From Chitinophaga vietnamensis (GTDB lineage Bacteria > Bacteroidota > Bacteroidia > Chitinophagales > Chitinophagaceae): a stretch of DNA of 64,000 nucleotides. The stretch is taken from the NCBI RefSeq assembly GCF_902167635.1, contig NZ_CABHMS010000001.1, positions 310,001 to 374,000 of the forward strand, given 5' to 3'. A program made the position numbers and the translations under genes. Shown piece after piece: positions 1-64,000 of the stretch. Within the stretch, counting starts at the first letter, position 1; every line of letters starts with the position of its first letter. Under the pieces are notes generated by a model. It saw only the letters and a program-made list of their open reading frames with translations, was not told where the DNA came from and searched no databases.

Positions 1-1
1 C

Positions 2-379
2 GCATCTTTCCAGAGTGCGAAAAGCTATAACGCCCTCTATGATTCCTGGAGGCCTGATCACATGAATGCTAAAGCGCCGATACAGGAAACGCAATCTTAC
101 GCCAGCACCGCTTCTGAACCTAACTCCTATTTCGTGGAAAACGGTTCTTACCTGCGTGCGAAAAATATGTTGCTGGGATACACATTGCCCAAGCATATCC
201 TGAAAACGATCGGCATTGAAAAATTCAGGATATATGTACAGGCAGCCAACCTGTTCACGATCACCAAATACACTGGTGTAGATCCTGAAGTAGGTGGTAA
301 CACCACTTCCTTTGGCCTGGATGAAGGCGCCTATCCTAACCAGCGTCAGTACCTGCTGGGTGTGAACGTAACCTTCTGA
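2..379 (+). CDS. SusC/RagA TonB-linked outer membrane protein, C-terminal fragment
   Basis: The reading frame is open from the left window edge to the stop, so this is the last 125 residues of a longer gene. The tail has the features of the end of a SusC-type beta barrel: a segment about an ordered leader (LRAKNMLLGYTLP), a strand with NLFTITKYTG, then GVDPEVGG, and a final strand ending in Phe. SusC proteins import glycans or peptides through the outer membrane with TonB energy. A SusD gene follows 31 bp downstream in the same direction, which is the usual pairing. The substrate cannot be read from this fragment. Confidence 0.93.
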   Translation, partial: ASFQSAKSYNALYDSWRPDHMNAKAPIQETQSYASTASEPNSYFVENGSYLRAKNMLLGYTLPKHILKTIGIEKFRIYVQAANLFTITKYTGVDPEVGGNTTSFGLDEGAYPNQRQYLLGVNVTF

Positions 380-410
380 TCGATTTTTTTGAACTGTTAA
401 ACCGACGCAA

Positions 411-2192
411 ATGAAAAAATTAAAATATTCAGGTATCGCATTGTTACTGGCTGCCGGTATCATGGGAGCCTGTCAGAAAAGTTTCCTCGACAGACCGCCA
501 TACGGCGCGCTCACAGAAGATATTGTGGCCAATAAGGATGGTGTGAATTATCTCCTCATTGGCGCCTATGCAGCGCTCGACGGACAAGCGCCGGGCAACA
601 ACGCCCTCGGCGGCGGCGGCAACGCATGGATGGCATCGCCCACCAACTGGGTGTATGGCAGCGTAGCTGGCGGCGATGCGCACAAAGGCAGCTCCAGCAA
701 CGACCAACAGGATATCAACCCGATCGCTACCGGCACAGAAGCGGCCAGCAATCCTTTCCTCAACGCTAAATGGAAAGCAGTTTTCGAAGGCGTAACCCGT
801 TGTAACAACGTCCTGCGCCTCATGAAGAAAGCTACCGACATGAGCGCTGCCGGTAAAACGGAAGTAGAGGCAGAAGCCCGTTTCCTCCGCGGACATTACT
901 ACTTCGAGCTGAAAAAAATGTTCAACAATGTGCCGTATATCTCCGATTCTGCTGCAAGCGTGATCGTAGCGAATGACAAAGATATCTGGCCTTATATCGA
1001 AGCTGATTTTAAATTTGCCGCCGATAATCTTCCTGCTACACAGAAAGATATCGCCCGCGCCAACAAATGGGCCGCTCAGATATATCTCGCGAAAACATAT
1101 CTCTACGAGAAAAAATATCCGCAGGCCCTCACATTGTTCAATGATGCTATCATGAACGGCAATACCTCCAATGGCCTGAAATACGACCTGGATACCGCTT
1201 TCCAGCACAACTTCGATGCAGCGTATAAAAACGGCGCCGAGTCTGTATTCGCCATCCAGATGACGGCCAACGATGGTACCAATGGTATCGCCAATGCCAA
1301 TGCCGGCGATATGCTCAACTTCCCGTACAACAGCCCCTTTGGCTGCTGTGGCTTCTTCCAGCCTACGCAAGACCTGGTGAACTCTTACCGCACAGATGCC
1401 AACGGCTTGCCTTATGTAGACGACTATAACAGCCACCCCGTGAAATCCGATATGGGCATCACTTCCAGCGCACCGTTCACACCGGATGCCGGTAACCTCG
1501 ATCCGCGCCTCGATTGGACCGTAGGTCGCCGCGGCTTGCCGTATCACGACTGGGGCCTGCATCCTGGCGCTGCATGGGTACGCGACCAGCTCAATGGTGG
1601 CCCCTACGCCGGCAAGAAAATGGTGTACTGGCAATTCAACCAGGATAAATACAAAGATGCGCACTCCTGGGCGCCCGGCTCCGCGATCAATGTGGTGCTG
1701 ATCCGCTTCTCCGATGTGCTGCTGATGGCGGCCGAATGCGCCGCACAAACCGGCGACCTCAACACCGCGCTCAACTATGTAAACAGGGTGCGCCACCGGA
1801 TCATCGATCATCCTTCTACCTGGCTGCATAAGTATAAAGACAATACGCAACCGCTGGCAGGCTTCGATCCTACACAGCTGGCCGCCAACTACGTTATCAA
1901 GGAATACCCGGCAGGATCTTTCTCCAGCACCGCTGTTGCACTCAAATACATCTACTTTGAACGCAAGCTGGAACTGGCCACGGAAGGCCATCGCTATTTC
2001 GATATCTCCCGCTGGGGCGTAGGCGATGTAGTGATGAAAGCATTCTATGCCTACGAAAGCAAGATCACCGGCGATCTCGACGGCGCCACTTATCTCAAAG
2101 GCAGGAATGAATACTTCCCGATCCCGCAGCGCCAGATCGACCTCTCGCTGCAAAACGGTACCTCCGTGCTGAAACAGAATGCCGGCTACTAA
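411..2192 (+). CDS. SusD/RagB family nutrient-binding outer membrane lipoprotein
   Basis: 593 residues. The N-terminus is a lipoprotein signal peptide with Cys21 in the lipobox MGAC, followed by SFLDRPPYG, a common opening of mature SusD proteins. The helical TPR-like body includes the motif EAEARFLRGHYYFELKKMF around residue 145, and the C-terminal region carries FERKLELATEGHRYFDISRWG, a hallmark of the family. SusD proteins sit as a lid on SusC at the cell surface and bind the incoming ligand. The gene lies directly after the SusC fragment and is followed by a strong terminator, so the pair forms the end of a transcription unit. Substrate unknown. Confidence 0.97.
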   Translation: MKKLKYSGIALLLAAGIMGACQKSFLDRPPYGALTEDIVANKDGVNYLLIGAYAALDGQAPGNNALGGGGNAWMASPTNWVYGSVAGGDAHKGSSSNDQQDINPIATGTEAASNPFLNAKWKAVFEGVTRCNNVLRLMKKATDMSAAGKTEVEAEARFLRGHYYFELKKMFNNVPYISDSAASVIVANDKDIWPYIEADFKFAADNLPATQKDIARANKWAAQIYLAKTYLYEKKYPQALTLFNDAIMNGNTSNGLKYDLDTAFQHNFDAAYKNGAESVFAIQMTANDGTNGIANANAGDMLNFPYNSPFGCCGFFQPTQDLVNSYRTDANGLPYVDDYNSHPVKSDMGITSSAPFTPDAGNLDPRLDWTVGRRGLPYHDWGLHPGAAWVRDQLNGGPYAGKKMVYWQFNQDKYKDAHSWAPGSAINVVLIRFSDVLLMAAECAAQTGDLNTALNYVNRVRHRIIDHPSTWLHKYKDNTQPLAGFDPTQLAANYVIKEYPAGSFSSTAVALKYIYFERKLELATEGHRYFDISRWGVGDVVMKAFYAYESKITGDLDGATYLKGRNEYFPIPQRQIDLSLQNGTSVLKQNAGY

Positions 2193-2206
2193 TTTCTATC
2201 TCTTTT

Positions 2207-2246
2207 AAAAGCATGAAGAGGGCCCTGAGGCCCTCTTCATGCTTTT
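2207..2246 (+). terminator. Rho-independent terminator after SusCD
   Basis: A perfect 18-bp inverted repeat (2207-2224 and 2229-2246) encloses the loop CTGA. The GC-rich core is flanked by an A tract on the left and a T tract on the right, so it can stop transcription of the SusCD unit. Confidence 0.9.
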
Positions 2247-2281
2247 AATCACTTTGCTTACTTTGTGAGAAATATAATCTG

Positions 2282-3799
2282 ATGAACGATCAACCAAAGC
2301 TGCTTTGCTACGGCGCTATTTTCATAATATCCCTTTTTATCATCAGCAGTTGCCATACGCCCACCAGAGAAGAGAGAGGAAAGGCTTTGGCAGATAAATA
2401 CTGTGGAACCTGCCACCAGCCCGTATCTCCGGCTTTGCTCGATAAAGAGACCTGGACCAAACATGTGCTGCCTGCCATGGCGAAGCGCCTCGGTATCCGC
2501 GTGTGGAACGAAACGGAATATTATCCACCACAACCCGGCGAAAAGCCGGCTGCGCTGTCTTTCGCGGAATGGAACGAGATAGTGCACTATTACGATACGC
2601 TGGCGCCAGAACACCTCGCACCGGCCAAACCGCCGGTACCTTTACAGCATGGGTGGTCTGTCTTCACGCTGAAATGCCCGTCTGTACCCGATACCAGCCG
2701 CCTCAGTGCTACTACGCTGGTAGCGGTGGATACGGCCAGCGGCAACATCTTCACCAGCGATGAACTCAGTAATATGCTGCAACGCTGGGGCAGCGACCTG
2801 CACCAAACTGCGCAGTGGCGCATGCTTTCGCCGGTAGTGGATATGCAGCTGCCGAAAGACAGTCCTGCCATCCTCACCCAGATCGGTAACATGCGCGCCC
2901 TCAATGAGCCCAAAGGCGTCATCTCTTCCCTCAACGTGAAAGATCCGAAGGCCACCGCGCATGACCTCAAAGCCTTTTTGCAAAGGCCGGTACAAACCCT
3001 GCAGGCCGACTTCAACAATGATGGCCTTACCGACCTGCTGGTATGCGCTTTCGGGCATGACCAGGGCGGCCTGTACTGGCTGAAACAGCGCCCCGATCAC
3101 CATTACGATCAACTGCCTATCCTGGAAATACCTGGCGCTATCCACGCCGTTACAGGAGATTTTAATAAAGATGGATGGACAGATGTAATGGCGCTTTTTG
3201 CCGCAGGGAACGAAGGCATCTGGCTCTTCGAGAACGATAAAAAAGGCGGCTTCAAAGCCGTCAACCTGCTGAAATTCCCGCCCCTCAATGGTTCTACGAG
3301 CTTCCAGCTGGCCGATTTCAATGGCGACGGTAAAGAAGATATCCTTTACACCTGCGGCGACAATGCAGATTATTCCATGATATTAAAACCTTATCACGGA
3401 GTGTATATATTTTTGAATGAAGGCAATCATCAATATAAACAAGCCTGGTTCTATCCCGTGAATGGCTGTACCAAAGCCATTGTCGCCGATTTTAACGGAG
3501 ATGGCCGCCTGGATATCGCTACGATCGCCTTTTTTGCAGACCTGAAAAATAATCCGTCAGAAAAATTTATTTTCTTTGAGGGCGACAAACTACCTTTGCA
3601 CTTTACTCCGTACGCCCCGCCCATAGAGCGGGAAGGACGCTGGATCTGCATGGAGGCGAAAGATTATGATCATGATGGCGATCTGGATATTGTACTTGGT
3701 AACTATGCAAAAGGGTTTATTATTCAGGATGACTATAAGCCCGATTGGAAGGAATATCAGCCATTTATAGTGCTTGAGAATACTTCGCATCATAAATAA
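2282..3799 (+). CDS. Lipoprotein with cytochrome-c motif and FG-GAP/VCBS repeats
   Basis: 505 residues. A lipoprotein signal places Cys24 in the sequence IISSCH, so the mature protein is predicted to be membrane anchored. A single haem-attachment motif CGTCH lies at residues 41-45 with a later Met-containing stretch (LPAMAKRLG), as in a small c-type cytochrome domain. From about residue 230 to the end there are repeated calcium-type loops (FNNDGLTD, FNKDGWTD, FNGDGKED, FNGDGRLD, YDHDGDLD), the signature of FG-GAP/VCBS beta-propeller repeats. Members of this fusion family are frequent in Bacteroidota and Planctomycetota, and their role is not established. It stands 90 bp after SusD but beyond a terminator, so it is probably a separate unit. 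Confidence 0.88.
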   Translation: MNDQPKLLCYGAIFIISLFIISSCHTPTREERGKALADKYCGTCHQPVSPALLDKETWTKHVLPAMAKRLGIRVWNETEYYPPQPGEKPAALSFAEWNEIVHYYDTLAPEHLAPAKPPVPLQHGWSVFTLKCPSVPDTSRLSATTLVAVDTASGNIFTSDELSNMLQRWGSDLHQTAQWRMLSPVVDMQLPKDSPAILTQIGNMRALNEPKGVISSLNVKDPKATAHDLKAFLQRPVQTLQADFNNDGLTDLLVCAFGHDQGGLYWLKQRPDHHYDQLPILEIPGAIHAVTGDFNKDGWTDVMALFAAGNEGIWLFENDKKGGFKAVNLLKFPPLNGSTSFQLADFNGDGKEDILYTCGDNADYSMILKPYHGVYIFLNEGNHQYKQAWFYPVNGCTKAIVADFNGDGRLDIATIAFFADLKNNPSEKFIFFEGDKLPLHFTPYAPPIEREGRWICMEAKDYDHDGDLDIVLGNYAKGFIIQDDYKPDWKEYQPFIVLENTSHHK

Positions 3800-4111
3800 G
3801 ATGGAGAAAATTGTGGAAGAGATTTGGTAGGAAAATAGAATAATCTGTATATTACAGCCGTAATTCATCTGATTGTTGTCCAATTCCAAAAACATAACTA
3901 CGCACTGTTCCTTAACGCCACAGGCACAGCTGTTGAAAGATATCCTGATGCATAATCAGGTTTTAGAATGGCGGAAGGAGAGGCAGCAATGCCTCTCTTT
4001 TATTTTTATTACCATCCATCATAAAATAACCGGCTGAACCGTGAAATACGGGTATTACTGGTTACTTTTAGCGTGAAATAGCTTATCTATATATTATAAA
4101 CAGCATTATCA
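3800..4111. other. Intergenic region between the FG-GAP lipoprotein and eboA
   Basis: No convincing gene. It holds two stem-loops: a small one at 3944-3960 (CCTGAT/ATCAGG) and a terminator at 3978-3997. After these comes an AT-rich stretch that should contain the ebo promoter. A match to TAnnTTTG is only approximate here (TTACTTTTAG near 4062-4071). Confidence 0.6.
3978..4006 (+). terminator. Rho-independent terminator
   Basis: Stem GAGAGGCA (3978-3985) pairs with TGCCTCTC (3990-3997) around the loop GCAA. A T-rich run follows. It most likely ends the transcript of the FG-GAP lipoprotein, about 180 bp downstream of its stop, or of a short RNA within that gap. Confidence 0.75.
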
Positions 4112-5008
4112 GTGACCGCATATGTTTATGATGAGGAAGCAGTGAAAGCGGAACTTCATACCATCATCAGGAGTAACGGGAACGACAGTACGAATACCTG
4201 GCTTGACAAGCGCTTGCAAGCCCGGGAAACAGGAGATGCCGTACAACAGTTTCATCTTACCTTCACCGCCATACCAAGGTTTACCGGAAAAAATATTGTC
4301 CAGGTCAGCGATGCCGCCGCACAACGGCTACAGCAACTGGCGCCCGGATTTTTCGTACAGGGGTGGACGTTAGACCGCCTCACGCGCGTATGGTGGATGC
4401 TTTACCTCGACGCCGACAACCAGCAGCAATATATCCGCACCATAGAACAGAGTTTCAACGCCGCCGAAATGAATGAGCTGGCAGCCCTCTACAGCGCTCT
4501 TCCGCTACTGGCATGGCCGGAAGCATGGATACCGCGCGCCGCAGAAGGCATCCGCTCCAATATCGGCATCGTACAGGAAGCCATCATGCTGCACAACCCG
4601 TACCCTGCCCGCTACCTGCCCGAAGCCGCCTGGAACCAGCTGGTCATGAAAGCGCTCTTCACCGACAAACCCATTCACCTGATACAGGGCCTCGATGAAC
4701 GCGCCAACGCCGCACTGGCAGCCACGCTCTCCGACTATGCCCATGAACGCTGGGCCGCCGGCAGAAGGGTCAATCCCATGCAATGGCGCCTGCTATCCCG
4801 CTTCCTGCATGAAGGCAACTTCGCCGACATACAACGTATCTGGCATTCCGAACATACCGTAGAACGCGAAGCCGCCGCACTCGTTTGCGCTGGCAGCAAC
4901 TATGCACCGGCACAGCAATTGCTGTCGCAGGCGCCCGATATTCAGGCCGAAATCAGCCATGGCAGCCTGTCCTGGCAAACCGTCGCCGACAAATACCAAA
5001 ATATATAA
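4112..5008 (+). CDS. eboA: EboA domain protein
   Basis: 298 residues, with a GTG start at 4112; no better in-frame ATG exists upstream. The alpha-helical sequence with motifs such as WMLYLDADNQQQYIRTIEQSFNAAEMNELAALYSALPLLA matches my knowledge of EboA, the first protein of the ebo cluster. No signal peptide or membrane segment is visible. EboA has no known enzymatic activity; in cyanobacteria the ebo genes are needed to move a scytonemin precursor to the periplasm, and in Pseudomonas an equivalent locus acts against nematode grazing. Identification rests mainly on sequence feel plus the unmistakable eboB-eboF neighbours. Confidence 0.88.
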   Translation: MTAYVYDEEAVKAELHTIIRSNGNDSTNTWLDKRLQARETGDAVQQFHLTFTAIPRFTGKNIVQVSDAAAQRLQQLAPGFFVQGWTLDRLTRVWWMLYLDADNQQQYIRTIEQSFNAAEMNELAALYSALPLLAWPEAWIPRAAEGIRSNIGIVQEAIMLHNPYPARYLPEAAWNQLVMKALFTDKPIHLIQGLDERANAALAATLSDYAHERWAAGRRVNPMQWRLLSRFLHEGNFADIQRIWHSEHTVEREAAALVCAGSNYAPAQQLLSQAPDIQAEISHGSLSWQTVADKYQNI

Positions 5009-5029
5009 ATCACCAATAAATCAATCGAT

Positions 5030-6013
5030 ATGTGTGGTATCCATGAACTGACCGAGAAAGACCTTCAACCGCTTACCTATACGCCAGCGTACCTGGACAA
5101 AATAAAAGGCATGCGCTTCTTTGATCCGCATGTACATATGACTTCCCGTACTACCGACGACTATCAGGCCATGGCCGATGCCGGCATCGTAGCCATGATA
5201 GAACCCGCCTTCTGGCTCGGACAGCCACGCACCGGCGTAGATACCTTCCGCGATTATTTCAGCAGCCTCGTTGGCTGGGAACGCTTCCGCGCTTCACAAT
5301 TCGGTATCAAACACTATTGCACCATCGGCCTCAATTCCAAAGAAGCCAATAATGAAATGCTCGCCGAAGCAGTGATGGAAATACTCCCGCAGTTCATCTA
5401 CAAAGAAGGCGTAGTGGGCGTAGGCGAAATTGGCTTCGATGACCAGACGCCGCTCGAAGAAAAATATTACCGCGCACAGCTGGAACTGGCCAAGGAAGCC
5501 GGTTTGCCCGTACAGATACACACCCCTCACCGCGATAAAAAGAAAGGTACCCAACGCAGCATGGACATCGCCATTGAACATGGCCTTGCACCGCACATGG
5601 TGATCGTAGACCATAACAATGAAGAAACCGTGAAAGAAGTGCTGGACCGCGGCTTCTGGGCCGCCTTCACCATCTACCCGTTCACCAAAATGGGAAATGA
5701 ACGCATGGTGCAGATCGTAAAACAATATGGCAGCGAAAGGATCATGATTAACTCCGCCGCCGACTGGGGCATCAGCGACCCGCTGGCAGTGCCCAAAACA
5801 GCCGCTTTAATGCACGAAAGTGGTATTGACTCGAATGATATTCATTTGGTAACTTACACTAATGCGATCAAAGCTTTTGCGCAAAGCGGACAAATCAATG
5901 AAGCCGATTTCGCCGCCGCCAATGTGGATCAAAGCGAGAAATACAATGGCAGCACGGTTTTGCGCGGAGGGCAACAGCCCCGAATTGATAAAAATACGAC
6001 CATCATCCGGTAA
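5030..6013 (+). CDS. eboB: EboB, TatD-like metal-dependent hydrolase
   Basis: 327 residues, ATG start 21 bp after eboA. The fold is that of the TatD/amidohydrolase superfamily: FFDPHVHMTSRT (metal-binding HxH) near residue 31, GVGEIGFDD near 142 (bridging Glu), QIHTPHRDKK near 162, IVDHNNEE near 187 and the C-terminal INSAADWG with the last metal-binding Asp. In the ebo cluster this enzyme is present in all known versions but its substrate is not established. It is soluble, with no export signal, so it acts in the cytoplasm. Its spacing to eboA and eboC (54 bp) supports one operon. Confidence 0.93.
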   Translation: MCGIHELTEKDLQPLTYTPAYLDKIKGMRFFDPHVHMTSRTTDDYQAMADAGIVAMIEPAFWLGQPRTGVDTFRDYFSSLVGWERFRASQFGIKHYCTIGLNSKEANNEMLAEAVMEILPQFIYKEGVVGVGEIGFDDQTPLEEKYYRAQLELAKEAGLPVQIHTPHRDKKKGTQRSMDIAIEHGLAPHMVIVDHNNEETVKEVLDRGFWAAFTIYPFTKMGNERMVQIVKQYGSERIMINSAADWGISDPLAVPKTAALMHESGIDSNDIHLVTYTNAIKAFAQSGQINEADFAAANVDQSEKYNGSTVLRGGQQPRIDKNTTIIR

Positions 6014-6067
6014 AGGCGCGGCAGCTTCGTTACTGCCGGCCAAAGACCATGAAAACCTCTTTACGCG

Positions 6068-6988
6068 GTGAGTTATATTGTTAATAAATTGATAGGATAC
6101 CTACGCCTGATGCGCCCTGCCAATATCATTACCGCTATCGCGGATATCCTGGCAGGAGTGGCCATTTCAGGTTATTTCGCCGGTATTACCTTTCAGACCT
6201 GTGACCTGGATAGCACCCTGCCTGTAGTGTGCCTGTGCCTCGCCACCATTGGACTATACGGTGGCGGCGTGGTGTTCAACGATGTGTTCGACGCTTCGCT
6301 CGACAGCGTAGAACGCCCCGAACGCCCTATTCCCAGCGGCGTGATCTCTAAAACACAAGCTATCATCCTCGGCTGTTACCTGCTGCTAGTGGGCATCCTG
6401 GCCGCTTTCGCCGTAGGGCATCTCAACGGATGCTCCGGCTGGATCGCCATCGGCATAGCCCTGAGCGCCCTCGTATACGACAAATGGGGAAAACATCATG
6501 CCTTCCTCGGACCTCTCAATATGGGCCTGTGCCGTGGCCTGAACCTATTGCTGGGACTGAGTATCGTGCCATCGGCACTGAAACATTTCTGGTGGATGGG
6601 GCTCATCCCCGTGATATACATTGCAGCGGTGACAAATATCAGCAGGGGAGAAGTGCACGGAGGCAGTAAGAAAAGTTTGCGTATAACCGGTTTGTGTTAT
6701 GCGCTGGTGTATCTCACGATGGCAGTAATGGCGGCCTTACAACAACATATCTGGTATGCATTGCCTTTTATCATATTGTTCGCGTTCCTGATCAACCGCC
6801 CTTTGTTCCGTGCCATGAAAGATCCTTCCGGTCCTAACATCGGCAAGGCAGTAAAGGCCGGTATTGTGGCGTTGATTGTCATGAATGCCGCATGGGTGGC
6901 GGCTTTCGCACAGTTGCCCTTTGCGCTCTTCGTATTGCTGTTGTTGCCTTTTTCGCTTGTATTGTCCAGGATATTTGCTGTTACCTAA
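6068..6988 (+). CDS. eboC: EboC, UbiA-family prenyltransferase
   Basis: 306 residues with a GTG start at 6068. It is a polytopic membrane protein with about eight or nine hydrophobic helices. The first Asp-rich motif is NDVFDASLDSVERPERP (residues about 77-93), with the Asp residues that bind prenyl diphosphate through Mg2+, and a second conserved region is YDKWGKHH near residue 137. UbiA enzymes attach isoprenoid chains to an acceptor in the inner membrane. In ebo clusters the acceptor is proposed to be a cyclitol-like product of EboD, giving a lipid-linked carrier; that is a hypothesis. The stop codon overlaps the stop of the convergent response regulator by 4 bp. Confidence 0.93.
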   Translation: MSYIVNKLIGYLRLMRPANIITAIADILAGVAISGYFAGITFQTCDLDSTLPVVCLCLATIGLYGGGVVFNDVFDASLDSVERPERPIPSGVISKTQAIILGCYLLLVGILAAFAVGHLNGCSGWIAIGIALSALVYDKWGKHHAFLGPLNMGLCRGLNLLLGLSIVPSALKHFWWMGLIPVIYIAAVTNISRGEVHGGSKKSLRITGLCYALVYLTMAVMAALQQHIWYALPFIILFAFLINRPLFRAMKDPSGPNIGKAVKAGIVALIVMNAAWVAAFAQLPFALFVLLLLPFSLVLSRIFAVT

Positions 6989-7620
6989 TCTACCAGCCCT
7001 CTTTTGATGGCTTCTTTCACCAGGCCGGCAGTGTTCTTCACCGCCAGCTTCTGCGTAATGTTCAGCCGGTGTGTTTCTACTGTACGCAGGCTGATGTACA
7101 GCATATCCGCGATCTCCTGGTTGGAATTTTCTTCTGCGATCAGCTTTAATATCTCCTGCTCTCTCCGCGTCAGCGGAATATCGTAAGCGCTGCGCCTTTG
7201 ACCGGTCATCTCCTGTAAAAGATGATGCTGGACGGTATTGTCCAGGAATTGCCCGCCGGCATGCACCGTTTCGATGGCGCGTATCAAAGTGTCCTGGTCG
7301 GTGTTCTTCAACAGGTAGCCGGTAGCGCCATTGCGCAGCATCTGGCGGATATAGTGCACTTCAAGGAAATTGGTGAGCGCGATGATCTTCACGCCGGGAT
7401 GCGCCTTGCGCACCTGTTTGCATAATTCCATGCCGTCGATATCCGGCATCTGTATATCCAGTAATAATACATCGGGCCGCGCTTTAGGCAGGGCGCTCAT
7501 CAATGCGCCAGCCTCGTTGCTGTCGTATACGATCGAAATGTGGGAATAAGGCGCCAGCATGGCTTTCAGGCCCTTGATTACCAGCAGGTGGTCATCAGTT
7601 ATAGCCAGTTTGATCTGCAT
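6985..7620 (-). CDS. NarL/LuxR-family response regulator
   Basis: 211 residues. The receiver domain has the acidic pair Asp9/Asp10, the phosphoacceptor Asp55 in LLLLDIQMPD, Thr in IIALTN and Lys in GYLLKN. The C-terminal half is a LuxR-type helix-turn-helix: LTRREQEILKLIAEENSNQEIADMLYISLRTVETH, and the gene ends GLVD. It is the partner of the histidine kinase that ends 21 bp upstream on the same strand. It is transcribed towards eboC and its stop overlaps the eboC stop. Target genes are not visible; the split ebo cluster is an obvious candidate by position only. Confidence 0.97.
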   Translation of the reverse strand: MQIKLAITDDHLLVIKGLKAMLAPYSHISIVYDSNEAGALMSALPKARPDVLLLDIQMPDIDGMELCKQVRKAHPGVKIIALTNFLEVHYIRQMLRNGATGYLLKNTDQDTLIRAIETVHAGGQFLDNTVQHHLLQEMTGQRRSAYDIPLTRREQEILKLIAEENSNQEIADMLYISLRTVETHRLNITQKLAVKNTAGLVKEAIKRGLVD

Positions 7621-7641
7621 GTTGATAGATATTTATGATGG

Positions 7642-9615
7642 TTACGCTTCTGCAAATTGCATCAGGTCTATATTAAATTCGATATAAGCGGAAGTGCCCC
7701 TGCCCGCGGTGGCGGCTATTTCCAGGCTGCCGTTGAGTGCCCTGATCCTCGATTGTAAACTCTTTAACCCAATGCCGGACTGCAATTCCGGCTGATGTTG
7801 AAATCCGATGCCATTGTCTTCTACGGTGATAGTCAGCAGCCGCTCGTGCTGCGTAAGCTGCACCAGTGCGGCCGTAGCGCGGGAATGTTTGATGATATTG
7901 TTGATCAGTTCCTGGATGATCCGGTACACTGATAGCTCAAAATTGGCCTTGAAACGCTGGATGTTGCCCGCGCCATAAAAGGTGATCTGTAAATTCCGGG
8001 AGTGGCTCACATTGCGGCAATAAAAGCTGAGCGCTTCTGCGAGGCCCAGCCGGGCCAGCATTTCGGGCATCAGGTTATGCGCGGTTTTGCGTACTTCGCT
8101 GATGGCGTCGTCCAGCATGCCCATCGCATGGTTGAAGTCCTCGTCCCGCTGCAGGATGGGGCGCTCATGCTTCAAAGCGCTGAAATGCATCTTCACGGCG
8201 GATAGCAGCCCGCCCACGCCATCATGCAGGTCGTTGGAAAGCCTTCTCCGTTCCCGCTCTTCGCCTTGCATCATCGCTTCCAGTACCTGCACTGTTTTTT
8301 CTACCTGCAAGGTTTGTAGCTGCTGCTGTTGCAGGTGCTGGCGGTACAGCATTTTCTGCCATGCCACGAAAGCCGCTGCCAGCAAAGCAATGATGCTGAT
8401 GAAGCCGATAACGATCCACATATTTTTCTGTTGTAACTGAAGATCTTTCTGCGCCAGCTCCAGTTTTTTCTCGGCAAGGTCGCGGTCTTTTTTCTCGGAG
8501 AGATATTGTATCTCGAGCTGCTGCACATTTTTGCGGGTGGCATCGCCTACGAGTGAATCATTCAATACCTCGTAGCTCCGCCGTAGTTGCAATGCCTGCA
8601 AAGGCTGACCCTGTGCGGCTTTCAGGTCGGAGGCAGCCAGGTAGGCCTGCCGCAGCTCATCGCCGGATTGATATAATTGTCCCAGCGTAATGGTTTTGTT
8701 GAGATATTGTTCGGCCAGCGCATACCGTTTTAGTTTGAAAAGCTCCTGCCCATAGCCGAGGTAAACGTAAATGAGATAATCCGGTGCGGCGTATTTTTGG
8801 GTGATAGCCAATGCCTGCTCATAAAGCTGCAAGGCGCGCGGGTGCTGCCCCTGGTCTGACAGGATGCCGGCATTGTTGATGAGCGCATCCAGCACGAAGG
8901 TGCTGTCGCCCAGCTCGCGGCCCAGTTGCATCGCATGCTGAAAGTATTGTTCTGCTTCCGGATATTTTTTCATTTTTGCTGTGGCGATGCCCATGTTCAC
9001 CAATGCTGCGGCCATGCGTCTTGGCTTCTGGTGCTGCACTCCAAACTGGTAGGCGCGCCTGGCGTAGTCGAACCCTTTTTGCGGATCGCCAAGGCGGATG
9101 AATACGCCTGCCAGGCTGGTGGCCATTTTAACCGCGGTGAGACTGTCGCCCGTGATATCAGCGAGTTTCATGGCATACAGGTAGCTGTTGGCGGCCTGCT
9201 GGTAGTTGCCTACATTCTGGTATTCATTCCCGATGTAATTGATGCACAACACCAGGCCGGCAGTATCCTGCTGTGAAATATAGATCTGGAGGGCCTGTTG
9301 TAACAGGTACAGGGAACGCATGTATTCACCTCTCAGGTCCTGTATGTACATGTAATAAAAAGTGAAATCTGCCACGCCTTTATGATAGCCCAGCTGGCGG
9401 CTCAGGTCCAGCGCCTGTAGGAAATAGCGCTCTGCCAGGCGGATACTGTCTGGCAACACACTTTCGCCATAAGCCAGCAGGGTATTCACTTTCACCGTAT
9501 CTGGCGGCAGCTGTTGCAGTCGCCGAAGCAGGCTCTCCTGCCGCGCAGTTTGCCCTTGCAACATACAGATGCTGCTTAACACACAGAAAAAAGTGAATAG
9601 TATATTTCTAAACAT
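7642..9615 (-). CDS. TPR-containing sensor histidine kinase (HisKA_3 type)
   Basis: 657 residues. A cleavable signal peptide (MFRNILFTFFCVLSSICMLQG) is followed by a periplasmic array of TPR repeats over residues about 30-360. A coiled stretch leads to one membrane helix (IVIGFISIIALLAAAFVAW) near residue 400. The dimerisation domain has the phosphoacceptor His near residue 463 in NDLHDGVGG, and the GHKL ATPase carries ELINNIIKHSRA (N box), VEDNGIGF and SGIGLKSL (G boxes). This layout is the typical Bacteroidota partner of NarL-type regulators. The TPR ligand is unknown. It is cotranscribed with the downstream regulator. Confidence 0.97.
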   Translation of the reverse strand: MFRNILFTFFCVLSSICMLQGQTARQESLLRRLQQLPPDTVKVNTLLAYGESVLPDSIRLAERYFLQALDLSRQLGYHKGVADFTFYYMYIQDLRGEYMRSLYLLQQALQIYISQQDTAGLVLCINYIGNEYQNVGNYQQAANSYLYAMKLADITGDSLTAVKMATSLAGVFIRLGDPQKGFDYARRAYQFGVQHQKPRRMAAALVNMGIATAKMKKYPEAEQYFQHAMQLGRELGDSTFVLDALINNAGILSDQGQHPRALQLYEQALAITQKYAAPDYLIYVYLGYGQELFKLKRYALAEQYLNKTITLGQLYQSGDELRQAYLAASDLKAAQGQPLQALQLRRSYEVLNDSLVGDATRKNVQQLEIQYLSEKKDRDLAEKKLELAQKDLQLQQKNMWIVIGFISIIALLAAAFVAWQKMLYRQHLQQQQLQTLQVEKTVQVLEAMMQGEERERRRLSNDLHDGVGGLLSAVKMHFSALKHERPILQRDEDFNHAMGMLDDAISEVRKTAHNLMPEMLARLGLAEALSFYCRNVSHSRNLQITFYGAGNIQRFKANFELSVYRIIQELINNIIKHSRATAALVQLTQHERLLTITVEDNGIGFQHQPELQSGIGLKSLQSRIRALNGSLEIAATAGRGTSAYIEFNIDLMQFAEA

Positions 9616-10069
9616 CGATCAATACATATTTGGTAACGGGAATTAATGATGGCGTCTGAAACTTTACACTATCGTGCAACAAAAGATGTGGGAAAACAGC
9701 AATCGTTACAGGGTTAATAACAAGGGCTAGAGGTCATGATATAAAGTTCAAGATTTCTGCTGTAATACACAATAGCGGCGCCGGCAAATGGATGGGCGCC
9801 AAGATGCGTATATTCCGCGGCGGCCCGCTGTAAAGGGCTACAGAAAAGCATTTCCGGCCCTGGCCTCTCCATTCCGTAGAAATACGGATTTTTTTAAATG
9901 GTGGTTTTTGCTGTCAATAATCTGGCGGAGAGGTGGTTATTTTGCACCTGAACAGCATAAAAGCTGCGTACAATAACATCTTATCTAAATACAGAAGGCT
10001 CCGCATCCCGGAGCCTTATTCTTTGGAAATTCTTCTTTTTTATACGTACTTTTAAAGGCAGCGTTGGAG
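9616..10069. other. Intergenic region between the kinase gene and the eboD hairpin
   Basis: No gene that I can support. It should hold the promoter of the kinase operon near 9616-9720. A 62-codon open frame at 9788-9976 (plus strand) has no recognisable features but is followed 19 bp later by a terminator-like hairpin. This hints that a short transcript may be made here. Confidence 0.5.
9995..10024 (+). terminator. Terminator-like hairpin upstream of eboDEF
   Basis: Perfect 9-bp stem AAGGCTCCG (9995-10003) with CGGAGCCTT (10009-10017), loop CATCC, followed by a moderately T-rich ATTCTTTGG. No recognised plus-strand gene precedes it, so it would end either a short RNA or a small unrecognised reading frame. 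Confidence 0.6.
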
Positions 10070-10188
10070 AATTTGTGGATTTATTGATTTACGGATTTCT
10101 TGATTTGTGGAAACTGTAATACCTAAAAATTTATGGCATTGCAGGTTCCACAAATCAAGAAATCCGTAAATCAATAAATCCACAAATT
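10070..10188. repeat. Octamer-phased long inverted repeat A, upstream of eboD
   Basis: Two perfectly complementary 43-bp arms (10070-10112 and 10146-10188) flank a 33-bp spacer. Each arm is a run of five 8-base units of the form TTTnnnGA (for example TTTACGGA and TTTCTTGA), with a different inner triplet in each. The right arm ends 6 bp before the eboD start, so the hairpin would form in the eboD leader RNA or in the DNA of its promoter. Confidence 0.95.
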
Positions 10189-10194
10189 TCAAAG

Positions 10195-11367
10195 ATGCTT
10201 TACGGAATATTAGCCATGGACTACATACAACAGCGATTCGACGTCAACTTCTCTTACCGGGTATGCTTTACCTCTCATCTCTTCGACCCGGCAAATGATT
10301 GTCTGTCGGCCTTCCTCGAAGAACAGGCCGTAGCGGCCTATGAAAAGAAATTACTGGTGATACTGGATCAGGGGGTGGTAAACAGCCATCCCGGCCTGCC
10401 ACAGCAGATCGCAGCCTATCTGCGCCAGGTGCGCGGTTTCCGGCTCGCGCCGGAAATACTGACCATCGCCGGCGGTGAAGGCGTTAAAAACGACCTGCCG
10501 CTATTCCTCAACCTCGTCAACGCGATCGATAAATACGGCATCGACCGCCACTCCTATGTGATAGGCGTGGGGGGCGGCTCCCTGCTCGACCTGGTCGGCT
10601 TCGTGGCCGCCGTATCGCATCGTGGCGTGAAACATATCCGTATCCCTACCACCGTGTTGTCTCAAAATGATTCGGGCGTAGGCGTGAAGAACGGGATCAA
10701 TTTCAATGGCAAGAAAAATTTCCTCGGCGCTTTTGCGCCACCACAGGCCGTGTTCAACGACAGCGATTTCCTGACTACGCTGGACCCGCGCGACTGGCGC
10801 TCCGGCATGGTGGAAGCCGTAAAGGTAGCCCTGATCAAAGATGCCGCCTTCTTTGAATGGATGGAAAAGGAAGCCGCCAGCATCACCGCCGGCGATATGC
10901 CTGGTATGCAATACCTGATCCGCCGCTGTGCAGAACTGCATATGCAACATATCGGCGGTGGCGGCGATCCGTTTGAAAGCGGCTCTTCCCGTCCGCTCGA
11001 CTTCGGCCATTGGAGTGCGCACAAGCTGGAACAGCTGACCAACTTCGATTTGCGGCATGGTGAAGCAGTATCGATCGGCGTGGCGCTCGACAGCGTATAT
11101 TCGTACCTGTTAGGATGGCTCAGCGAAGGCGATATGAAGCGCATCATCCAGGTGCTGAAACATATGCAGTTGCCCGTCTGGCACCCCCTGCTGCAAAAGC
11201 AGGAGGGTAGCGAATCTCCCGTGATCGCCGGACTGGAGGAATTTCGCGAGCACCTCGGCGGACAGCTCACCATCTCCCTGCTGCGCGCCATCGGTAAAGG
11301 CGAAGAAGTACATCATATGGATACCGCATTGCTTTACCAGGCCGCGGACATCTGCAAAAATCTCTGA
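10195..11367 (+). CDS. eboD: EboD, 3-dehydroquinate-synthase-like sugar phosphate cyclase
   Basis: 390 residues; ATG at 10195, with a second possible ATG at 10216. The sugar phosphate cyclase core is clear: NAD-binding GVGGGSLLD near residue 122, RIPTTVLSQNDSGVGVKNG near 155, NFLGAFAPP near 180, metal-binding Glu in SGMVEAVK and the two metal-binding His in DFGHWSAHKLE and LRHGEAVSIG. In true AroB the central motif is usually QVDSSVGGK; the QNDSGVGVKNG version here points to a divergent cyclase, related to valiolone-type enzymes, that closes a sugar phosphate into a cyclitol. This is the EboD role; the exact product is unknown. Its stop is 2 bp from the eboE start. Confidence 0.92.
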   Translation: MLYGILAMDYIQQRFDVNFSYRVCFTSHLFDPANDCLSAFLEEQAVAAYEKKLLVILDQGVVNSHPGLPQQIAAYLRQVRGFRLAPEILTIAGGEGVKNDLPLFLNLVNAIDKYGIDRHSYVIGVGGGSLLDLVGFVAAVSHRGVKHIRIPTTVLSQNDSGVGVKNGINFNGKKNFLGAFAPPQAVFNDSDFLTTLDPRDWRSGMVEAVKVALIKDAAFFEWMEKEAASITAGDMPGMQYLIRRCAELHMQHIGGGGDPFESGSSRPLDFGHWSAHKLEQLTNFDLRHGEAVSIGVALDSVYSYLLGWLSEGDMKRIIQVLKHMQLPVWHPLLQKQEGSESPVIAGLEEFREHLGGQLTISLLRAIGKGEEVHHMDTALLYQAADICKNL

Positions 11368-11369
11368 TA

Positions 11370-12584
11370 ATGCAAACAGCATATGGCCATCTCACCTATT
11401 GTACCAACATACATCCGGGTGAAAAATGGAGTGATCATTTCCAGCAGCTGAAAAAATATATTCCCGCAATAAAGCAGCAGGTATCGCCTGCACAGCCCTT
11501 TGGCATCGGGCTGCGATTGGCCAACAGCGCCAGTCTTGAGCTGGCCAAAGAAGAAAACCTGCAAGCCTTTCAGCAGTGGTTACAAGAACAGCAATGCTAT
11601 GTGTTCACGATGAATGGTTTCCCTTACGGCGGCTTTCATGATACCGTTGTGAAAGACCAGGTGCATGCGCCCGACTGGACCAGCGCCGATCGCGTAGCCT
11701 ATACCATCCGTTGCTTCCGCCTGCTGGCGGCCCTTTTGCCGGAAGGTATGGAAGGCGGCATCTCCACCTCGCCGCTATCGTATAAATATTGGTGTAACCG
11801 CTGCGCAGAAGAAATGGCATCGGTTACCGAAAGTGCAACGCTCAACATTTTACTGGTAGTAGAGCAGCTGGTGCGCATCCGCCGTGGTGGCGGCCCACTG
11901 CTGCATCTCGATATAGAGCCCGAGCCCGATGGCCTGCTGGAAAATACCACTGAATATATCGATTGGTACTTCCGGTACTTGCTAGCGGCAGGTGTTCCGT
12001 TTCTGATGGATAAATTTAAGGTAGATGAAGAGGCAGCCTCGGAGATGCTCCGTTCGCATGTACAGCTGTGTTACGACGTATGCCACTTTGCGCTGGAATA
12101 CGAGGCGCCGCAGCGCGTGCTGGAACGTATCCGTCACCACGGCCTGAAGGTGGGCAAGCTGCAGATCAGCGCTGCCCTCAAAGCAGACCTTACAACGGAT
12201 AAGGATATACGAAAAAAAGTAATCGACGGCTTCCGGCAGTTCAATGAGCCGGTATACCTGCACCAGGTGATCGCCCGCAAACAGGACGGTGGCCTGATCC
12301 ATTACCCTGATCTGCCGCAGGCACTGGAGGATGCCGATAATGAAGCTGTGGCTGAATGGCGCTCACATTTCCATGTGCCTGTTTTCCTCGACCATTACGA
12401 GGTGCTGCATTCTACACAGGAAGATATCCGGCAGGTGCTGGCCATCCAGCGGCAGCAGCCTTTCACCGCACATCTTGAAGTGGAAACATATACCTGGGAC
12501 GTATTGCCTGCTCCGCTCAAGGAAGAGATGGGAATATCCATCGCCCGTGAACTGCTATGGATCAGGCAGCAGTTGGAATTGTGA
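11370..12584 (+). CDS. eboE: EboE, TIM-barrel metabolite-traffic protein
   Basis: 404 residues, starting 2 bp after eboD, so translation is probably coupled. The sequence fits the xylose-isomerase-like TIM barrel family called EboE: FTMNGFPYGGFHDTVVKDQVH near residue 76, HLDIEPEPDGLLENT near 172, the YDVCHFALEYE segment near 235 and a C-terminal LEVETYTWDVLP. Acidic and His residues at barrel strand ends (HLDIEPE, YDVCHF, FLDHYE, LEVETY) suggest a metal-dependent epimerase or isomerase active site. No reaction has been assigned to EboE. No export signal. Confidence 0.92.
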   Translation: MQTAYGHLTYCTNIHPGEKWSDHFQQLKKYIPAIKQQVSPAQPFGIGLRLANSASLELAKEENLQAFQQWLQEQQCYVFTMNGFPYGGFHDTVVKDQVHAPDWTSADRVAYTIRCFRLLAALLPEGMEGGISTSPLSYKYWCNRCAEEMASVTESATLNILLVVEQLVRIRRGGGPLLHLDIEPEPDGLLENTTEYIDWYFRYLLAAGVPFLMDKFKVDEEAASEMLRSHVQLCYDVCHFALEYEAPQRVLERIRHHGLKVGKLQISAALKADLTTDKDIRKKVIDGFRQFNEPVYLHQVIARKQDGGLIHYPDLPQALEDADNEAVAEWRSHFHVPVFLDHYEVLHSTQEDIRQVLAIQRQQPFTAHLEVETYTWDVLPAPLKEEMGISIARELLWIRQQLEL

Positions 12585-12630
12585 AACGGGAGTTTTAGTT
12601 TTATACCGGAATAGTAACAGCGCGTAATTT

Positions 12631-13995
12631 ATGAGAAAGACAGTGGTTATCGATGTAGTAGGGCTTTCTTCTTCCCTGCTGGAACACATGCCCTTTTTAA
12701 ATGCCTACACCCGGCAACGGCATCTTGCAACGGTAACGCCCATGTTACCCGCTGTTACTACTGCCGTGCAAAGTACTTATCTCACCGGTCAGTGGCCCAG
12801 TGAACATGGTATCGTAGGCAATGGCTGGTACGACCGCACCGACTGTGAGATCAAATTCTGGAAGCAATCGAACAAGCTGGTAGACGCGCCCAAGATCTGG
12901 GACCGCGCCCGCAAGCTGGATCCGTCTTTCACCGTATCGCAGATGTGCTGGTGGTATAACATGTACGCCAATGTGGACTACTCGCTCACGCCGCGCCCCA
13001 ACTACCTTTCCGATGGCCGCAAAGTGCCGGATTGCTATACCACGCCGGATACCCTGCGCGATTACCTGCAGGAGGAATTAGGGCAGTTTCCCCTGTTCAA
13101 CTATTGGGGGCCTACCGCTAATATCAAGTCTACACAATGGATCGCAGATGCGTCCATCCTCACGGATAAAAGATATAATCCTACCCTCACATTTATATAT
13201 CTCCCGCACCTCGATTATTGCCTGCAGAAATTTGGACAGGATGTAAGCCGCAACAGTAAAGAGATTGCGGAGATAGATGCCGTGTGCAAACAACTCATCA
13301 CTTACTATCAGCAACAGGATTGCAATGTGATCGTGTTATCAGAATATGGTATCACGAATGTGAATAATCCGGTGCATCTCAACAGGATACTGCGCCAGGA
13401 AGGTTTGCTGGCATTGCGGGTGGAGCGCGGCCTTGAGCTGCTGGACGCCGGCGCCTCCAAAGCCTTTGCCGTAGCGGATCACCAGATTGCGCATATCTAT
13501 ATCAACGATCCTTCCTGCTACAAGAAAGTGCGCGGCATACTTGAAAATGTGCCGGGCGTACAGCTGGTACTGGACCGTGAAGGCAAGCGGCAACATCACC
13601 TGCATCACCAGCGTAGCGGCGACCTCATAGCCGTGGCAGACGCCAGCAGCTGGTTCACCTACTACTATTGGCTGGACGACAATAAAGCGCCGGACTTTGC
13701 GCGCATCGTGGATATCTTCCGCAAACCAGGATATGATCCGGTAGAGATGTTCATGAACCCTGCCGATCCTTTCATCAAGCTGAAAGCGGCCGGCAAGCTG
13801 CTTAAAAAGAAACTCGGCTTCCGTTACCTGATGAACGTGATCCCGCTGGATGCTACGCTCATCAAGGGTTCCCACGGCCGACTGGAAGAAAATGCCGCCT
13901 ACCATCCCGTAGTGATCAGCAACGAACCTTTCACACAAAACCAGTTGCAGGCAACCGATGTATATGATGTTATCTGGAATCAGCTGGTGAAATAA
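12631..13995 (+). CDS. eboF: EboF, alkaline-phosphatase-superfamily (nucleotide pyrophosphatase-like) protein
   Basis: 454 residues, 46 bp after eboE. The phosphatase-superfamily core is visible: IDVVGLSSSLL at the N-terminus in place of the usual VxxDG metal site, the nucleophile Thr region LPAVTTAVQSTYLTGQWPSEHGIVGNGWYDR (residues about 40-70), YLPHLDYCLQKFG, VIVLSEYGITNV, and KGSHGRLEENAAYHPVVI near the C-terminus carrying metal-binding His residues. This is the last gene of the six-gene ebo set. It probably removes or transfers a phosphate-linked group on the ebo metabolite. No signal peptide, so a cytoplasmic location is expected. Confidence 0.93.
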   Translation: MRKTVVIDVVGLSSSLLEHMPFLNAYTRQRHLATVTPMLPAVTTAVQSTYLTGQWPSEHGIVGNGWYDRTDCEIKFWKQSNKLVDAPKIWDRARKLDPSFTVSQMCWWYNMYANVDYSLTPRPNYLSDGRKVPDCYTTPDTLRDYLQEELGQFPLFNYWGPTANIKSTQWIADASILTDKRYNPTLTFIYLPHLDYCLQKFGQDVSRNSKEIAEIDAVCKQLITYYQQQDCNVIVLSEYGITNVNNPVHLNRILRQEGLLALRVERGLELLDAGASKAFAVADHQIAHIYINDPSCYKKVRGILENVPGVQLVLDREGKRQHHLHHQRSGDLIAVADASSWFTYYYWLDDNKAPDFARIVDIFRKPGYDPVEMFMNPADPFIKLKAAGKLLKKKLGFRYLMNVIPLDATLIKGSHGRLEENAAYHPVVISNEPFTQNQLQATDVYDVIWNQLVK

Positions 13996-14007
13996 AAATA
14001 CACACGC

Positions 14008-14208
14008 ATGTTCAAATGGCCTGCTATCCTCCTTTGCTGTTTACTGCTTGCATCGCAGGGGCGCTCGCAGGATACGGCATTTCTGCTATTGTATGATGCC
14101 GTCAATTATACCATTCATCATAAACACGCGCGACAGCTGGATCAGCGGGCAGGCAACTTGCAGTTGTCTTTTGCTCCAGGTAATATTTCCATGGTTTATT
14201 CCTTCTGA
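14008..14208 (+). CDS. Small exported hypothetical protein, possibly a truncated remnant
   Basis: 66 codons starting 13 bp after eboF. The first 21 residues (MFKWPAILLCCLLLASQGRSQ) form a credible Sec signal peptide, unusual for a chance frame. The rest (DTAFLLLYDAVNYTIHHKHA and a short polar tail) has no family I recognise. A REP-like palindrome cluster begins about 85 bp after the stop, so this may be the 5' end of a longer exported gene that was cut off. It could also be a chance open frame. Confidence 0.4.
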   Translation: MFKWPAILLCCLLLASQGRSQDTAFLLLYDAVNYTIHHKHARQLDQRAGNLQLSFAPGNISMVYSF

Positions 14209-14293
14209 ATCTTTCAGCCATACACTTCATACACTATACATGCTTGAAACAGGGAGTATCCTGCTAGTATCTACGGCTTTAACAGGTTGTATA

Positions 14294-14390
14294 AATCTAT
14301 CGCCCCCTACGGGGCTAGATGTTGGTAGATCGCATTTGTTCCCCGGGTTACACCCGGGGCTACCGAGCTATCGCCCCTACGGGGCTGGAT
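14294..14390. repeat. REP-like cluster of GC-rich palindromes
   Basis: Three hairpins lie side by side: one on GCCCCCTACGGGGC at about 14302-14316, one on CCCCGGGT-tac-ACCCGGGG at 14341-14359, and a third on CGCCCCTACGGGGC at about 14371-14384. The first and last are near copies of each other. Such palindromes with the core CCCCTACGGGG are a dispersed repeat type common in Bacteroidota intergenic regions. The frame that crosses them encodes only a proline- and glycine-rich artefact. Confidence 0.8.
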
Positions 14391-14490
14391 AATAATTTGG
14401 GGATTTTTTGATTGACGGATTTTCGAATTTAAATGCAGGCTTAGTAGTCCAAATTCGAAAATCCGTCAATCAAAAAATCCCCAAATTATT
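14391..14490. repeat. Octamer-phased long inverted repeat B
   Basis: Perfect 40-bp arms (14391-14430 and 14451-14490) around a 20-bp spacer. The arms contain 8-base units of the TTTnnnGA type (TTTGGGGA, TTTTTTGA, then two variants starting TTGA and TTTT). It directly abuts the REP-like palindromes on its left, and lies about 70 bp before the oxidoreductase gene. Confidence 0.95.
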
Positions 14491-14513
14491 TCCCGATTAT
14501 TTATCTATTTTCA

Positions 14514-14528
14514 TGCAACCGATTGTAA
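14514..14528 (+). promoter_or_regulatory. LacI-type operator candidate upstream of the Gfo/Idh gene
   Basis: TGCAACCGATTGTAA: half sites TGCAA and TTGTA around CCGA, an imperfect palindrome typical of LacI-family repressor sites. It is 33 bp upstream of the start codon. The same box read on the opposite strand occurs at 20764-20777, and a perfect-half-site version at 20842-20855. Confidence 0.6.
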
Positions 14529-14560
14529 TTCTTAACCAAATAACTATTCAATAAGGCGTT

Positions 14561-15898
14561 ATGAAAAGAAGAGATTTTCTGAAAACCGGTACCATGGCAG
14601 GTTTGGGGGCTGGTTTGACCTATCTCAATTTCCCGGTTTTCGGGAAGAATGCACCGAGTAACAAGATCGTATTAGGTGTAATGGGGGTGAACTCCCGCGG
14701 TAATTGGCTGGCGCAAACAGCGGCCAAGCTGCCCGGCGCCGAAATAGGCTACATCTGCGACGTAGAAGACGGCGCTATTGAAAAAGGCCTCAAAGCCGTT
14801 GCAGGCGCGCAAAGCCGGCAACCCACCGTGATCAAGGACATCCGCAAGCTGCTGGAGCGCAAAGATTTTGATGCCCTGATCGTGGCCACGCCCGACCACT
14901 GGCATGCGCCTGCCGCCATCATGGCCACTGCCGCAGGGAAACATGTGTATGTGGAAAAGCCATGCGCCCACAACCCGCACGAGGGCGAGCTGCTGGTGGC
15001 TGCCGCCGCCAAATACAACCGTCATGTGCAAATGGGCAACCAGCGCAGGTCCTGGCCTAACCTGCAACAGGCAGTGAAAGAAGTGAAGGAACAAGGCATC
15101 ATCGGCAAACCCTACTATGCAAGAGGGTGGTATGTCAACGATCGCAAGCCGATCGGTATCGGTAAAAAAATTCCCGTGCCCTCTACGCTTGATTGGAACC
15201 TGTGGCAAGGCCCTGCGCCCCGCCGCGATTACCTGGATAATATCGTGCACTACAACTGGCACTGGCGCTGGCATTGGGGCACTTCAGAAACCTGCAACAA
15301 CGCCACGCACGAACTGGATTGCATGCGCTGGTTCCTCGACGTGGAATTCCCGACCAAGGTAACTTCCGCCGGCGGCCGTTATGCCTATCCGAAAGACGAT
15401 TGGGAAACACCGGATACACAAACGCTCAATTTCGAGTTTGAAGGCGGCAAGGCTATCTCCTGGGAAGGCCGCAGCTGTCATCCTTACACGCTCGAAGGCA
15501 GTGGCCGCGGCTTCGCCATCTTCGGCGAAAACGGCGCCCTGTACAACTCCGGCGGCGATAACTACAAGATCATCGATACCAAGAATAAAGTAGTGAAAGA
15601 AGTGAAGCAGCAGGAAAGATCCATACAGAGTGTAACCAATACCGTTAGTCCGGCCGGCGAATTTTACGACGCTGTACATATCAACAATTTCCTCGAAAGC
15701 ATCCGCGGCAACGCTAAACTCAACTCGGAAATAAACATCGGTTACCGCAGTACGCTGTTATGCCTGTTGGGCAACATTGCGCAGCGTACCGGGCGTGCGC
15801 TCAATACCGATCCTGCCAATGGTCATATCCTCCATGATGCCGACGCGATGAAGCTGTGGCAACGTGAATATGAAAACGGTTGGGCGCCTAAAGTGTAA
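14561..15898 (+). CDS. Gfo/Idh/MocA-family oxidoreductase with Tat signal
   Basis: 445 residues. The N-terminus MKRRDFLKTGTMAGLGAG is a twin-arginine signal, so the folded, cofactor-loaded enzyme is exported to the periplasm. The Rossmann start is VLGVMGVNSRGNW (residues about 37-49), followed by the family motif YVEKPCAHNPHEG with the catalytic EKP near residue 130 and a C-terminal Asp/His region (HELDCMRWFLD near 248). Family members oxidise or epimerise sugars with NAD(P). Exported versions are known to work with DUF1080 hydrolases in 3-keto-glycoside breakdown. A DUF1080 gene lies 3.5 kb downstream under what looks like the same operator. Confidence 0.95.
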   Translation: MKRRDFLKTGTMAGLGAGLTYLNFPVFGKNAPSNKIVLGVMGVNSRGNWLAQTAAKLPGAEIGYICDVEDGAIEKGLKAVAGAQSRQPTVIKDIRKLLERKDFDALIVATPDHWHAPAAIMATAAGKHVYVEKPCAHNPHEGELLVAAAAKYNRHVQMGNQRRSWPNLQQAVKEVKEQGIIGKPYYARGWYVNDRKPIGIGKKIPVPSTLDWNLWQGPAPRRDYLDNIVHYNWHWRWHWGTSETCNNATHELDCMRWFLDVEFPTKVTSAGGRYAYPKDDWETPDTQTLNFEFEGGKAISWEGRSCHPYTLEGSGRGFAIFGENGALYNSGGDNYKIIDTKNKVVKEVKQQERSIQSVTNTVSPAGEFYDAVHINNFLESIRGNAKLNSEINIGYRSTLLCLLGNIAQRTGRALNTDPANGHILHDADAMKLWQREYENGWAPKV

Positions 15899-15911
15899 TG
15901 ATTTGCGTGGC

Positions 15912-15942
15912 ATTCACCACGGGCTTACGGCTCGTGGTGAAT
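15912..15942. repeat. Inverted repeat after the oxidoreductase gene
   Basis: 10-bp stem ATTCACCACG (15912-15921) with CGTGGTGAAT (15933-15942) and an 11-base loop. It may act as a terminator, though no T tract follows. The motif of a CACCACGGGC start with a CGTGGTG return resembles dispersed palindromes in Bacteroidota, so it could be a REP-like unit. Confidence 0.6.
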
Positions 15943-16100
15943 CTGCTCAAATCCGCTACCCTACTAGCTTTATAGGCTGTGAATAAATATAATATCTTGT
16001 TATCTCCCATAACTTATAGTTATCGTTATTATTTGTCTGCGGTACCTGCTTCCCCTACATTTGTACTACCTGTAATTTTTTTATAACCAACCAGCAACCA

Positions 16101-16883
16101 TTGGATTTATTACAACAATCGCATTACCTGCCCGTATTATTGATCGGTCTGATAGTGGGCTATTTGTCCGGATTACTGGGAAAGGGCGGCAGCGCCATCA
16201 GTACGCCGGCCCTGCAGATATTTGCGGGCGTTAATCCGTTCTTTGCCCTCGCCTCTCCTTTGCCGGCATCTATAACCAGCACCTTATCAGCAACGGCTGT
16301 TTACCGCAAGGAGAAATTATTCAATGCCCGCGTCATCTGGCTGAGTGCTATATTCGCCGTACCAGCCACCATAGCCGGTTCCTGGCTGAGCAGCTACCTT
16401 CCCGGCAAAACCCTGATGGTGCTCACGGCACTCTTCATCGTAACGATCGGATTTTCTTTGCTGTTCTCTTTCCTGACGAGGAAAGAAGGGAAGGCAGAGC
16501 TGCCGGGAGATCAACAGATACCGGGCGCCAGGCTGATGCTGGCCGCCACAGGAATCGGATTGCTGGCGGGCCTTCTGGCCAACGCGGGCGGTGTGCTTTT
16601 CAGTTCATTCTTCATCAGGTATTTGAAAATGCCGATCAAACAGGCATTGGCATCGGCGGTGGTACTGTCGGCAATACTGTCTATACCCGGTGCGATCACG
16701 CACTGGTGTTTGGGGCATATAGACTGGAACATCGCATTGCTGCTATCTTTAACGGCTTTTCCTGCTTCTTATCTGGGGGCTAAAACGGCTGTGAAAATGA
16801 AAACGCCACTGCTGGAGAAACTCTTCGCGCTTACATTGATACTTTTCGGGTTGTACGATATCTTCTTCACGCTGGGAGCGTAA
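16101..16883 (+). CDS. TauE/SafE-family sulfite/organosulfur exporter
   Basis: 260 residues, with a TTG start at 16101 because no in-frame ATG lies nearby. It is an eight-helix-type membrane protein: the opening VLLIGLIVGYLSGLLGKGGSAISTPALQ is the first repeat signature (G-x-GG-G-x-x-x-P), and the second copy is GIGLLAGLLANAGGVLFSSFF near residue 155. TauE/SafE proteins move small anions such as sulfite or sulfoacetate across the inner membrane; the substrate here is unknown. It is convergent with the YjbR gene. No obvious functional link to its neighbours. Confidence 0.92.
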   Translation: MDLLQQSHYLPVLLIGLIVGYLSGLLGKGGSAISTPALQIFAGVNPFFALASPLPASITSTLSATAVYRKEKLFNARVIWLSAIFAVPATIAGSWLSSYLPGKTLMVLTALFIVTIGFSLLFSFLTRKEGKAELPGDQQIPGARLMLAATGIGLLAGLLANAGGVLFSSFFIRYLKMPIKQALASAVVLSAILSIPGAITHWCLGHIDWNIALLLSLTAFPASYLGAKTAVKMKTPLLEKLFALTLILFGLYDIFFTLGA

Positions 16884-16908
16884 ATCAACGAATCTTATTC
16901 GTCATCTT

Positions 16909-17265
16909 TCAGGCGCCGATCTTCATCCGGTGAATGGCATCCTGTTCGCCTGGCGGCAGGGTAGCCACCACTATTTCGTAAGCATCGTGCAGGAACGCTT
17001 GCAGCTCTGGCAGCGGCAAGGTATCTTCCTGTTTCAGCTGTACCCAGTGGTACCTGGCCAGGTGTGGCGCCGGCACAATACCCGGACGGGCAATCAATTG
17101 ATGGAAAAGAGCAGGGCTGCACTTGAAGGATATCCGGTGAGGAGGCTCCATAGATAGCATGCAGAACAACTTTTCTCCAACAAAGAATCGCAGTTCATTG
17201 TCCCATTTCTGTTCGGTAGTGACAGCCGGAAATGCGCGGCAAAAATCAAGGGTGTGATCAAACAT
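16909..17265 (-). CDS. MmcQ/YjbR family protein
   Basis: 118 residues, close to the usual length of this small double-wing DNA-binding-like fold. The family pattern is visible: an early Phe-Pro-x-V/T stretch (CRAFPAVTTEQKWDNELRFFVGEKLFCML), SFKCSPALFHQLIARPGIVPAPHLARYHWVQL and the C-terminal HDAYEIVVATLP. The biological role of the family is not settled. It is a single gene with its own upstream region. Confidence 0.9.
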   Translation of the reverse strand: MFDHTLDFCRAFPAVTTEQKWDNELRFFVGEKLFCMLSMEPPHRISFKCSPALFHQLIARPGIVPAPHLARYHWVQLKQEDTLPLPELQAFLHDAYEIVVATLPPGEQDAIHRMKIGA

Positions 17266-17426
17266 AGCAGCAGGTTTAAAGCATCATTTATTCAGCGCCG
17301 TTTTACCAACGGTACCGGTTAATTCCAAGGGTATGCTGTAAATAGAGAGTGAAACTGCCGTATAAAAATACAAAATAATTACAACAATGCAGTAGGGGAA
17401 AGAGAATTAATCCTTTATTAACGAGT

Positions 17427-17456
17427 AATTGTTGCAGCCTGGCGGCCGCAACAATT
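17427..17456 (-). terminator. Hairpin after the DUF885 gene
   Basis: Stem AATTGTTGC (17427-17435) with GCAACAATT (17448-17456) around a 12-base GC-rich loop that can pair further. It lies 10 bp past the stop of the DUF885 gene in its direction of transcription. There is no clear U tract, so termination is plausible but not certain. Confidence 0.55.
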
Positions 17457-17465
17457 ATTCAAAAA

Positions 17466-19244
17466 TTATTTTGCCCAGCGGGCCATTTTCTGCTCCAGTA
17501 CAGAAAGCGGCACACAGCCGTCTTTCAGCAATTCATCATGAAAAGAGGCCAGACTGAATTTTGGTCCCAGCTCCTGCGTGTATTTGTTGCGCAGCTCGCG
17601 GATCTTCAGCTCGCCGATCTTGTAGGAGAGGGCCTGGCCCGGGATCGCCATATAACGCTCGATCTCGGAGGTAGCCTCATGTTCCGTTACCGGCTCATTG
17701 TCCATCATGTATTTGATGGCCTGTTCGCGGGTCCAGCCTTTGGTATGCAATCCAACGTCCACGACTAAACGAATCGCGCGGTGTATTTCGTCGGTCAGGC
17801 GGCCAAAATACATGTAGGGATTGGTATACAGCCCCAGTTCCTTGCCAAGGCTCTCGCAGTAAAGCGCATAGCCTTCGCCATAAGCGCCCACCCATGTAAA
17901 GCGGCGGAACTTCGGCAGGGAATCATTTTCCTGTTGCAGGGAGAACTGGAAGTGGTGGCCGGGGATCGCCTCATGCAGGAAAAGGCATTCCATGCCGGTA
18001 TAACTGAATGTTTTTGCATCGAGGATGGGCACATAGAACACGCCCGGGCGGGAACCATCGGCAGCGCCGGGCTGGTACTCCGCACTGGCCGAAGCGGCGC
18101 GGAAAGCCTCTGTTTGGCGTATCTCGAATTTTGTTTTAGGAAGATGACCATACATTTTCTTCACGCCGGGCATGATCTTGTTTTCGATCGCTTTGAAAGA
18201 ATCGAGGATAGCGCCAGGTGTTTTGAAGATGCGGAACTGCGGATCCGTGCGCACAAATTCAAAGAAGGCCGGCAGCTCGCCTTTGAAGCCGGTGCTGGTT
18301 TTCACGGCTTCCATTTCGCCCCGGATGCGGGTCACTTCTTTTTCTCCCAATGCATAGATCTCGTCAGGCGTTTTATCGGTGGTGGTCCAGTAGCGGATCA
18401 GGTACGCGTAGTATTGCTTGCCATCAGGAATGCCTTCGATACCGCTGCTGGTGCGGGCTTTAGGCAGGTACTCCCCTTCGAAGAACTGTTGCAGTTTGGC
18501 ATAGGAGGGCAGTATATATTTTTCGATGGCCTGCGTATAATCCATTGCCAGCTTGGTTTTCGCGTTGTCGTCCAGCGAAGCGGGAATGGTTTTCAAGGGC
18601 GAATAATACACATTGTTGGCAGTATCTTTTTTGGCAAGGTCGCGCATCTGCGGGATGATCTTCACCACCAGTGCTTTGGGCAGCACATAGCCGGTGGCCA
18701 TGCCCCTGCGCATGTTGGCGATGGCGGTGTCTGTCCATTCCGCGAAGCCCTTCATACGTTTCATGAAGTTCTCATAATCCTGCAAAGTTTTGAATGGCTG
18801 CGCGCTGGTACCGGAGCCGAATTGCGCGAGCGTGAGCGGCGTAGAAGTGAACTGCGAAATGGGCATGAGGTTATCATGGAAGGTAAGCCCCGTTTTGCCG
18901 ATGTTCAGTTCGCGCTGCAGCATATCGTAAGTGATGCGGTCGTTGCTGCTGAGCGTCGCGGTGTCAATGCCTTGCAGCGCTTGCAGGTAGCGCGTATATA
19001 CTGAATCTGTTTTGCGGCGGAAAGCATCGCTGATATCGATCGTGAAATCGCCATTATACTGGTTCTCGCCATTGAAGGTGGCCTGGATAGGGTTGAGGGC
19101 CATGCTCTCATCATAGTAGCGGGCTGCCAGGTGGCGTATAGAATCGCCGGCTGCCTGTGTACCGCCCCCGGGATGTTGCTGGCAGGCGCCTGTCAGCAAG
19201 GCTCCCAGTAACGCCAGGGCGCTGTTGCGTTTTAGTATATGCAT
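17466..19244 (-). CDS. DUF885 family lipoprotein, putative metallopeptidase
   Basis: 592 residues. A lipoprotein signal has Cys21 in TGAC. The body is the helical DUF885 fold, with the characteristic HEAIPGHHFQ near residue 420, an HExxxxH-like zinc site resembling that of M2/M3/M32-type peptidases, and a later EGYALYCESLGKELG segment that supplies the third ligand region. Bacteroidota members are thought to be periplasmic or surface peptidases, but substrates are unknown. It follows the DUF1080 gene on the same strand behind a terminator, so it is probably an independent unit. Confidence 0.92.
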   Translation of the reverse strand: MHILKRNSALALLGALLTGACQQHPGGGTQAAGDSIRHLAARYYDESMALNPIQATFNGENQYNGDFTIDISDAFRRKTDSVYTRYLQALQGIDTATLSSNDRITYDMLQRELNIGKTGLTFHDNLMPISQFTSTPLTLAQFGSGTSAQPFKTLQDYENFMKRMKGFAEWTDTAIANMRRGMATGYVLPKALVVKIIPQMRDLAKKDTANNVYYSPLKTIPASLDDNAKTKLAMDYTQAIEKYILPSYAKLQQFFEGEYLPKARTSSGIEGIPDGKQYYAYLIRYWTTTDKTPDEIYALGEKEVTRIRGEMEAVKTSTGFKGELPAFFEFVRTDPQFRIFKTPGAILDSFKAIENKIMPGVKKMYGHLPKTKFEIRQTEAFRAASASAEYQPGAADGSRPGVFYVPILDAKTFSYTGMECLFLHEAIPGHHFQFSLQQENDSLPKFRRFTWVGAYGEGYALYCESLGKELGLYTNPYMYFGRLTDEIHRAIRLVVDVGLHTKGWTREQAIKYMMDNEPVTEHEATSEIERYMAIPGQALSYKIGELKIRELRNKYTQELGPKFSLASFHDELLKDGCVPLSVLEQKMARWAK

Positions 19245-19283
19245 ATGCGTAGTTTAGATATTTGCATAACAATGTAATAAAAA

Positions 19284-19309
19284 AAGCATCCCGAAGAATC
19301 GGAATGCTT
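19284..19309 (-). terminator. Rho-independent terminator after the DUF1080 gene
   Basis: Stem AAGCAT...ATGCTT with inner CCGA/TCGG. Read on the minus strand it is followed by a run of seven U residues. It lies 40 bp beyond the stop of the double DUF1080 gene. Confidence 0.85.
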
Positions 19310-19348
19310 ATTTAGAACAGTGAACAATGAAAAAAAAGGTAAAATATT

Positions 19349-20710
19349 TTATTTCAATACTTTTATTCGAATGCTTTTGAAAGAAACTTCGTTACCATGG
19401 TCCTGCAAGAGGATGTGACCTTCCGGCCACAGGCCAAAGTTATTCCAATTTTTGTACTTGCTGATAGCCACCAGATCTTTAAAGGCTTGCGATCCTCGCT
19501 CGTATTCCAACACTTTAAAACCATTCAGCCAATGCTCCACGTGGTTATTAGGATACACAATAATACGACCTTTGTTCCATTCTCCAATGGGTTGAAGGGC
19601 ACGTTTTTCCTGTTTTCTTGTCATTAAATCGTAAAGAGAGGCCAGTGTGCGGTTTCCTTCGCGTCCCAGCTTGGCATCGGGATGTACTTCATCGTCCAGG
19701 ATCTGGTATTCCAGCCCGATGGCAGATTTTCCATTGGTTTCATATGACTCTTTTACAAAATATTTCACGCCGCTATTAGCGCCCTTGGTAAGTTTGAACA
19801 TAAACTCCAGTTCAAAGGCGCCGTATTCCTTGTCGGTAACGATATCGCCGCCACTGCCTTCTTCATTGCCATTGGAGTGTTCAATGGTGAGCACACCGTC
19901 GCGCATTACCCAGCCCGCTGTGGGGAAATCCTTTCTGTATACGCCTCTCCAGCCATTGCTGGTTTTACCGTCCCAGAGCAGCACGTAGCCATTCTTTTTC
20001 TGTTGACCGGAGATAGTGTTATCCACATTATTGACTACGTAGATATTATCATAGGGAGAATATTGAGATGCCGGCGGATTTTCCATGATACGGAGGTTGC
20101 GCCAGTGGATGCTCTTGCCCGCATCTTCCTGTTTATTGCCGATACCATGTACCTGCAAAGCGATGAAACCCTTTGGCAGTGCGGTATCTACAAGATGTGC
20201 AGCCGGTACGCCATTTACCCAGGTGCGCATTTCATTGCCGCGGCACTCGATGCGGTATTTGTTCCAGCCATCTTTTTTGAAGGCGCCTTGTGCCTTGGGA
20301 TTCAGCTCCAGCGGGTATTGCCAGCCGCGACGGCCCTCTTCATAAATACCGCCGCTCCAACGCCTGTCGGATGGGTCGATCTCCATCTGGTAGCCAAATA
20401 CACGGCCATTCTGATAATCGGCGCGGCTCTGGCTGCGGAACTGGATACCAGAGTTGAACTCTTTGTCCAGCTTGAATTCCAGCTCCAGGATGAAATCGCC
20501 GTAATCCTTGTCTGTAGCCAGGAAGGAATTAGGAGTGCTCAATACCGTAGTACCGAGGATTTCGCCGTTCTCTGCTTTGTAGATCGCAGTGCCGCCAAGC
20601 TGTTTCCAGCCTTTCAGGTCTTTACCATTAAAAAGTGGTTGCCACTTCTGGGCGAACAAGCCACTGCCTATACATAGCAGGCTGCCGCAAACGAGGAATA
20701 TTTTTTTCAT
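19349..20710 (-). CDS. Double-domain DUF1080 protein (3-keto-disaccharide hydrolase-like)
   Basis: 453 residues with a Sec signal peptide ending near GLFAQ. Two concanavalin-like DUF1080 domains follow, about residues 22-212 and 240-452. Each opens with a typical phrase ([17 protein letters not shown] and [15 protein letters not shown]) and has the central strand signature ([22 protein letters not shown] and [22 protein letters not shown]). DUF1080 enzymes hydrolyse or rehydrate 3-keto sugars in the periplasm or at the surface. It is divergent from the SusC/SusD pair and shares a control region with two LacI-type boxes, which suggests coordinated sugar use. Confidence 0.93.
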
Positions 20711-20763
20711 AACAATTCAATTACCGGGAATAGACAGGCAAAATAAAAAATGAATTTGATTTT

Positions 20764-20777
20764 TACAACCGATTGCA
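20764..20777 (-). promoter_or_regulatory. LacI-type operator candidate, DUF1080 side
   Basis: TACAACCGATTGCA on the plus strand; its reverse complement begins TGCAATCGGTTGTA. It is the same box as at 14514, inverted. It lies 54 bp upstream of the DUF1080 start codon, where a repressor could block that promoter. Confidence 0.62.
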
Positions 20778-20841
20778 GTCACTACCAGCTTATATTTTTA
20801 TAAATGTAAGAATGACGCCTATTTAATTTCAGAAAATATTT

Positions 20842-20855
20842 TGCAAACGATTGCA
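20842..20855 (+). promoter_or_regulatory. LacI-type operator candidate, SusC side
   Basis: TGCAAACGATTGCA: perfect half sites TGCAA and TTGCA around ACGA. It is 65 bp downstream of the other box in the same divergent gap, and 116 bp before the SusC ATG. A weak TAnnTTTG-like stretch (TATTTTGG) follows within 20 bp, so the box would cover the minus-33 region. Confidence 0.65.
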
Positions 20856-20970
20856 CAATTACTATTTTGGGTGTGTAGAAAGACAGTATGTAGAAAGAAA
20901 AAACTGATTCCAGGAGAAAACTGATACCAATAATTTCCACCAATCATCGCTCTATTAATTATTGAACGTT

Positions 20971-23900
20971 ATGAAAAGACAAATTTCACGTTTGTATTGC
21001 GTAGTGCTGTGCCTGTTCCTTCCCTGCCTGCTACAGGCTCAGCAGCGGCCAGTTGAAGGTAATGTGACGGGCACCGACAAACAACCACTGCTCGGCGTTA
21101 CCGTATCCGTAAAGGGCCGCAATACAGGCACACAAACAGATGCAAAGGGTCATTACCACCTGCAACTCAAAGATGCCGACAATGCCGTACTGGTATTCAC
21201 TTTCATCGGGTATATCACCCATGAAGAGCCCGTTAATGGCCGTTCCCTGATCCCGGTTATACTGGAAGAGGATCACAAAAAACTGGACGAAGTAGTAGTG
21301 GTAGGCTACGGCTCACAGAAGAAAAAAGATGTGACCGGCTCCATCTCTTCTCTTAACAGCAAAGCCATACAGGATGTGCCGGTTACCAACCCGCAACAAG
21401 CCCTGCAAGGCCGCGCCCCAGGTATCGAAGTATTGAACAACAGCTCCAAGCCCGGCGATGAGCCACAGGTGCGCATCCGCGGTACCCGCTCCCTCTCCGC
21501 CGGCAATGATCCCCTGTATGTCATTGACGGAATTCCTTATTCCGGCTCCCTCAACGACATCGGTACCGGTGTAATTCAATCGATGGATATTCTTAAAGAC
21601 GCCTCCGCCACCGCCATTTATGGCTCCCGCGGCGCTAACGGCGTAGTGCTCATCACCACCCTCAGAGGCAGGAACAGCAGGCCTGTAGTGAGCTACAGCG
21701 GCTCCTATGGCTATGTAAAGCAACTCGGTGAAGCCGATATGATGAACGCCAACCAGTTTATCAACATGCGCCGCGAAGCCTACCGCACCATCGGTAAATA
21801 TGATGATAGCAACCCCGATGCCTCCGACGCCAAAATATTCAACTCCGTAGAATATGCCAACATCAAACGCGGTGTTGATGTAGACTGGCAGAAGCTCATG
21901 GTATCTTCCGGCTATCAAACCAATCATGCGCTCAGCGTAGCCGGCGGCACCGAAAAAACAAAGTATGCAGTAGGTATCGGCTACTTCAAAGATCAGGGCG
22001 TGCTTAAACTCCAGAGCTATGAAAGGTACAACCTCAACGTGGGCATCGATCAGCAAATCGGCAACCGCGTAAGAGTAGGTGCGTCACTGTTAGCCTCCTA
22101 CAGCGAACGCAAAGGAGAAACGTACAATGGTATTGACAATGCGCTCAAAATGTTGCCCATCGCCAATCCGTATGATTCTACCGGTAATCTCATTACCTAT
22201 CCTACCGGCGATAGCCAGCAACCGAATCCACTATTGGACTATGTGAACAATAACAGGTTGGAGCTGCGTAAACGTTTCAGATTGTTCACCTCCCTCTATG
22301 GAGAAGTGGAAATTGCGAAAGGCCTCAAATACAGGCTGAACGTAGGTCCCGACATCTCCCAATATAACTACGGATTATTCCAGGGAAAAAATAATACCAA
22401 CCTGCTCATTGGCGGCGGTGATGCTACCGCTTCTAAAAACAGCGGCTTCACTACCGCCTACACTATCGAAAACCTGCTGACGTATAATAGAGTGATCAAC
22501 CGCAAACACAGCATCGGCTTCACAGGGCTGTACAGCGTGCAACGCCAGACCGGCGACAGCTCCACCGCCTCTGTGCGCGGTATCCCCGTGGAATCACAGG
22601 AATACTACAACCTGGGCCAGGCGCTGAATGTAACCGGTGTAGGCTCCAGCCTGGGCACCTGGACCATCCTCTCCTACATGGGCCGTTTGAACTATGGCTA
22701 CGATGATCGTTATCTCCTTACGCTTACGCTGCGTGCGGATGGTTCCTCCCGTTTTGCACCAGGCCACCAGTGGGGTTATTTCCCTTCAGTAGCTGTTGCC
22801 TGGAATGTGATCAGCGAACAATTCATGAAATCACAACACCTGTTCGATAACCTGAAACTCCGTGCTAGCTATGGCGCAATCGGTAACACCGGTATCAGTC
22901 CGTATGCTACACAAGGGAATTTAGGCAGGATTCCTTACTCTTTTGGCAACAAAGGCGCATTGGGCTTTCTGCCAACACAGCTGCGCAATCCGGACCTCAC
23001 CTGGGAAACTACGCGCTCGCTGGATGTGGGCCTCGACTTCAGCATCCTGAAAGGCCGCATCACCGGTGTAATAGACTGGTACAGCCAGAAAACCACCGAC
23101 CTGCTGATGCCGCACCTCCTGCCTTACAGCAATGGATTCAACTCCGTATTGCAGAATGTAGGATCTACCAGTAACAAAGGATTGGAAATAGGTTTATCGG
23201 CCACCATCTTCGACAATCCGAAAGGTTTCAGCTGGAGCATGGATGTGAACTACTTCCGCAACCGCTCCAGGATCCTTTCTCTCATGGATGGCAAAACATC
23301 CGACGCAGGCAATGCCTGGTTTGTAGGTCAGCCCACCTATGTGTATTACGATTACAGAAAGATCGGTATCTGGCAAACAAAAGATGCAGCGCAAGCGGCT
23401 ACCTACAATGTAAATCCGGGCGAGATCAGACTGGAAGATGTGAATGGAGACGGGAAGATCAATGATAAAGACAGGCAGATATTGGGATCACCTGAACCGA
23501 CATGGCAGGGCGGTACCACGCAACGCCTTTCCTATAAAGGCATAGAATTGTCTGTGGTGGCCTTTGCGCGCATCGGCGGCATGATCAAGAGCGATTTCTA
23601 TCAAAACTATAATACGCTGTTTGGCCGTTACAATAACCTGAACATTAACTATTTCACGCCGGCTAATCCGACCAATGATTTTCCGCGTCCGAATGCGAAC
23701 CAGGAAAGGCCCAGCAATTACCAGACACTCAGTTATTTCGACGGCTCCTTCTTCAAGATCAGGAACATCACGCTGGCTTACAGTCTGCCTGATGCATGGG
23801 TAAAACGCATGCAGATGCAATCCTTCCGCGTGAATGTAGGCGTGAAACAACCGCTGATCCTCGCGCCTTACCGCCAGAAATGGAAAGGTATTGATCCGGA

Positions 23901-23973
23901 AGATGTGAACGTAATCGGGGTAGATGCGCCAGCCACCTGGATGCTGCAATTCGGTATCAATGCGCGTTTCTGA
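20971..23973 (+). CDS. SusC/RagA TonB-linked outer membrane transporter
   Basis: About 1000 residues from ATG 20971; a TTG nine bases earlier in frame is less likely because the signal peptide begins MKRQISRLYCVVLCLF. After signal cleavage near LQAQQ comes a carboxypeptidase-like domain (VEGNVTGTDKQPLLGVTVSVKG, residues about 28-105), then the SusC TonB/plug signature LDEVVVVGYGSQKKKDVTGS, the plug domain with DPLYVIDGIPY and ATAIYGSRGANGVVLITT, and a long beta barrel. It imports a glycan across the outer membrane with TonB energy. The SusD partner follows after 36 bp. The LacI-type boxes upstream suggest control by a sugar-sensing repressor. Confidence 0.97.
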   Translation: MKRQISRLYCVVLCLFLPCLLQAQQRPVEGNVTGTDKQPLLGVTVSVKGRNTGTQTDAKGHYHLQLKDADNAVLVFTFIGYITHEEPVNGRSLIPVILEEDHKKLDEVVVVGYGSQKKKDVTGSISSLNSKAIQDVPVTNPQQALQGRAPGIEVLNNSSKPGDEPQVRIRGTRSLSAGNDPLYVIDGIPYSGSLNDIGTGVIQSMDILKDASATAIYGSRGANGVVLITTLRGRNSRPVVSYSGSYGYVKQLGEADMMNANQFINMRREAYRTIGKYDDSNPDASDAKIFNSVEYANIKRGVDVDWQKLMVSSGYQTNHALSVAGGTEKTKYAVGIGYFKDQGVLKLQSYERYNLNVGIDQQIGNRVRVGASLLASYSERKGETYNGIDNALKMLPIANPYDSTGNLITYPTGDSQQPNPLLDYVNNNRLELRKRFRLFTSLYGEVEIAKGLKYRLNVGPDISQYNYGLFQGKNNTNLLIGGGDATASKNSGFTTAYTIENLLTYNRVINRKHSIGFTGLYSVQRQTGDSSTASVRGIPVESQEYYNLGQALNVTGVGSSLGTWTILSYMGRLNYGYDDRYLLTLTLRADGSSRFAPGHQWGYFPSVAVAWNVISEQFMKSQHLFDNLKLRASYGAIGNTGISPYATQGNLGRIPYSFGNKGALGFLPTQLRNPDLTWETTRSLDVGLDFSILKGRITGVIDWYSQKTTDLLMPHLLPYSNGFNSVLQNVGSTSNKGLEIGLSATIFDNPKGFSWSMDVNYFRNRSRILSLMDGKTSDAGNAWFVGQPTYVYYDYRKIGIWQTKDAAQAATYNVNPGEIRLEDVNGDGKINDKDRQILGSPEPTWQGGTTQRLSYKGIELSVVAFARIGGMIKSDFYQNYNTLFGRYNNLNINYFTPANPTNDFPRPNANQERPSNYQTLSYFDGSFFKIRNITLAYSLPDAWVKRMQMQSFRVNVGVKQPLILAPYRQKWKGIDPEDVNVIGVDAPATWMLQFGINARF

Positions 23974-24009
23974 GGATTGTTTATTTTTTATCTGAAAAAA
24001 GTAATCGTT

Positions 24010-25623
24010 ATGAAAAGAATATTTGTTGGAATAGCCCTGCTGGCCCTCGCCGGCACTGCGTGTAACAAGATGTTGAAAGAAGATGTGATCACCAACGTAA
24101 CAGATGATTTCTATAATACAAAAGATGGTTTTGCCACCGCGGTGAATGGCTCCTATGTAGCCATGCGCGCGTTCTACAGCTCCGAGCGCGGTATGACGCT
24201 CACCTGCCCCGGCACCGATACCTACACCAACGGTTCCGATGGTAACTACAAATTCGCCAATCAATACACCTCGCAGCTGGATTCCCGCTACGATCATATC
24301 CGCGACGTATGGAACAGTTTTTACCAGGCTATCAATACCTGTAATGTGGTGGTAGACCGTGCAGACCAGATCAAGGGCCTGGATTCCACCGTGAAGAAAA
24401 GAGGAGTGGCAGAAGCGCTCTTCTGTCGTGCCCACTATCACTTTGTACTGATGCAGTTGTTCGGTTCCATACCCTTACGGCTACACGAAAATAAGGCGAT
24501 ACTCACCACTGCCAACCGTGATTCTACACAAGCCGTATACAACGCTGTCGTGAACGACTTACTGGCTGCCGAAGCGCAGTTGCCCGCTTCGCAGAGCGAC
24601 TGGGGCCGCGCCACGAAAGCCGCTGCGGAGCATCTGCTGGCAAGGGTGTACCTCACCCGCGCCTCCTCGCCGGATGCGCAGCCTACTGATTACGCCAACG
24701 CAGCCAAATATGCCGATATGGTGATCAAGAACTATGGCTTCAAGCTGCTGGCCGATCCCGGCCAGATATGGGCGCAGGGCAAAGAGAATAATTCAGAAAC
24801 CGTATGGGCCGTGCAATTCACCACCGATCCGCTGTATGGTTACGCTGATAACAATGCCTGCCGCTTCTTCCTCATGCAGTACGACGTGCTCGCCGGCATG
24901 AAACGCGATCTGCCCAATGGCACGCCCTGGAAGCGTTTCAGGCCTACGCGCTTCCTGATCGATACGCTGTACAAAGACCGTGTGCATGACACCCGTTACG
25001 AGAAATTTTTCACCACCGTATGGTATACCAATGCGCCTACTGCCACGCTGAATATGGGCGATACCGCCGTGTACCTGCCCGGCTATGACGTTAGCGATGC
25101 GCAGATCAAAAGCAAGAAATACCTGCTGGTGCCGCCACGTAACTACACAGAGAAATTGTACCCCTCCCTCAACAAGTTCGCCGATGCGCTGCGCCCGGAT
25201 AACCAGGCCTCCGGCGTGCGTCCGTTCATTGCTTTCCGCCTGGCCGAAGATTACCTGATCGAAGCAGAAGCGCTGATGATGACCGGTAACAAAGCCGGCG
25301 CGGCTGATCTGGTCAATGTAGTACGCCAGCGCGCTGCGCGCCCGGGCGCCACACCAGCAGAAACGCAGGCCAACCTCGACGCGATGAAGGTGACCGCCGC
25401 TGATATGACCATCGACTTTATCCTCGATGAACGCGGCCGTGAACTGATTGGTGAACAGTTCGCCTGGTTCGATCTCAAACGTACCAACAAACTGCTGGAA
25501 AGGGTACGCCTGCATAATCCGGAGGCTTCGGCCAATATCCAGCCAAAGCATATGCTGCGGCCCATTCCGCAAGATCAGATCGACCGTACCACCAATGTAT
25601 TTCCACAGAATCCGGGATATTAA
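24010..25623 (+). CDS. SusD/RagB family lipoprotein
   Basis: 537 residues from ATG 24010; an earlier in-frame TTG at 23977 would add 11 residues before the signal and is unlikely. The lipobox is LAGTAC with Cys18. The mature N-terminus NKMLKEDVITNVTDDFYNT and the segment AEALFCRAHYHFVLMQLFG are SusD-like, and the C-terminus has FILDERGRELIGEQFAWFDLKRTNKL and LRPIPQDQIDRT. It is the surface ligand-binding lid of the SusC just upstream. The length and sequence differ from the first SusD in the window, so the two pairs probably take different substrates. Confidence 0.97.
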   Translation: MKRIFVGIALLALAGTACNKMLKEDVITNVTDDFYNTKDGFATAVNGSYVAMRAFYSSERGMTLTCPGTDTYTNGSDGNYKFANQYTSQLDSRYDHIRDVWNSFYQAINTCNVVVDRADQIKGLDSTVKKRGVAEALFCRAHYHFVLMQLFGSIPLRLHENKAILTTANRDSTQAVYNAVVNDLLAAEAQLPASQSDWGRATKAAAEHLLARVYLTRASSPDAQPTDYANAAKYADMVIKNYGFKLLADPGQIWAQGKENNSETVWAVQFTTDPLYGYADNNACRFFLMQYDVLAGMKRDLPNGTPWKRFRPTRFLIDTLYKDRVHDTRYEKFFTTVWYTNAPTATLNMGDTAVYLPGYDVSDAQIKSKKYLLVPPRNYTEKLYPSLNKFADALRPDNQASGVRPFIAFRLAEDYLIEAEALMMTGNKAGAADLVNVVRQRAARPGATPAETQANLDAMKVTAADMTIDFILDERGRELIGEQFAWFDLKRTNKLLERVRLHNPEASANIQPKHMLRPIPQDQIDRTTNVFPQNPGY

Positions 25624-25629
25624 TTTTCA

Positions 25630-25670
25630 ATGAAATGAGAAGGCGGGGCAACCCGCCTTTTTCATTTCAT
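25630..25670 (+). terminator. Rho-independent terminator after the second SusCD pair
   Basis: Core stem AAGGCGGG (25640-25647) with CCCGCCTT (25652-25659), loop GCAA, extended by ATGAAATGA with TCATTTCAT. A T run follows the core. It closes the SusCD unit. Confidence 0.9.
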
Positions 25671-25710
25671 CTCTGAAAGCTTATCTTTATAAGCCAAACA
25701 ATTTAATCCT

Positions 25711-26292
25711 ATGGCACAAAAGAAAATACTGTTGTTAACGGGCGATTTCGCAGAAGATTATGAGACCATGGTGCCCTTTCAGATGTTGCAGATGATCGGC
25801 CACGAAGTACATGCCGTATGCCCCGACAAAGCGGCGGGCGACAAGGTAAAGACGGCTATCCACGATTTTGAAGGAGATCAGACTTACACAGAAAAGCCAG
25901 GGCATAATTTCGTGCTCAACGCTTCTTTCAATGATGTAGCCGGCGCAGACTACGACGCCCTGGTGATCGTTGGCGGCCGTGCGCCGGAATACCTGCGCCT
26001 CAATAAAAATGTGATCGAACTGGTGAAACATTTCTTTGTGGAAAACAAACCTGTAGCAGCAGTATGCCATGGCATCCAGATACTCACCGCAGCAGATGTG
26101 GTGCGTGGCAAGAAACTGACCGCCTACCCGGCAGTAGGGCCGGAGGTAACCGCCGCCGGTGGCACATATGTTTCTGTAAATGTATATGAGGCGGTGGTAG
26201 ACGGCAAGCTGGTTACGGCGCCGGCATGGCCTGCACATCCGCAATGGATCGCAGCATTTCTGCAAGTGCTGGGCACTACTATCATATTGTAG
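25711..26292 (+). CDS. DJ-1/PfpI family protein
   Basis: 193 residues, typical length. The nucleophile-elbow Cys lies in [16 protein letters not shown] near residue 115, with the upstream Glu in [13 protein letters not shown] and the [17 protein letters not shown] strand before it. PfpI-type proteins act as glyoxalase III or deglycases and as stress proteins in the cytoplasm. The gene stands alone, with the single-armed octamer array beginning right after its stop codon and atpG beyond that. Confidence 0.95.
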
Positions 26293-26293
26293 A

Positions 26294-26323
26294 TTTATTT
26301 ATTTTGTTATTTGGTTATTTACA
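26294..26323. repeat. Single-armed octamer array H
   Basis: Starting 2 bp after the PfpI stop codon, three 8-base units of the form TTTnnTTA and part of a fourth follow each other in phase (TTTATTTA, TTTTGTTA, TTTGGTTA). The last unit is identical to one inside the element at 39073. No inverted second arm is visible nearby, so this may be a decayed or newborn form of the long hairpins. Confidence 0.7.
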
Positions 26324-26383
26324 GCGGTGTGGAGAAAATTTAAATTATCTCCCTGTGGATTTTCAAATTAATCCGTCATTACT

Positions 26384-26391
26384 TACCTTTG
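26384..26391 (+). promoter_or_regulatory. Promoter minus-7 element of atpG
   Basis: TACCTTTG is an exact match to the Bacteroidota minus-7 consensus TAnnTTTG, 64 bp before the atpG start. A TTTT run at 26360-26363 sits at about the right distance for the minus-33 element. Confidence 0.6.
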
Positions 26392-26454
26392 CAGCCAAAT
26401 TGCGGAGCGCTTGCCTGCAATAGCTCATTTGTAATTAGTAACTGATTTAAATAT

Positions 26455-27339
26455 ATGTCCGGACAGCTTAAAGAAGTTCGTAACCGAATCAAATCCATTC
26501 AATCTGGCCAGCAGATCACAAAAGCCATGAAAATGGTGAGTGCTGCCAAGTTAAGACGCGCCCAGGATGCGATCCTGCTGATGCGTCCTTACGCGCTGAA
26601 ACTCCAGGAAATGCTGCAAAATATCGTTTCCAACAGCGAGGGCAATATCGATACGCCGCTGGCGGCGCAACGTGCGATTGAAAAAGTGCTGATCGTGGTA
26701 ATTACTTCCGACAGAGGCTTGTGCGGCGCTTTCAATTCCAACCTGATCAAAACTGCTAAACGTGTGATCCGCGAAAAATATGCAGAACAATTTGAACAGG
26801 GCCAGGTAGAGATCATGCCGATCGGTAAGAAAGGTTATGAGCACTTCCTCAACAATGGTTACAAGATCAACGACCAGTTCTGGAACATGTTCGGCGATCT
26901 GACCTTTGATCACGTAAAACAGGCAGCCAACGTGGCTTTGGAAGGCTTCATCAACGGTACTTACGATGCTGTTGAAATCATCTACAGCGAATTTAAAAAC
27001 GCCGCTACCCAATTATTCGTTTCTGAGCAGTTCCTGCCTATCGCGAAAGTAGAGAGCAAAGAAAAGAATGGCCTGAAAGCAGACTATATTTTCGAGCCTG
27101 AAAAAGATACCCTCATCGCCGAGCTGATGCCGAAGATCCTGAACACACAGTTCTTTAAAGCGATCCTCGATTCTCATGCTTCTGAACATGGCGCCCGTAT
27201 GACCGCGATGGATAAAGCCACCGAGAATGCGAGCGAAATGCTCCGCAGCCTGAAGATATCTTACAACCGTGCACGTCAGGCTGCCATCACCACCGAGCTG
27301 ACCGAGATCGTGAGCGGGGCCGCAGCACTGGCTGGTTGA
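26455..27339 (+). CDS. atpG: F1 ATP synthase gamma subunit
   Basis: 294 residues. The N-terminal helix QLKEVRNRIKSIQSGQQITKAMKMVSAAKLRRAQ and the C-terminal helix MTAMDKATENASEMLRSLKISYNRARQAAITTELTEIVSGAAAL are the two halves of the rotating coiled coil, and SDRGLCGAFNSNL marks the Rossmann-like middle. The subunit is the central rotor stalk of ATP synthase. No other atp genes are in the window, so atpG is separate from atpA and atpD here, or these lie outside. It has its own promoter and terminator. Confidence 0.98.
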   Translation: MSGQLKEVRNRIKSIQSGQQITKAMKMVSAAKLRRAQDAILLMRPYALKLQEMLQNIVSNSEGNIDTPLAAQRAIEKVLIVVITSDRGLCGAFNSNLIKTAKRVIREKYAEQFEQGQVEIMPIGKKGYEHFLNNGYKINDQFWNMFGDLTFDHVKQAANVALEGFINGTYDAVEIIYSEFKNAATQLFVSEQFLPIAKVESKEKNGLKADYIFEPEKDTLIAELMPKILNTQFFKAILDSHASEHGARMTAMDKATENASEMLRSLKISYNRARQAAITTELTEIVSGAAALAG

Positions 27340-27388
27340 TAATTATTCACAGAAAGTCAACTACTGAATATTTATATTTTCAGAATAG

Positions 27389-27424
27389 GGTCAAAGACTG
27401 TATTTTCGGTCTTTGACCTTTTTT
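27389..27424 (+). terminator. Rho-independent terminator after atpG
   Basis: Stem GGTCAAAGAC (27389-27398) with GTCTTTGACC (27409-27418) around a 10-base loop, followed by six T residues. Confidence 0.92.
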
Positions 27425-27449
27425 GTAAAATCCATACGACCTATAACAC

Positions 27450-28346
27450 ATGGAAATTTCTCAGATCATTCCCCACGTGGAAGCATTGATTTTTGCGGCC
27501 GACAGGCCCCTGCCTGTGATGGAGATAGTGGATTTACTGAATAACGCATTGGCTTTTCTGGAAGACCGCGCTACACTCGACCAGGTGGAAGCGGCGATAG
27601 CAGCGATCAAGGAAAAATACAGTTCTGAGTTTTATGCATTTGAAGTGAGAAGTAGTGGCGGCGGTTACCAGTTCCTGACCAAAAAGGATTACTATCAAAC
27701 GGTGGCCCAGCTCAATGGCGATAAATTCCTGAAACGCCTGTCTACCGCCGCATTGGAAACCCTGGCTATCATCGCTTACCGCCAGCCGATCTCCAAAGGT
27801 GAAATTGAATACATCCGCGGTGTGAGCACCGATTATTCCATACAAAAATTACTGGAAAAAGAATTGATCGTGATTTCCGGACGTAGCGAAGACCTTCCCG
27901 GCAAACCCTTGCTGTATTCGGTTTCCCGCTCATTCATGGATTATTTTGGTATCAATTCAGCCGCCGATCTGCCCAAACTCAAAGAGCTGTTCGATGAGGA
28001 CATGGTGCAACCAACGCTCATCACAGATGAAACGGCCACCATCAGCCGAGGCGAACATACCGAACATGCCGCGCAGGAAGAAGCCGCGCACTCCATGATG
28101 GTATCCGAAACCGGCGAGCTGCTCGATCCCGATCATGAGCTGGACGCCCTGGATGCATCTGTGGAAAAGTCCGACTATGGCCTGATGGAAGAAGATCAGA
28201 GCGATGAGCTAAGCGCTGCTGAAGATGAAGAAGCGGAACCCGATGATGAGATCATCCACTTTGATGATTTTCTTTCGGATGATGATGACGACGATGATGA
28301 TGATGACGAAAATGATAATAAAGATGATAAAGAAGGGACGCATTAA
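27450..28346 (+). CDS. scpB: Segregation and condensation protein B with acidic tail
   Basis: 298 residues. The ScpB double winged-helix core covers residues 1-190: IIPHVEALIFAADRPLP, a middle SSGGGYQFLTKKDY, and STAALETLAIIAYRQPISKGEIEYIRGVSTDYSIQKLLEKELI. ScpB binds ScpA and helps Smc compact and segregate the chromosome. The last 100 residues are a low-complexity acidic tail ending in nine consecutive Asp codons, longer than in most ScpB proteins; such tails are common in Bacteroidota but not universal. The last codons form one arm of a terminator hairpin shared with the convergent PNP gene. No scpA is nearby. Confidence 0.96.
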   Translation: MEISQIIPHVEALIFAADRPLPVMEIVDLLNNALAFLEDRATLDQVEAAIAAIKEKYSSEFYAFEVRSSGGGYQFLTKKDYYQTVAQLNGDKFLKRLSTAALETLAIIAYRQPISKGEIEYIRGVSTDYSIQKLLEKELIVISGRSEDLPGKPLLYSVSRSFMDYFGINSAADLPKLKELFDEDMVQPTLITDETATISRGEHTEHAAQEEAAHSMMVSETGELLDPDHELDALDASVEKSDYGLMEEDQSDELSAAEDEEAEPDDEIIHFDDFLSDDDDDDDDDDENDNKDDKEGTH

Positions 28347-28360
28347 GGTCCCTTCTTCTT
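28330..28360. terminator. Bidirectional terminator between scpB and PNP
   Basis: Stem AAGAAGGGAC (28330-28339) with GTCCCTTCTT (28348-28357). The left arm lies inside the last scpB codons and the stop codon is in the loop. T-rich sequence follows on the plus strand; on the minus strand U residues are fewer. Confidence 0.8.
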
Positions 28361-29179
28361 TTATAGTCCCGCGATAACGGCGGCAAAAATATCACTCAGT
28401 TTTTTATCGGCGCTTGCCGCAACAGCGATGATCTCTTCGATAGATACGGGATGCAGGTTATCAGGATCGCATTCATCTGTTACCACGGAAACCGCGGCAC
28501 AGGGGAGTTGCAGCTGATTGGCAACAATCACCTCCGGCACGGTGCTCATGCCTACGAGGTCGGCGCCGGCCATGCGCAGGAAGCGGTATTCGGCGCGTGT
28601 TTCGAGGTTAGGACCCATAACGGAAACGTATATACCGGATTTTAAGGCCGAGCCTTGCGCCTTTGCCGCGGCCGCCAGTTGTTGACCCAATACCGGATCG
28701 TAAGGGCGGCTCATATCCGGGAAGCGTGGCCCGAATGCCGGGGAGTTCAGCCCGCGCAGCGGATTTTCAGGCTGCATATTGATATGATCATCCAGCAATA
28801 CGAGATCTCCTTTTTTGAAACCGGGATTCATACCGCCGGCAGCATTGCTGAGCAGCAGCTGGCGGATGCCCATGGCATGCATCACCCGCACAGGAAAAGT
28901 GATCTGTTGCATCGTATAGCCTTCATAGTAATGGAAACGGCCCTGCATGGCCATCACCGGCGTTTGGCCGATATGCCCCAGCACCAGGTGGCCCTTGTGC
29001 GACTCCACAGTAGATTCCGGGAAATGCGGTATCTGGTGATAGGGAATGCTATGTGCGATCTTGATGTGGTTGATCAGTTCCCCCAGACCGGTGCCCAGTA
29101 CAATACCGGCGCGTGCTTGTTCAAACGGAAAGGATTGCAGGTACGCTTTGGCGTCCGCTATTTGTTGGAGCAGTTCCAT
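28361..29179 (-). CDS. Purine nucleoside phosphorylase
   Basis: 272 residues, in the trimeric PNP size class. Family motifs are GIVLGTGLGELINH (phosphate loop), VESHKGHLVLG, GRFHYYEGY, SNAAGGMNPGFKKGDLVLLDDHIN and the nucleoside-binding AEYRFLRMAGADLVGMSTVPEV. It splits inosine or guanosine with phosphate into base and ribose 1-phosphate in purine salvage, in the cytoplasm. It follows the SDR gene on the same strand with a 22-bp gap, so the two may be cotranscribed. Confidence 0.97.
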   Translation of the reverse strand: MELLQQIADAKAYLQSFPFEQARAGIVLGTGLGELINHIKIAHSIPYHQIPHFPESTVESHKGHLVLGHIGQTPVMAMQGRFHYYEGYTMQQITFPVRVMHAMGIRQLLLSNAAGGMNPGFKKGDLVLLDDHINMQPENPLRGLNSPAFGPRFPDMSRPYDPVLGQQLAAAAKAQGSALKSGIYVSVMGPNLETRAEYRFLRMAGADLVGMSTVPEVIVANQLQLPCAAVSVVTDECDPDNLHPVSIEEIIAVAASADKKLSDIFAAVIAGL

Positions 29180-29201
29180 GCTTTATCGAGTTTGCTGCAA
29201 A

Positions 29202-29990
29202 TTAATTCCCTTTGCGTGCAATCACATAAAAGAGTGGCGGAAAAAATCTTTTGAACCAGAGCAGCAGCTTTTCGGCCCTGGCGATCATGACCAGCTTTTT
29301 TCGTTTATGCATGGCCTTTAGTATGCGCCGGGCGCAGATATCTACCGGCATGCCGTTGGCCTGGCCGGGGTCCATTTTGCCATAAGGCTCGCCATTGGCG
29401 GTGATGGCGGCATAGGTGAGATCGGTGTGTATGCGGCCGGGGCATACGATGGTGGTGTATAGCCCGGGGATGGGATCTTCTGTTTGCAGTGTTTCGAAAT
29501 AGCCTTGCAGTGCGTGTTTGGCGGCATTGTAGCCAGAACGCCAGGGGTAGCCCATTAATCCGGCCATGCTGCTCACTACTACTATTTGTCCGCCTTGCCG
29601 GGCTTTGAAATGCGGCAGCAGCGCCTTGGTAAGCATCACAGGCCCGAAGAAATTCACTTCCATCAATTGTCGTACGGCGCTCACGGTGGTATCGATCAGT
29701 TTGGAGCGTTGCGTAACGCCGGCGTTATTCACCAGCACATCTATATGGCCAAAGATGCGGATGGCTGTATCTACCTGTTGTGGCAGTTGTGCAGCGTCGG
29801 TGATATCGAGGACGAGTATTTCGCATTGAGGGGTGAAGGCGAGGCATTCCTGGCGAACGGCCAGCAGGGCGGTTTCGCGGCGGGCTGCGAGAATGAGGGA
29901 GGCCTTTTCTTTTGCGAGCAGCAAGGCCAGCTCGCGGCCGATGCCCGAGCTGGCGCCTGTGATGAGTATTACTTTGCCGTTGTAATCCAT
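29202..29990 (-). CDS. Short-chain dehydrogenase/reductase (SDR)
   Basis: 262 residues. The classical SDR pattern is complete: TGASSGIG cofactor loop at residues 11-18, NNAGVTQ near 88, catalytic Ser in VVVSSMAG near 140 and YNAAK near 154 with Tyr and Lys. The Arg in LILAARRE after the second strand favours NADPH. The substrate cannot be told from the sequence. It starts directly after the stop of the DUF1080 gene, with no gap, so the two are translated from one message. Confidence 0.96.
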   Translation of the reverse strand: MDYNGKVILITGASSGIGRELALLLAKEKASLILAARRETALLAVRQECLAFTPQCEILVLDITDAAQLPQQVDTAIRIFGHIDVLVNNAGVTQRSKLIDTTVSAVRQLMEVNFFGPVMLTKALLPHFKARQGGQIVVVSSMAGLMGYPWRSGYNAAKHALQGYFETLQTEDPIPGLYTTIVCPGRIHTDLTYAAITANGEPYGKMDPGQANGMPVDICARRILKAMHKRKKLVMIARAEKLLLWFKRFFPPLFYVIARKGN

Positions 29991-30605
29991 TTATGATTTT
30001 AACGGTACCAATTTAATGTTTTTCCATCTCACCTTGATACCGCCGCCGGAGTGTATCTGCAGCGCGATCTGGCCGTTTACTGCGCCGATCTTTTCATCTT
30101 TCAGCTGTATCATTTCATGACCATTGAGCCAGGTGGTAACGCTGTCGCCTGCTACGCGCACTTTCATGGTGTTCCATTCGCCCATTTTCAGGTATGCTTC
30201 TTTTTCTTTGCCGGGCTGGATGAGCCATCCGCGGCCATAAGATTCATAGATACCGCCGGTGTGCAGGCCCGGAGGCGCTACTTCAGCCTGCCAGCCGCTG
30301 ATTTTGGTGCCTTCCAGCGAAGAGTGGAAAAATACGCCGCTGTTGCCATTGGCTTCCTGTTTGAATTGAACGGTCAGTTCAAAGTCTTTGTACTGGTTAT
30401 TGGTAGCGAGATAGCCATACTCTTTGTCAGGGCCGCTTTCGCATACAAGTTCTCCTTTATCCACATACCATTTTTCGGTGCCGTGGATCTGCCATCCGTC
30501 GAGGTTTTTACCATTGAACAGTGATTGAGCTTTCTGGGCGAAGGCGCTACCAGAGCTGATGAGCAGGCAGGCGCCCAGCAGGAGCTTAAACATAGGTTTC
30601 TTCAT
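29991..30605 (-). CDS. Single-domain DUF1080 protein
   Basis: 204 residues from ATG at 30605 (MKKPMFKLLLGACLLI, a Sec signal ending at AFAQ). An upstream frame extension through the rny terminator is not credible. One DUF1080 domain follows: QSLFNGKNLDGWQIHG, FELTVQFKQEANGNSGVFFHS, QVEVAPPG-like IYESYGRGW and the closing IALQIHSGGGIKVRWKNIKLVPL. Related proteins act on 3-keto sugars or bind carbohydrates. It resembles the first domain of the double DUF1080 protein at 19349-20710. The SDR gene follows with no gap. Confidence 0.93.
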   Translation of the reverse strand: MKKPMFKLLLGACLLISSGSAFAQKAQSLFNGKNLDGWQIHGTEKWYVDKGELVCESGPDKEYGYLATNNQYKDFELTVQFKQEANGNSGVFFHSSLEGTKISGWQAEVAPPGLHTGGIYESYGRGWLIQPGKEKEAYLKMGEWNTMKVRVAGDSVTTWLNGHEMIQLKDEKIGAVNGQIALQIHSGGGIKVRWKNIKLVPLKS

Positions 30606-30624
30606 AACGATGTTCGCATTTGTT

Positions 30625-30660
30625 GAAAAAAAAAGTCCTTCGGTGCAAACCGAAGGACTC
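30625..30660 (-). terminator. Rho-independent terminator after rny
   Basis: Perfect 10-bp stem (30634-30643 and 30650-30659), loop TGCAAA. On the minus strand it is followed by a run of nine or more U residues. It separates rny from the DUF1080-SDR unit. Confidence 0.93.
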
Positions 30661-30697
30661 AAGATAATGTCTATTTTCTTTTTTCTATAGTCAAAAA

Positions 30698-32260
30698 TTA
30701 TCGCGCTACGTTTACCGCTCTTTTTTCGCGGATCACGGTTACTTTGATCTGACCGGGGTATTGCATTTCGGTCTGGATCTTGTTGGCGATCTCGAAAGAG
30801 AGGCGATCGGCGTCGTTGTCGGTCACTTTATCACTTTCAACGATCACGCGCAGTTCGCGGCCGGCCTGGATGGCGTAGGCTTTTTCCACGCCTTCATGGG
30901 CGAGGGCGAGGTTTTCGAGATCTTTGATACGTTGCAGATAGCTCTGCATGATCTCGCGGCGTGCGCCGGGGCGTGCGCCGCTGATGGCGTCACATGCCTG
31001 AACGATCGGGGAGATCACGTATTGCATTTCCATTTCGTCGTGGTGCGCACCGATGGCGTTGACTACCGCGGCGTGCTCGCCATATTTCTCCGCCAGTTTG
31101 GCGCCGAGGAGGGCGTGGCTCAGTTCTGTTTCTTCGTCAGGTACTTTACCGATATCGTGGAGCAGGCCCGCACGTTTGGCGAGTTTCGGGTTGAGGCCCA
31201 GTTCTGCTGCCATCACGGCGCAAAGGTTAGCAGTTTCTTTGGAGTGCATGAGCAGGTTCTGGCCGTAAGAAGAGCGGAAACGCATTTTACCTACGAGGCG
31301 AACCAGTTCTTTGTGGAGGCCGTGGATACCCAGTTCTATCACGGTTCTTTCACCGATATCCATTACCTGTTCTTCCAGTTGTTTCTTGGTTTTTTCCACT
31401 ACCTCTTCGATACGTGCCGGGTGAATACGGCCATCCTGTACCAGGCGTTGCAGCGACAGGCGGGCGATTTCGCGGCGGAGCGGATCGAAAGAAGAGAGTA
31501 CGATGGCTTCCGGGGTATCATCCACGATAAGGTCTACACCGGTAGCGGCTTCAATGGCGCGGATGTTACGGCCTTCACGACCGATGATCTGGCCTTTGAT
31601 CTCATCACTTTCAAGGTTGAATACCGTGATGGTATTTTCAATAGTTTGTTCAGCGGCAGTACGCTGGATGGATTGGATGATGATCTTCTTGGCTTCTTTG
31701 TTAGCCTTGGTTTTAGCGTCCTCGATGATTTCCTGGATATGTGCCAGCGCTTGTGAGCGGGCTTCTTCCTTCAGGCTCTCCACCAGCTGGTGTTTGGCTT
31801 CTTCGGCGGTGAGGCCGGCCACTTTTTCGAGGCGACGGATATGTTCTTCCTGGTGTTTTTCCAGTTCAGTGCGTTTGATGGTTACCAGTTCCATCTGCCG
31901 GTTCAAGGTTTCCTTGATGGCGTCGTTTTCGTTCAGTTGTTTTTGAAGTTGTTCATTTTTCTGGTTGAGGCTCTGTTCTTTCTGCTTTATCCTGTTCTCT
32001 GATTCTATGATCTTCTGATTACGCTGGAGCACTTCCTTTTCATGCTCGCTCTTCAATTGCAGATATTTTTCCTTTGCTTCCAGCAACCTGTCTTTCTTGA
32101 GGTTTTCCCCGGTGGTTTGTGCATCTGCGATGATTTTTTTTGCCTGTTGCTCAGCTTCATCAATTTTTTGCTGGGTGTTTTTGGCAAATATCACCTTACC
32201 TAATAGAATCCCAACGACCAATGCCACAACTGCAGCAACTATTGTAAGTGTAACTTCCAT
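30698..32260 (-). CDS. rny: Ribonuclease Y
   Basis: 520 residues. One N-terminal membrane helix ([19 protein letters not shown]) anchors the enzyme, followed by a long charged coiled coil (residues about 30-200), a KH RNA-binding domain with [18 protein letters not shown] near residue 225, and an HD domain with GLLHDIGK near residue 368 holding the metal-binding His-Asp. RNase Y is the membrane-bound endonuclease that starts mRNA decay. The order pheT-coiled coil-zapA-rny on one strand is usual for Bacteroidota. Confidence 0.98.
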
Positions 32261-32269
32261 ATAAATTCT

Positions 32270-32350
32270 TTAAACTTGATTTATGTAGCATTCTCCTGCC
32301 CCATGTACTGCTACGAACGCAACAGGGGTGAGAACTGACCCGCGAAAATA
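32270..32350 (-). ncRNA. ssrS: Possible 6S RNA between zapA and rny
   Basis: The 172-bp gap between zapA and rny holds a segment that reads on the minus strand as a G/C-rich island in AT-rich surroundings. It can fold with GUUCUCACCCC pairing to GGGGCAGGAGAA around an internal hairpin, a closing-stem and bubble pattern that recalls 6S RNA. A TATTTTCG sequence just upstream resembles the minus-7 promoter element. 6S RNA next to zapA is known in several phyla. Ends are approximate. It could instead be only the leader of rny. Confidence 0.4.
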
Positions 32351-32432
32351 CAAAAAAATAGCAGTAAAGCGTGTTTAATACGTGATTATTAGCGAATTAG
32401 CTAATTGATTGTTTAGCAAGGGATAGCGATGT

Positions 32433-32726
32433 CTAGCCCAATGCCTGGTTGATCATTTCTTCCAGCTTTTCCAGTTTTTCCTGCAGGAAGGGCGCGGTAA
32501 CGGCCTGGGCCTTTCCGCCGCTGGTTACAGGGTGAGTAGCATACATGATGAGCGCCATAGCGATATAGTCCTGCAGGTCTTTACCCGCGTAAGAGGTCTT
32601 GAAATCGACGATTTTCTCATTCACTTCTTTCATGATACGGCGTACCTCTTCTTCTTCTTCCGGCTTGATCTTGATCCGGTAAGAGCGGTCGGCCACTACG
32701 ATATTAACGGGAATGAGCTGCTCCAT
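32433..32726 (-). CDS. zapA: Cell division protein ZapA
   Basis: 97 residues, the size of ZapA. The fold is recognisable by IPVNIVVADRSYRIKIKPEEEEEVRRIMKEVNEKIVDFKTSYAGKDLQDYIAMALI, with a basic/hydrophobic N-terminal strand pair and a C-terminal coiled coil (FLQEKLEKLEEMINQAL). ZapA binds FtsZ and bundles its filaments at the division site. It follows a small coiled-coil gene with a 13-bp gap. Confidence 0.92.
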   Translation of the reverse strand: MEQLIPVNIVVADRSYRIKIKPEEEEEVRRIMKEVNEKIVDFKTSYAGKDLQDYIAMALIMYATHPVTSGGKAQAVTAPFLQEKLEKLEEMINQALG

Positions 32727-32739
32727 GTTCTGGTATTTA

Positions 32740-33048
32740 TCAGCTGTTCAGCAGGGCGATACAGCGGTCGATCTCCTTTATATAGTCGTTGATCTTGCCG
32801 CGGATCTCCTTTCTGAATGCTTCATCTTCTTCTGCTACGGTGTTAGTGCCCTGGGCGGATGCTGCGATCTTCATCAGCCGCAGCTTATCTTCCAGTCCCT
32901 GAATAGCCAGTTGCTGCTGTTGCAGTTCCTGTTGCTGTGATTGGATCTCTTCTTTCAGCAATACATTCTCGCCCTGCACCTGTTGCAGCTTTTTCAGCAG
33001 CAGGTGCAGTTTCTCTTCTACGCGTTGAATGTACTGCTCAAGAACCAT
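32740..33048 (-). CDS. Small coiled-coil protein upstream of zapA
   Basis: 102 residues, almost entirely predicted coiled coil with heptads from residue 5 to 60 (VEEKLHLLLKKLQQVQGENVLLKEEIQSQQQELQQQQ), then a shorter polar end with KEIRGKINDYIKEIDRCIALLNS. The position and character recall ZapB-like partners of ZapA, but that is inference from context; I would not assign a gene name. No signal or membrane helix. Confidence 0.85.
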   Translation of the reverse strand: MVLEQYIQRVEEKLHLLLKKLQQVQGENVLLKEEIQSQQQELQQQQLAIQGLEDKLRLMKIAASAQGTNTVAEEDEAFRKEIRGKINDYIKEIDRCIALLNS

Positions 33049-33050
33049 TA

Positions 33051-33165
33051 AATATTTTTTGATTTTTGATTTCCTGATTTTTGAATTTGGCGCTTTGAAT
33101 TTGCTAACTTATTCATTGCGAATATAATAGTTCTTAAATTCTCAAATTCAAAAATCAAAAAATTC
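33051..33165. repeat. Octamer-phased inverted repeat C (imperfect), between pheT and the coiled-coil gene
   Basis: An arm at 33051-33089 pairs with 33143-33165. The inner 14-15 bp (33075-33089 and 33143-33157) match perfectly. The left arm carries about 15 extra bases, equal to two repeat units, compared with the right arm. Units are TTTTTTGA, TTTCCTGA and close forms. It fills the gap between the pheT stop and the next start on the minus strand. Confidence 0.85.
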
Positions 33166-33169
33166 TCCC

Positions 33170-35599
33170 TTATTTTCTTATTTCCGCCTGTAGCTGCGAT
33201 TCGAAAGTTTTCACCAGTTTCTCCATCACGCTGTCGATTTCTTTGTCGGTGAGGGTTTTCTGGCTATCGAGGAAGGTGAAGCTGACCGCGTAGGATTTTT
33301 TGTTGGCGCCCAGTTTTTCGCTCTCGAACACATCGAACAGATTGATATTTTGCAGCAGGGGCGATTTTACGGCCCTGGCGGCGGCTTCTACGGCGGCGAA
33401 TTTTACCTGACGGTCCAGCACGAGGGCCAGGTCGCGGCGCACAGCCGGGAAGCGCGGTATTTCTTTGTAAAAGTTATCACTTTTTTGCAAAAGTCCCAGT
33501 ATTTTATCCCAGTTGAAATCAGCGAACCAGACGGGCTGCTTGATATCGAACTGTTTGAGTTTCCGGGCGCTGATGCCGCCGAGGGTAACCACCACCTGGT
33601 TTTTCACTTTGATATCCCAGGAAGGGGTGAGATCAGCGTTTTCATTTTCCACCCACTGCAGGCCGCTGTAGCCGAGTTGTGCCAGTATATTGATCACATA
33701 ACCTTTCAGGAAGTAGAAATCAACCGGAGCGGCTTTGCGCATCCAGGTTTCGGAAGTTTGCTGACCGGTAAGATAAAGGGAGAGGTGGTTATTTTCCGCA
33801 TAGCCCTTATCAGTCACGGCATATGTTTTACCAAATTCGAAGAAGAGCAGGTCTTCGTTCTTACGGTTAAGGTTATACGAAATACGTTCGAGGCCGGTTT
33901 CGATCATGGAAGGGCGCATGACGTCCAGTTCCACGGTGAGGCTGTTCATCATCTTCACGGTATGTTCCAGTACTTCGGGTGTAAAGTATTGGCTGTTGGT
34001 GATGGAGTTGGTGAAGATTTCGTTGAAACCGTTGCCGGCAAGGTATTCGGCGATTTTTTCGCGCACTCTTTCCGCGTCGGGTTGTGCGGAGATGGCGGGG
34101 GAGATCATCACCTTGCTGGGGATCTCGATATTGTCCAGTCCATCGATGCGCATCACTTCTTCCACGAGATCGGCCGGGAGGCTGATATCGGGCTTGCTGT
34201 AGGGCACGGCTACACGCAGTCCTTCTGCGGTTTCTGCGAGGATATCGAAGCCGAGGCTGCGGAGGATATTTTTGATCTTGTCCGCAGGGTAGTTGCTGCC
34301 ACTGAGTTTGCGGATATAAGCGTAGGTAGTTTCTACCTGTGTTTTATGTTTTACGGACGGGTATACATCCACGATGGCGGAAGCGGCTTTACCACCGGCC
34401 AGTTCGCAGATGAGGGCGGCGGTGCGTTGCAGGGCAAACACGATGTTGGAGATATCCACACCTTTTTCGAAGCGGGTGGCTGCGTCGGTACGCAGGCCAT
34501 GGCGGAAAGAGGTGGTGCGTATGCCGCCGGCGCTGAAGAAAGCGCTCTCCAGGAAGATATCGTGGGTGTTGTCGGACACGCCGGAGCGGAGGCCGCCGAA
34601 AACGCCGGCGATGCACATGCCTTCGCCTGCGCCGTTGCAGATCATCAGGTCGGCGGCATCAAGTTTTCTTTCTTTTTCATCGAGGGTCACGAAGGGTGTT
34701 CCCTGCGGGAGATTTTTTACTACCACGGCATTGCCTTTGATGGCGGCTGCGTCGAAAGCGTGCAGGGGCTGGCCGGTTTCGTGGAGCACGAAATTGGTGA
34801 TATCCACGATATTGTTGATCGGGCGTACGCCGATGGCGGTCAGTTTTTCCTTGAGCCATTCAGGCGAAGGGGCTACCTGAACGCCGGTGATGCTGATGCC
34901 GCTGTAGCGCGGGCATGCATCGGTATTTTCGATGGATACGCTGATATTGAGCGGGGCCGCCGCTTGTGGCAGGGCTTTGATTTCCGGCAGCTGTACCTGG
35001 TATTTATGCGTGTGTTCGAGGTTGTTGAGGAAGGCGCATACGTCTTTAGCCACGCCGATGTGGCTCATAGCGTCCATGCGGTTGGGCGTGAGGCCGATTT
35101 CGTATATCCAGTCCTGTGCGGGCTGAAATATTTCGCTGGCGGGCGTGCCGGGTTGCAGGGAGGGATCGAGCACGAGGATGCCGGCGTGGCTGTTGCCGAG
35201 GCCTATTTCATCTTCGGCGCAGATCATGCCCTGGCTTTCTTCGCCGCGGATCTTGGCTTTTTTCATGGTGACTGGTTCGCCGCTGATGGGGTAGATGGTA
35301 GCGCCGATGGGGGCTACTACTACTTTCTGGCCGGCGGCCACGTTGGGGGCGCCGCACACGATGTGGAGCGGTTCCCCGTTGCCGATATTGACAGTGGTGA
35401 GGGTAAGTTTATCTGCGTTTGGGTGTTTGGCCGTGGTCAGTACTTCGCCGATCACGAGGCCGGCGAGACTGCCTTTTACGGCTTCGAATTTTTCGAGGCT
35501 TTCCACTTCCAGGCCTATACGTGTAAGGATGGTGGATAACTCCTGCGGTGTAGGCTTCACCGGTAAATAATCACATAGCCAGTTGTATGAAATCGTCAT
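33170..35599 (-). CDS. pheT: Phenylalanyl-tRNA synthetase beta subunit
   Basis: 809 residues from ATG 35599 (MTISYNWLCDYLP); the frame is open 26 codons further upstream but without a likely start. Domain order is right for PheT: EMAP-like tRNA-binding domain with TTAKHPNADKLTLTTVNIG near residue 50, B3/B4 editing domain with ITNFVLHETGQPLHAFDA near 270, B5 domain, the catalytic-like core with MNSLTVELDVMRPSMIETGLERISYNLNR, and the C-terminal ferredoxin-like anticodon-binding domain with FPAVRRDLALVLD. It pairs with PheS, which is not in the window. Confidence 0.98.
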   Translation of the reverse strand: MTISYNWLCDYLPVKPTPQELSTILTRIGLEVESLEKFEAVKGSLAGLVIGEVLTTAKHPNADKLTLTTVNIGNGEPLHIVCGAPNVAAGQKVVVAPIGATIYPISGEPVTMKKAKIRGEESQGMICAEDEIGLGNSHAGILVLDPSLQPGTPASEIFQPAQDWIYEIGLTPNRMDAMSHIGVAKDVCAFLNNLEHTHKYQVQLPEIKALPQAAAPLNISVSIENTDACPRYSGISITGVQVAPSPEWLKEKLTAIGVRPINNIVDITNFVLHETGQPLHAFDAAAIKGNAVVVKNLPQGTPFVTLDEKERKLDAADLMICNGAGEGMCIAGVFGGLRSGVSDNTHDIFLESAFFSAGGIRTTSFRHGLRTDAATRFEKGVDISNIVFALQRTAALICELAGGKAASAIVDVYPSVKHKTQVETTYAYIRKLSGSNYPADKIKNILRSLGFDILAETAEGLRVAVPYSKPDISLPADLVEEVMRIDGLDNIEIPSKVMISPAISAQPDAERVREKIAEYLAGNGFNEIFTNSITNSQYFTPEVLEHTVKMMNSLTVELDVMRPSMIETGLERISYNLNRKNEDLLFFEFGKTYAVTDKGYAENNHLSLYLTGQQTSETWMRKAAPVDFYFLKGYVINILAQLGYSGLQWVENENADLTPSWDIKVKNQVVVTLGGISARKLKQFDIKQPVWFADFNWDKILGLLQKSDNFYKEIPRFPAVRRDLALVLDRQVKFAAVEAAARAVKSPLLQNINLFDVFESEKLGANKKSYAVSFTFLDSQKTLTDKEIDSVMEKLVKTFESQLQAEIRK

Positions 35600-36073
35600 T
35601 TTATCTGATCGGTTTATAATAAGAAGCGTAAAGTTACGCAACGGATTTGATTTTAAGCCGCTGTGGAGGGCAGCCATGGCAGGTTTCCGTCGTAAATTAG
35701 CTATAATCGTGTATGGCAGGGCGTTAGAGACCGGCGTATAAAATCTTTTTGCACAATAGATGTGAATAATGGACCTTTGCCTTGGAACTTTACAGTGATT
35801 TGGTGGATAACCATAGTCGAGTCAGTGGATAACTGACAATTCGCCGGTGGATAACCTGTGCACGAGGCTTAATAAATTTAGTAGTGAACGGAAGTGGCAT
35901 AAATGAAAAAATGCGTTTACCTTAGTTTGTACGGCTCGAAAAAATTTACAATTTCTTAATGCAGAAAGTAGCTTCGGAATGCGAGAAAAAATGCAAACAA
36001 TCCAATAATTGTAAAGTGAAACAAGCCCATTGACAGTAACCTTTTTTTAAATTTTTTAATACGCTAACCATAA
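35600..36073. other. Divergent control region between pheT and dnaB with DnaA-box-like sites
   Basis: 474 bp without a gene. It must hold the promoters of both genes. A TAACTTTA sequence on the minus strand at 35629-35636 may be the pheT minus-7 element. The left half holds three evenly spaced GTGGATAA sites, and the right half, up to dnaB, is AT rich (35935-36060). Confidence 0.8.
35802..35854. repeat. Three DnaA-box-like direct repeats with exact 22-bp spacing
   Basis: The sequence RGTGGATAAC occurs at 35802, 35824 and 35846, each start exactly 22 bp after the last. TGTGGATAA is the reverse complement of the DnaA box TTATCCACA; these three differ only in the first base (G, A, G). A further 8-of-9 match, TGTGAATAA, lies at 35761-35769. 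The spacing places the sites on one face of the helix. Confidence 0.75.
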
Positions 36074-37636
36074 ATGGATCTCAATCTCAAGAAAGACCGC
36101 AATGTGCGCAGAAAGCCGTCCATTGAGGTGTCCTCCTTGGTGTACGGAAAAGTACCGCCACAGGCCAAAGAATTGGAAGAAGCTGTTTTGGGAGCCATAA
36201 TGCTGGAGAAAGGCGCGTTTGACGTTGTAGTGGAGATTTTGAAAGGAGAGTGTTTTTATGTAGAAGCGCACCAGCTGATATTTTCGGCCATGACCCGCCT
36301 GGCCTCCAAATCGATGCCGGTCGATATTCTGACTGTAACAGAGGAGCTCCGGTCCATGGGCTCGCTCGAAGCTGTTGGTGGCCCCTTCACAGTGATGAAG
36401 CTCACCAACGCGGTGGTATCATCCGCTAATATTGAGGCGCATGCCCGTATCATCCTGCAAAAATTCATTCAGCGGGAACTGATCCGCATCTCCGGAGAAA
36501 TACTGTCCGAATCTTATGAAGATACGGCGGATGTGTTCGACCTGCTTGATAGCGCCGAGTCTAAATTATTTGAGATTACCAATAACCACCTGCGCAAGAA
36601 TTACGATTCTATCGACCGCGTGCTGGTGAATACGATGAAACGTATCGAAGACCTGCGCAACAAAGGTGATGATATCACCGGCGTACCTTCCGGGTTCCCT
36701 TCTCTCGATAAAGTAACTTACGGCTGGCAGTCGACAGACCTCATCATCATCGCGGCCCGTCCGTCTGTGGGTAAAACCGCGTTTGCCCTCAACCTGGCGC
36801 GTAATGCGGCTTTGCATCCCCGTTTCCCGAAAGGCGCTGCAGTGTTCTCCCTTGAGATGTCGTCCGGACAGATCGTTCAACGTATCCTGTCTGCCGAGTC
36901 CGAAATCAAACTGGAAAAGATCTCCCGTGGTAAACTGGAAGAATATGAAATGAAGAAATTGATGACGCATGGTATCGAAAGATTGGCGAAAGCGCCTATC
37001 TTCATTGACGATACGCCGGCGCTCAATATCTTCGAACTACGCGCCAAATGCCGCAGGCTGGTACACAACCACGGCGTGGGCGTGATCATCATCGACTACC
37101 TCCAGCTGATGAGCGGCAGCGGCGAAGGCCGTAACAGCAACCGTGAGCAGGAGATCAGTAAAATATCCCGCGATCTTAAAGGACTTGCAAAAGAGTTGCA
37201 GGTGCCCGTGATCGCCCTCTCGCAGTTGAGCCGTGATGTGGAAAAACGTAAAGATGGCAACAAGATGCCACAGTTGAGCGACCTCCGTGAATCGGGCGCG
37301 ATCGAGCAGGATGCCGACATGGTCATGTTCCTGTACCGTCCTGAATACTATGAGATCAATACCAACGAGATGGGAGAATCCAATAAAGGTGAAACCCACG
37401 TACGTATCGCCAAACACCGTAATGGTCAGCTCGATACCATCAAACTCCGCGCGGTACTGGAATTCCAGCGTTTCGAAGATGACGGTAGCCTGGAGAACCC
37501 CGGCGGTGGCGGTAATCCCTTCGCAGGTATGCGCCAGCAAGGCGGCGGCAACGACGAGGCGAAGCTGTACATCCAGAAGGGGTCCAAGATGAATGATATG
37601 GACTTTGATGAAGGATTTGAAGATGCACCATTTTAA
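36074..37636 (+). CDS. dnaB: Replicative DNA helicase DnaB
   Basis: 520 residues. The N-terminal domain opens with PPQAKELEEAVLGAIMLEKGAFDVV, and the RecA-like C-terminal domain has Walker A ARPSVGKTAF near residue 230, SLEMSSGQIVQRILSAES, Walker B VIIIDYLQLM near 340 and the DnaB signature LSQLSRDVEKR with LRESGAIEQDADMVMFLYRPEYY. It is the hexameric helicase that opens the replication fork. The acidic end with DMDFDEGFEDAPF is short. A strong terminator follows. Confidence 0.98.
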   Translation: MDLNLKKDRNVRRKPSIEVSSLVYGKVPPQAKELEEAVLGAIMLEKGAFDVVVEILKGECFYVEAHQLIFSAMTRLASKSMPVDILTVTEELRSMGSLEAVGGPFTVMKLTNAVVSSANIEAHARIILQKFIQRELIRISGEILSESYEDTADVFDLLDSAESKLFEITNNHLRKNYDSIDRVLVNTMKRIEDLRNKGDDITGVPSGFPSLDKVTYGWQSTDLIIIAARPSVGKTAFALNLARNAALHPRFPKGAAVFSLEMSSGQIVQRILSAESEIKLEKISRGKLEEYEMKKLMTHGIERLAKAPIFIDDTPALNIFELRAKCRRLVHNHGVGVIIIDYLQLMSGSGEGRNSNREQEISKISRDLKGLAKELQVPVIALSQLSRDVEKRKDGNKMPQLSDLRESGAIEQDADMVMFLYRPEYYEINTNEMGESNKGETHVRIAKHRNGQLDTIKLRAVLEFQRFEDDGSLENPGGGGNPFAGMRQQGGGNDEAKLYIQKGSKMNDMDFDEGFEDAPF

Positions 37637-37659
37637 CGCATAAGATATTTGCAGTTATC

Positions 37660-37695
37660 AGGCCGGCATCTACTGGATGCCGGCCTTTATTTTTA
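37660..37695 (+). terminator. Rho-independent terminator after dnaB
   Basis: Perfect 11-bp stem AGGCCGGCATC (37660-37670) with GATGCCGGCCT (37676-37686), loop TACTG, then TTATTTTTAT. Confidence 0.95.
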
Positions 37696-37730
37696 TAAAA
37701 GAATCATAGCAACAATAAAAGGCCTATAGC

Positions 37731-39077
37731 ATGAAACAACTGTATCTGAAGTATAAAGGTTATTACAAAGACAATTTCAGTTTAGCCTATCCCGTAGTGA
37801 TCTCCCAACTCGGGCATACACTGGTTGCATTATCCGACAGCCTTATCATCGGGCATACCGGCAAAGTACCGCTGGCAGCGGTTTCGCTGGGCAACGGTCT
37901 CTTTTCTATCTTCATGGTTACCGGTATTGGTATGTCGTACGGGCTCACACCGCTCATCGCACAGGAGAATGGCCGTGGCAACAAAAGCGCTATTGGGCAT
38001 CTGCTCAGTCATAGCCTGATCATCAATATGATGGTGGGCCTATTGTTATCGGCCGTCATTTATTTTGGCAGCGGCTATATGCAGGTGCTGAACCAGGAGC
38101 CGGATGTTGTGCAACAGGCAAGGCCCTTTCTGCGTTACCTCGGTTTCTCCTTCATCCCGCTGATGTTGTTCCTCACCTTCAAGCAATTTGCGGAGGGGCT
38201 GGGCTTTACACGCCAGGCGATGAATATCAGTATTATCGGCAACGTGATCAATATCCTCATTGGCATCACGTTGGTGTACGGTCTGTTCGGCCTGCCCCGC
38301 ATGGGCGTGGTGGGCGTGGGTATTGCCACTTTCACCGACCGTTTGATCATGGGTATTACGATGGCTTTTTATGTGTTGAAGTCGCCACGTTTCAAGCCTT
38401 ACCTTTCCAGTTTTGGTTTTTCAAATCTGAAGGCGGCGGCTATCAGAAAAATTTTAGGTATTGGTACGCCGGTGGCCTTGCAATATATTTTTGAGGTGAG
38501 CGCTTTCAGCGGCGCTGCCGTGATGGTGGGCTGGATGGGCGCTGCAGAACTGGCGGCGCATCAGATCGCATTGAGCCTGGCATCCATGACGTATATGATG
38601 GCCAGCGGCATCTCTGCGGCGGCGGGCATCAAAAGCGGCAATAATTTCGGCAAGCGCGATTTCAGGGAATTACGTTTATCGGCTATCGCCAGTTATCATA
38701 TGGTGCTGGTGTTGATGGGCACTGCTGCGCTGGTATTTATGGTGGGCAGGCATCTGCTGCCTGCTTTGTATATCAACGATCCGCAGGTGATACAGATCGC
38801 AGGAAATTTATTGGTGATCGCTGCCTTCTTCCAGTTGTTCGATGGCATGCAGGTGGTGGGACTTGGTATCCTGCGCGGATTGGGCGATGTACGCATTCCA
38901 ACGGTGATCACTTTGCTGGCCTATTGGGTGTTCGGTATCCCGCTGGGTTACCTGTTAGGCATCAAAATGGGCTTTGGTGTGGAAGGCGTGTGGTGGGCGC
39001 TGCTACTGGGTTTGCTAACCGCATCCCTACTCCTGTTTGCAAGGTTTCATACAAAAACAAAGAATTTGATTATTTAG
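37731..39077 (+). CDS. MATE-family multidrug/Na+ efflux transporter
   Basis: 448 residues with twelve hydrophobic segments in two homologous halves. Typical MATE phrases are SLAYPVVISQLGHTLVALSDSLIIGHTGKVPLAAVSLGN at the N-terminus, GLGFTRQAMNISIIGNVINILIG in helix 5, and in the second half QVVGLGILRGLGDVRIPTVITLLAYWVFGIPLGYLLG. The family exports cationic compounds using a Na+ or H+ gradient. The substrate is unknown. The stop codon falls inside the left arm of inverted repeat D. Confidence 0.96.
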   Translation: MKQLYLKYKGYYKDNFSLAYPVVISQLGHTLVALSDSLIIGHTGKVPLAAVSLGNGLFSIFMVTGIGMSYGLTPLIAQENGRGNKSAIGHLLSHSLIINMMVGLLLSAVIYFGSGYMQVLNQEPDVVQQARPFLRYLGFSFIPLMLFLTFKQFAEGLGFTRQAMNISIIGNVINILIGITLVYGLFGLPRMGVVGVGIATFTDRLIMGITMAFYVLKSPRFKPYLSSFGFSNLKAAAIRKILGIGTPVALQYIFEVSAFSGAAVMVGWMGAAELAAHQIALSLASMTYMMASGISAAAGIKSGNNFGKRDFRELRLSAIASYHMVLVLMGTAALVFMVGRHLLPALYINDPQVIQIAGNLLVIAAFFQLFDGMQVVGLGILRGLGDVRIPTVITLLAYWVFGIPLGYLLGIKMGFGVEGVWWALLLGLLTASLLLFARFHTKTKNLII

Positions 39078-39246
39078 TTATTTGGTTATTTTATTATTTG
39101 GATATTTGATTTAGGAATTTTCGGATTTTCGGATTTTTTGATTTTCGAATTTGGAAGAAAACCGAATTTCCCACAAATCAAAAAATCCGAAAATCCGAAA
39201 ATTCATAAATCAAATATCCAAATAATAAAATAACCAAATAGCTAAA
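39073..39246. repeat. Octamer-phased long inverted repeat D, joining MATE stop to rsmE start
   Basis: Two 71-bp arms (39073-39143 and 39176-39246) match with two mismatches, around a 32-bp spacer. The left arm begins 2 bp before the MATE stop codon and the right arm ends on the first base of the rsmE start codon. Units are eight bases long in phase, of the types TTTnnTTA outside and TTTTCGGA or TTTTTTGA inside, with one 5-base slip in between. It is the longest of the set. Confidence 0.95.
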
Positions 39247-39959
39247 TGGATTTGTCTGTTTTTTTTGCGGGAGATATTGCGGTGGATGCCAGCAGTTACA
39301 CGATGAATGAGGATACATCGAAGTATTGTATCCAGGTGTTGCGGCATGAGGCCGGTGATACGGTGTTGCTGGCAGATGGCCGTGGGCGCAGGTTTACGGC
39401 GATCATTGCTGATGATAACCGCAAAAAATGTGTGGTGAATATTTCAGCAATAACTTTGATGCCGCCGCCAACGCCGGTACTTCGTATAGCCATTGCCTTT
39501 ACCAAAAATGCGTCGCGGATAGAGTGGTTTCTGGAGAAGGCTACGGAAATAGGTATTCAGTCGATCATTCCCCTGGTGAGCCAGCGTACTGAAAAAGAGA
39601 AAGTGAAAGCAGAGCGTTTGCAAAATATATTGGTGTCGGCGATGTTGCAGTCCAAACAATACTACCTGCCGGTGTTGCAGGAGCCACAGGCATTTGAGCA
39701 GGTGGTGAAGCAGAGTAAGGATGCACAACGTTTTATTGCGCATTGTTTGCCCGAGCAGCAGCAGTCTTTACAGCTGTTAATGGAGCCGGGAAAAGATACG
39801 ATCGTGCTGATAGGGCCGGAAGGTGATTTTACGCCTGAGGAGGTCAAACTGGCGCTGGGAGCGGGTTTTGAGCCAGTGTCTTTAGGCGCCAACCGTTTGC
39901 GGACGGAGACAGCCGGTATGGTGGCTGTTGTCATGATGAACATTGTCAACAACTTGTAG
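39246..39959 (+). CDS. rsmE: 16S rRNA m3U1498 methyltransferase RsmE
   Basis: 237 residues. The N-terminal PUA-like domain has YCIQVLRHEAGDTVLLADGRGRRF, and the C-terminal SPOUT knot has AIAFTKNASRIEWFLEKATEIGIQSIIPLVSQRTEK, IVLIGPEGDFTPEEVKLALGAGFEPVSLGANRLRTETA, the S-adenosylmethionine site. It methylates N3 of U1498 in 16S rRNA during ribosome assembly. Its start codon touches inverted repeat D, so there is no room for a conventional ribosome-binding site outside the repeat. Confidence 0.97.
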   Translation: MDLSVFFAGDIAVDASSYTMNEDTSKYCIQVLRHEAGDTVLLADGRGRRFTAIIADDNRKKCVVNISAITLMPPPTPVLRIAIAFTKNASRIEWFLEKATEIGIQSIIPLVSQRTEKEKVKAERLQNILVSAMLQSKQYYLPVLQEPQAFEQVVKQSKDAQRFIAHCLPEQQQSLQLLMEPGKDTIVLIGPEGDFTPEEVKLALGAGFEPVSLGANRLRTETAGMVAVVMMNIVNNL

Positions 39960-40000
39960 CATTTAATAATAATTCATATTTTTCGAAAAAAACTGTACTT

Positions 40001-41125
40001 ATGAAATTCAACATCCATCTGGCCCTCCTGTTGGTGGCGGGGCTGTTCGTTTTCTCCCAACACGCCTCTGCACAGGTTATGAGTTCGTTCAAGGTGCAAG
40101 GCGACTCTTCTAAATATTATCCGGTGGCGTTTACCGATTCTGCCTGGGATAGAAATGTGGCTTCGGTATTGGAATTGGGGCGTTCCAATGTGCATACGGA
40201 TTATAATGCGTATGGATCGCTGATTGCCACATTCCGCTACCATACCACTAATGGTGGGCATTTATCCAGTTTCATCGATGCCGATATCAAACAGTTTAAC
40301 AACATATTCGTCGCCGGCTGGCGTGATGTTACTAATTACGTGTTTTCCAAAACCATTCTTATCTGGTTGAGGGGAAGCGCTACTTATTACTATCGTTCGC
40401 AGTTTAACGACAAGGTAACAGTGTACGACGGCGTAGCTAATCCTTTGCCATTCCAGGAAGTGAATGGCCCGGCACACAGCTACAAAACGGCGATCGATAA
40501 TTATGTTACTACGAATGGATATTCCAACACAAGAAGCGGTTATACCACTGGTAATATGGGGTACTCTATCGCCAATCCATCGGCGAGGATAGAGATTGGC
40601 GCTGCGCCGGGCTGGACCACCAGCGGTTGGGGACGAGCAATAAAATTATGGGCTGGCAGGGCTATAGAGTTTGAAGCCGGTCGGAAAAAATTCGGTATCG
40701 GCGCTTCCTCTGATTCTATCCTGTACTTCTTTTCTACGGATTCGGATACCAGTTCATTGGGGGTCAGGTGTCATATGACTATTTCGGACAATGGTAATGT
40801 GGGTATTGGAACCGTAGATCCCAAATCCTATAAACTGGCCGTGGAAGGCACTATCGGCGCAAGGCGCGTGAAGGTAACTCAATCCGCCTGGGCCGATTTT
40901 GTCTTCCATAAAGACTATTCATTACCCTCTCTGCAAGCGATAGAAAATTACATCAGCAAAAATGGTCATCTTCCTGATATCCCTTCTGAAAAAGAAATAA
41001 AAGAAGAAGGATTAGATGTAGGAGAGATGAATAAATTATTATTGCAGAAGATCGAAGAGCTGACACTGCATATGATCCGGCAACAGAAAGAGATCGATGA
41101 GCTGAAACAACAGCTGAGAAAATAA
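40001..41125 (+). CDS. Secreted protein with tail-fibre-like C-terminal module
   Basis: 374 residues. A Sec signal ends at SAQV near residue 25. The middle has no family I recognise; it contains phrases such as NVGIGTVDPKSYKLAVEGTIGARRVKV (residues about 265-290), the entry to a common Bacteroidota C-terminal module. The rest (SLPSLQAIENYISKNGHLPDIPSEKEIKEEGLDVGEMNKLLLQKIEELTLHMIRQQKEIDELKQQL) ends in a coiled coil, as in tail-fibre and endosialidase-chaperone-type trimers. It is probably a surface trimeric protein. Length and module order suit that reading; function unknown. Confidence 0.85.
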   Translation: MKFNIHLALLLVAGLFVFSQHASAQVMSSFKVQGDSSKYYPVAFTDSAWDRNVASVLELGRSNVHTDYNAYGSLIATFRYHTTNGGHLSSFIDADIKQFNNIFVAGWRDVTNYVFSKTILIWLRGSATYYYRSQFNDKVTVYDGVANPLPFQEVNGPAHSYKTAIDNYVTTNGYSNTRSGYTTGNMGYSIANPSARIEIGAAPGWTTSGWGRAIKLWAGRAIEFEAGRKKFGIGASSDSILYFFSTDSDTSSLGVRCHMTISDNGNVGIGTVDPKSYKLAVEGTIGARRVKVTQSAWADFVFHKDYSLPSLQAIENYISKNGHLPDIPSEKEIKEEGLDVGEMNKLLLQKIEELTLHMIRQQKEIDELKQQLRK

Positions 41126-41132
41126 TAGCGCA

Positions 41133-41190
41133 TGCGCATAAAATATCAGGGGCCACCGTGTACGCGGTGGCCCCTGATGTTTTATGCGCA
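41133..41190. terminator. Bidirectional terminator between the secreted protein and terC
   Basis: A 14-bp GC-rich stem (41145-41158 with 41165-41178) is extended by 11 more pairs (41133-41143 with 41180-41190) that supply A and T tracts on both sides. It can stop transcription from both directions. Confidence 0.95.
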
Positions 41191-41191
41191 A

Positions 41192-41956
41192 TTATTTCTC
41201 TGAAGTCGGTTCTTTCAATGCTACCGGTTTACCGCTCTTTCTCATTCTCATATTCAACATTTCTACTCCGAAAGAGAAGGCCATGGCGAAGTACACGTAG
41301 TTTTTCAGGTGAAGGTCGTGCGCTTTTTCAGCGTCCCATCCTTCTACGATGAGGATAGCGCCTACCATTACCAGGAAGGAGAGGGCCAGCATTTTGAGTG
41401 TAGGATGTTTGTGTATGAAATCGCTGATACGTGGCGCAAAGAAGAACATCACGATCATAGCGATGATTACGGCAATGATCATGACCGGTATTTGTTTGGC
41501 AAGACCTACAGCGGTGATGATACTGTCAAAAGAGAAGACGGTATCGATCACGATGATCTGTCCTACGATATTGAGCAGGGATGCTGCGGGTTTATTGCTG
41601 CTGCTGGCGGGGGCCTCGTCTTCTCCTTCGAGTTTGTGGTGGATCTCGAGGGTGGTTTTGATCAGGAGGAAGATACCGCCGCCGAGCATGATGAGATCGC
41701 GGAGACTGAAGCCGTGGCTGCCGATATGGAAGAGCGGGTTGACGGCCCTGACGATGTAGCCGATGCAAAGCAACAGGATGATACGTACGGCCATGCCGGT
41801 GAACATCCAGATGCGGCGCGCCAGTGGGCGCTTTTCAGGCGTGAGCCTGTTCAGTACAATAGAGACGAAGATCACGTTGTCGATGCCCAGCACAATTTCC
41901 ATCAGCACCAGCGTGAATAAACTGATGAGGGACTCAACTGTGAATAATTGTTCCAT
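41192..41956 (-). CDS. TerC-family integral membrane protein
   Basis: 254 residues. About seven membrane helices; family signature LVLMEIVLGIDNVIFVSIVLNRL at residues about 15-38 with the conserved acidic residues, VIDTVFSFDSIITAVGLAKQ near 135, and MLALSFLVMVGAILIVEGW near 190. TerC proteins are linked to tellurite resistance and to manganese or calcium handling, including metallation of exported proteins. Role here unknown. It precedes pyrD on no shared transcript direction beyond the same strand; the pyrD stop is only 25 bp from its start, so read-through from pyrD is possible. Confidence 0.94.
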   Translation of the reverse strand: MEQLFTVESLISLFTLVLMEIVLGIDNVIFVSIVLNRLTPEKRPLARRIWMFTGMAVRIILLLCIGYIVRAVNPLFHIGSHGFSLRDLIMLGGGIFLLIKTTLEIHHKLEGEDEAPASSSNKPAASLLNIVGQIIVIDTVFSFDSIITAVGLAKQIPVMIIAVIIAMIVMFFFAPRISDFIHKHPTLKMLALSFLVMVGAILIVEGWDAEKAHDLHLKNYVYFAMAFSFGVEMLNMRMRKSGKPVALKEPTSEK

Positions 41957-41981
41957 ATAGGTTTAATTCAGATGACGAGCT

Positions 41982-43007
41982 TTATGGACGCAGTCCTGCA
42001 CATATCTTCTTCACGATGGTAGGGCCTTCATAAACGAAGCCGGTATATACTTGTACCAGCGAGGCGCCGGCATCGAGTTTTTCCTGTGCATCGGCGGCGG
42101 TGAAAATGCCGCCCACAGCGATGATCGGGATCTTGCCCTGGCTATTGGTATGGATGTACCGGATCACTTCTGTTGCTTTTTGTTTAACGGGCAGGCCGCT
42201 TAATCCGCCGGCGCCGATTGCTTCTACTTCGGCGGCGGGCGTTTGCAGGCCTTCGCGGCTGATGGTGGTATTGGTGGCTACGATGCCCGCCAGTTTTGTA
42301 TCCTGAACGATCTCGATAATATCGTCGAGTTGTGAATGCGTGAGATCTGGCGCAATCTTCAGCAGGATAGGCTTCTGCTTTGCCTTTTGGGCATTGAGCT
42401 GTTGCAGGTGGTGCAGCAGTTGCTTCAGCGGTTCTTTTTCCTGTAAGGCGCGGAGGTTGGGCGTATTGGGAGAGCTTACATTCACCACAAAATAATCTAC
42501 CACATCATATAAGGCGTGGAAACATTTTTCATAGTCGCTGGTAGCTTCCTCGTTAGGCGTCACTTTATTTTTGCCGATGTTGCCGCCTACGATGATGCCG
42601 GAGCGTTTCCGCAGCAGGCGGGTAGCGGCGGCGGTGGCGCCTTCGTTATTAAAGCCCATGCGGTTGATGAGGGCTTTATCCGCCGGCAGGCGGAACAGGC
42701 GTGGCTGATCATTGCCCGGCTGTGCCAGCGGCGTTACGGTGCCTATCTCCACAAAGCCGAATCCGAGGCAGGCCAGTTCATCAATGTATTTGGCGTCTTT
42801 ATCAAAACCTGCTGCCAGTCCTACCGGATTGGAAAACCGCAGACCGAACAATTCCCGTTCCAGCCCTTTTGTTTTGACATCGCAAAAGGCCCGGAGCACT
42901 TGTTTGCCCAGGGGGAGGGCATAGATGGTTTTGATGCCGCGCATCACGGTGTGGTGGATATTTTCCGGGGGATACCGGAAAAGTATTTTTTTGATCAGGT
43001 TATACAT
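41982..43007 (-). CDS. pyrD: Dihydroorotate dehydrogenase (quinone), class 2
   Basis: 341 residues from ATG 43007 ([19 protein letters not shown]); a start 7 codons earlier is possible but would enter the repeat-rich region. Class 2 features: an N-terminal helix for membrane attachment, [44 protein letters not shown], the catalytic Ser in [11 protein letters not shown], and FMN-phosphate-binding [11 protein letters not shown]-like [34 protein letters not shown]. It oxidises dihydroorotate to orotate with quinone in pyrimidine synthesis. Confidence 0.97.
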
Positions 43008-43019
43008 TGCGGGGGCAAA

Positions 43020-43188
43020 AATAGTCAATTACGAATTACGAATTAATAATTACGGAAATTCCCGTAGATATTAGCGAAGATCAGCCCATAAAGTGCTCAA
43101 AGTGCTTCCTAGGCCGACTGGCGCAGCGTTTCGCGTATATCTACGGGAATTTCCGTAATTATTAATTCGTAATTCGTAATTGATTATT
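43020..43188. repeat. Long inverted repeat E in the pyrD/sigma divergent gap
   Basis: Two 52-bp arms (43020-43071 and 43137-43188) with one mismatch around a 65-bp spacer. The arms use a different unit: AATTACG, seven bases, twice in a row, then AATTAATA and a palindromic-looking GGAAATTCCCG. The spacer repeats AAAGTGCT twice. The element fills nearly the whole gap between the two divergent starts. Confidence 0.95.
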
Positions 43189-43201
43189 TTTGCTGCTCAT
43201 C

Positions 43202-43720
43202 ATGTTGGCGCTCCAGACATTTGAAGAATTATTTCGGGAAAACCATGCGCACTGCCTGGCCTTTGCCACACACTACACGGGAGACCCCCATACAGCAGAG
43301 GAGATCGTGCAGCAGGTATTCCTGCGCATATGGGAAAAGAGGGATAGTATTGTGATCTCTGGTCCTGTAAAGGCTTACCTTTTTTCTGCTATCAGGAATA
43401 CTGCGATCAGCCAATGGCGTAAGGATACGGTGCGTAACGACCGTGAAACGCGTTATGGCGCGGCCCGGGAAACGGCCACCCATGCCGCCGACCAGGTGAA
43501 GGAGCTGGAGATGCTGTATCACCAGGCGCTGGAACGCCTGCCGGAGCGTTGCCGGGAAGTGTTCCTGTTGAGCCGCCATCAGCATCTCAAATATTCGGAG
43601 ATTGCCGAAACGATGAATATATCTGTTAAAACTGTAGAAAACCAGATGGGGAAGGCTTTGAAGATACTGCACCAGGAACTGAAGGAGTATCTGCCCTTGC
43701 TTGCCGTTTTTTTCTTTTAA
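43202..43720 (+). CDS. ECF RNA polymerase sigma factor (sigma-70 family)
   Basis: 172 residues from ATG 43202 (MLALQTFEELFREN); a TTG four codons upstream is less likely. Region 2 is the segment YTGDPHTAEEIVQQVFLRIWEKRDSIVISGPVKAYLFSAIRNTAISQWRK, and region 4 is LPERCREVFLLSRHQHLKYSEIAETMNISVKTVENQMGKALKIL. This is a FecI-like sigma that is held inactive by the FecR protein encoded next. It should activate the receptor genes behind it. Confidence 0.96.
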   Translation: MLALQTFEELFRENHAHCLAFATHYTGDPHTAEEIVQQVFLRIWEKRDSIVISGPVKAYLFSAIRNTAISQWRKDTVRNDRETRYGAARETATHAADQVKELEMLYHQALERLPERCREVFLLSRHQHLKYSEIAETMNISVKTVENQMGKALKILHQELKEYLPLLAVFFF

Positions 43721-43789
43721 AAAAATTTGAGAGGGACGTGGGGGAGATGATTTCCTGCGTGCGTCTTATCAAATATATTACAACTGTAC

Positions 43790-44767
43790 ATGACATCTTC
43801 TTTTCCTGATGAGGCACTGTATACCTTGCTCTGCAAGTACCTGCTGCAAGAGGCGGACGGGGAAGAGCGTGCATGGGTAGAGGCCTGGCTCGGGGAAGAT
43901 GCCGGTAATGCCGCTCTGCTGGCGGCTTTACAGCGTGTGCTGGATACCGCAGCGGCGCAGCGCCTCACGATGCAGCCGGATACGGACAGTTCCTGGCAGC
44001 GGCTGTACAGCCAGATGGGCGTTGCTGATACCGCCACGGCTCCACCGCTGGCAGCTGTATCATCACGGCCCCGCTTCCCCTGGATCAGGGTGGCAGCGAT
44101 ACTGGCGCTGGCCCTGGGGCTCGGCTGGTGGCTCATCGCGCGGAACAGTAATAGCACGTCTTATGCCGGCCCGCAAATCGCGCGGCTGGAAGATGGCAGC
44201 AGCGTACAGTTGCAGGCTGCCTCCCGCCTGGAAGTAGCGCCAGGCTTCGGCTCCCGCAACAGGAAGGTGACGCTGAAAGGAGCCGCTACTTTCGATATCG
44301 CCGCCAATGCTGCCCAACCCTTTGTCGTGACGCTGGGGCGTACCGATGTACAGGTGCTCGGCACCCGCTTTACCGTGAACTATGAACCGGGGCAAGCAAA
44401 GCTGCAGGTACATGTGAGCAGCGGAAAGGTGATGGTGATCGATCATGAAAAGGCCGACAGCGTGGTGCTTACGGAAGGCATGTTGCTGCAGCAGGATCAG
44501 GCCAGGCCCGATTTTCGTGTAGCCGCACACGTTACCGACCCGGTGAAGAAAGCCCTTGCTTTCCATCATGTGCCACTGGAAGAAGTGCTGCATACCATCA
44601 CCGAGGTATACGATGTGCGGGTGACCGTGGAAGATACCGCGCTGCTGAAACTATCCGTCAATACAAATTTTACCGGTGAATCCATCGATGAGGTGATCAC
44701 CACCCTGGCGCTCAGCGTAGGCGCCAAATGGGAGAAAACAGGCGACAGGCAATATAAGCTGAGATAG
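43790..44767 (+). CDS. FecR-family anti-sigma factor
   Basis: 325 residues. A cytoplasmic N-terminal part with the anti-sigma-like DGEERAWVEAWLGEDAGNAALLAALQRV, a membrane helix (VAAILALALGLGWWLIA) near residue 105, then a FecR periplasmic domain with LEDGSSVQLQAASRLEVAPGFGSRNRKVTLKGAATFDIA and QVLGTRFTVNYE, and a C-terminal STN-like domain (AFHHVPLEEVLHTITEVYDVRVTVED). It passes a signal from the outer membrane receptor to the sigma factor. The TonB receptor gene follows after 48 bp. Confidence 0.96.
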   Translation: MTSSFPDEALYTLLCKYLLQEADGEERAWVEAWLGEDAGNAALLAALQRVLDTAAAQRLTMQPDTDSSWQRLYSQMGVADTATAPPLAAVSSRPRFPWIRVAAILALALGLGWWLIARNSNSTSYAGPQIARLEDGSSVQLQAASRLEVAPGFGSRNRKVTLKGAATFDIAANAAQPFVVTLGRTDVQVLGTRFTVNYEPGQAKLQVHVSSGKVMVIDHEKADSVVLTEGMLLQQDQARPDFRVAAHVTDPVKKALAFHHVPLEEVLHTITEVYDVRVTVEDTALLKLSVNTNFTGESIDEVITTLALSVGAKWEKTGDRQYKLR

Positions 44768-44815
44768 CCCGCCGCCGGCCCTATGAACTTTACATACTTT
44801 TAATTTGACCATATT

Positions 44816-47458
44816 ATGTCGTTAGCCGCAAAACTGCTCACGGCGATGCTGCTGATATGCATCCCCTTGCGCGTTTTAGGGTGGGATTGGCAAACACGGG
44901 TGACCATAGTGGTGAAGGACCAGCCCTTGCAGGAAGTGTGCGAATTGCTGGAAAAACAATATGGTATCCACTTTTCATATAGCAGGGAACTTGTCAATTT
45001 ATCCCGGAGAGTAACCTTAACTGCACATAACCGCCGCCTGAGAGGGCTGCTGGATGAGCTCTTCGCGCCCGATGCTATCCGATATACCCGCGTAGGCGAC
45101 CAACTGGTGCTACTCCCCGAAAAGCACAGTACCCGCACCATCAGCGGATATGTACAGGATGCTGCCACCGGCGAAAAATTAGTGGGCGCCACCATTTATG
45201 CACCATCCCTGCATCAGGGCACTACTACTAATCAATACGGATTTTTCAGTTTTACAACCGCCCGCGATACTGGCCAGCTCATCGTTTCCTACATTGGCTA
45301 CAACAGCGTGTTACAACCGGTGATGGAGAAAGGCAACCAGTTGCTCACCGTGGCATTGTCGCCGCTGGCCAACCTCAAAGAAGTGGTGATCACCGGTACG
45401 GATAAAAGCGGTTCGATGGAACAGGCGCCCCTCAGCAAAGTGAATATCGCCACTGCAGATATACAGTCGATGCCCAAATTATTGGGAGAAGCCGATGTGA
45501 TGCGCACGCTGCAATCCTTACCTGGCGTGGGCGGCGGCATGGAAGGCGTATCGGGCCTGCATGTGCGGGGCGGCAGTGTGGATCAGAACCTGATCCTCAT
45601 CGACGGATCGCCGGTATTTAATTTCTCACATTTCTTCGGGGTATATTCCCTGCTCAATGCCGATGTGGTGAAAACCACCGACCTGTATAAAGGCGCATTC
45701 CCGGCGCGTTTCGGCGGCAGGCTGTCGTCGGTAGTGGATATCACACTGAAGGATGGCGATATGCAGAAATTCCATGGCGATGTGGCCATCGGGCTGATCT
45801 CCGCTAAATTTAATGTGGAAGGGCCGATCATCAAAGACAAAACTTCTTTCATCGTTTCTGCCCGCCGCTCCTATCCCGACCTGATCTATAATGTTGCCTT
45901 GCGCTCGGATGATGACCTGGGCCGTGATGGCCGGTTCTATGCCTATTTTTATGATATCAATTTAAAGGTCAATCATATCTTCTCTCCCAAAGACCGCGTG
46001 TTTTTGAGCTATTACCAGGGAGAAGATAATATGTTGATACAGCAGTCGACCGATAGCGCGCGACTGGCAGACAGTACCCGTATCAATGCGCAGATGAACC
46101 GTTTCAAGATCGGCTGGGGCAATACCATTGCGGCTTTGCGCTGGAACCATGTCTACGGTCCCAAACTTTTTTCCAATCTCACCTTCAATTATTCCCGGTA
46201 TGAATTTTCTACCGAGTACGGTTATAAATATAATATTCCTGCATCCGGTGAGTTTTCTGATCAGTATGGACGGTATTCTTCACGCATGGAAAATGCGGGC
46301 GTGAAAATGGATTTCGACTACCGGCCCAATCCGGGCCATGGTATTCGTTTTGGCGGCGCCGCTACGATGCATTATTTCAAGCCGGCGATGTCGGTGTTTG
46401 AAGATAAGAGCAGTCCGGTGAAACCGCTGGATACCGCTGCGCGCGGAGCGCGTATCAACGGGCTGGAAATGTTGCTGTATGCGGAAGATGATTGGGAGGT
46501 ATCGCCGAAGTTATGGGCGAATCTGGGTGTGCATATGTCGGGATTTGCGGTAGAAGGAAGATTTTATTATTCCATACAACCCAGGCTGGGCCTGCGTTAC
46601 CTGCTTCCTCACCACTGGGTGCTGAAGGCGGCCTATACGCATATGAACCAGTATATCCATTTATTGTCGAACAATGGTACTACGCTGCCTACGGATATCT
46701 GGGTGCCTTCAACACCGCGCGTGGCGCCGATGTTATCGCGGCAGCTGGCGGCGGGCATTACGAAGGTGACTAATAACCGCCTGTTTGAATTTTCGCTGGA
46801 GGGTTATTACAAGACGATGCATAACATGATCGAATATACGGATATCGCCGGTTTTATTAGTCCGGATATGCTGAAGTGGGACCAGAAAGTGGCCGTGGGA
46901 CAGGGTTGGAGCTATGGAGGCGAAGCGATGATCTCCAAGAGAAAAGGCAGTACTACCGGCAGGATCGGTTATACTTTGTCGTGGAGCAACCGTCGTTTTC
47001 CGGGCATCAACAATGGGCATATCTTCCCTTATAAATATGACCGCCGACATGTTGTAGAGGTGGTGCTTACACAGCAGCTGGGCAAGCATTGGGAGGCTTC
47101 GGCGTCCTGGCATTTTATGACGGGATCGCCCATTACCTTGCCGGTGGCCACTTACGAGGGCACGAGCAATGCATCGCCCTGGGATCCCGGTACGGATGGC
47201 GGCGCCCCGGTAGACCGCTACAGCAATCGCTACAATGGGCGCACAGAAAATATTCACCGGCTGGATATAGGCATTACTTATACCAAACAAAAAAAGTATT
47301 GGCGCAAGAGCTGGAACTTCAGCATCTTCAATGTGTATAACCAGCCAAATCCTTTTTACTATTTTATAAAGCGGGATGCAGCAGCGCAAGAGCGCTATCT
47401 GGCCAAAGTGGTGATCCTGCCTGTTTTGCCGAGTATTACCTATTCGGTGAGATTTTAA
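44816..47458 (+). CDS. STN-type TonB-dependent receptor/transducer
   Basis: 880 residues. After the signal peptide comes an STN domain (VVKDQPLQEVCELLEKQYGIHFSYSRELVNLSRRV, residues about 28-95), which contacts the FecR protein, then a carboxypeptidase-like domain (TISGYVQDAATGEKLVGATIYAP), a plug domain with PSVGG-like LQSLPGVGGGMEGVSGLHVRGGSVDQNLILIDGSPVFN, and a beta barrel ending in SITYSVRF. It is shorter than the SusC in this window and lacks its insertions. With FecI, FecR and DUF4249 it forms a cell-surface signalling and import unit; the ligand is unknown. Confidence 0.95.
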   Translation: MSLAAKLLTAMLLICIPLRVLGWDWQTRVTIVVKDQPLQEVCELLEKQYGIHFSYSRELVNLSRRVTLTAHNRRLRGLLDELFAPDAIRYTRVGDQLVLLPEKHSTRTISGYVQDAATGEKLVGATIYAPSLHQGTTTNQYGFFSFTTARDTGQLIVSYIGYNSVLQPVMEKGNQLLTVALSPLANLKEVVITGTDKSGSMEQAPLSKVNIATADIQSMPKLLGEADVMRTLQSLPGVGGGMEGVSGLHVRGGSVDQNLILIDGSPVFNFSHFFGVYSLLNADVVKTTDLYKGAFPARFGGRLSSVVDITLKDGDMQKFHGDVAIGLISAKFNVEGPIIKDKTSFIVSARRSYPDLIYNVALRSDDDLGRDGRFYAYFYDINLKVNHIFSPKDRVFLSYYQGEDNMLIQQSTDSARLADSTRINAQMNRFKIGWGNTIAALRWNHVYGPKLFSNLTFNYSRYEFSTEYGYKYNIPASGEFSDQYGRYSSRMENAGVKMDFDYRPNPGHGIRFGGAATMHYFKPAMSVFEDKSSPVKPLDTAARGARINGLEMLLYAEDDWEVSPKLWANLGVHMSGFAVEGRFYYSIQPRLGLRYLLPHHWVLKAAYTHMNQYIHLLSNNGTTLPTDIWVPSTPRVAPMLSRQLAAGITKVTNNRLFEFSLEGYYKTMHNMIEYTDIAGFISPDMLKWDQKVAVGQGWSYGGEAMISKRKGSTTGRIGYTLSWSNRRFPGINNGHIFPYKYDRRHVVEVVLTQQLGKHWEASASWHFMTGSPITLPVATYEGTSNASPWDPGTDGGAPVDRYSNRYNGRTENIHRLDIGITYTKQKKYWRKSWNFSIFNVYNQPNPFYYFIKRDAAAQERYLAKVVILPVLPSITYSVRF

Positions 47459-47459
47459 A

Positions 47460-48320
47460 ATGATGGATATGCAACGTATTTTCGTTTATGCGGTACTGTT
47501 AGTAATGATATTGTGCGGATGTGAACGCAGGGTAGATATCAACCTGCCTTATGAGGGCGACCGGCTGGTGATCAACAGCCTGATACAGCCAGACAGTGTA
47601 GTATACGCAAGGGTAACACGCAGCATACCGGCCAATGTGTATAACGAAGGCGCATTTGCAGAGGTGCGCGATGCGGGCGTAACATTGGAAGAAGACGGCA
47701 AAGTGCTGCCGATGGCCGCTCTGCAGATCGGAGGCAATATGTGGTATGTGTCTTCACAGCCGGCAGTGCTGGGGCGGCATTATAAGATCAGCGCCAGCAA
47801 AAGTGGTCTTAGCTCCGTATACGCCGCCGATACGTTGCCGCCACCGCCGAACGTAAGCAATGCCAGCGCCCAGCGCAACAGCAGCCGTGTACGCTTTACA
47901 TTGAAGGACCGCCCCGGCGCGGCCGACTACTACCGCCTGCGCATCTTTGCCTATGGCCCTTCCGGCCAGCCGGATACCATGCGCCTTTTCCGCCTCGACC
48001 CTTCTTTCAACAATAATGTGATCGATGTCATTGCCGAAGCAAACTACACCAGCATGATCATGAGCGACGAACGTTTCGATGGCAAAACACTAACGTTCGT
48101 ACTGCAAACAAAAGACCCCATCGTAAATGCCAAGCAGCTCATGATAGAAGTGAGCGAACTGACCTACAATTCCTGGCAATACCTGAAAACAGCTTCCGCC
48201 CAGCTGGAAAACAGCGGCAGTATTGTAACAGAGCCGGTAAGGGTATTTACCAATGTAGTGAATGGTTATGGAATAGTGGGCGGCATCAATACCCGGCGCC
48301 TGGTGTTTAAGGTAGATTAA
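47460..48320 (+). CDS. DUF4249 family lipoprotein
   Basis: 286 residues, starting 1 bp after the receptor stop, so translation is coupled. The lipobox is ILCGC with Cys21. The mature protein opens with ERRVDINLPYEGDRLVINSLIQPDSVVYARVTRS, a beta-rich start shared by the DUF4249 proteins that accompany STN-type receptors. They are thought to be surface partners of the receptor, playing a SusD-like lid role, but evidence is thin. The stop codon is overlapped by inverted repeat F. Confidence 0.92.
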   Translation: MMDMQRIFVYAVLLVMILCGCERRVDINLPYEGDRLVINSLIQPDSVVYARVTRSIPANVYNEGAFAEVRDAGVTLEEDGKVLPMAALQIGGNMWYVSSQPAVLGRHYKISASKSGLSSVYAADTLPPPPNVSNASAQRNSSRVRFTLKDRPGAADYYRLRIFAYGPSGQPDTMRLFRLDPSFNNNVIDVIAEANYTSMIMSDERFDGKTLTFVLQTKDPIVNAKQLMIEVSELTYNSWQYLKTASAQLENSGSIVTEPVRVFTNVVNGYGIVGGINTRRLVFKVD

Positions 48321-48441
48321 GGATTTTCGAATTTATGGATTTTCGGATTTATGGATTTAATTGGAGCGGAGATGAACAATGTTGTTATCTCCGCTCCAAT
48401 TAAATCCATAAATCCGAAAATCCATAAATCCGAAAATCCTT
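48319..48441. repeat. Octamer-phased long inverted repeat F
   Basis: Two 55-bp arms (48319-48373 and 48387-48441), one mismatch, 13-bp loop that can pair further (AACAA/TTGTT). The left arm begins inside the stop codon of the DUF4249 gene. The outer part is made of units TTTTCGGA and TTTATGGA in 8-base phase; the inner 12-13 bp (GGAGCGGAGAT) are GC-richer, like a terminator core. Confidence 0.95.
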
Positions 48442-48652
48442 ATAATTCTGAGCCAGACAACCTCACGCGCCTTTTTCCTTTTTGCGCAAGTTGTTTTCCT
48501 GATCCGATAGCAATGCTCATTGCTGCGTGTTTACTTTTGTAATGAAAATTTTGCTGTACATATTCGTCTATTGTACCCCATTTTACTGTAAAGAGTGATG
48601 AAAAAAGTCCTGACAGCAGCTGCCACTGGCAGCTGCTGAAGGCACTAAAACC
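48442..48652. other. Intergenic sequence between repeat F and the 109-residue gene
   Basis: With repeat F this makes a 332-bp gap. I see no gene. A hairpin-like CAGCAGCTGCC-ACTGG-CAGCTGCTG at 48616-48639 lies just before the next gene and could be regulatory. Confidence 0.55.
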
Positions 48653-48982
48653 ATGTTTATGTGTAACTACCAGACTTTATATCATGGCAGCAATGGTTAT
48701 GTGATCCGTTGCCCGCGGTGCAGGAATATGCAACTGGCCTTTGGTACAACGGCTGTTAACCTTAGCAGCAGCGAGTTTGACTATTTTGCGAAGATGATGG
48801 CCCGGATGGCATCAGATGTATATCCGGAGTCCGTACAGGAAAAGATCATGTGTGTACCCCTGCCTGCTGAACAGGTGATGATGTTGCTGACACCCGCAGA
48901 AGTGGCCGCCATTGCGCAGATCACGACCGAAGTACAAGTATTGCTGGAAGCCTACGAAATCCTGGAAACCCCGCTCCCCTGA
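48653..48982 (+). CDS. Small cytoplasmic protein with CxxC motif (DUF6686-like)
   Basis: 109 residues. The N-terminal part is MCNYQTLYHGSNGYVIRCPRCRNMQLAFGTTAVNLS, with CPRC and an upstream Cys4, resembling a small zinc-ribbon-type family that I know from Bacteroidota as DUF6686. The rest is helical (EFDYFAKMMARM, VMMLLTPAEVAAIAQITTEVQVLLEAYEIL). Function unknown. The start at 48653 has an in-frame ATG two codons later, either of which could be used. Confidence 0.8.
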   Translation: MFMCNYQTLYHGSNGYVIRCPRCRNMQLAFGTTAVNLSSSEFDYFAKMMARMASDVYPESVQEKIMCVPLPAEQVMMLLTPAEVAAIAQITTEVQVLLEAYEILETPLP

Positions 48983-49014
48983 TCAAAATTTTTTTTGTTT
49001 GCTGAACTTTCTGT

Positions 49015-49049
49015 GAACATACGTGTTCTATAACGTACAAACAATTGTT
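49015..49049. promoter_or_regulatory. Two palindromes upstream of gadB
   Basis: GAACATACGTGTTC (49015-49028) has half sites GAACA and TGTTC, and AACAATTGTT (49040-49049) is a perfect palindrome; their centres are 23 bp apart, about two helix turns. They lie about 140-175 bp before the gadB start and may be operators for acid or stress control. Confidence 0.45.
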
Positions 49050-49189
49050 CGTTAATACTCATGTGGAACACCCTCAAAAGGAAATCCCATGTGCCCGCAT
49101 TCCTATTTCGTTGATCCGTTAACGTGATACATAGGTCCTGATCCCTCATGCTTATAAGTATCGTCGTTCATTTACTAAACTGGTCGTTT

Positions 49190-50599
49190 ATGCCTTTACA
49201 GTTCTTCAAACGTAAAGGGGACAATGATTTGAAGTCTGTCCCCGGTGCGGATATCTACACGTCCCCGTACATGAAAGAGGGGATTCCACTGAACACCATG
49301 CCTGAAAAGTCGAGGCTTCCCGAAAACGTATATGCGTTACTGAAAGATGAGCTGTTGATGGACGGTAACTCCAAACAGAACCTGGCCACTTTTTGCCAGA
49401 CCTGGATGGATGAAGAAGTCCATAAGTTGATGGATGATTGTATCGACAAGAACATGATCGATAAAGACGAGTATCCGCAAACAGCCGCTATAGAAGCGCG
49501 CTGTGTGTCTATCCTGGCCGATCTGTGGAACTCCCCGGAAGCGGCTACCACTATTGGCTGTTCCACTACGGGTTCCAGCGAGGCTGCCATGCTGGGCGGC
49601 TTGGCCCTCAAATGGCAATGGCGCAAGAAAAGGCAGGCGCTGGATAAACCGGCCGACAAACCTAATTTAATCTGTGGCGCGGTACAGATCTGCTGGCATA
49701 AATTTGCCCGTTATTTTGATGTAGAGCTGCGCGAAGTGCCGTTGGAAGAAGGTAAGCTTACGCTTACGCCTGAAGATGTGATTGCGCGCTGTGATGAAAA
49801 TACCATCGGCGTGGTACCCACGCTAGGCATCACCTTTACTTGTTTATATGAAGATGTAAAAGCGATCAGCCAGGCGCTGGATAAGCTGCAAAAAGATAAA
49901 GGCCTGGACATCCCAATACATGTGGATGCCGCCAGTGGCGCATTTATCGCGCCTTTCCTCACGCCGGAGCTGGAATGGGATTTCCGTTTGCCACGGGTGA
50001 AATCTATCAATGCCTCCGGCCACAAGTATGGCCTGGCGCCACTTGGCGTGGGTTGGGTAGTATGGCGCGATAAGAGCGACCTGCCAGAAGAGCTCATCTT
50101 CAACGTGAATTACCTCGGCGGCAATATGCCCACATTTGCACTCAACTTCTCCCGCCCGGGAGGCCAGATCATTGCGCAATACTACAATTTCCTGCGGCTG
50201 GGCAAAGAAGGGTACCGCGAGATCATGCAGGCGAATATGTCGCACGCGCAATACATCGCCGATGCGATCAAATCTCTGGGTTATTTCGAACTTTTCTACG
50301 ATGGCCATGGCGGCCTGCCAGGGGCGTCCTGGCGGCTAAAACCGGGCACCAATCCGGGTTTCTCGCTATATGACCTGAGCGACCGTTTGCGTATGCGCGG
50401 CTGGCAGATCGCCGCCTACCCCTTGCCTTCCAAAATGGATGATGTAGTGATACAAAGAGTTTTGGTAAGACATGGCTTCAGCCGTGATATGGCCGATCTG
50501 CTCATCGCAGATATTAAACGCGCAATCGACTATTTCGTGAAACACCCGATCACCGTGCCTTTGACAAGAGAAGAAGCAGGCGGTTACGCACATAATTAA
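49190..50599 (+). CDS. gadB: Glutamate decarboxylase
   Basis: 469 residues from ATG 49190 ([13 protein letters not shown]); an upstream ATG at 49148 would add a hydrophobic 14-residue lead that other members lack. It is a PLP enzyme of the group II decarboxylases: [34 protein letters not shown], and the PLP lysine near residue 279 in [17 protein letters not shown]. The C-terminal [11 protein letters not shown] has the tail type that closes the active site at neutral pH in E. coli GadB. It turns glutamate into GABA, using up a proton in the cytoplasm. GadC follows. Confidence 0.96.
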
Positions 50600-50604
50600 T
50601 GGGA

Positions 50605-50720
50605 GAATTTACGGATTTACGGATTTATGGATTTACGGATTTAGGGATGTAAGAATTTGTTGCGGACCTCAGTCAGAAACAAATTCTCACATCCCTAAAT
50701 CAAAAAATTCAAAAATATTT
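50605..50720. repeat. Octamer-phased inverted repeat G between gadB and gadC, with unequal outer arms
   Basis: The inner 24 bp (50638-50661 and 50678-50701) match with one mismatch around a 16-bp spacer. The left outer arm is four to five TTTAyGGA units in tandem (50607-50646), but the right outer arm (50702-50720) reads as TTTTTTGA- and TTTTTGAA-type units, in the same 8-base phase. It ends right at the gadC start. Confidence 0.9.
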
Positions 50721-50721
50721 T

Positions 50722-52149
50722 ATGGCGAAAATAACGACTACCAGTCTTGCCCTGATGACAGCCGCCGCAGTGATCAGTTTGCGCGGATTGCCCATGATGG
50801 CCAAAGAGGAGCTGACGATGTTCTTTTACATCGGCTTTGCCACCTTCCTGTATCTGATACCGGCTTCGTTGGTAGCGGCGGAACTGGGCAGCGCCTTTGG
50901 CGATAAAGGCGGCGGCGTATATACATGGATCAAGGCGGCATTTGGCTCCAGGGCAGGCTTTCTGGCTATCTGGCTGCAATGGATACAGAATGTAGTTTGG
51001 TATCCTACCGTGCTGGCATTTGCAGCGGCTTGTATTGCCTACACGATCGGTAAGCCGGAACTGGCTAATAACGGCACTTACGTGGGGATCTTCTCTATTG
51101 CCATCTACTGGCTCGCTACCTTGTTGTCGTTCAAAGGCACGGAGCTGATCAGCAAAGTGACCAGCTATGGCTTTGTGGCGGGCACTGTGGTACCGGGTGT
51201 GGTGATCATCCTGGTAGCGATCATATATATTATGCAGGGCAACGATATACAATTTTTACATCCGCAGGAAAATGTAGCTTCCATCGTAAAAGTAACTACC
51301 GAAGGAAAGCTGCACCCACGGCTGTTTCCATTCATTGCCGGTATGGGCGATATTGCTTTCCTGGCGGGCATCCTGCTCTTGTTTGCCGGTGTGGAAGTAC
51401 ATGCCGTACATGCGCAGGAGCTGAAAGATCCGCAACGTGATTTCCCGAAAGCGATTGGCCTGGCCGGTGTGATCATCTTCCTGCTGTTTACCTTCGGATC
51501 GCTGGCGGTGGCCACCATCCTGCCTTACGACCAGATAGACTTACAGGCCGGATTGATGGAAGCCTTCAAACAGATCTTTGATAAGTACCATCTCAGCTGG
51601 ATCACGAACCTGATAGGCATCCTGGCCGCCTTTGGCGTGCTGGCCGGCGTAACCTCGTGGATCGCCGGTCCCAGCAAGGGTTTGCTGTGGACGGCTAAAG
51701 AAGGCGTGCTGCCGCCATTCTGGGCTAAAACCAATGCCAATGGCGTGCAGGTGAATATTCTCATCGTACAGGGCATCATCGTATCTATCCTCTCTTCTTT
51801 ATACTTCGTGATGGACAATGTGAGCGTGGCGTTCTTCCTCCTCAGCGCACTCACCATCGGTTTGTACCTCATTATGTACCTGCTGATGTATGCAACAGGC
51901 ATCAAGCTGAGATATACCCATGCCGATCTGCCACGCTCCTACAAAGTGCCTGGTGGCAATGGCGGCATGTGGTTCTTTGCCGGCCTCGGTTTTGTAGCTA
52001 CGCTGTTCGCCTTTGTGGTGGCGTTTTTCCCGCCAACGCAATTGCCGGTGGGCAGCCCGGCTACCTATGTAGGCCTGGTGGTGGCCGGTACAGTGATATT
52101 TGTAGGCATGCCTTTGCTCGTCGCGAAAAGACCACATACGCATCTCTGA
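50722..52149 (+). CDS. gadC: Glutamate/GABA antiporter (APC superfamily)
   Basis: 475 residues, twelve or so membrane helices. The start TTTSLALMTAAAVISLRGLPMMAKEELTMFFYIGFATFLYLIPASLVAAELGSAFGDKGGGVYTWIKAAFGSRAGFLAIWLQW and the central GVEVHAVHAQELKDPQRDFPKAIGLAG with WIAGPSKGLLWTAKEGVLPPFWAK fit GadC, which swaps external glutamate for internal GABA. There is no long cytoplasmic C-terminal plug as in E. coli GadC. Together with gadB it removes protons from the cytoplasm in acid. The porin gene starts 14 bp after its stop. Confidence 0.94.
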   Translation: MAKITTTSLALMTAAAVISLRGLPMMAKEELTMFFYIGFATFLYLIPASLVAAELGSAFGDKGGGVYTWIKAAFGSRAGFLAIWLQWIQNVVWYPTVLAFAAACIAYTIGKPELANNGTYVGIFSIAIYWLATLLSFKGTELISKVTSYGFVAGTVVPGVVIILVAIIYIMQGNDIQFLHPQENVASIVKVTTEGKLHPRLFPFIAGMGDIAFLAGILLLFAGVEVHAVHAQELKDPQRDFPKAIGLAGVIIFLLFTFGSLAVATILPYDQIDLQAGLMEAFKQIFDKYHLSWITNLIGILAAFGVLAGVTSWIAGPSKGLLWTAKEGVLPPFWAKTNANGVQVNILIVQGIIVSILSSLYFVMDNVSVAFFLLSALTIGLYLIMYLLMYATGIKLRYTHADLPRSYKVPGGNGGMWFFAGLGFVATLFAFVVAFFPPTQLPVGSPATYVGLVVAGTVIFVGMPLLVAKRPHTHL

Positions 52150-52163
52150 TCAAATACTTTTCT

Positions 52164-53447
52164 ATGAGCCGATGTTTACAATCAGGTGCACTGCTCATGA
52201 TCCTGTTGCTTTTTTGCTGTGGCCAGCTGCTGGCGCAGGAGAACGGCAATGATAGCCTCCGGCGGCGTATCGACAGTCTTGAGGCGAAGGTATCACGCAT
52301 CGAGCGGCGCATCATCCGTCCTGAACCACAAAACCGCACGCAAACGAGGAGCAACCTCGAATCTGGCCGCTATGGCGGATTTGTAGTGGCGGATGTGTTC
52401 AATACCAAACTCACGATCGGTGGTTACGTGCAAGGCGATTTCATTTATGATGTGAAGCAACCTGGCAATACGCAGGCATTTACGCCATCTTCCATTCCTG
52501 TCAATAATCTCAACAAAGGATTTGTAGCGTTCTCCGCGCGGCAAACACGGTTAACGATCTCCTCACAATCGGAAACGAAGCTGGGCACCTTGAAAACGAT
52601 ACTGGAGCTGGACCTCTTCAATCCGGATGGCAGCAACAATCCACGCCTGCGCCATGCCTGGGGCGAACTCGGTAAATGGGGCGCAGGGCAGTACTGGTCT
52701 GCCTTTATGGATATTGATGTTTTTCCCAACATCATCGATTATGAAGGACCTAATGCGATGGTGTTTGTAAGACAGATGCAATTGCGTTTTACGCAACCCT
52801 TGTCGAAGAAAACAACATTGGCATTTACCGTAGAGAACCCAGGCAGCGATGTGAAATTCCCTGCCGATTCCGGGCTTTCATCCCGCGCGCTGTTTGTAGA
52901 TATTATCGGCCAGTTGCGCTGTAACATTACAGGTGGCACGCATATCCAGCTGGCAGGCCTTTTTCATCCCATCACCTATGATAACTATCTCGGTCACGAA
53001 CATACGAATATCGGATGGGGCGCCAATCTTACCGGCGTCATAGAAGTGAATGCAAAGATCAAGGATAACTTTTCGTACCAGGTCACTTATGGGCAGGGAA
53101 TATCGCGGTATTTCAATGACCTCGGCGGACAAGGCTATGATGCGGCTACCAAAAGCAGGACCATGCTAGAGAATATTCCCGTTTTTGCTGTGATGGGTTT
53201 TTATGACCATTGGTGGAGCGACAAACTCAGCACCACTGTGGGGTATGGTTATCTAACCCTTGACCAGAAAGACTATCAGCCTGTGCAGGATTTTAAATCC
53301 ACGCAATATGGCGTTGCGAATATTCTCTACTATCCGTCTGCCTTTGTGAAGGTAGGGCTGGAATATCTCTACGGAAAACATATCACCATAGACAGAAAAT
53401 ACGGAGATAACAGCCGGCTGCAATTCTCCATGATGTATAAATTTTAA
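52164..53447 (+). CDS. DcaP-like outer membrane porin
   Basis: 427 residues from ATG 52164 (MSRCLQSGALLMILLLFCCGQLLAQE, a Sec signal). The frame is open further back inside gadC, but no start there fits. A short coiled coil (SLRRRIDSLEAKVSRIERRI) follows the signal, then beta-strand-rich sequence with LTIGGYVQGDFIYDVKQPGN and a final strand ending MMYKF. This fits the trimeric DcaP family, which takes up small anionic solutes, including dicarboxylates. Between gadC and glutaminase it would let glutamate or glutamine pass the outer membrane. That link is inferred from the operon. Confidence 0.88.
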   Translation: MSRCLQSGALLMILLLFCCGQLLAQENGNDSLRRRIDSLEAKVSRIERRIIRPEPQNRTQTRSNLESGRYGGFVVADVFNTKLTIGGYVQGDFIYDVKQPGNTQAFTPSSIPVNNLNKGFVAFSARQTRLTISSQSETKLGTLKTILELDLFNPDGSNNPRLRHAWGELGKWGAGQYWSAFMDIDVFPNIIDYEGPNAMVFVRQMQLRFTQPLSKKTTLAFTVENPGSDVKFPADSGLSSRALFVDIIGQLRCNITGGTHIQLAGLFHPITYDNYLGHEHTNIGWGANLTGVIEVNAKIKDNFSYQVTYGQGISRYFNDLGGQGYDAATKSRTMLENIPVFAVMGFYDHWWSDKLSTTVGYGYLTLDQKDYQPVQDFKSTQYGVANILYYPSAFVKVGLEYLYGKHITIDRKYGDNSRLQFSMMYKF

Positions 53448-53457
53448 ATCTCTCCTT

Positions 53458-54453
53458 ATGAAAAAAATAAATGGTGTGATCATTCTTTTATTGTTGTCGG
53501 TGGTAACGTTTGCACAACAAATTTCCGAGAAACGGATACGGGAGGTGATGAAAGAAGCATATAATAAATACAAGGCCCCCCAAGGCGGCGCCAATGCGAA
53601 TTACATTCCATACCTGGCGGACGTAAATTCCAATTTGTACGGCATTGCCGTGTGCTTGCCCAATGGCAAGGTGTTGGAGCTGGGAGATACAAAATATGAA
53701 TTTGGGATAGAGTCTATCTCGAAAGTATTTGTGCTGGCCCTGGCCATGCAGGAGCGCGGGCAAAAGGCGATTGAAGACAGCATCGGTGTGAATGCAACGG
53801 GGATGCCTTTCAATTCTGTGCTGGCCATTGAGCTGGAACCCGCGCGTGCAGTGAATCCGCTGGTGAATGCCGGCGCTATGGCTACCAACAGCTTTGTGCC
53901 TGCCGCCAGCGGCGCAGAGAAATGGACCAAGATAGATAACATCTTCGCGAAATTCGCGGGACGCCGCCTGCCGGTGATAGAAAAACTGTATGCCTCCGAA
54001 ACCGCTACCAATCAGCATAACAGGGCTATCGCCTGGCTGCTGTATTCTTATGGCCGCTTCTATGATAATGTGGATGTATCCGTAGACCTTTACACCAAAG
54101 CCTGTTCTTATGGTACCACTGCCCGCGATCTGGCCGTGATGGCCGGCACGCTGGCCAACCGCGGCGTCAACCCCCTTACCCGCGAAAAAGTGATCAACAG
54201 CGAATATTGCCCGAAGATATTAGCCACCATGCTCACCGAAGGTTTGTATGATGAAACCGGCGACTGGATATACCATACCGGTATACCCGGTAAAAGTGGT
54301 GTTGGCGGCGGCGTGATTGCCGTATCTCCCGGCAAGATGGCCATCGCGGTGTTTTCACCGCCATTGGATAAATCCGGTAACAGTATCAAAGCCATGTACA
54401 CCATCAAATACATGGTAGACAAGCTGGGCTTGAATCTGCTGGAAGCGAAATAG
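53458..54453 (+). CDS. glsA: Glutaminase with Sec signal peptide
   Basis: 331 residues, 10 bp after the porin. The N-terminus MKKINGVIILLLLSVVTFAQQ is a signal peptide, so the enzyme should act in the periplasm, unlike the cytoplasmic E. coli enzymes. The beta-lactamase-like fold has the catalytic Ser86 and Lys89 in the ESISKVF motif, NAGAMAT near residue 140, YGTTARDLAVMAGTLANRG near 218 and KSGVGGGVIAVSPGKM near 280. It turns glutamine into glutamate and ammonia. The ammonia can bind protons and the glutamate feeds GadC, so the four genes make a glutamine-driven acid resistance set. Confidence 0.95.
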   Translation: MKKINGVIILLLLSVVTFAQQISEKRIREVMKEAYNKYKAPQGGANANYIPYLADVNSNLYGIAVCLPNGKVLELGDTKYEFGIESISKVFVLALAMQERGQKAIEDSIGVNATGMPFNSVLAIELEPARAVNPLVNAGAMATNSFVPAASGAEKWTKIDNIFAKFAGRRLPVIEKLYASETATNQHNRAIAWLLYSYGRFYDNVDVSVDLYTKACSYGTTARDLAVMAGTLANRGVNPLTREKVINSEYCPKILATMLTEGLYDETGDWIYHTGIPGKSGVGGGVIAVSPGKMAIAVFSPPLDKSGNSIKAMYTIKYMVDKLGLNLLEAK

Positions 54454-54461
54454 GATCGGCG

Positions 54462-54490
54462 TTTTCAAGGTTATTTCATAATCTTGAAAA
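54462..54490 (+). terminator. Weak hairpin after glsA
   Basis: TTTTCAAG (54462-54469) pairs with CTTGAAAA (54483-54490) around a 13-base loop. There is no good U tract. A partly repeated GGTTA-ATTTCAT stretch follows. It may mark the end of the gad operon, or be only an AT-rich spacer. Confidence 0.4.
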
Positions 54491-54539
54491 TCTTGGTTAA
54501 TTTCATAGCATCAGATCACCCTTAACATGTTTTGCAGCT

Positions 54540-55484
54540 ATGGAGGTAAAGGATTATTACAAGGTTTTAGGCGTAGACAAAACAGCAACGGCAGAGCAGA
54601 TCAAGAAGGCTTACAGGAAACTGGCCGTGAAATACCATCCAGACAAGAACCCGGGTGATAAAGCCGCAGAAGACAAATTCAAGGATATCAATGAAGCATA
54701 CGAAGTGCTGAGTGATGCGGAGAAACGTAAGAAATACGATCAGTTCGGTGAGAACTACAAATATTACGAACAACACGGAGGAAGGCCTGAAGATTTTGAC
54801 TGGTCGCAGTTTGGCGGCCGGCAACAAAGCGGCAGGCGCGGTTATCAAGGTAATATGGAAGATATCTTTGGCAGCGGTGGCGAGGGCTTCTCCGATTTTT
54901 TTGAACAGTTGTTCGGTTCCCAATTTTCCGGCGGCCAGCGCAGGCAGCAACAGCAGCCGGGCCGGGGCCGCGATATGCAGGCCACAATGGAGGTATCGCT
55001 GGAAGATGCTTACAGCGGCCTTACCCGCCAGATAGAAGTAAACGGTAGCAAACTCAATATCAAATTAAAACCCGGCCTCTATGAGGGGCAGGTGATCCGC
55101 CTCAAGGGACAAGGCTCCCAGGGCCGCAAAGGCAGCACCGCCGGCGACCTGCTCATCACCATCCGGCTGGCGCCACATCCGGCATATGAACTCAAAGGAC
55201 AGGATATTTATACTGATGTAGCCATCCCGCTGTACACCGCAGTACTCGGCGGCAAGCTCACCATACCCACGCCCGGCGCCGCTCTCAGCATGAACATACC
55301 CGCCGGCACCGACAGCGGAAAAGTATTCCGCCTTAAAGGAAAAGGCATGCCGGGATACAACAACGAAGGCGCTACCGGCGACCTGTATGTGAAAGCAGTC
55401 ATACATCTCCCGAAGAAGTTGTCAGATAAAGAAAAAGCATTGTTTCAGGAACTTGCACAACTGAACGAGAAAGGATCCGCCTAA
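54540..55484 (+). CDS. cbpA: DnaJ-family co-chaperone, CbpA type
   Basis: 314 residues. A J domain at residues 1-70 with the HPD motif in [12 protein letters not shown], a G/F-rich linker (about 95-145, many Gly, Gln and Phe), and two beta-barrel substrate-binding domains with no zinc finger ([49 protein letters not shown]). Lack of the CxxCxGxG module makes it CbpA-like instead of DnaJ. It works with DnaK to hold or refold proteins. The exporter gene follows at 3 bp. Confidence 0.95.
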
Positions 55485-55487
55485 GCT

Positions 55488-56909
55488 ATGAGAGATATCA
55501 ACAGGAATGGCATTTTGATCGTGATCATCATGGGTACCACCATGGCCGGTATCGACTCGAGTATTGTGAATATCTCGTTGCCGGTGATGAGCCGTCAGTT
55601 CAACTGTACGCTCGATGAGATCGAATGGGTGATCACCGTTTACATGCTGAGCTTTTCAGTGCTGATGCCGCTCACCAACTGGCTCAAGAACCGCATTGGT
55701 TTCTTCAATCTTTACCTGGGCGCTATTTCCCTTTTTACACTAGGCTCTTTGTTATGCGCTTTGTCCAACAACCTGGAATCCTTGCTGGCGGCGCGTGTGA
55801 TACAAGCGCTCGGCGGCGGCGCCATGGCGCCCACTTCGATGGCGATCATCTCATACATATTTCCCGCGCGGGTACGCGGCGCCATATTGGGATGGTGGGG
55901 ATTGGGCAACCTCGTAGGGCCCGCCATAGGACCTACTTTGGGCGGTATCCTCACGGAGAAGTTCGGATGGCCATCGATCTTTTATATCAATCTGCCGATC
56001 GGGGTGATCACAATTGTGATGGCCTTCAAATACCTCGGGGTGTTACGCAAGCAGCCTAAGATCAGGCTACCATTTGATATCCCGGGTTTTACGGCGCTGA
56101 CCATTTTCCTCGTGTGCCTGCAATATGGTATTGCCAAAGCGGAGCGCGTGGGCATCACTTCTCCGCAGATCCTTGCTACGCTGGGGATTGCGGCGGCGGC
56201 CCTGATCATATTTATTTTTATCGACAGAAAAAAACAGGACGCCATCGTTGATCTGCATCTCTTCAGCAATTATTCCTTTGTAAGTTGTATACTGGTAACG
56301 ATATCGCGGGCAGCAGCCTTATACGGCGGATTGTTCCTCATGCCTTTTCTCTTGCAGGAGCAGATGGGGCTTTCCGAGGGTATGTCCGGATTGATGATAC
56401 TGCCGAACTCCGTGTTCATGGCGGCTTTGATGCCTTTTGCAGGCAAATGGTCCGACAAGCACGGCTCCCGTGAGATATCCCTGGTAGGCATTGTATTACT
56501 GGGCGTTTCCATGTATCTCTTTTCTTTGCTGGATGCCGGCAGCAATATGTGGTCGGTGATCATTGCCATGACGGTGCGCGGTATCGGTATGGGATGTTTG
56601 ATCGCGCCGCTCAATGCGGCTACGCTCAGCTCAGTGAAAGCGGCCGAAGTAACGATGGCTTCCAGCATCAGCACTTTGATGCAACAAGTGGGCGGCGCGC
56701 TGGGCATCGCGCTGCTGGCCATTATCACACAGGCGGCCTATAACCGCCACCTGCTGGATGGCGTAAGCTCCATGCGTTCGCATCATCTCGCCCTTAAAGA
56801 AGGATTCCGCATCTCGCTGATCATATTGCTTGTTACGCTCATCCCCGCCTGGTTCATGCCCCGCAGGAATGTGATCCTTAAAAAAGAAGAAGCGCATATC
56901 GATACTTAG
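55488..56909 (+). CDS. MFS multidrug exporter, DHA2 family
   Basis: 473 residues with about fourteen membrane helices. Family motif MAGIDSSIVNISLPVMSRQFNCTLDEIEWVITVYMLSFSVLMPLTNWLKNRIG gives the DHA2 class, with WWGLGNLVGPAIGPTLGGILTEKFGW in helix 5 (motif C of drug:H+ antiporters). Proton-driven export of toxic compounds is the usual role. It lies directly behind cbpA and is translated without a gap, so they share a message. The substrate is unknown. Confidence 0.94.
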   Translation: MRDINRNGILIVIIMGTTMAGIDSSIVNISLPVMSRQFNCTLDEIEWVITVYMLSFSVLMPLTNWLKNRIGFFNLYLGAISLFTLGSLLCALSNNLESLLAARVIQALGGGAMAPTSMAIISYIFPARVRGAILGWWGLGNLVGPAIGPTLGGILTEKFGWPSIFYINLPIGVITIVMAFKYLGVLRKQPKIRLPFDIPGFTALTIFLVCLQYGIAKAERVGITSPQILATLGIAAAALIIFIFIDRKKQDAIVDLHLFSNYSFVSCILVTISRAAALYGGLFLMPFLLQEQMGLSEGMSGLMILPNSVFMAALMPFAGKWSDKHGSREISLVGIVLLGVSMYLFSLLDAGSNMWSVIIAMTVRGIGMGCLIAPLNAATLSSVKAAEVTMASSISTLMQQVGGALGIALLAIITQAAYNRHLLDGVSSMRSHHLALKEGFRISLIILLVTLIPAWFMPRRNVILKKEEAHIDT

Positions 56910-56951
56910 GTGTGAAAATTGCGGTACAGCACGCATGATAAAACGTTTTAC

Positions 56952-58400
56952 ATGCCCTTCAAAGGAACGAAATATATATTGATGATCGATGATGATGAAG
57001 ATGATTTCTTCCTCGTAAACTCTCTGCTGCAGGACATCTCGCCGGGTCAATATGTTTTACAATGGGCTTCTTCCTATAAAGAAGGGCTGGCCCTTATTGC
57101 CGAAAGGGCGCATCACCTGTACCTGGTGGATTACCGCCTGGGAAGCCATACCGGCATTGATGTGTTGCATCATTTCCGCAATCTGGGATTTAATGCCCCG
57201 GTGATCCTCTTCACCGGCAAAGGAGATTATGACATCGATAAAGAAGCTATGAAGGCCGGCGCTTCCGACTACCTGGTGAAAAGCGAGATCAATGCCGCCA
57301 TGCTGGAAAGGGCCGTGCGCTATGCATTGCGCAAGTTTTTACATCTCAACGCGATCGAAAAAAGCGAGAAACGTTATTTCAGCATCTTCGAAAAATCCAA
57401 TGATCTTATTCTGCTGGCCGACAGCGGCCAGCGTATTGTAGCCGCTAACCCGGCAGCACTGCGGGTTTTGCAGTATGAGGAAGCCGCGCTGTACGAACAT
57501 CTCCTGCAACATCTCTTTGTAAATGAGGAACAGGCCAATGCCTTTGCGCAGCAGCTGGAGCGGAACAACGGCATCATGCAGCAGGAATATCTTTTCCGTA
57601 ACAACAGCGGCCAGCAGCTCGACGTGCTCGTAAGCGCCTCTCTGCTCGATGATAAGAAACAGCTATACCTCGTGATCATACAGGATGTGACGGAACGCAA
57701 GCGCAAGGCGCAGGAAAAGCAGCAGCAGGAGAAATTTGCCATCACCGGCCGTATTGCACGGCTGATCGCGCATGAGGTGCGTAACCCGCTCACCAATATT
57801 TTGCTGGCTGTAAGCCAGTTGAAAACAGAAGCCGCCGCCGCAACGGAAGATGCGCAGCTGTACCTGGATATCATGGAACGCAATTGCCATCGCATCAACC
57901 AGCTGGTATCGGAGCTGTTACAATCCACCCGCATGATAGAGCTGAACATGCTGCCACAGGGATTGAACGCGCTGGCCGAAAAGGCCCTGCATCAGGCGCA
58001 CGACCGCTTGCAGCTCAATGATATTGCCATCGTAAAACAACTGCATGAGCCGGATCAGCTGATCATGGCCGATGAAGATAAACTGCTCATCGCACTGCTG
58101 AATATCATCATCAATGGCATCGAAGCCATGAAGGCGGGAGAGGGCACGCTGACTGTACGCACCTGGCACGAGAAAGGCCAGGTGTTCATCAGGATATCAG
58201 ATAATGGCAGCGGTATCGAAGCGGAAAATGTTGCCAAACTATTCGAGCCCTTCTTCACCAATAAAACCAAAGGCACCGGTTTAGGACTTACCGCTACGCA
58301 AAATATTATACTGAACCATAAAGGCATTGTGTCTGTAGAAAGCACGCCAGGAGCGGGTACCAGCTTCACCATCAGTTTTCCTGTGGCGAATGGATCATAA
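56952..58400 (+). CDS. Receiver-PAS-histidine kinase hybrid protein
   Basis: 482 residues from ATG 56952 (MPFKGTKYILMIDDDEDD); a TTG 11 codons upstream is a weaker choice. A receiver domain comes first, with Asp13-15 and the phosphoacceptor Asp60 in YLVDYRLG, and Lys in YLVKSEI. A PAS domain (residues about 140-250, FEKSNDLILLADSGQRIVAANPAAL) follows, then HisKA with His in LIAHEVRNPLTNIL and an ATPase domain with ALLNIIINGIEAM, RISDNGSGIEAENVAKLFEPFFTNKTKGTGLGL. There is no membrane helix, so it senses in the cytoplasm. The receiver-first layout suggests it is an intermediate in a relay. Confidence 0.95.
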   Translation: MPFKGTKYILMIDDDEDDFFLVNSLLQDISPGQYVLQWASSYKEGLALIAERAHHLYLVDYRLGSHTGIDVLHHFRNLGFNAPVILFTGKGDYDIDKEAMKAGASDYLVKSEINAAMLERAVRYALRKFLHLNAIEKSEKRYFSIFEKSNDLILLADSGQRIVAANPAALRVLQYEEAALYEHLLQHLFVNEEQANAFAQQLERNNGIMQQEYLFRNNSGQQLDVLVSASLLDDKKQLYLVIIQDVTERKRKAQEKQQQEKFAITGRIARLIAHEVRNPLTNILLAVSQLKTEAAAATEDAQLYLDIMERNCHRINQLVSELLQSTRMIELNMLPQGLNALAEKALHQAHDRLQLNDIAIVKQLHEPDQLIMADEDKLLIALLNIIINGIEAMKAGEGTLTVRTWHEKGQVFIRISDNGSGIEAENVAKLFEPFFTNKTKGTGLGLTATQNIILNHKGIVSVESTPGAGTSFTISFPVANGS

Positions 58401-58460
58401 AAAAAGTTACTTTAAATAAAATAATATCTCTATCTTGCGACTCTGTTTCTTTCTCTGATT

Positions 58461-58543
58461 TTAGCCACCCTACCGAAAAGCACTGTTCCTCATCGGTTTA
58501 AGAAGATGAGCGTTTTATTTTTAACCACCCGACAGAAAAGCTC
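58461..58543. repeat. Two direct repeats 60 bp apart upstream of the adhesin gene
   Basis: The sequence TTAnCCACCCnACnGAAAAGC occurs at 58461-58481 and again at 58521-58541, exactly 60 bp later, with three base differences. The repeats lie in the gap between the kinase gene and the large adhesin. They may be binding sites for a regulator, or a trace of a duplication. Confidence 0.6.
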
Positions 58544-58619
58544 CATTACTGATATTTAAAATCTCAATGTAATTCAGGTACTTCATTGTGCCGGGAGCAT
58601 ATTGACTATTTATCCGACT

Positions 58620-61600
58620 ATGCACCACCTTTACATGCCTCTCTTGAAAGGGAAGCGCGTGTGCAGCTTATTGCTGCTGCTAATGCTTTCCTGTATTGCT
58701 TTTCAGGGCTATGCTACAAGGGCTCCATTAACGGGGTCTTATGCTTTGATGGGTTTCGTCAACCAGCCCAGCGGAAGCGATCTTACTTTCCGGGTTACCT
58801 TTAGCGCACCGGTACAACATGTTAGCACCGCGGGTTGGCAACAGGCCGGCAGCGTACTGAATCTGCGCTACGACCAGATCACCGTAACGCCTGTTAGTCC
58901 GACGATTTATGACGTCACATTTACGCACGTCGTCAATTTTGATTACACTTATCCCTACCAGTTATTTTCCTTGTATATGCCGGCAGGCGGCGGCGGTATC
59001 ACGGACATGTCCGGAAACCCTTTGTCGGCGGCTATCACAGGCGATTCCTATAATGTTGCGCAGCAGCCTTCCGTGGCGCCGGTACCTGTCATCACAGTAA
59101 ACGGCGGCCTCACGATGGTGAATAAACCATTTGACATTACAGTTACGTTTGACCGCGCCACAAAGAATTTTGATGCGACAAAACTGTCTGTTACCGGCGG
59201 TACAGCTGTGTTTACCGGCAGTGGTAATACTTTTACCTGGCATATCACGCCCACACAGGCGAGCGTAGTGATGCAATTATTACCCGGCGCTGCACAGGAT
59301 CTGGGCGGCGTAGGCAGCACCGCTTCACAACAGGTAACAGTGACCTATAGCACCGTACCGCCTACGGTGACCATCACACCTGCGACAGACAAGCCTGCGC
59401 AGCATTTCATCCCAACGCTTGCTTTCAGCGAGCAGGTATATAACCTGAGTAGCGCAGGGATTACCATTACCAATGGCACACTTAATAGTATTATTCAGGT
59501 AGATGCAAGTCATTACCAACTGGTGATTTCGCCGGCTGCTCCTGAGACCAGTGTAGGCGTTGCCGTTAGCGCCAATGCGGCGCAGGACGGATATGGCAAT
59601 GGTAATGTGGCGGCCAGCGGCACTTTTACCTATGACGTGAAAGACCCTGTGGTAGTGAGCCTTACGCCTGTTACCACTTCGCCCACGAATGGCAGTTCCG
59701 GCAGCTATTCGCTTACTTTCAGTGAAGCGGTTACTACGCCATTGCCTGCGGATTTCTCTACCACGCTTACGGGCACACTGAATGCAGGTAACATTACGAT
59801 CACAAAAGTTTCCAATATCAACTTTACGGTTACGGTGACCAATGTTAGCGGCGACGGGCAGCTGACCTTGGGTGTAACAAACAGCAGCAGTATAAAAGAC
59901 CTGGCCGGAAACCCGCTGTCGGCCGGCTTTACCGCCGCTACCGGCATTACGTTCGACCATACGGCGCCAACGGTAACGGCTACACCGGCGAATGGGACTT
60001 TGTTCAATGCGCCCTTTACGGTGAGGTTTACTTTTTCCGAAGCGGTCAATGGCTTCGATGCATCGAAAATCACGTGGGGCAATGCAACGCCTGGCGTTTT
60101 AACCAAAGAGAATGATCACACCTGGTCGGTGCTGATCACACCGGCAGCTACCGGTCCTATAACGGGAACCATTGCAGCGGGCGGCTTTGCAGATGCCGCC
60201 GGCAATAGCAATGCGGCCGCTGTTGCCTTCAGCTGGCAGGCCGACCTCACGCTGCCAACGGTGGCGTTGTCGGCCGTAAACGGCGCCGCTGGCGTGCTTA
60301 CGGTGAATGCTGTTTTCAGTAAGCCGGTGAGTAACTTCACCAGTAGCGGGGTTACTATTACAAATGGCACTTTGCAAAGCATTACGCCCATTGCCCCGCT
60401 GGATGGTACCAGCTATCAGTTGGTGATCACACCTGCTGCCATTCAAACAAATATCACTGTTGCCGTTAACAGTAATGCTGCGCAAGATGCTGCCGGTAAC
60501 GGTAACATCGCTGCCAGCGCCACTTTTGCTTATGATGGCCGGCCGCTGATGGTGACGGGTTTCTCCCCGCTTACGGCCTCACCCACTAATGGTAGTAGCG
60601 GTACTTACCTGCTCACTTTCAATAAGCCAGCTACTACACCGGTAGCTACTGATTTTATTACCAATGTTACCGGCACCCTGGTTGCAGGTAGTATCACGGT
60701 TACGCCAGTGTCTAATGTCAGCTTCAATATCACTGTAACGAATGTTAGCGGCGACGGGCAACTGGCGTTGGCAGTGGCAGGTACTAACAGCATTAAGGAT
60801 CTGTCTGGCAGCCCCTTGTCTAACGGTAGCACCAGCGGCAGTATCACCTTTGATCACACTCCGCCCACGGTAACGGCTACACCGGCGAATGGCGCCTGGT
60901 TCAATACGCCGTTTACCGTGAGGTTTACTTTCTCCGAAGCGCTGGGAGGGCTGGATGTTTCAAAGATCAGCTGGACTAATGCTAACGTAGGCGCCTATAC
61001 GCAGGAGAGCGGCAGCGTATGGTCTGTACAGGTAACGCCGGTGTCTAATGGCGCTGTCACCGCTACCATAGCGGCAGGCGCATTCGGTGATCTGGCCAAT
61101 AACAGCAATGCAATGCCAGCAATCTTTAGCTGGAACTATGATGCAACGCCGCCCACTGTGCAGCTGACGGCTGTTCCGGGCAATACGAGCCCTTACACGC
61201 TCACAATTACATTCTCCAAGCCGGTGACTGGCTTTGATAAAACAGGAATAGTAGTCAGCAATGGCAGCGTAACAGCATTGACATCATCCGGCGCAAACAG
61301 TTATACCGCCACCATCGCGGCGGCAGCGGAAGGCCCTGTATCTGCTTATGTAAAGGCCGGTGCGGCAGTTGATAATGCCGGTAATCCCAATATCGTATCA
61401 GCAACAACGGGATGGGCGAATGATCACTCGCAGGTAACGGCGGTGATCACCGGGCCGGTTACGGCCAACAGTCCGTTTACCGCTACGATCACCTTCAACA
61501 AGCCAGTGACATTTACCGATTTAAATAAGCTGACGATTACTAACGCCACGCTCTCCAATCTGATATTGAGATCAGGTACCAATAATGTGTACGATGTAAC

Positions 61601-64000
61601 TGTGAATCCTTCCATTACAGGTTTTCCCGTAATGCTGATGTTATCACAGGGAGTAGTGACTGATGCGCTGGGCAACCCGAATGCTCCTTCCAATACACTG
61701 ATGGTACAGTATTTCAAAGGGAATGGTACTGTTACGTTGACAGGAAGCGCTACTGGTATCATCAACCATCCTTTTACGCTGTATTTACAGGCATCTGCGC
61801 CTATCGCAAACCCTTATTCAGCACTGATTTTAGCGACGAATGCCACCATTACAAATTTCAAGAAAGATCTTGCCAATCCCGATCCGGGCGCTTATACTGC
61901 TTTGGTAACACCGGCAGCCGACGGCCTGGTCAGCATCTCCGTACCGGCATCTGCTTTCCAAGACCCGGCAGGTAATTATTTCGGTGCATCTAATGTGTTG
62001 CAGCTGACCTATGATGCCACACCACCTATGGTGAGCCTTGCTACGCCATCGCTGCGGGTGAATGCGCCTTTCGCTGTCACCTTTGCATGGAATGAGGCCG
62101 TGAACGGATTTACAGCTGCGAGTCCCACAGTAAGCAACGGCGTGTTGTCTGGTTTATCTAACACCGGTAATAGCTATAGCGCCATTATTTCACCGGTAAC
62201 AGATGGCCCTGTAACCATATCGGTGCCTGCGAATAAAGTAACAGACCTTGCGGGCAATGGCAATACTGCTTCGGCCGTATTAACAGTGGTTTATGATCAC
62301 ACTCCTCCTGTGATTGTTGCGCCGGTAAGTTTCATCCTGTTAGAGAAAAGCCCGGCAAGCACGCCGGTAGGCACATTGACGGCCACCGATGCTTCTAATA
62401 TCATTCAAAATTGGGTCATCAATACCAATACAGATCAGAATAATAACGGCATAGCGGATTTCGCCATCGACGCTAGCACAGGCACAATTACGATCAATGA
62501 TCCTGCATTAGCGGCGGGCACTTTACAGATATACGTGACCGTTAGTGACGGCTTGAATACTTGTTTACCTCAGCAGGTAACGATCACACTGTTGCCGAGA
62601 AATCATCCGCCAACGGATATTTCATTAGATAATGATACTATTCCGGAAGGCAAGCCTGCAGGTACTTTGGTGGGTAACTTGTCTGCCACTGATCCTGATG
62701 CCGGCGATACCTTTACTTATACTTTTGCCGGCGGCGCAGATGATGCGCAATTCAAAATTGTTGGTAAACAGTTGCAGGCTGCCGCTGTTTTTGACTATAC
62801 TGTTAAGAATCAGTATCAGATTCGTATACGCGTAACCGATAATGGTGGCTTGTGGTATGAGAAGCCCTTCATCATTAACGTGCTGCATGTCAATCATCCG
62901 CCAACGGATATTTCATTAGATAATGATACTATCCCGGAAGGCAAGCCCGCAGGCACTTTGGTAGGTAATCTTTCTGCTGCTGATCCTGATGCAGGCGATA
63001 CCTTTACTTATACTTTCGCCGGCGGTGCAGATGATGCGCAATTCAAAATTGTTGGTAAACAGTTGCAGGCTGCCGCTGTTTTTGACTATACTGTTAAGAA
63101 TCAGTATCAGATTCGTATACGCGTGACCGATAACGGTGGCTTGTGGTATGAGAAGCCCTTCACCATTAACGTGTTGCATGTTAATCATCCGCCAACGAAT
63201 ATTTCATTAGATAATGATACTATCCCGGAAGGCAAGTCCGCAGGCACTTTGGTGGGTAACTTGTCTGCCACTGATCCTGATGCAGGCGATACCTTTACTT
63301 ATACTTTCGCCGGCGGTGCAGATGATGCGCAATTCAAAATTGTTGGTAAGCAGTTGCAGTCTGCTGCTGTTTTTGACTATACTGTTAAGAACCAGTACCA
63401 GGTTCGTATACGCGTGACCGATAATGGTGGCTTGTGGTATGAGAAGCCCTTCACCATTAACGTGCTGCATGTCAATCATCGGCCAACGGATATTTCATTA
63501 GATAATGATACTATCCCGGAAGGCAAGCCCGCAGGCACTTTGGTGGGTAACTTGTCTGCCACTGATCCTGATGCAGGCGATACCTTTACTTATACTTTCG
63601 CCGGCGGCGCAGATGATGCGCAATTCAAAATTGTTGGTAAACAGTTGCAGTCTGCCGCTGTTTTTGACTATACTGTTAAGAACCAGTACCAGATTCGTAT
63701 ACGCGTGACCGATAACGGTGGATTGTTCTACGAAAAGAATTTTGCAGTGAATATCAAATCCACCAACGTTGCACCTACAGCCATTTCACTGGATAATACT
63801 ACTATCCTGGAGAACAGGCCCGCAGGCGCCCTGGTAGGCCATCTCTCCGCTACTGATCCTGATGCCGGAGAAACATTCACTTACACCTTCGCAGGTGGCG
63901 CTGATGATGCGCAGTTCAAGATCGTAGGTAATCAGCTACAATCAGCCGCCGTATTTGATTACGAAACGAAGCCACAATATCGTATACGCGTTCGCGTTAC
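58620..64000 (+). CDS. Giant surface adhesin, Ig-like and cadherin-like repeats (5' part)
   Basis: The frame is open from ATG 58620 to the window end, 1,793 codons with no stop; the C-terminus is outside. A hydrophobic signal segment follows the start (residues about 11-30); ATG 58635 is an alternative start. Residues about 45-1260 are Ig-like domains of the SbsA type, each near 100 residues, with a repeated ITFDHTPPTVTATPANG-type linker and VRFTFSEAV-type strands. From residue 1328 (base 62601) come cadherin-like units of exactly 97 residues, with NHPPTDISLDNDTIPEGKPAG and SATDPDAGDTFTYTFAGG. Such proteins are exported to the surface, in many relatives through the type 9 system, and act in adhesion or gliding; the sorting tail is not visible here. 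Confidence 0.93.
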   Translation, partial: MHHLYMPLLKGKRVCSLLLLLMLSCIAFQGYATRAPLTGSYALMGFVNQPSGSDLTFRVTFSAPVQHVSTAGWQQAGSVLNLRYDQITVTPVSPTIYDVTFTHVVNFDYTYPYQLFSLYMPAGGGGITDMSGNPLSAAITGDSYNVAQQPSVAPVPVITVNGGLTMVNKPFDITVTFDRATKNFDATKLSVTGGTAVFTGSGNTFTWHITPTQASVVMQLLPGAAQDLGGVGSTASQQVTVTYSTVPPTVTITPATDKPAQHFIPTLAFSEQVYNLSSAGITITNGTLNSIIQVDASHYQLVISPAAPETSVGVAVSANAAQDGYGNGNVAASGTFTYDVKDPVVVSLTPVTTSPTNGSSGSYSLTFSEAVTTPLPADFSTTLTGTLNAGNITITKVSNINFTVTVTNVSGDGQLTLGVTNSSSIKDLAGNPLSAGFTAATGITFDHTAPTVTATPANGTLFNAPFTVRFTFSEAVNGFDASKITWGNATPGVLTKENDHTWSVLITPAATGPITGTIAAGGFADAAGNSNAAAVAFSWQADLTLPTVALSAVNGAAGVLTVNAVFSKPVSNFTSSGVTITNGTLQSITPIAPLDGTSYQLVITPAAIQTNITVAVNSNAAQDAAGNGNIAASATFAYDGRPLMVTGFSPLTASPTNGSSGTYLLTFNKPATTPVATDFITNVTGTLVAGSITVTPVSNVSFNITVTNVSGDGQLALAVAGTNSIKDLSGSPLSNGSTSGSITFDHTPPTVTATPANGAWFNTPFTVRFTFSEALGGLDVSKISWTNANVGAYTQESGSVWSVQVTPVSNGAVTATIAAGAFGDLANNSNAMPAIFSWNYDATPPTVQLTAVPGNTSPYTLTITFSKPVTGFDKTGIVVSNGSVTALTSSGANSYTATIAAAAEGPVSAYVKAGAAVDNAGNPNIVSATTGWANDHSQVTAVITGPVTANSPFTATITFNKPVTFTDLNKLTITNATLSNLILRSGTNNVYDVTVNPSITGFPVMLMLSQGVVTDALGNPNAPSNTLMVQYFKGNGTVTLTGSATGIINHPFTLYLQASAPIANPYSALILATNATITNFKKDLANPDPGAYTALVTPAADGLVSISVPASAFQDPAGNYFGASNVLQLTYDATPPMVSLATPSLRVNAPFAVTFAWNEAVNGFTAASPTVSNGVLSGLSNTGNSYSAIISPVTDGPVTISVPANKVTDLAGNGNTASAVLTVVYDHTPPVIVAPVSFILLEKSPASTPVGTLTATDASNIIQNWVINTNTDQNNNGIADFAIDASTGTITINDPALAAGTLQIYVTVSDGLNTCLPQQVTITLLPRNHPPTDISLDNDTIPEGKPAGTLVGNLSATDPDAGDTFTYTFAGGADDAQFKIVGKQLQAAAVFDYTVKNQYQIRIRVTDNGGLWYEKPFIINVLHVNHPPTDISLDNDTIPEGKPAGTLVGNLSAADPDAGDTFTYTFAGGADDAQFKIVGKQLQAAAVFDYTVKNQYQIRIRVTDNGGLWYEKPFTINVLHVNHPPTNISLDNDTIPEGKSAGTLVGNLSATDPDAGDTFTYTFAGGADDAQFKIVGKQLQSAAVFDYTVKNQYQVRIRVTDNGGLWYEKPFTINVLHVNHRPTDISLDNDTIPEGKPAGTLVGNLSATDPDAGDTFTYTFAGGADDAQFKIVGKQLQSAAVFDYTVKNQYQIRIRVTDNGGLFYEKNFAVNIKSTNVAPTAISLDNTTILENRPAGALVGHLSATDPDAGETFTYTFAGGADDAQFKIVGNQLQSAAVFDYETKPQYRIRVRV
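62601..64000 (+). repeat. Tandem 291-bp repeats within the adhesin gene
   Basis: Units start at 62601, 62892, 63183 and 63474, each exactly 291 bp (97 codons), and are almost identical in DNA as well as protein. A fifth unit at 63765 is diverged and is cut by the window edge. Silent sites agree between the first four units, so they were duplicated or homogenised recently. Confidence 0.95.

Follow-up and report, generated by a model that had tools for sequence, protein, structure and literature searches.

Dispersed palindromes with arms of short tandem units at gene 3' ends of Chitinophaga vietnamensis

Introduction

A 64-kb stretch of the genome of the soil bacterium Chitinophaga vietnamensis (contig NZ_CABHMS010000001.1, positions 310,001 to 374,000; hereafter the window) contains long intergenic hairpins whose arms can be read in tandem 8-base units of the type TTTnnnGA. 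How do such hairpins come to occupy gene junctions, and what keeps their two arms matched? A sequence-only reading of the window had listed six of them and argued against their being copies of one dispersed element; each hairpin would instead keep its own two arms identical. The literature covered, which leaves aside most subscription papers, yielded no description of this element class, nor of six of its unit strings.

Results

Unit-armed hairpins in the window and beyond

All six hairpins listed by the sequence-only reading are present, two of them (50623 and 33054) with weaker arms (82%), and a seventh that it had missed, at 43015-43193, brings the unit-armed hairpins of the window to seven (Table 1). 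At gathering thresholds, Rfam gave no matches within the window. The proposed density of about one hairpin per 9 kb holds locally (7 in 64 kb) but falls to one per 15 kb over 854 kb (56 hairpins).

Table 1. Unit-armed hairpins of the window (positions are those of the window).
Position	Strand	Class and units	Arms	Context
10070..10188	.	octamer	59 nt, 92%	directly ahead of 3-dehydroquinate synthase gene (DHQ synthase by Pfam), divergent junction
14391..14490	.	octamer	40 nt, 100% complementary	
33054..33163	.	octamer, weaker	28 nt, 82%	between pheT-type gene (minus strand) and 102-aa ORF
39072..39247	.	hybrid; outer units TTATTTGR, inner units TTTnnnGA	73 nt, 97%	
43015..43193	.	heptamer; units AATTACG (7 bp)	64 nt, 95%	
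48318..48442	.	octamer, subfamily A1; core GGAGCGGAGAT..ATCTCCGCTCC	56 nt, 98%	
50605..50716	.	octamer, weaker	from 50623: 45 nt, 82%	between pyridoxal-dependent decarboxylase gene and amino-acid permease gene

A chance origin of the inverted repeats is excluded. A stretch of 854 kb contains 94 intergenic inverted repeats with arms of at least 18, whereas 20 dinucleotide shuffles average 0.1; for arms of at least 24 the count is 75, against none in the shuffles. The 8-bp phase is likewise genuine: genome-wide there are 388 octamer runs of three units and 3 in the reversed control, and among 66 arms from the 854 kb examined the best lag was 8 in 31, 7 in 4, 9 in 3 and 14 in 2, with no significant lag in 26. 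The octamer grammar is therefore real, but it is only one dialect beside units of 7 and about 9 bp. Octamer runs in the 854 kb comprise 34 paired and 25 solo ones. Of 71 T-rich runs, 57 have an A-rich run no more than 120 bp downstream, and the opposite order did not occur. Hairpins with a similar grammar, flush with the stops of open reading frames, are scattered in other phyla too.

Placement at gene ends

The placement in gene junctions was borne out: none of 88 hairpins with arms of at least 20 in the 854 kb is centred inside a gene, as predicted by a simple custom gene finder. Among unit-armed hairpins with a stop codon on one side, 46 of 53 lie within 20 bp of it (median 1 bp) and 21 overlap it; on the start-codon side the figure is 5/32. 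Terminator-like hairpins are placed similarly (20/22 within 20 bp of a stop codon; 66/75 when pooled with the unit-armed ones), and REP hairpins gave 1/6. Hairpin 39072..39247 provides the stop codon of a MatE gene, and elsewhere a single palindrome gives two convergent genes identical last five residues, so that some C-termini have been rewritten where palindromes extend into coding ends. By eye, some hairpins enclose a terminator-like core.

Given that they abut stop codons and can exchange places with terminators, the unit-armed hairpins probably serve as structures at transcript 3' ends. They resemble intrinsic (rho-independent) terminators in forming a stem-loop directly after the stop and in occupying junctions that carry terminators in sister species. 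The octamer class differs in having arms several times longer, with a T-rich 5' arm and an A-rich 3' arm (AAATCnnn), the reverse of the A-tract/T-tract order, and no T-run.

A1, a dispersed subfamily

The proposal that no dispersed element is involved fails on the hairpin at 48318-48442. Elsewhere in its own genome there are at least 36 long matches to it, 73-96% identical, 33 of them at 80% or above; this copy number is a lower bound, as 40 of 181 candidates were scored. We refer to this dispersed subfamily as A1. A common core was found in all 25 other copies examined.

The proposal that each hairpin keeps its own arms survives in part. In its strong form it fails: for 17 of 26 A1 copies the closest arm belongs to another locus, and just 9 have their own partner as the nearest arm or tied for nearest. 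Measured against the median arm from other loci, however, the partner is the closer one in 25 of the 26. High arm identity by itself is unremarkable, because ordinary terminator-like hairpins match equally well (mean identity 0.966, against 0.955-0.982 in the unit-armed classes).

Turnover of junctions among relatives

The junction corresponding to that of the 10070 hairpin measures 33 bp in three relatives (G014, G040 and G059). At the 33054 junction, 6 of the 13 Chitinophaga examined have 12-20 bp and no hairpin, and two of the 13 carry a palindrome of unrelated sequence, so homology of a junction does not imply homology of its hairpin. Around the 14391 site the gene content of relatives differs, leaving no readable empty site. 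Overall, the same junction in a sister species may hold a terminator, a hairpin of a different dialect or nothing (two window junctions in 13 genomes; comparison of G031, G013 and G019). Arms growing outward on a pre-existing terminator are not supported as a general rule, because the 33054 and 39072 hairpins occupy junctions that measure 12-60 bp in hairpin-free relatives.

We also considered that inverted repeats might have been misassembled or miscopied during amplification. Two contig ends of the C. vietnamensis assembly (C2:1-88 and C4:719061-719153) do match the 48318 subfamily, as such an artefact might produce. Yet one hairpin occupies the same junction in four species, including G031, a single-contig genome, and the stop-codon placement is strict; we regard this explanation as hardly credible.

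Arms change together and loops invert

Twenty-five A1 copies were compared cell by cell, L321 having been dropped as the reverse-complement twin of L320. Seventy-three cells were altered in both arms, against a mean of 24.8 and a maximum of 35 in shuffles that ignore kinship among copies. Co-changed arms were also found within an orthologous hairpin aligned across species. Eleven orthologous sets were aligned and nine used for loops, leaving out one with G031 alone and one facing a terminator; the loop was inverted at two loci, possibly inverted at one, not inverted at four and not alignable at two. The expectation that the two arms of a locus change together thus held. Polymerase template switching in yeast is reported to lead to arm homogenisation and spacer inversion (PMC8604942). 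The A1 co-changes, the co-changed orthologous arms and the loop inversions across species together support hairpin template switching as the best reading of arm co-change.

These data bear on another account, which treats the hairpins as transcription terminators: selection on RNA structure would preserve their stems, with compensatory mutations arising step by step. Their placement at stop codons is that of terminators, terminator-like hairpins also have matched arms, and by eye terminator-like stems stand in sisters at five of nine G031 heptamer-hairpin junctions, among those listed. However, 39 of the 73 co-changes are transversion pairs, which offer no wobble step (counted as distinct states, transitions number 11, slightly above 9 transversions), and among 71 imperfect cells 53 are of a kind other than G-T. 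Stepwise compensation does not provide for inverted loops, nor for one palindrome putting the same last residues into two convergent genes. We therefore consider this account improbable.

Candidate movers

The hairpins could instead be non-autonomous transposons of a MITE- or REPIN-like kind, mobilised in trans by a transposase able to recognise the palindrome in its folded state; the arm match would then mostly be inherited from the donor. This would fit copies reaching 96% identity and the presence of entire hairpins at junctions that are short in relatives. Eleven of 79 genomes were classed as octamer-rich, having at least four octamer hairpin matches (matches overlap; four further genomes have one or two), and a RAYT-type gene scoring at least 80 bits occurs in 8 of these 11 and in 5 of 68 others when G065, which has nine IS200-like copies, is left out (Fisher test, 6.7e-6, without kinship correction).

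Nevertheless, RAYT was rejected as the mover. Three genomes that carry octamer hairpins (G041, G051 and G074) have no Y1 transposase (Y1_Tnp) match, and the C. vietnamensis RAYT gene sits in REP arrays, flanked by its own CGCCCC/GGGGCG REPs, with no ATTTACGG, CCGTAAAT or AATTACG units in the surrounding 13 kb. At 13 RAYT loci, octamer-type hairpins occur only at distances of at least 2.3 kb. Since the C. vietnamensis RAYT lies among its own REPs, CCCAGGGCT-type REP hairpins stand behind some other RAYT genes and three genomes lack a Y1 match, the association probably reflects shared ancestry.

An IS1182-type transposase was also rejected, PF13751 having no match in C. vietnamensis nor in 10 of the 11 octamer-rich genomes (16 matches in G061). 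Transposons with octamer ends around a gene fared no better: among the solo runs in 854 kb a single wide pair was noticed, at C1:303471-303952, and it forms a palindrome of about 440 bp with REPs inside. By eye, neither target-site duplications nor conserved termini were seen, the nearest relatives being too distant for exact boundaries. The suggestion that hairpin-bearing genomes share a linked protein family found no support among the three protein families tested in the genus. Arm co-changes and loop flips would in addition demand a further process. Transposition in trans seems to us possible but unlikely.

SbcCD and the persistence of long palindromes

A match to SbcD is absent from all 11 octamer-rich Chitinophaga, and 44 of 68 octamer-poor ones also lack SbcD above the cut-off. 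Two sampled genomes among these 44, G007 and G050, had no arms of at least 25 in 80 kb each, and G030 has SbcD together with two octamer hairpin matches. A comparison across the family told little: SbcCD was above the cut-off in 25 of 194 genomes; in another octamer-rich genus, g65, all three genomes gave weak matches only. Loss of this palindrome-cutting nuclease probably permits long hairpins.

Discussion

The dispersal of A1, the placement of the hairpins, the turnover of junctions, the co-change of arms and the inversion of loops are all seen directly in the genomes compared. From dispersal, placement, co-change and loop inversion we therefore favour, as a reasonably probable though far from certain explanation, families of dispersed palindromes that colonise gene 3' ends and whose arms are homogenised by template switching. 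Palindromes mostly of 80-230 bp, their arms built of tandem 7-, 8- or ~9-bp units layered round a core, would be gained whole at some junctions measuring 12-60 bp in relatives. DNA polymerase would then fold back or switch template inside the palindrome and copy one arm onto the other; the same switching may flip the loop, extend the palindrome into adjoining coding ends and slip units in both arms. The loss of SbcCD would probably be permissive. More tentatively, and with considerable doubt, we suggest that spread needs no transposase: template switching between palindromes that share units would move layers or whole hairpins into gene ends, within limits set by SbcCD.

Several known systems are comparable. 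REP/REPIN elements with RAYT are likewise dispersed, non-autonomous intergenic palindromes in many copies, and C. vietnamensis has a REP class of its own and one RAYT gene within REP arrays. The present hairpins differ from them in their tandem 7-9-bp units and in hugging stop codons; not every hairpin genome has a RAYT gene, and their units do not flank that of C. vietnamensis. Arm homogenisation and spacer inversion are shared with quasi-palindrome correction by template switching (PMC8604942), and long perfect arms that co-change with the mitochondrial palindromes of Nematomorpha (PMC6649704); unlike those described there, the present palindromes are dispersed at bacterial gene ends, built of tandem units and numerous within a genome. 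Repetitive hairpin elements of sponge (RHE, PMC2800124), Volvox (PMC2670323) and Fusarium (PMC7218506) are likewise described as dispersed palindromes that fill intergenic space, but they are organellar. Stem-loop-replacing transposition of IS1272 is reported to exchange one palindrome for another in place (PMC5678879) and requires an IS1182-type transposase, the family for which C. vietnamensis gave no match.

If the favoured explanation is right, template switching works genome-wide on natural bacterial hairpins, leaving co-changes and flips that can be read across species, and hairpins at transcript ends are replaced as whole modules. Genomes with and without SbcCD would then offer a natural setting in which to test the limits on long palindromes. 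Should spread without a transposase also prove true, each genome would gain its own 7-9-bp dialect and renew its transcript-end hairpins with it, and terminators would have to be counted among the mobile, self-copying components of genomes.

Unit-armed Hairpins in the Window and the Genome

An inverted-repeat search found seven long unit-armed hairpins in the window, comprising all six sites named in the sequence-only reading and a heptamer hairpin absent from its list. Across the 6.31-Mb genome (G000), three-unit octamer runs numbered 388, and the reversed pattern gave 3. Contig C1 yielded 94 inverted repeats with arms ≥18 in the 854 kb searched, versus a mean of 0.1 when its intergenic pieces were dinucleotide-shuffled 20 times. 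The proposed 8-bp phase is common but not universal, because 26 of 66 arms from these 854 kb show no significant lag. Among the hairpins there are octamers of the TTTnnnGA and TTATTTGR types, AATTACG heptamers, ~9-bp AGGATTnnn units and CGCAAAGCAG units, along with a REP class and hairpins resembling terminators. Mean arm identity is 0.955–0.982 in the unit-armed classes, 0.966 in the terminator-like hairpins and 0.935 in the REPs. Two terminator-like hairpins of the window lack unit arms and lie outside the finding. A ~440-bp palindrome on C1 carries REPs mirrored within octamer arms (116-nt arms at 98%; a 207-nt loop holding more inverted parts), and in the relative G031 one octamer hairpin stands in three tandem copies, 79 bp apart.

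Locations of the hairpins and associated loci
Feature	Location	Remark
Heptamer hairpin	window 43015-43193	seventh window hairpin
Terminator-like hairpins	window 2205-2248; 41133-41190
REP-octamer palindrome	G000:C1:303492-303930
Palindrome at two gene ends	G000:C1:381738	convergent genes
Triplicated octamer hairpin	G031:C1:2453080-2453284
A1 twins (L321; L320)	G000:C7:12329-12678; C7:112139-112488	opposite orientation
Contig ends	G000:C2:1-88; C4:719061-719153	match the 48318 subfamily
RAYT-type gene (L221)	G000:C4:222211-222555	within REP arrays

Of 79 Chitinophaga genomes, 15 carry the octamer hairpin pattern, 11 of them with at least four matches (octamer-rich genomes). Five pattern-free genomes yielded one inverted repeat with arms ≥25 in 400 kb, versus 74 in 854 kb of G000. 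Some octamer-free sisters use other dialects: an AGAAAGC type in G059 and G040, and a CTGATTACG type in G039; a shorter dialect related to AGAAAGC occurs in G014. In a sample of 194 genomes from the family, G000 and one other genus (3/3 genomes; 72, 62 and 45 matches) proved rich; each of four more gave a single match. Among the 80 loci listed from a wider genome scan, an ungapped finder placed a hairpin in 55 (arms ≥18 in 45); in 39, one hairpin end lies ≤30 bp from the stop codon of an ORF at least 80 aa long, Acidobacteria, Micavibrio and Thermoanaerobaculia being represented among these.

Placement and Turnover at Gene Ends

That the hairpins keep to gene junctions was borne out, none of 88 (arms ≥20; C1, 854 kb) being centred inside a predicted gene. 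The 56 unit-armed hairpins occupy 29 tandem, 24 convergent and 3 divergent junctions, against a background of 100 divergent regions among 445 intergenic regions. A stop codon flanks 53 of them; 46 of these lie ≤20 bp from it (median distance 1), and the coding end is overlapped by 21. Measured from start codons, 5 of 32 come within 20 bp. Terminator-like hairpins are alike in this respect (20/22 within 20 bp of a stop) and REPs unlike (1/6). Taken alone, placement behind stops is ordinary, because PMC13155455 reports that inverted repeats peak behind stop codons in bacteria; it also describes arms near terminators changing less than spacers. One palindrome covers the coding ends of two convergent genes, so that both end in the residues KHLVI; no other convergent pair in the list shows this.

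Junctions were compared among 13 Chitinophaga. At 33054, five carry an octamer hairpin (G000, G031, G013, G019, G078), two a palindrome of unrelated sequence, and six a gap of 12–20 bp. At 39072, four have differing hairpins (G000, G031, G019, G041) and nine have 17–60 bp with the hairpin absent or a short remnant; in G000 the MatE gene takes its stop codon from the hairpin. Three relatives have 33 bp in place of the 10070 hairpin. By eye, seven species have GATT-type-unit long arms and a wide loop at 43015, and five have neither. The other three window junctions had no comparable neighbour pair or differed in gene content. Also by eye, for five of nine G031 heptamer hairpins the junction in G013, G019 or both holds a terminator-like stem instead, and one G031 octamer hairpin corresponds to a heptamer hairpin in G019.

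Dispersal of the A1 Subfamily

The arms had been taken not to be copies of one dispersed element. This fails for the 48318 hairpin, which at least 36 other G000 places match over ≥100 of its 125 bases at 73–96% identity (33 of them at ≥80%), a lower bound from 40 of 181 candidates scored; the three weakest may share only octamers. The 25 other copies read have a common core enclosed by octamer layers, and in several of them AGGATTACC forms an outer layer. This subfamily, A1, is therefore a dispersed repeat. Two twin copies have matching flanks, which suggests that contig C7 contains a larger inverted duplication, and the assembly may break at A1-type palindromes, two contig ends matching the subfamily.

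Candidate Factors

SbcD, a subunit of the palindrome-cutting nuclease SbcCD, scored above cut-off in 0 of 11 octamer-rich Chitinophaga and 24 of 68 others (Fisher p 0.029, without kinship correction). SbcC exceeded its curated cut-off in none of 10 genomes checked, scoring only 21–31 bits in seven octamer-rich and 154–193 bits in three SbcD-positive genomes. Loss of SbcCD could be permissive at most, because SbcD is missing from most octamer-poor genomes too. The nearest known route for swapping palindromes is IS1272, which replaces stem-loops according to PMC5678879; the IS1182-type transposase on which it depends (PF13751) has no match in G000. The RAYT-type gene of G000 lies within arrays of REP units (CGCCCC..GGGGCG, CTACCAATA) with opposite orientations on either flank; it represents an ordinary REP/RAYT system alongside the unit-armed hairpins. 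Hairpins of the form CCCAGGGCT..AGCCCTGGG, 0.4–0.6 kb from RAYT frame starts (L224, L225 and L227, in G018, G061 and G031), are probably another REP family.

Co-change of Arms and Inversion of Loops

Across 53 pairs in 25 A1 copies, Watson-Crick pairing holds in 94.6% of cells. Cells in which both bases depart from the most frequent pair number 73, versus a mean of 24.8 and a maximum of 35 in 500 shuffles that ignore kinship among copies, and fall in 17 pairs (shuffle maximum 15). Transversion pairs make up 39 of the 73, the distinct states being 11 transitions and 9 transversions; 53 of 71 imperfect cells are not G-T. The arms thus co-change, as the concerted view held, but its strong form fails: only 9 of 26 copies have their own partner as the closest arm, ties included, which recent dispersal can explain, although the partner is closer than the median other-locus arm in 25 of 26. 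Joint change was also seen between orthologues, G031 and G019 differing at locus 2621589 in two triplets, each altered in both arms. At locus b5115 the left arm is identical across four species.

The loop at 2549685 is inverted between G031 and G019 (alignment 45.0 inverted, 24.5 forward), as is that at 2621589 (G019 versus G013, 16.0 and 7.5; G019 versus G031, 14.0 and 8.0); inversion at 2692879 is possible (G031 versus G013, 18.0 and 9.0). None was found at 2623107, 2669273, 2716089 or b5115; two more loci could not be aligned, and two flags pairing unrelated hairpins were left out of the count. Polymerase template switching is credited in PMC8604942 with both arm homogenisation and spacer inversion, and PMC6649704 describes concerted arms in Nematomorpha mitochondria. 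We conclude that the hairpins are dispersed, unit-armed palindromes, probably acting at transcript ends, whose arms would be kept matched by template switching of the polymerase.
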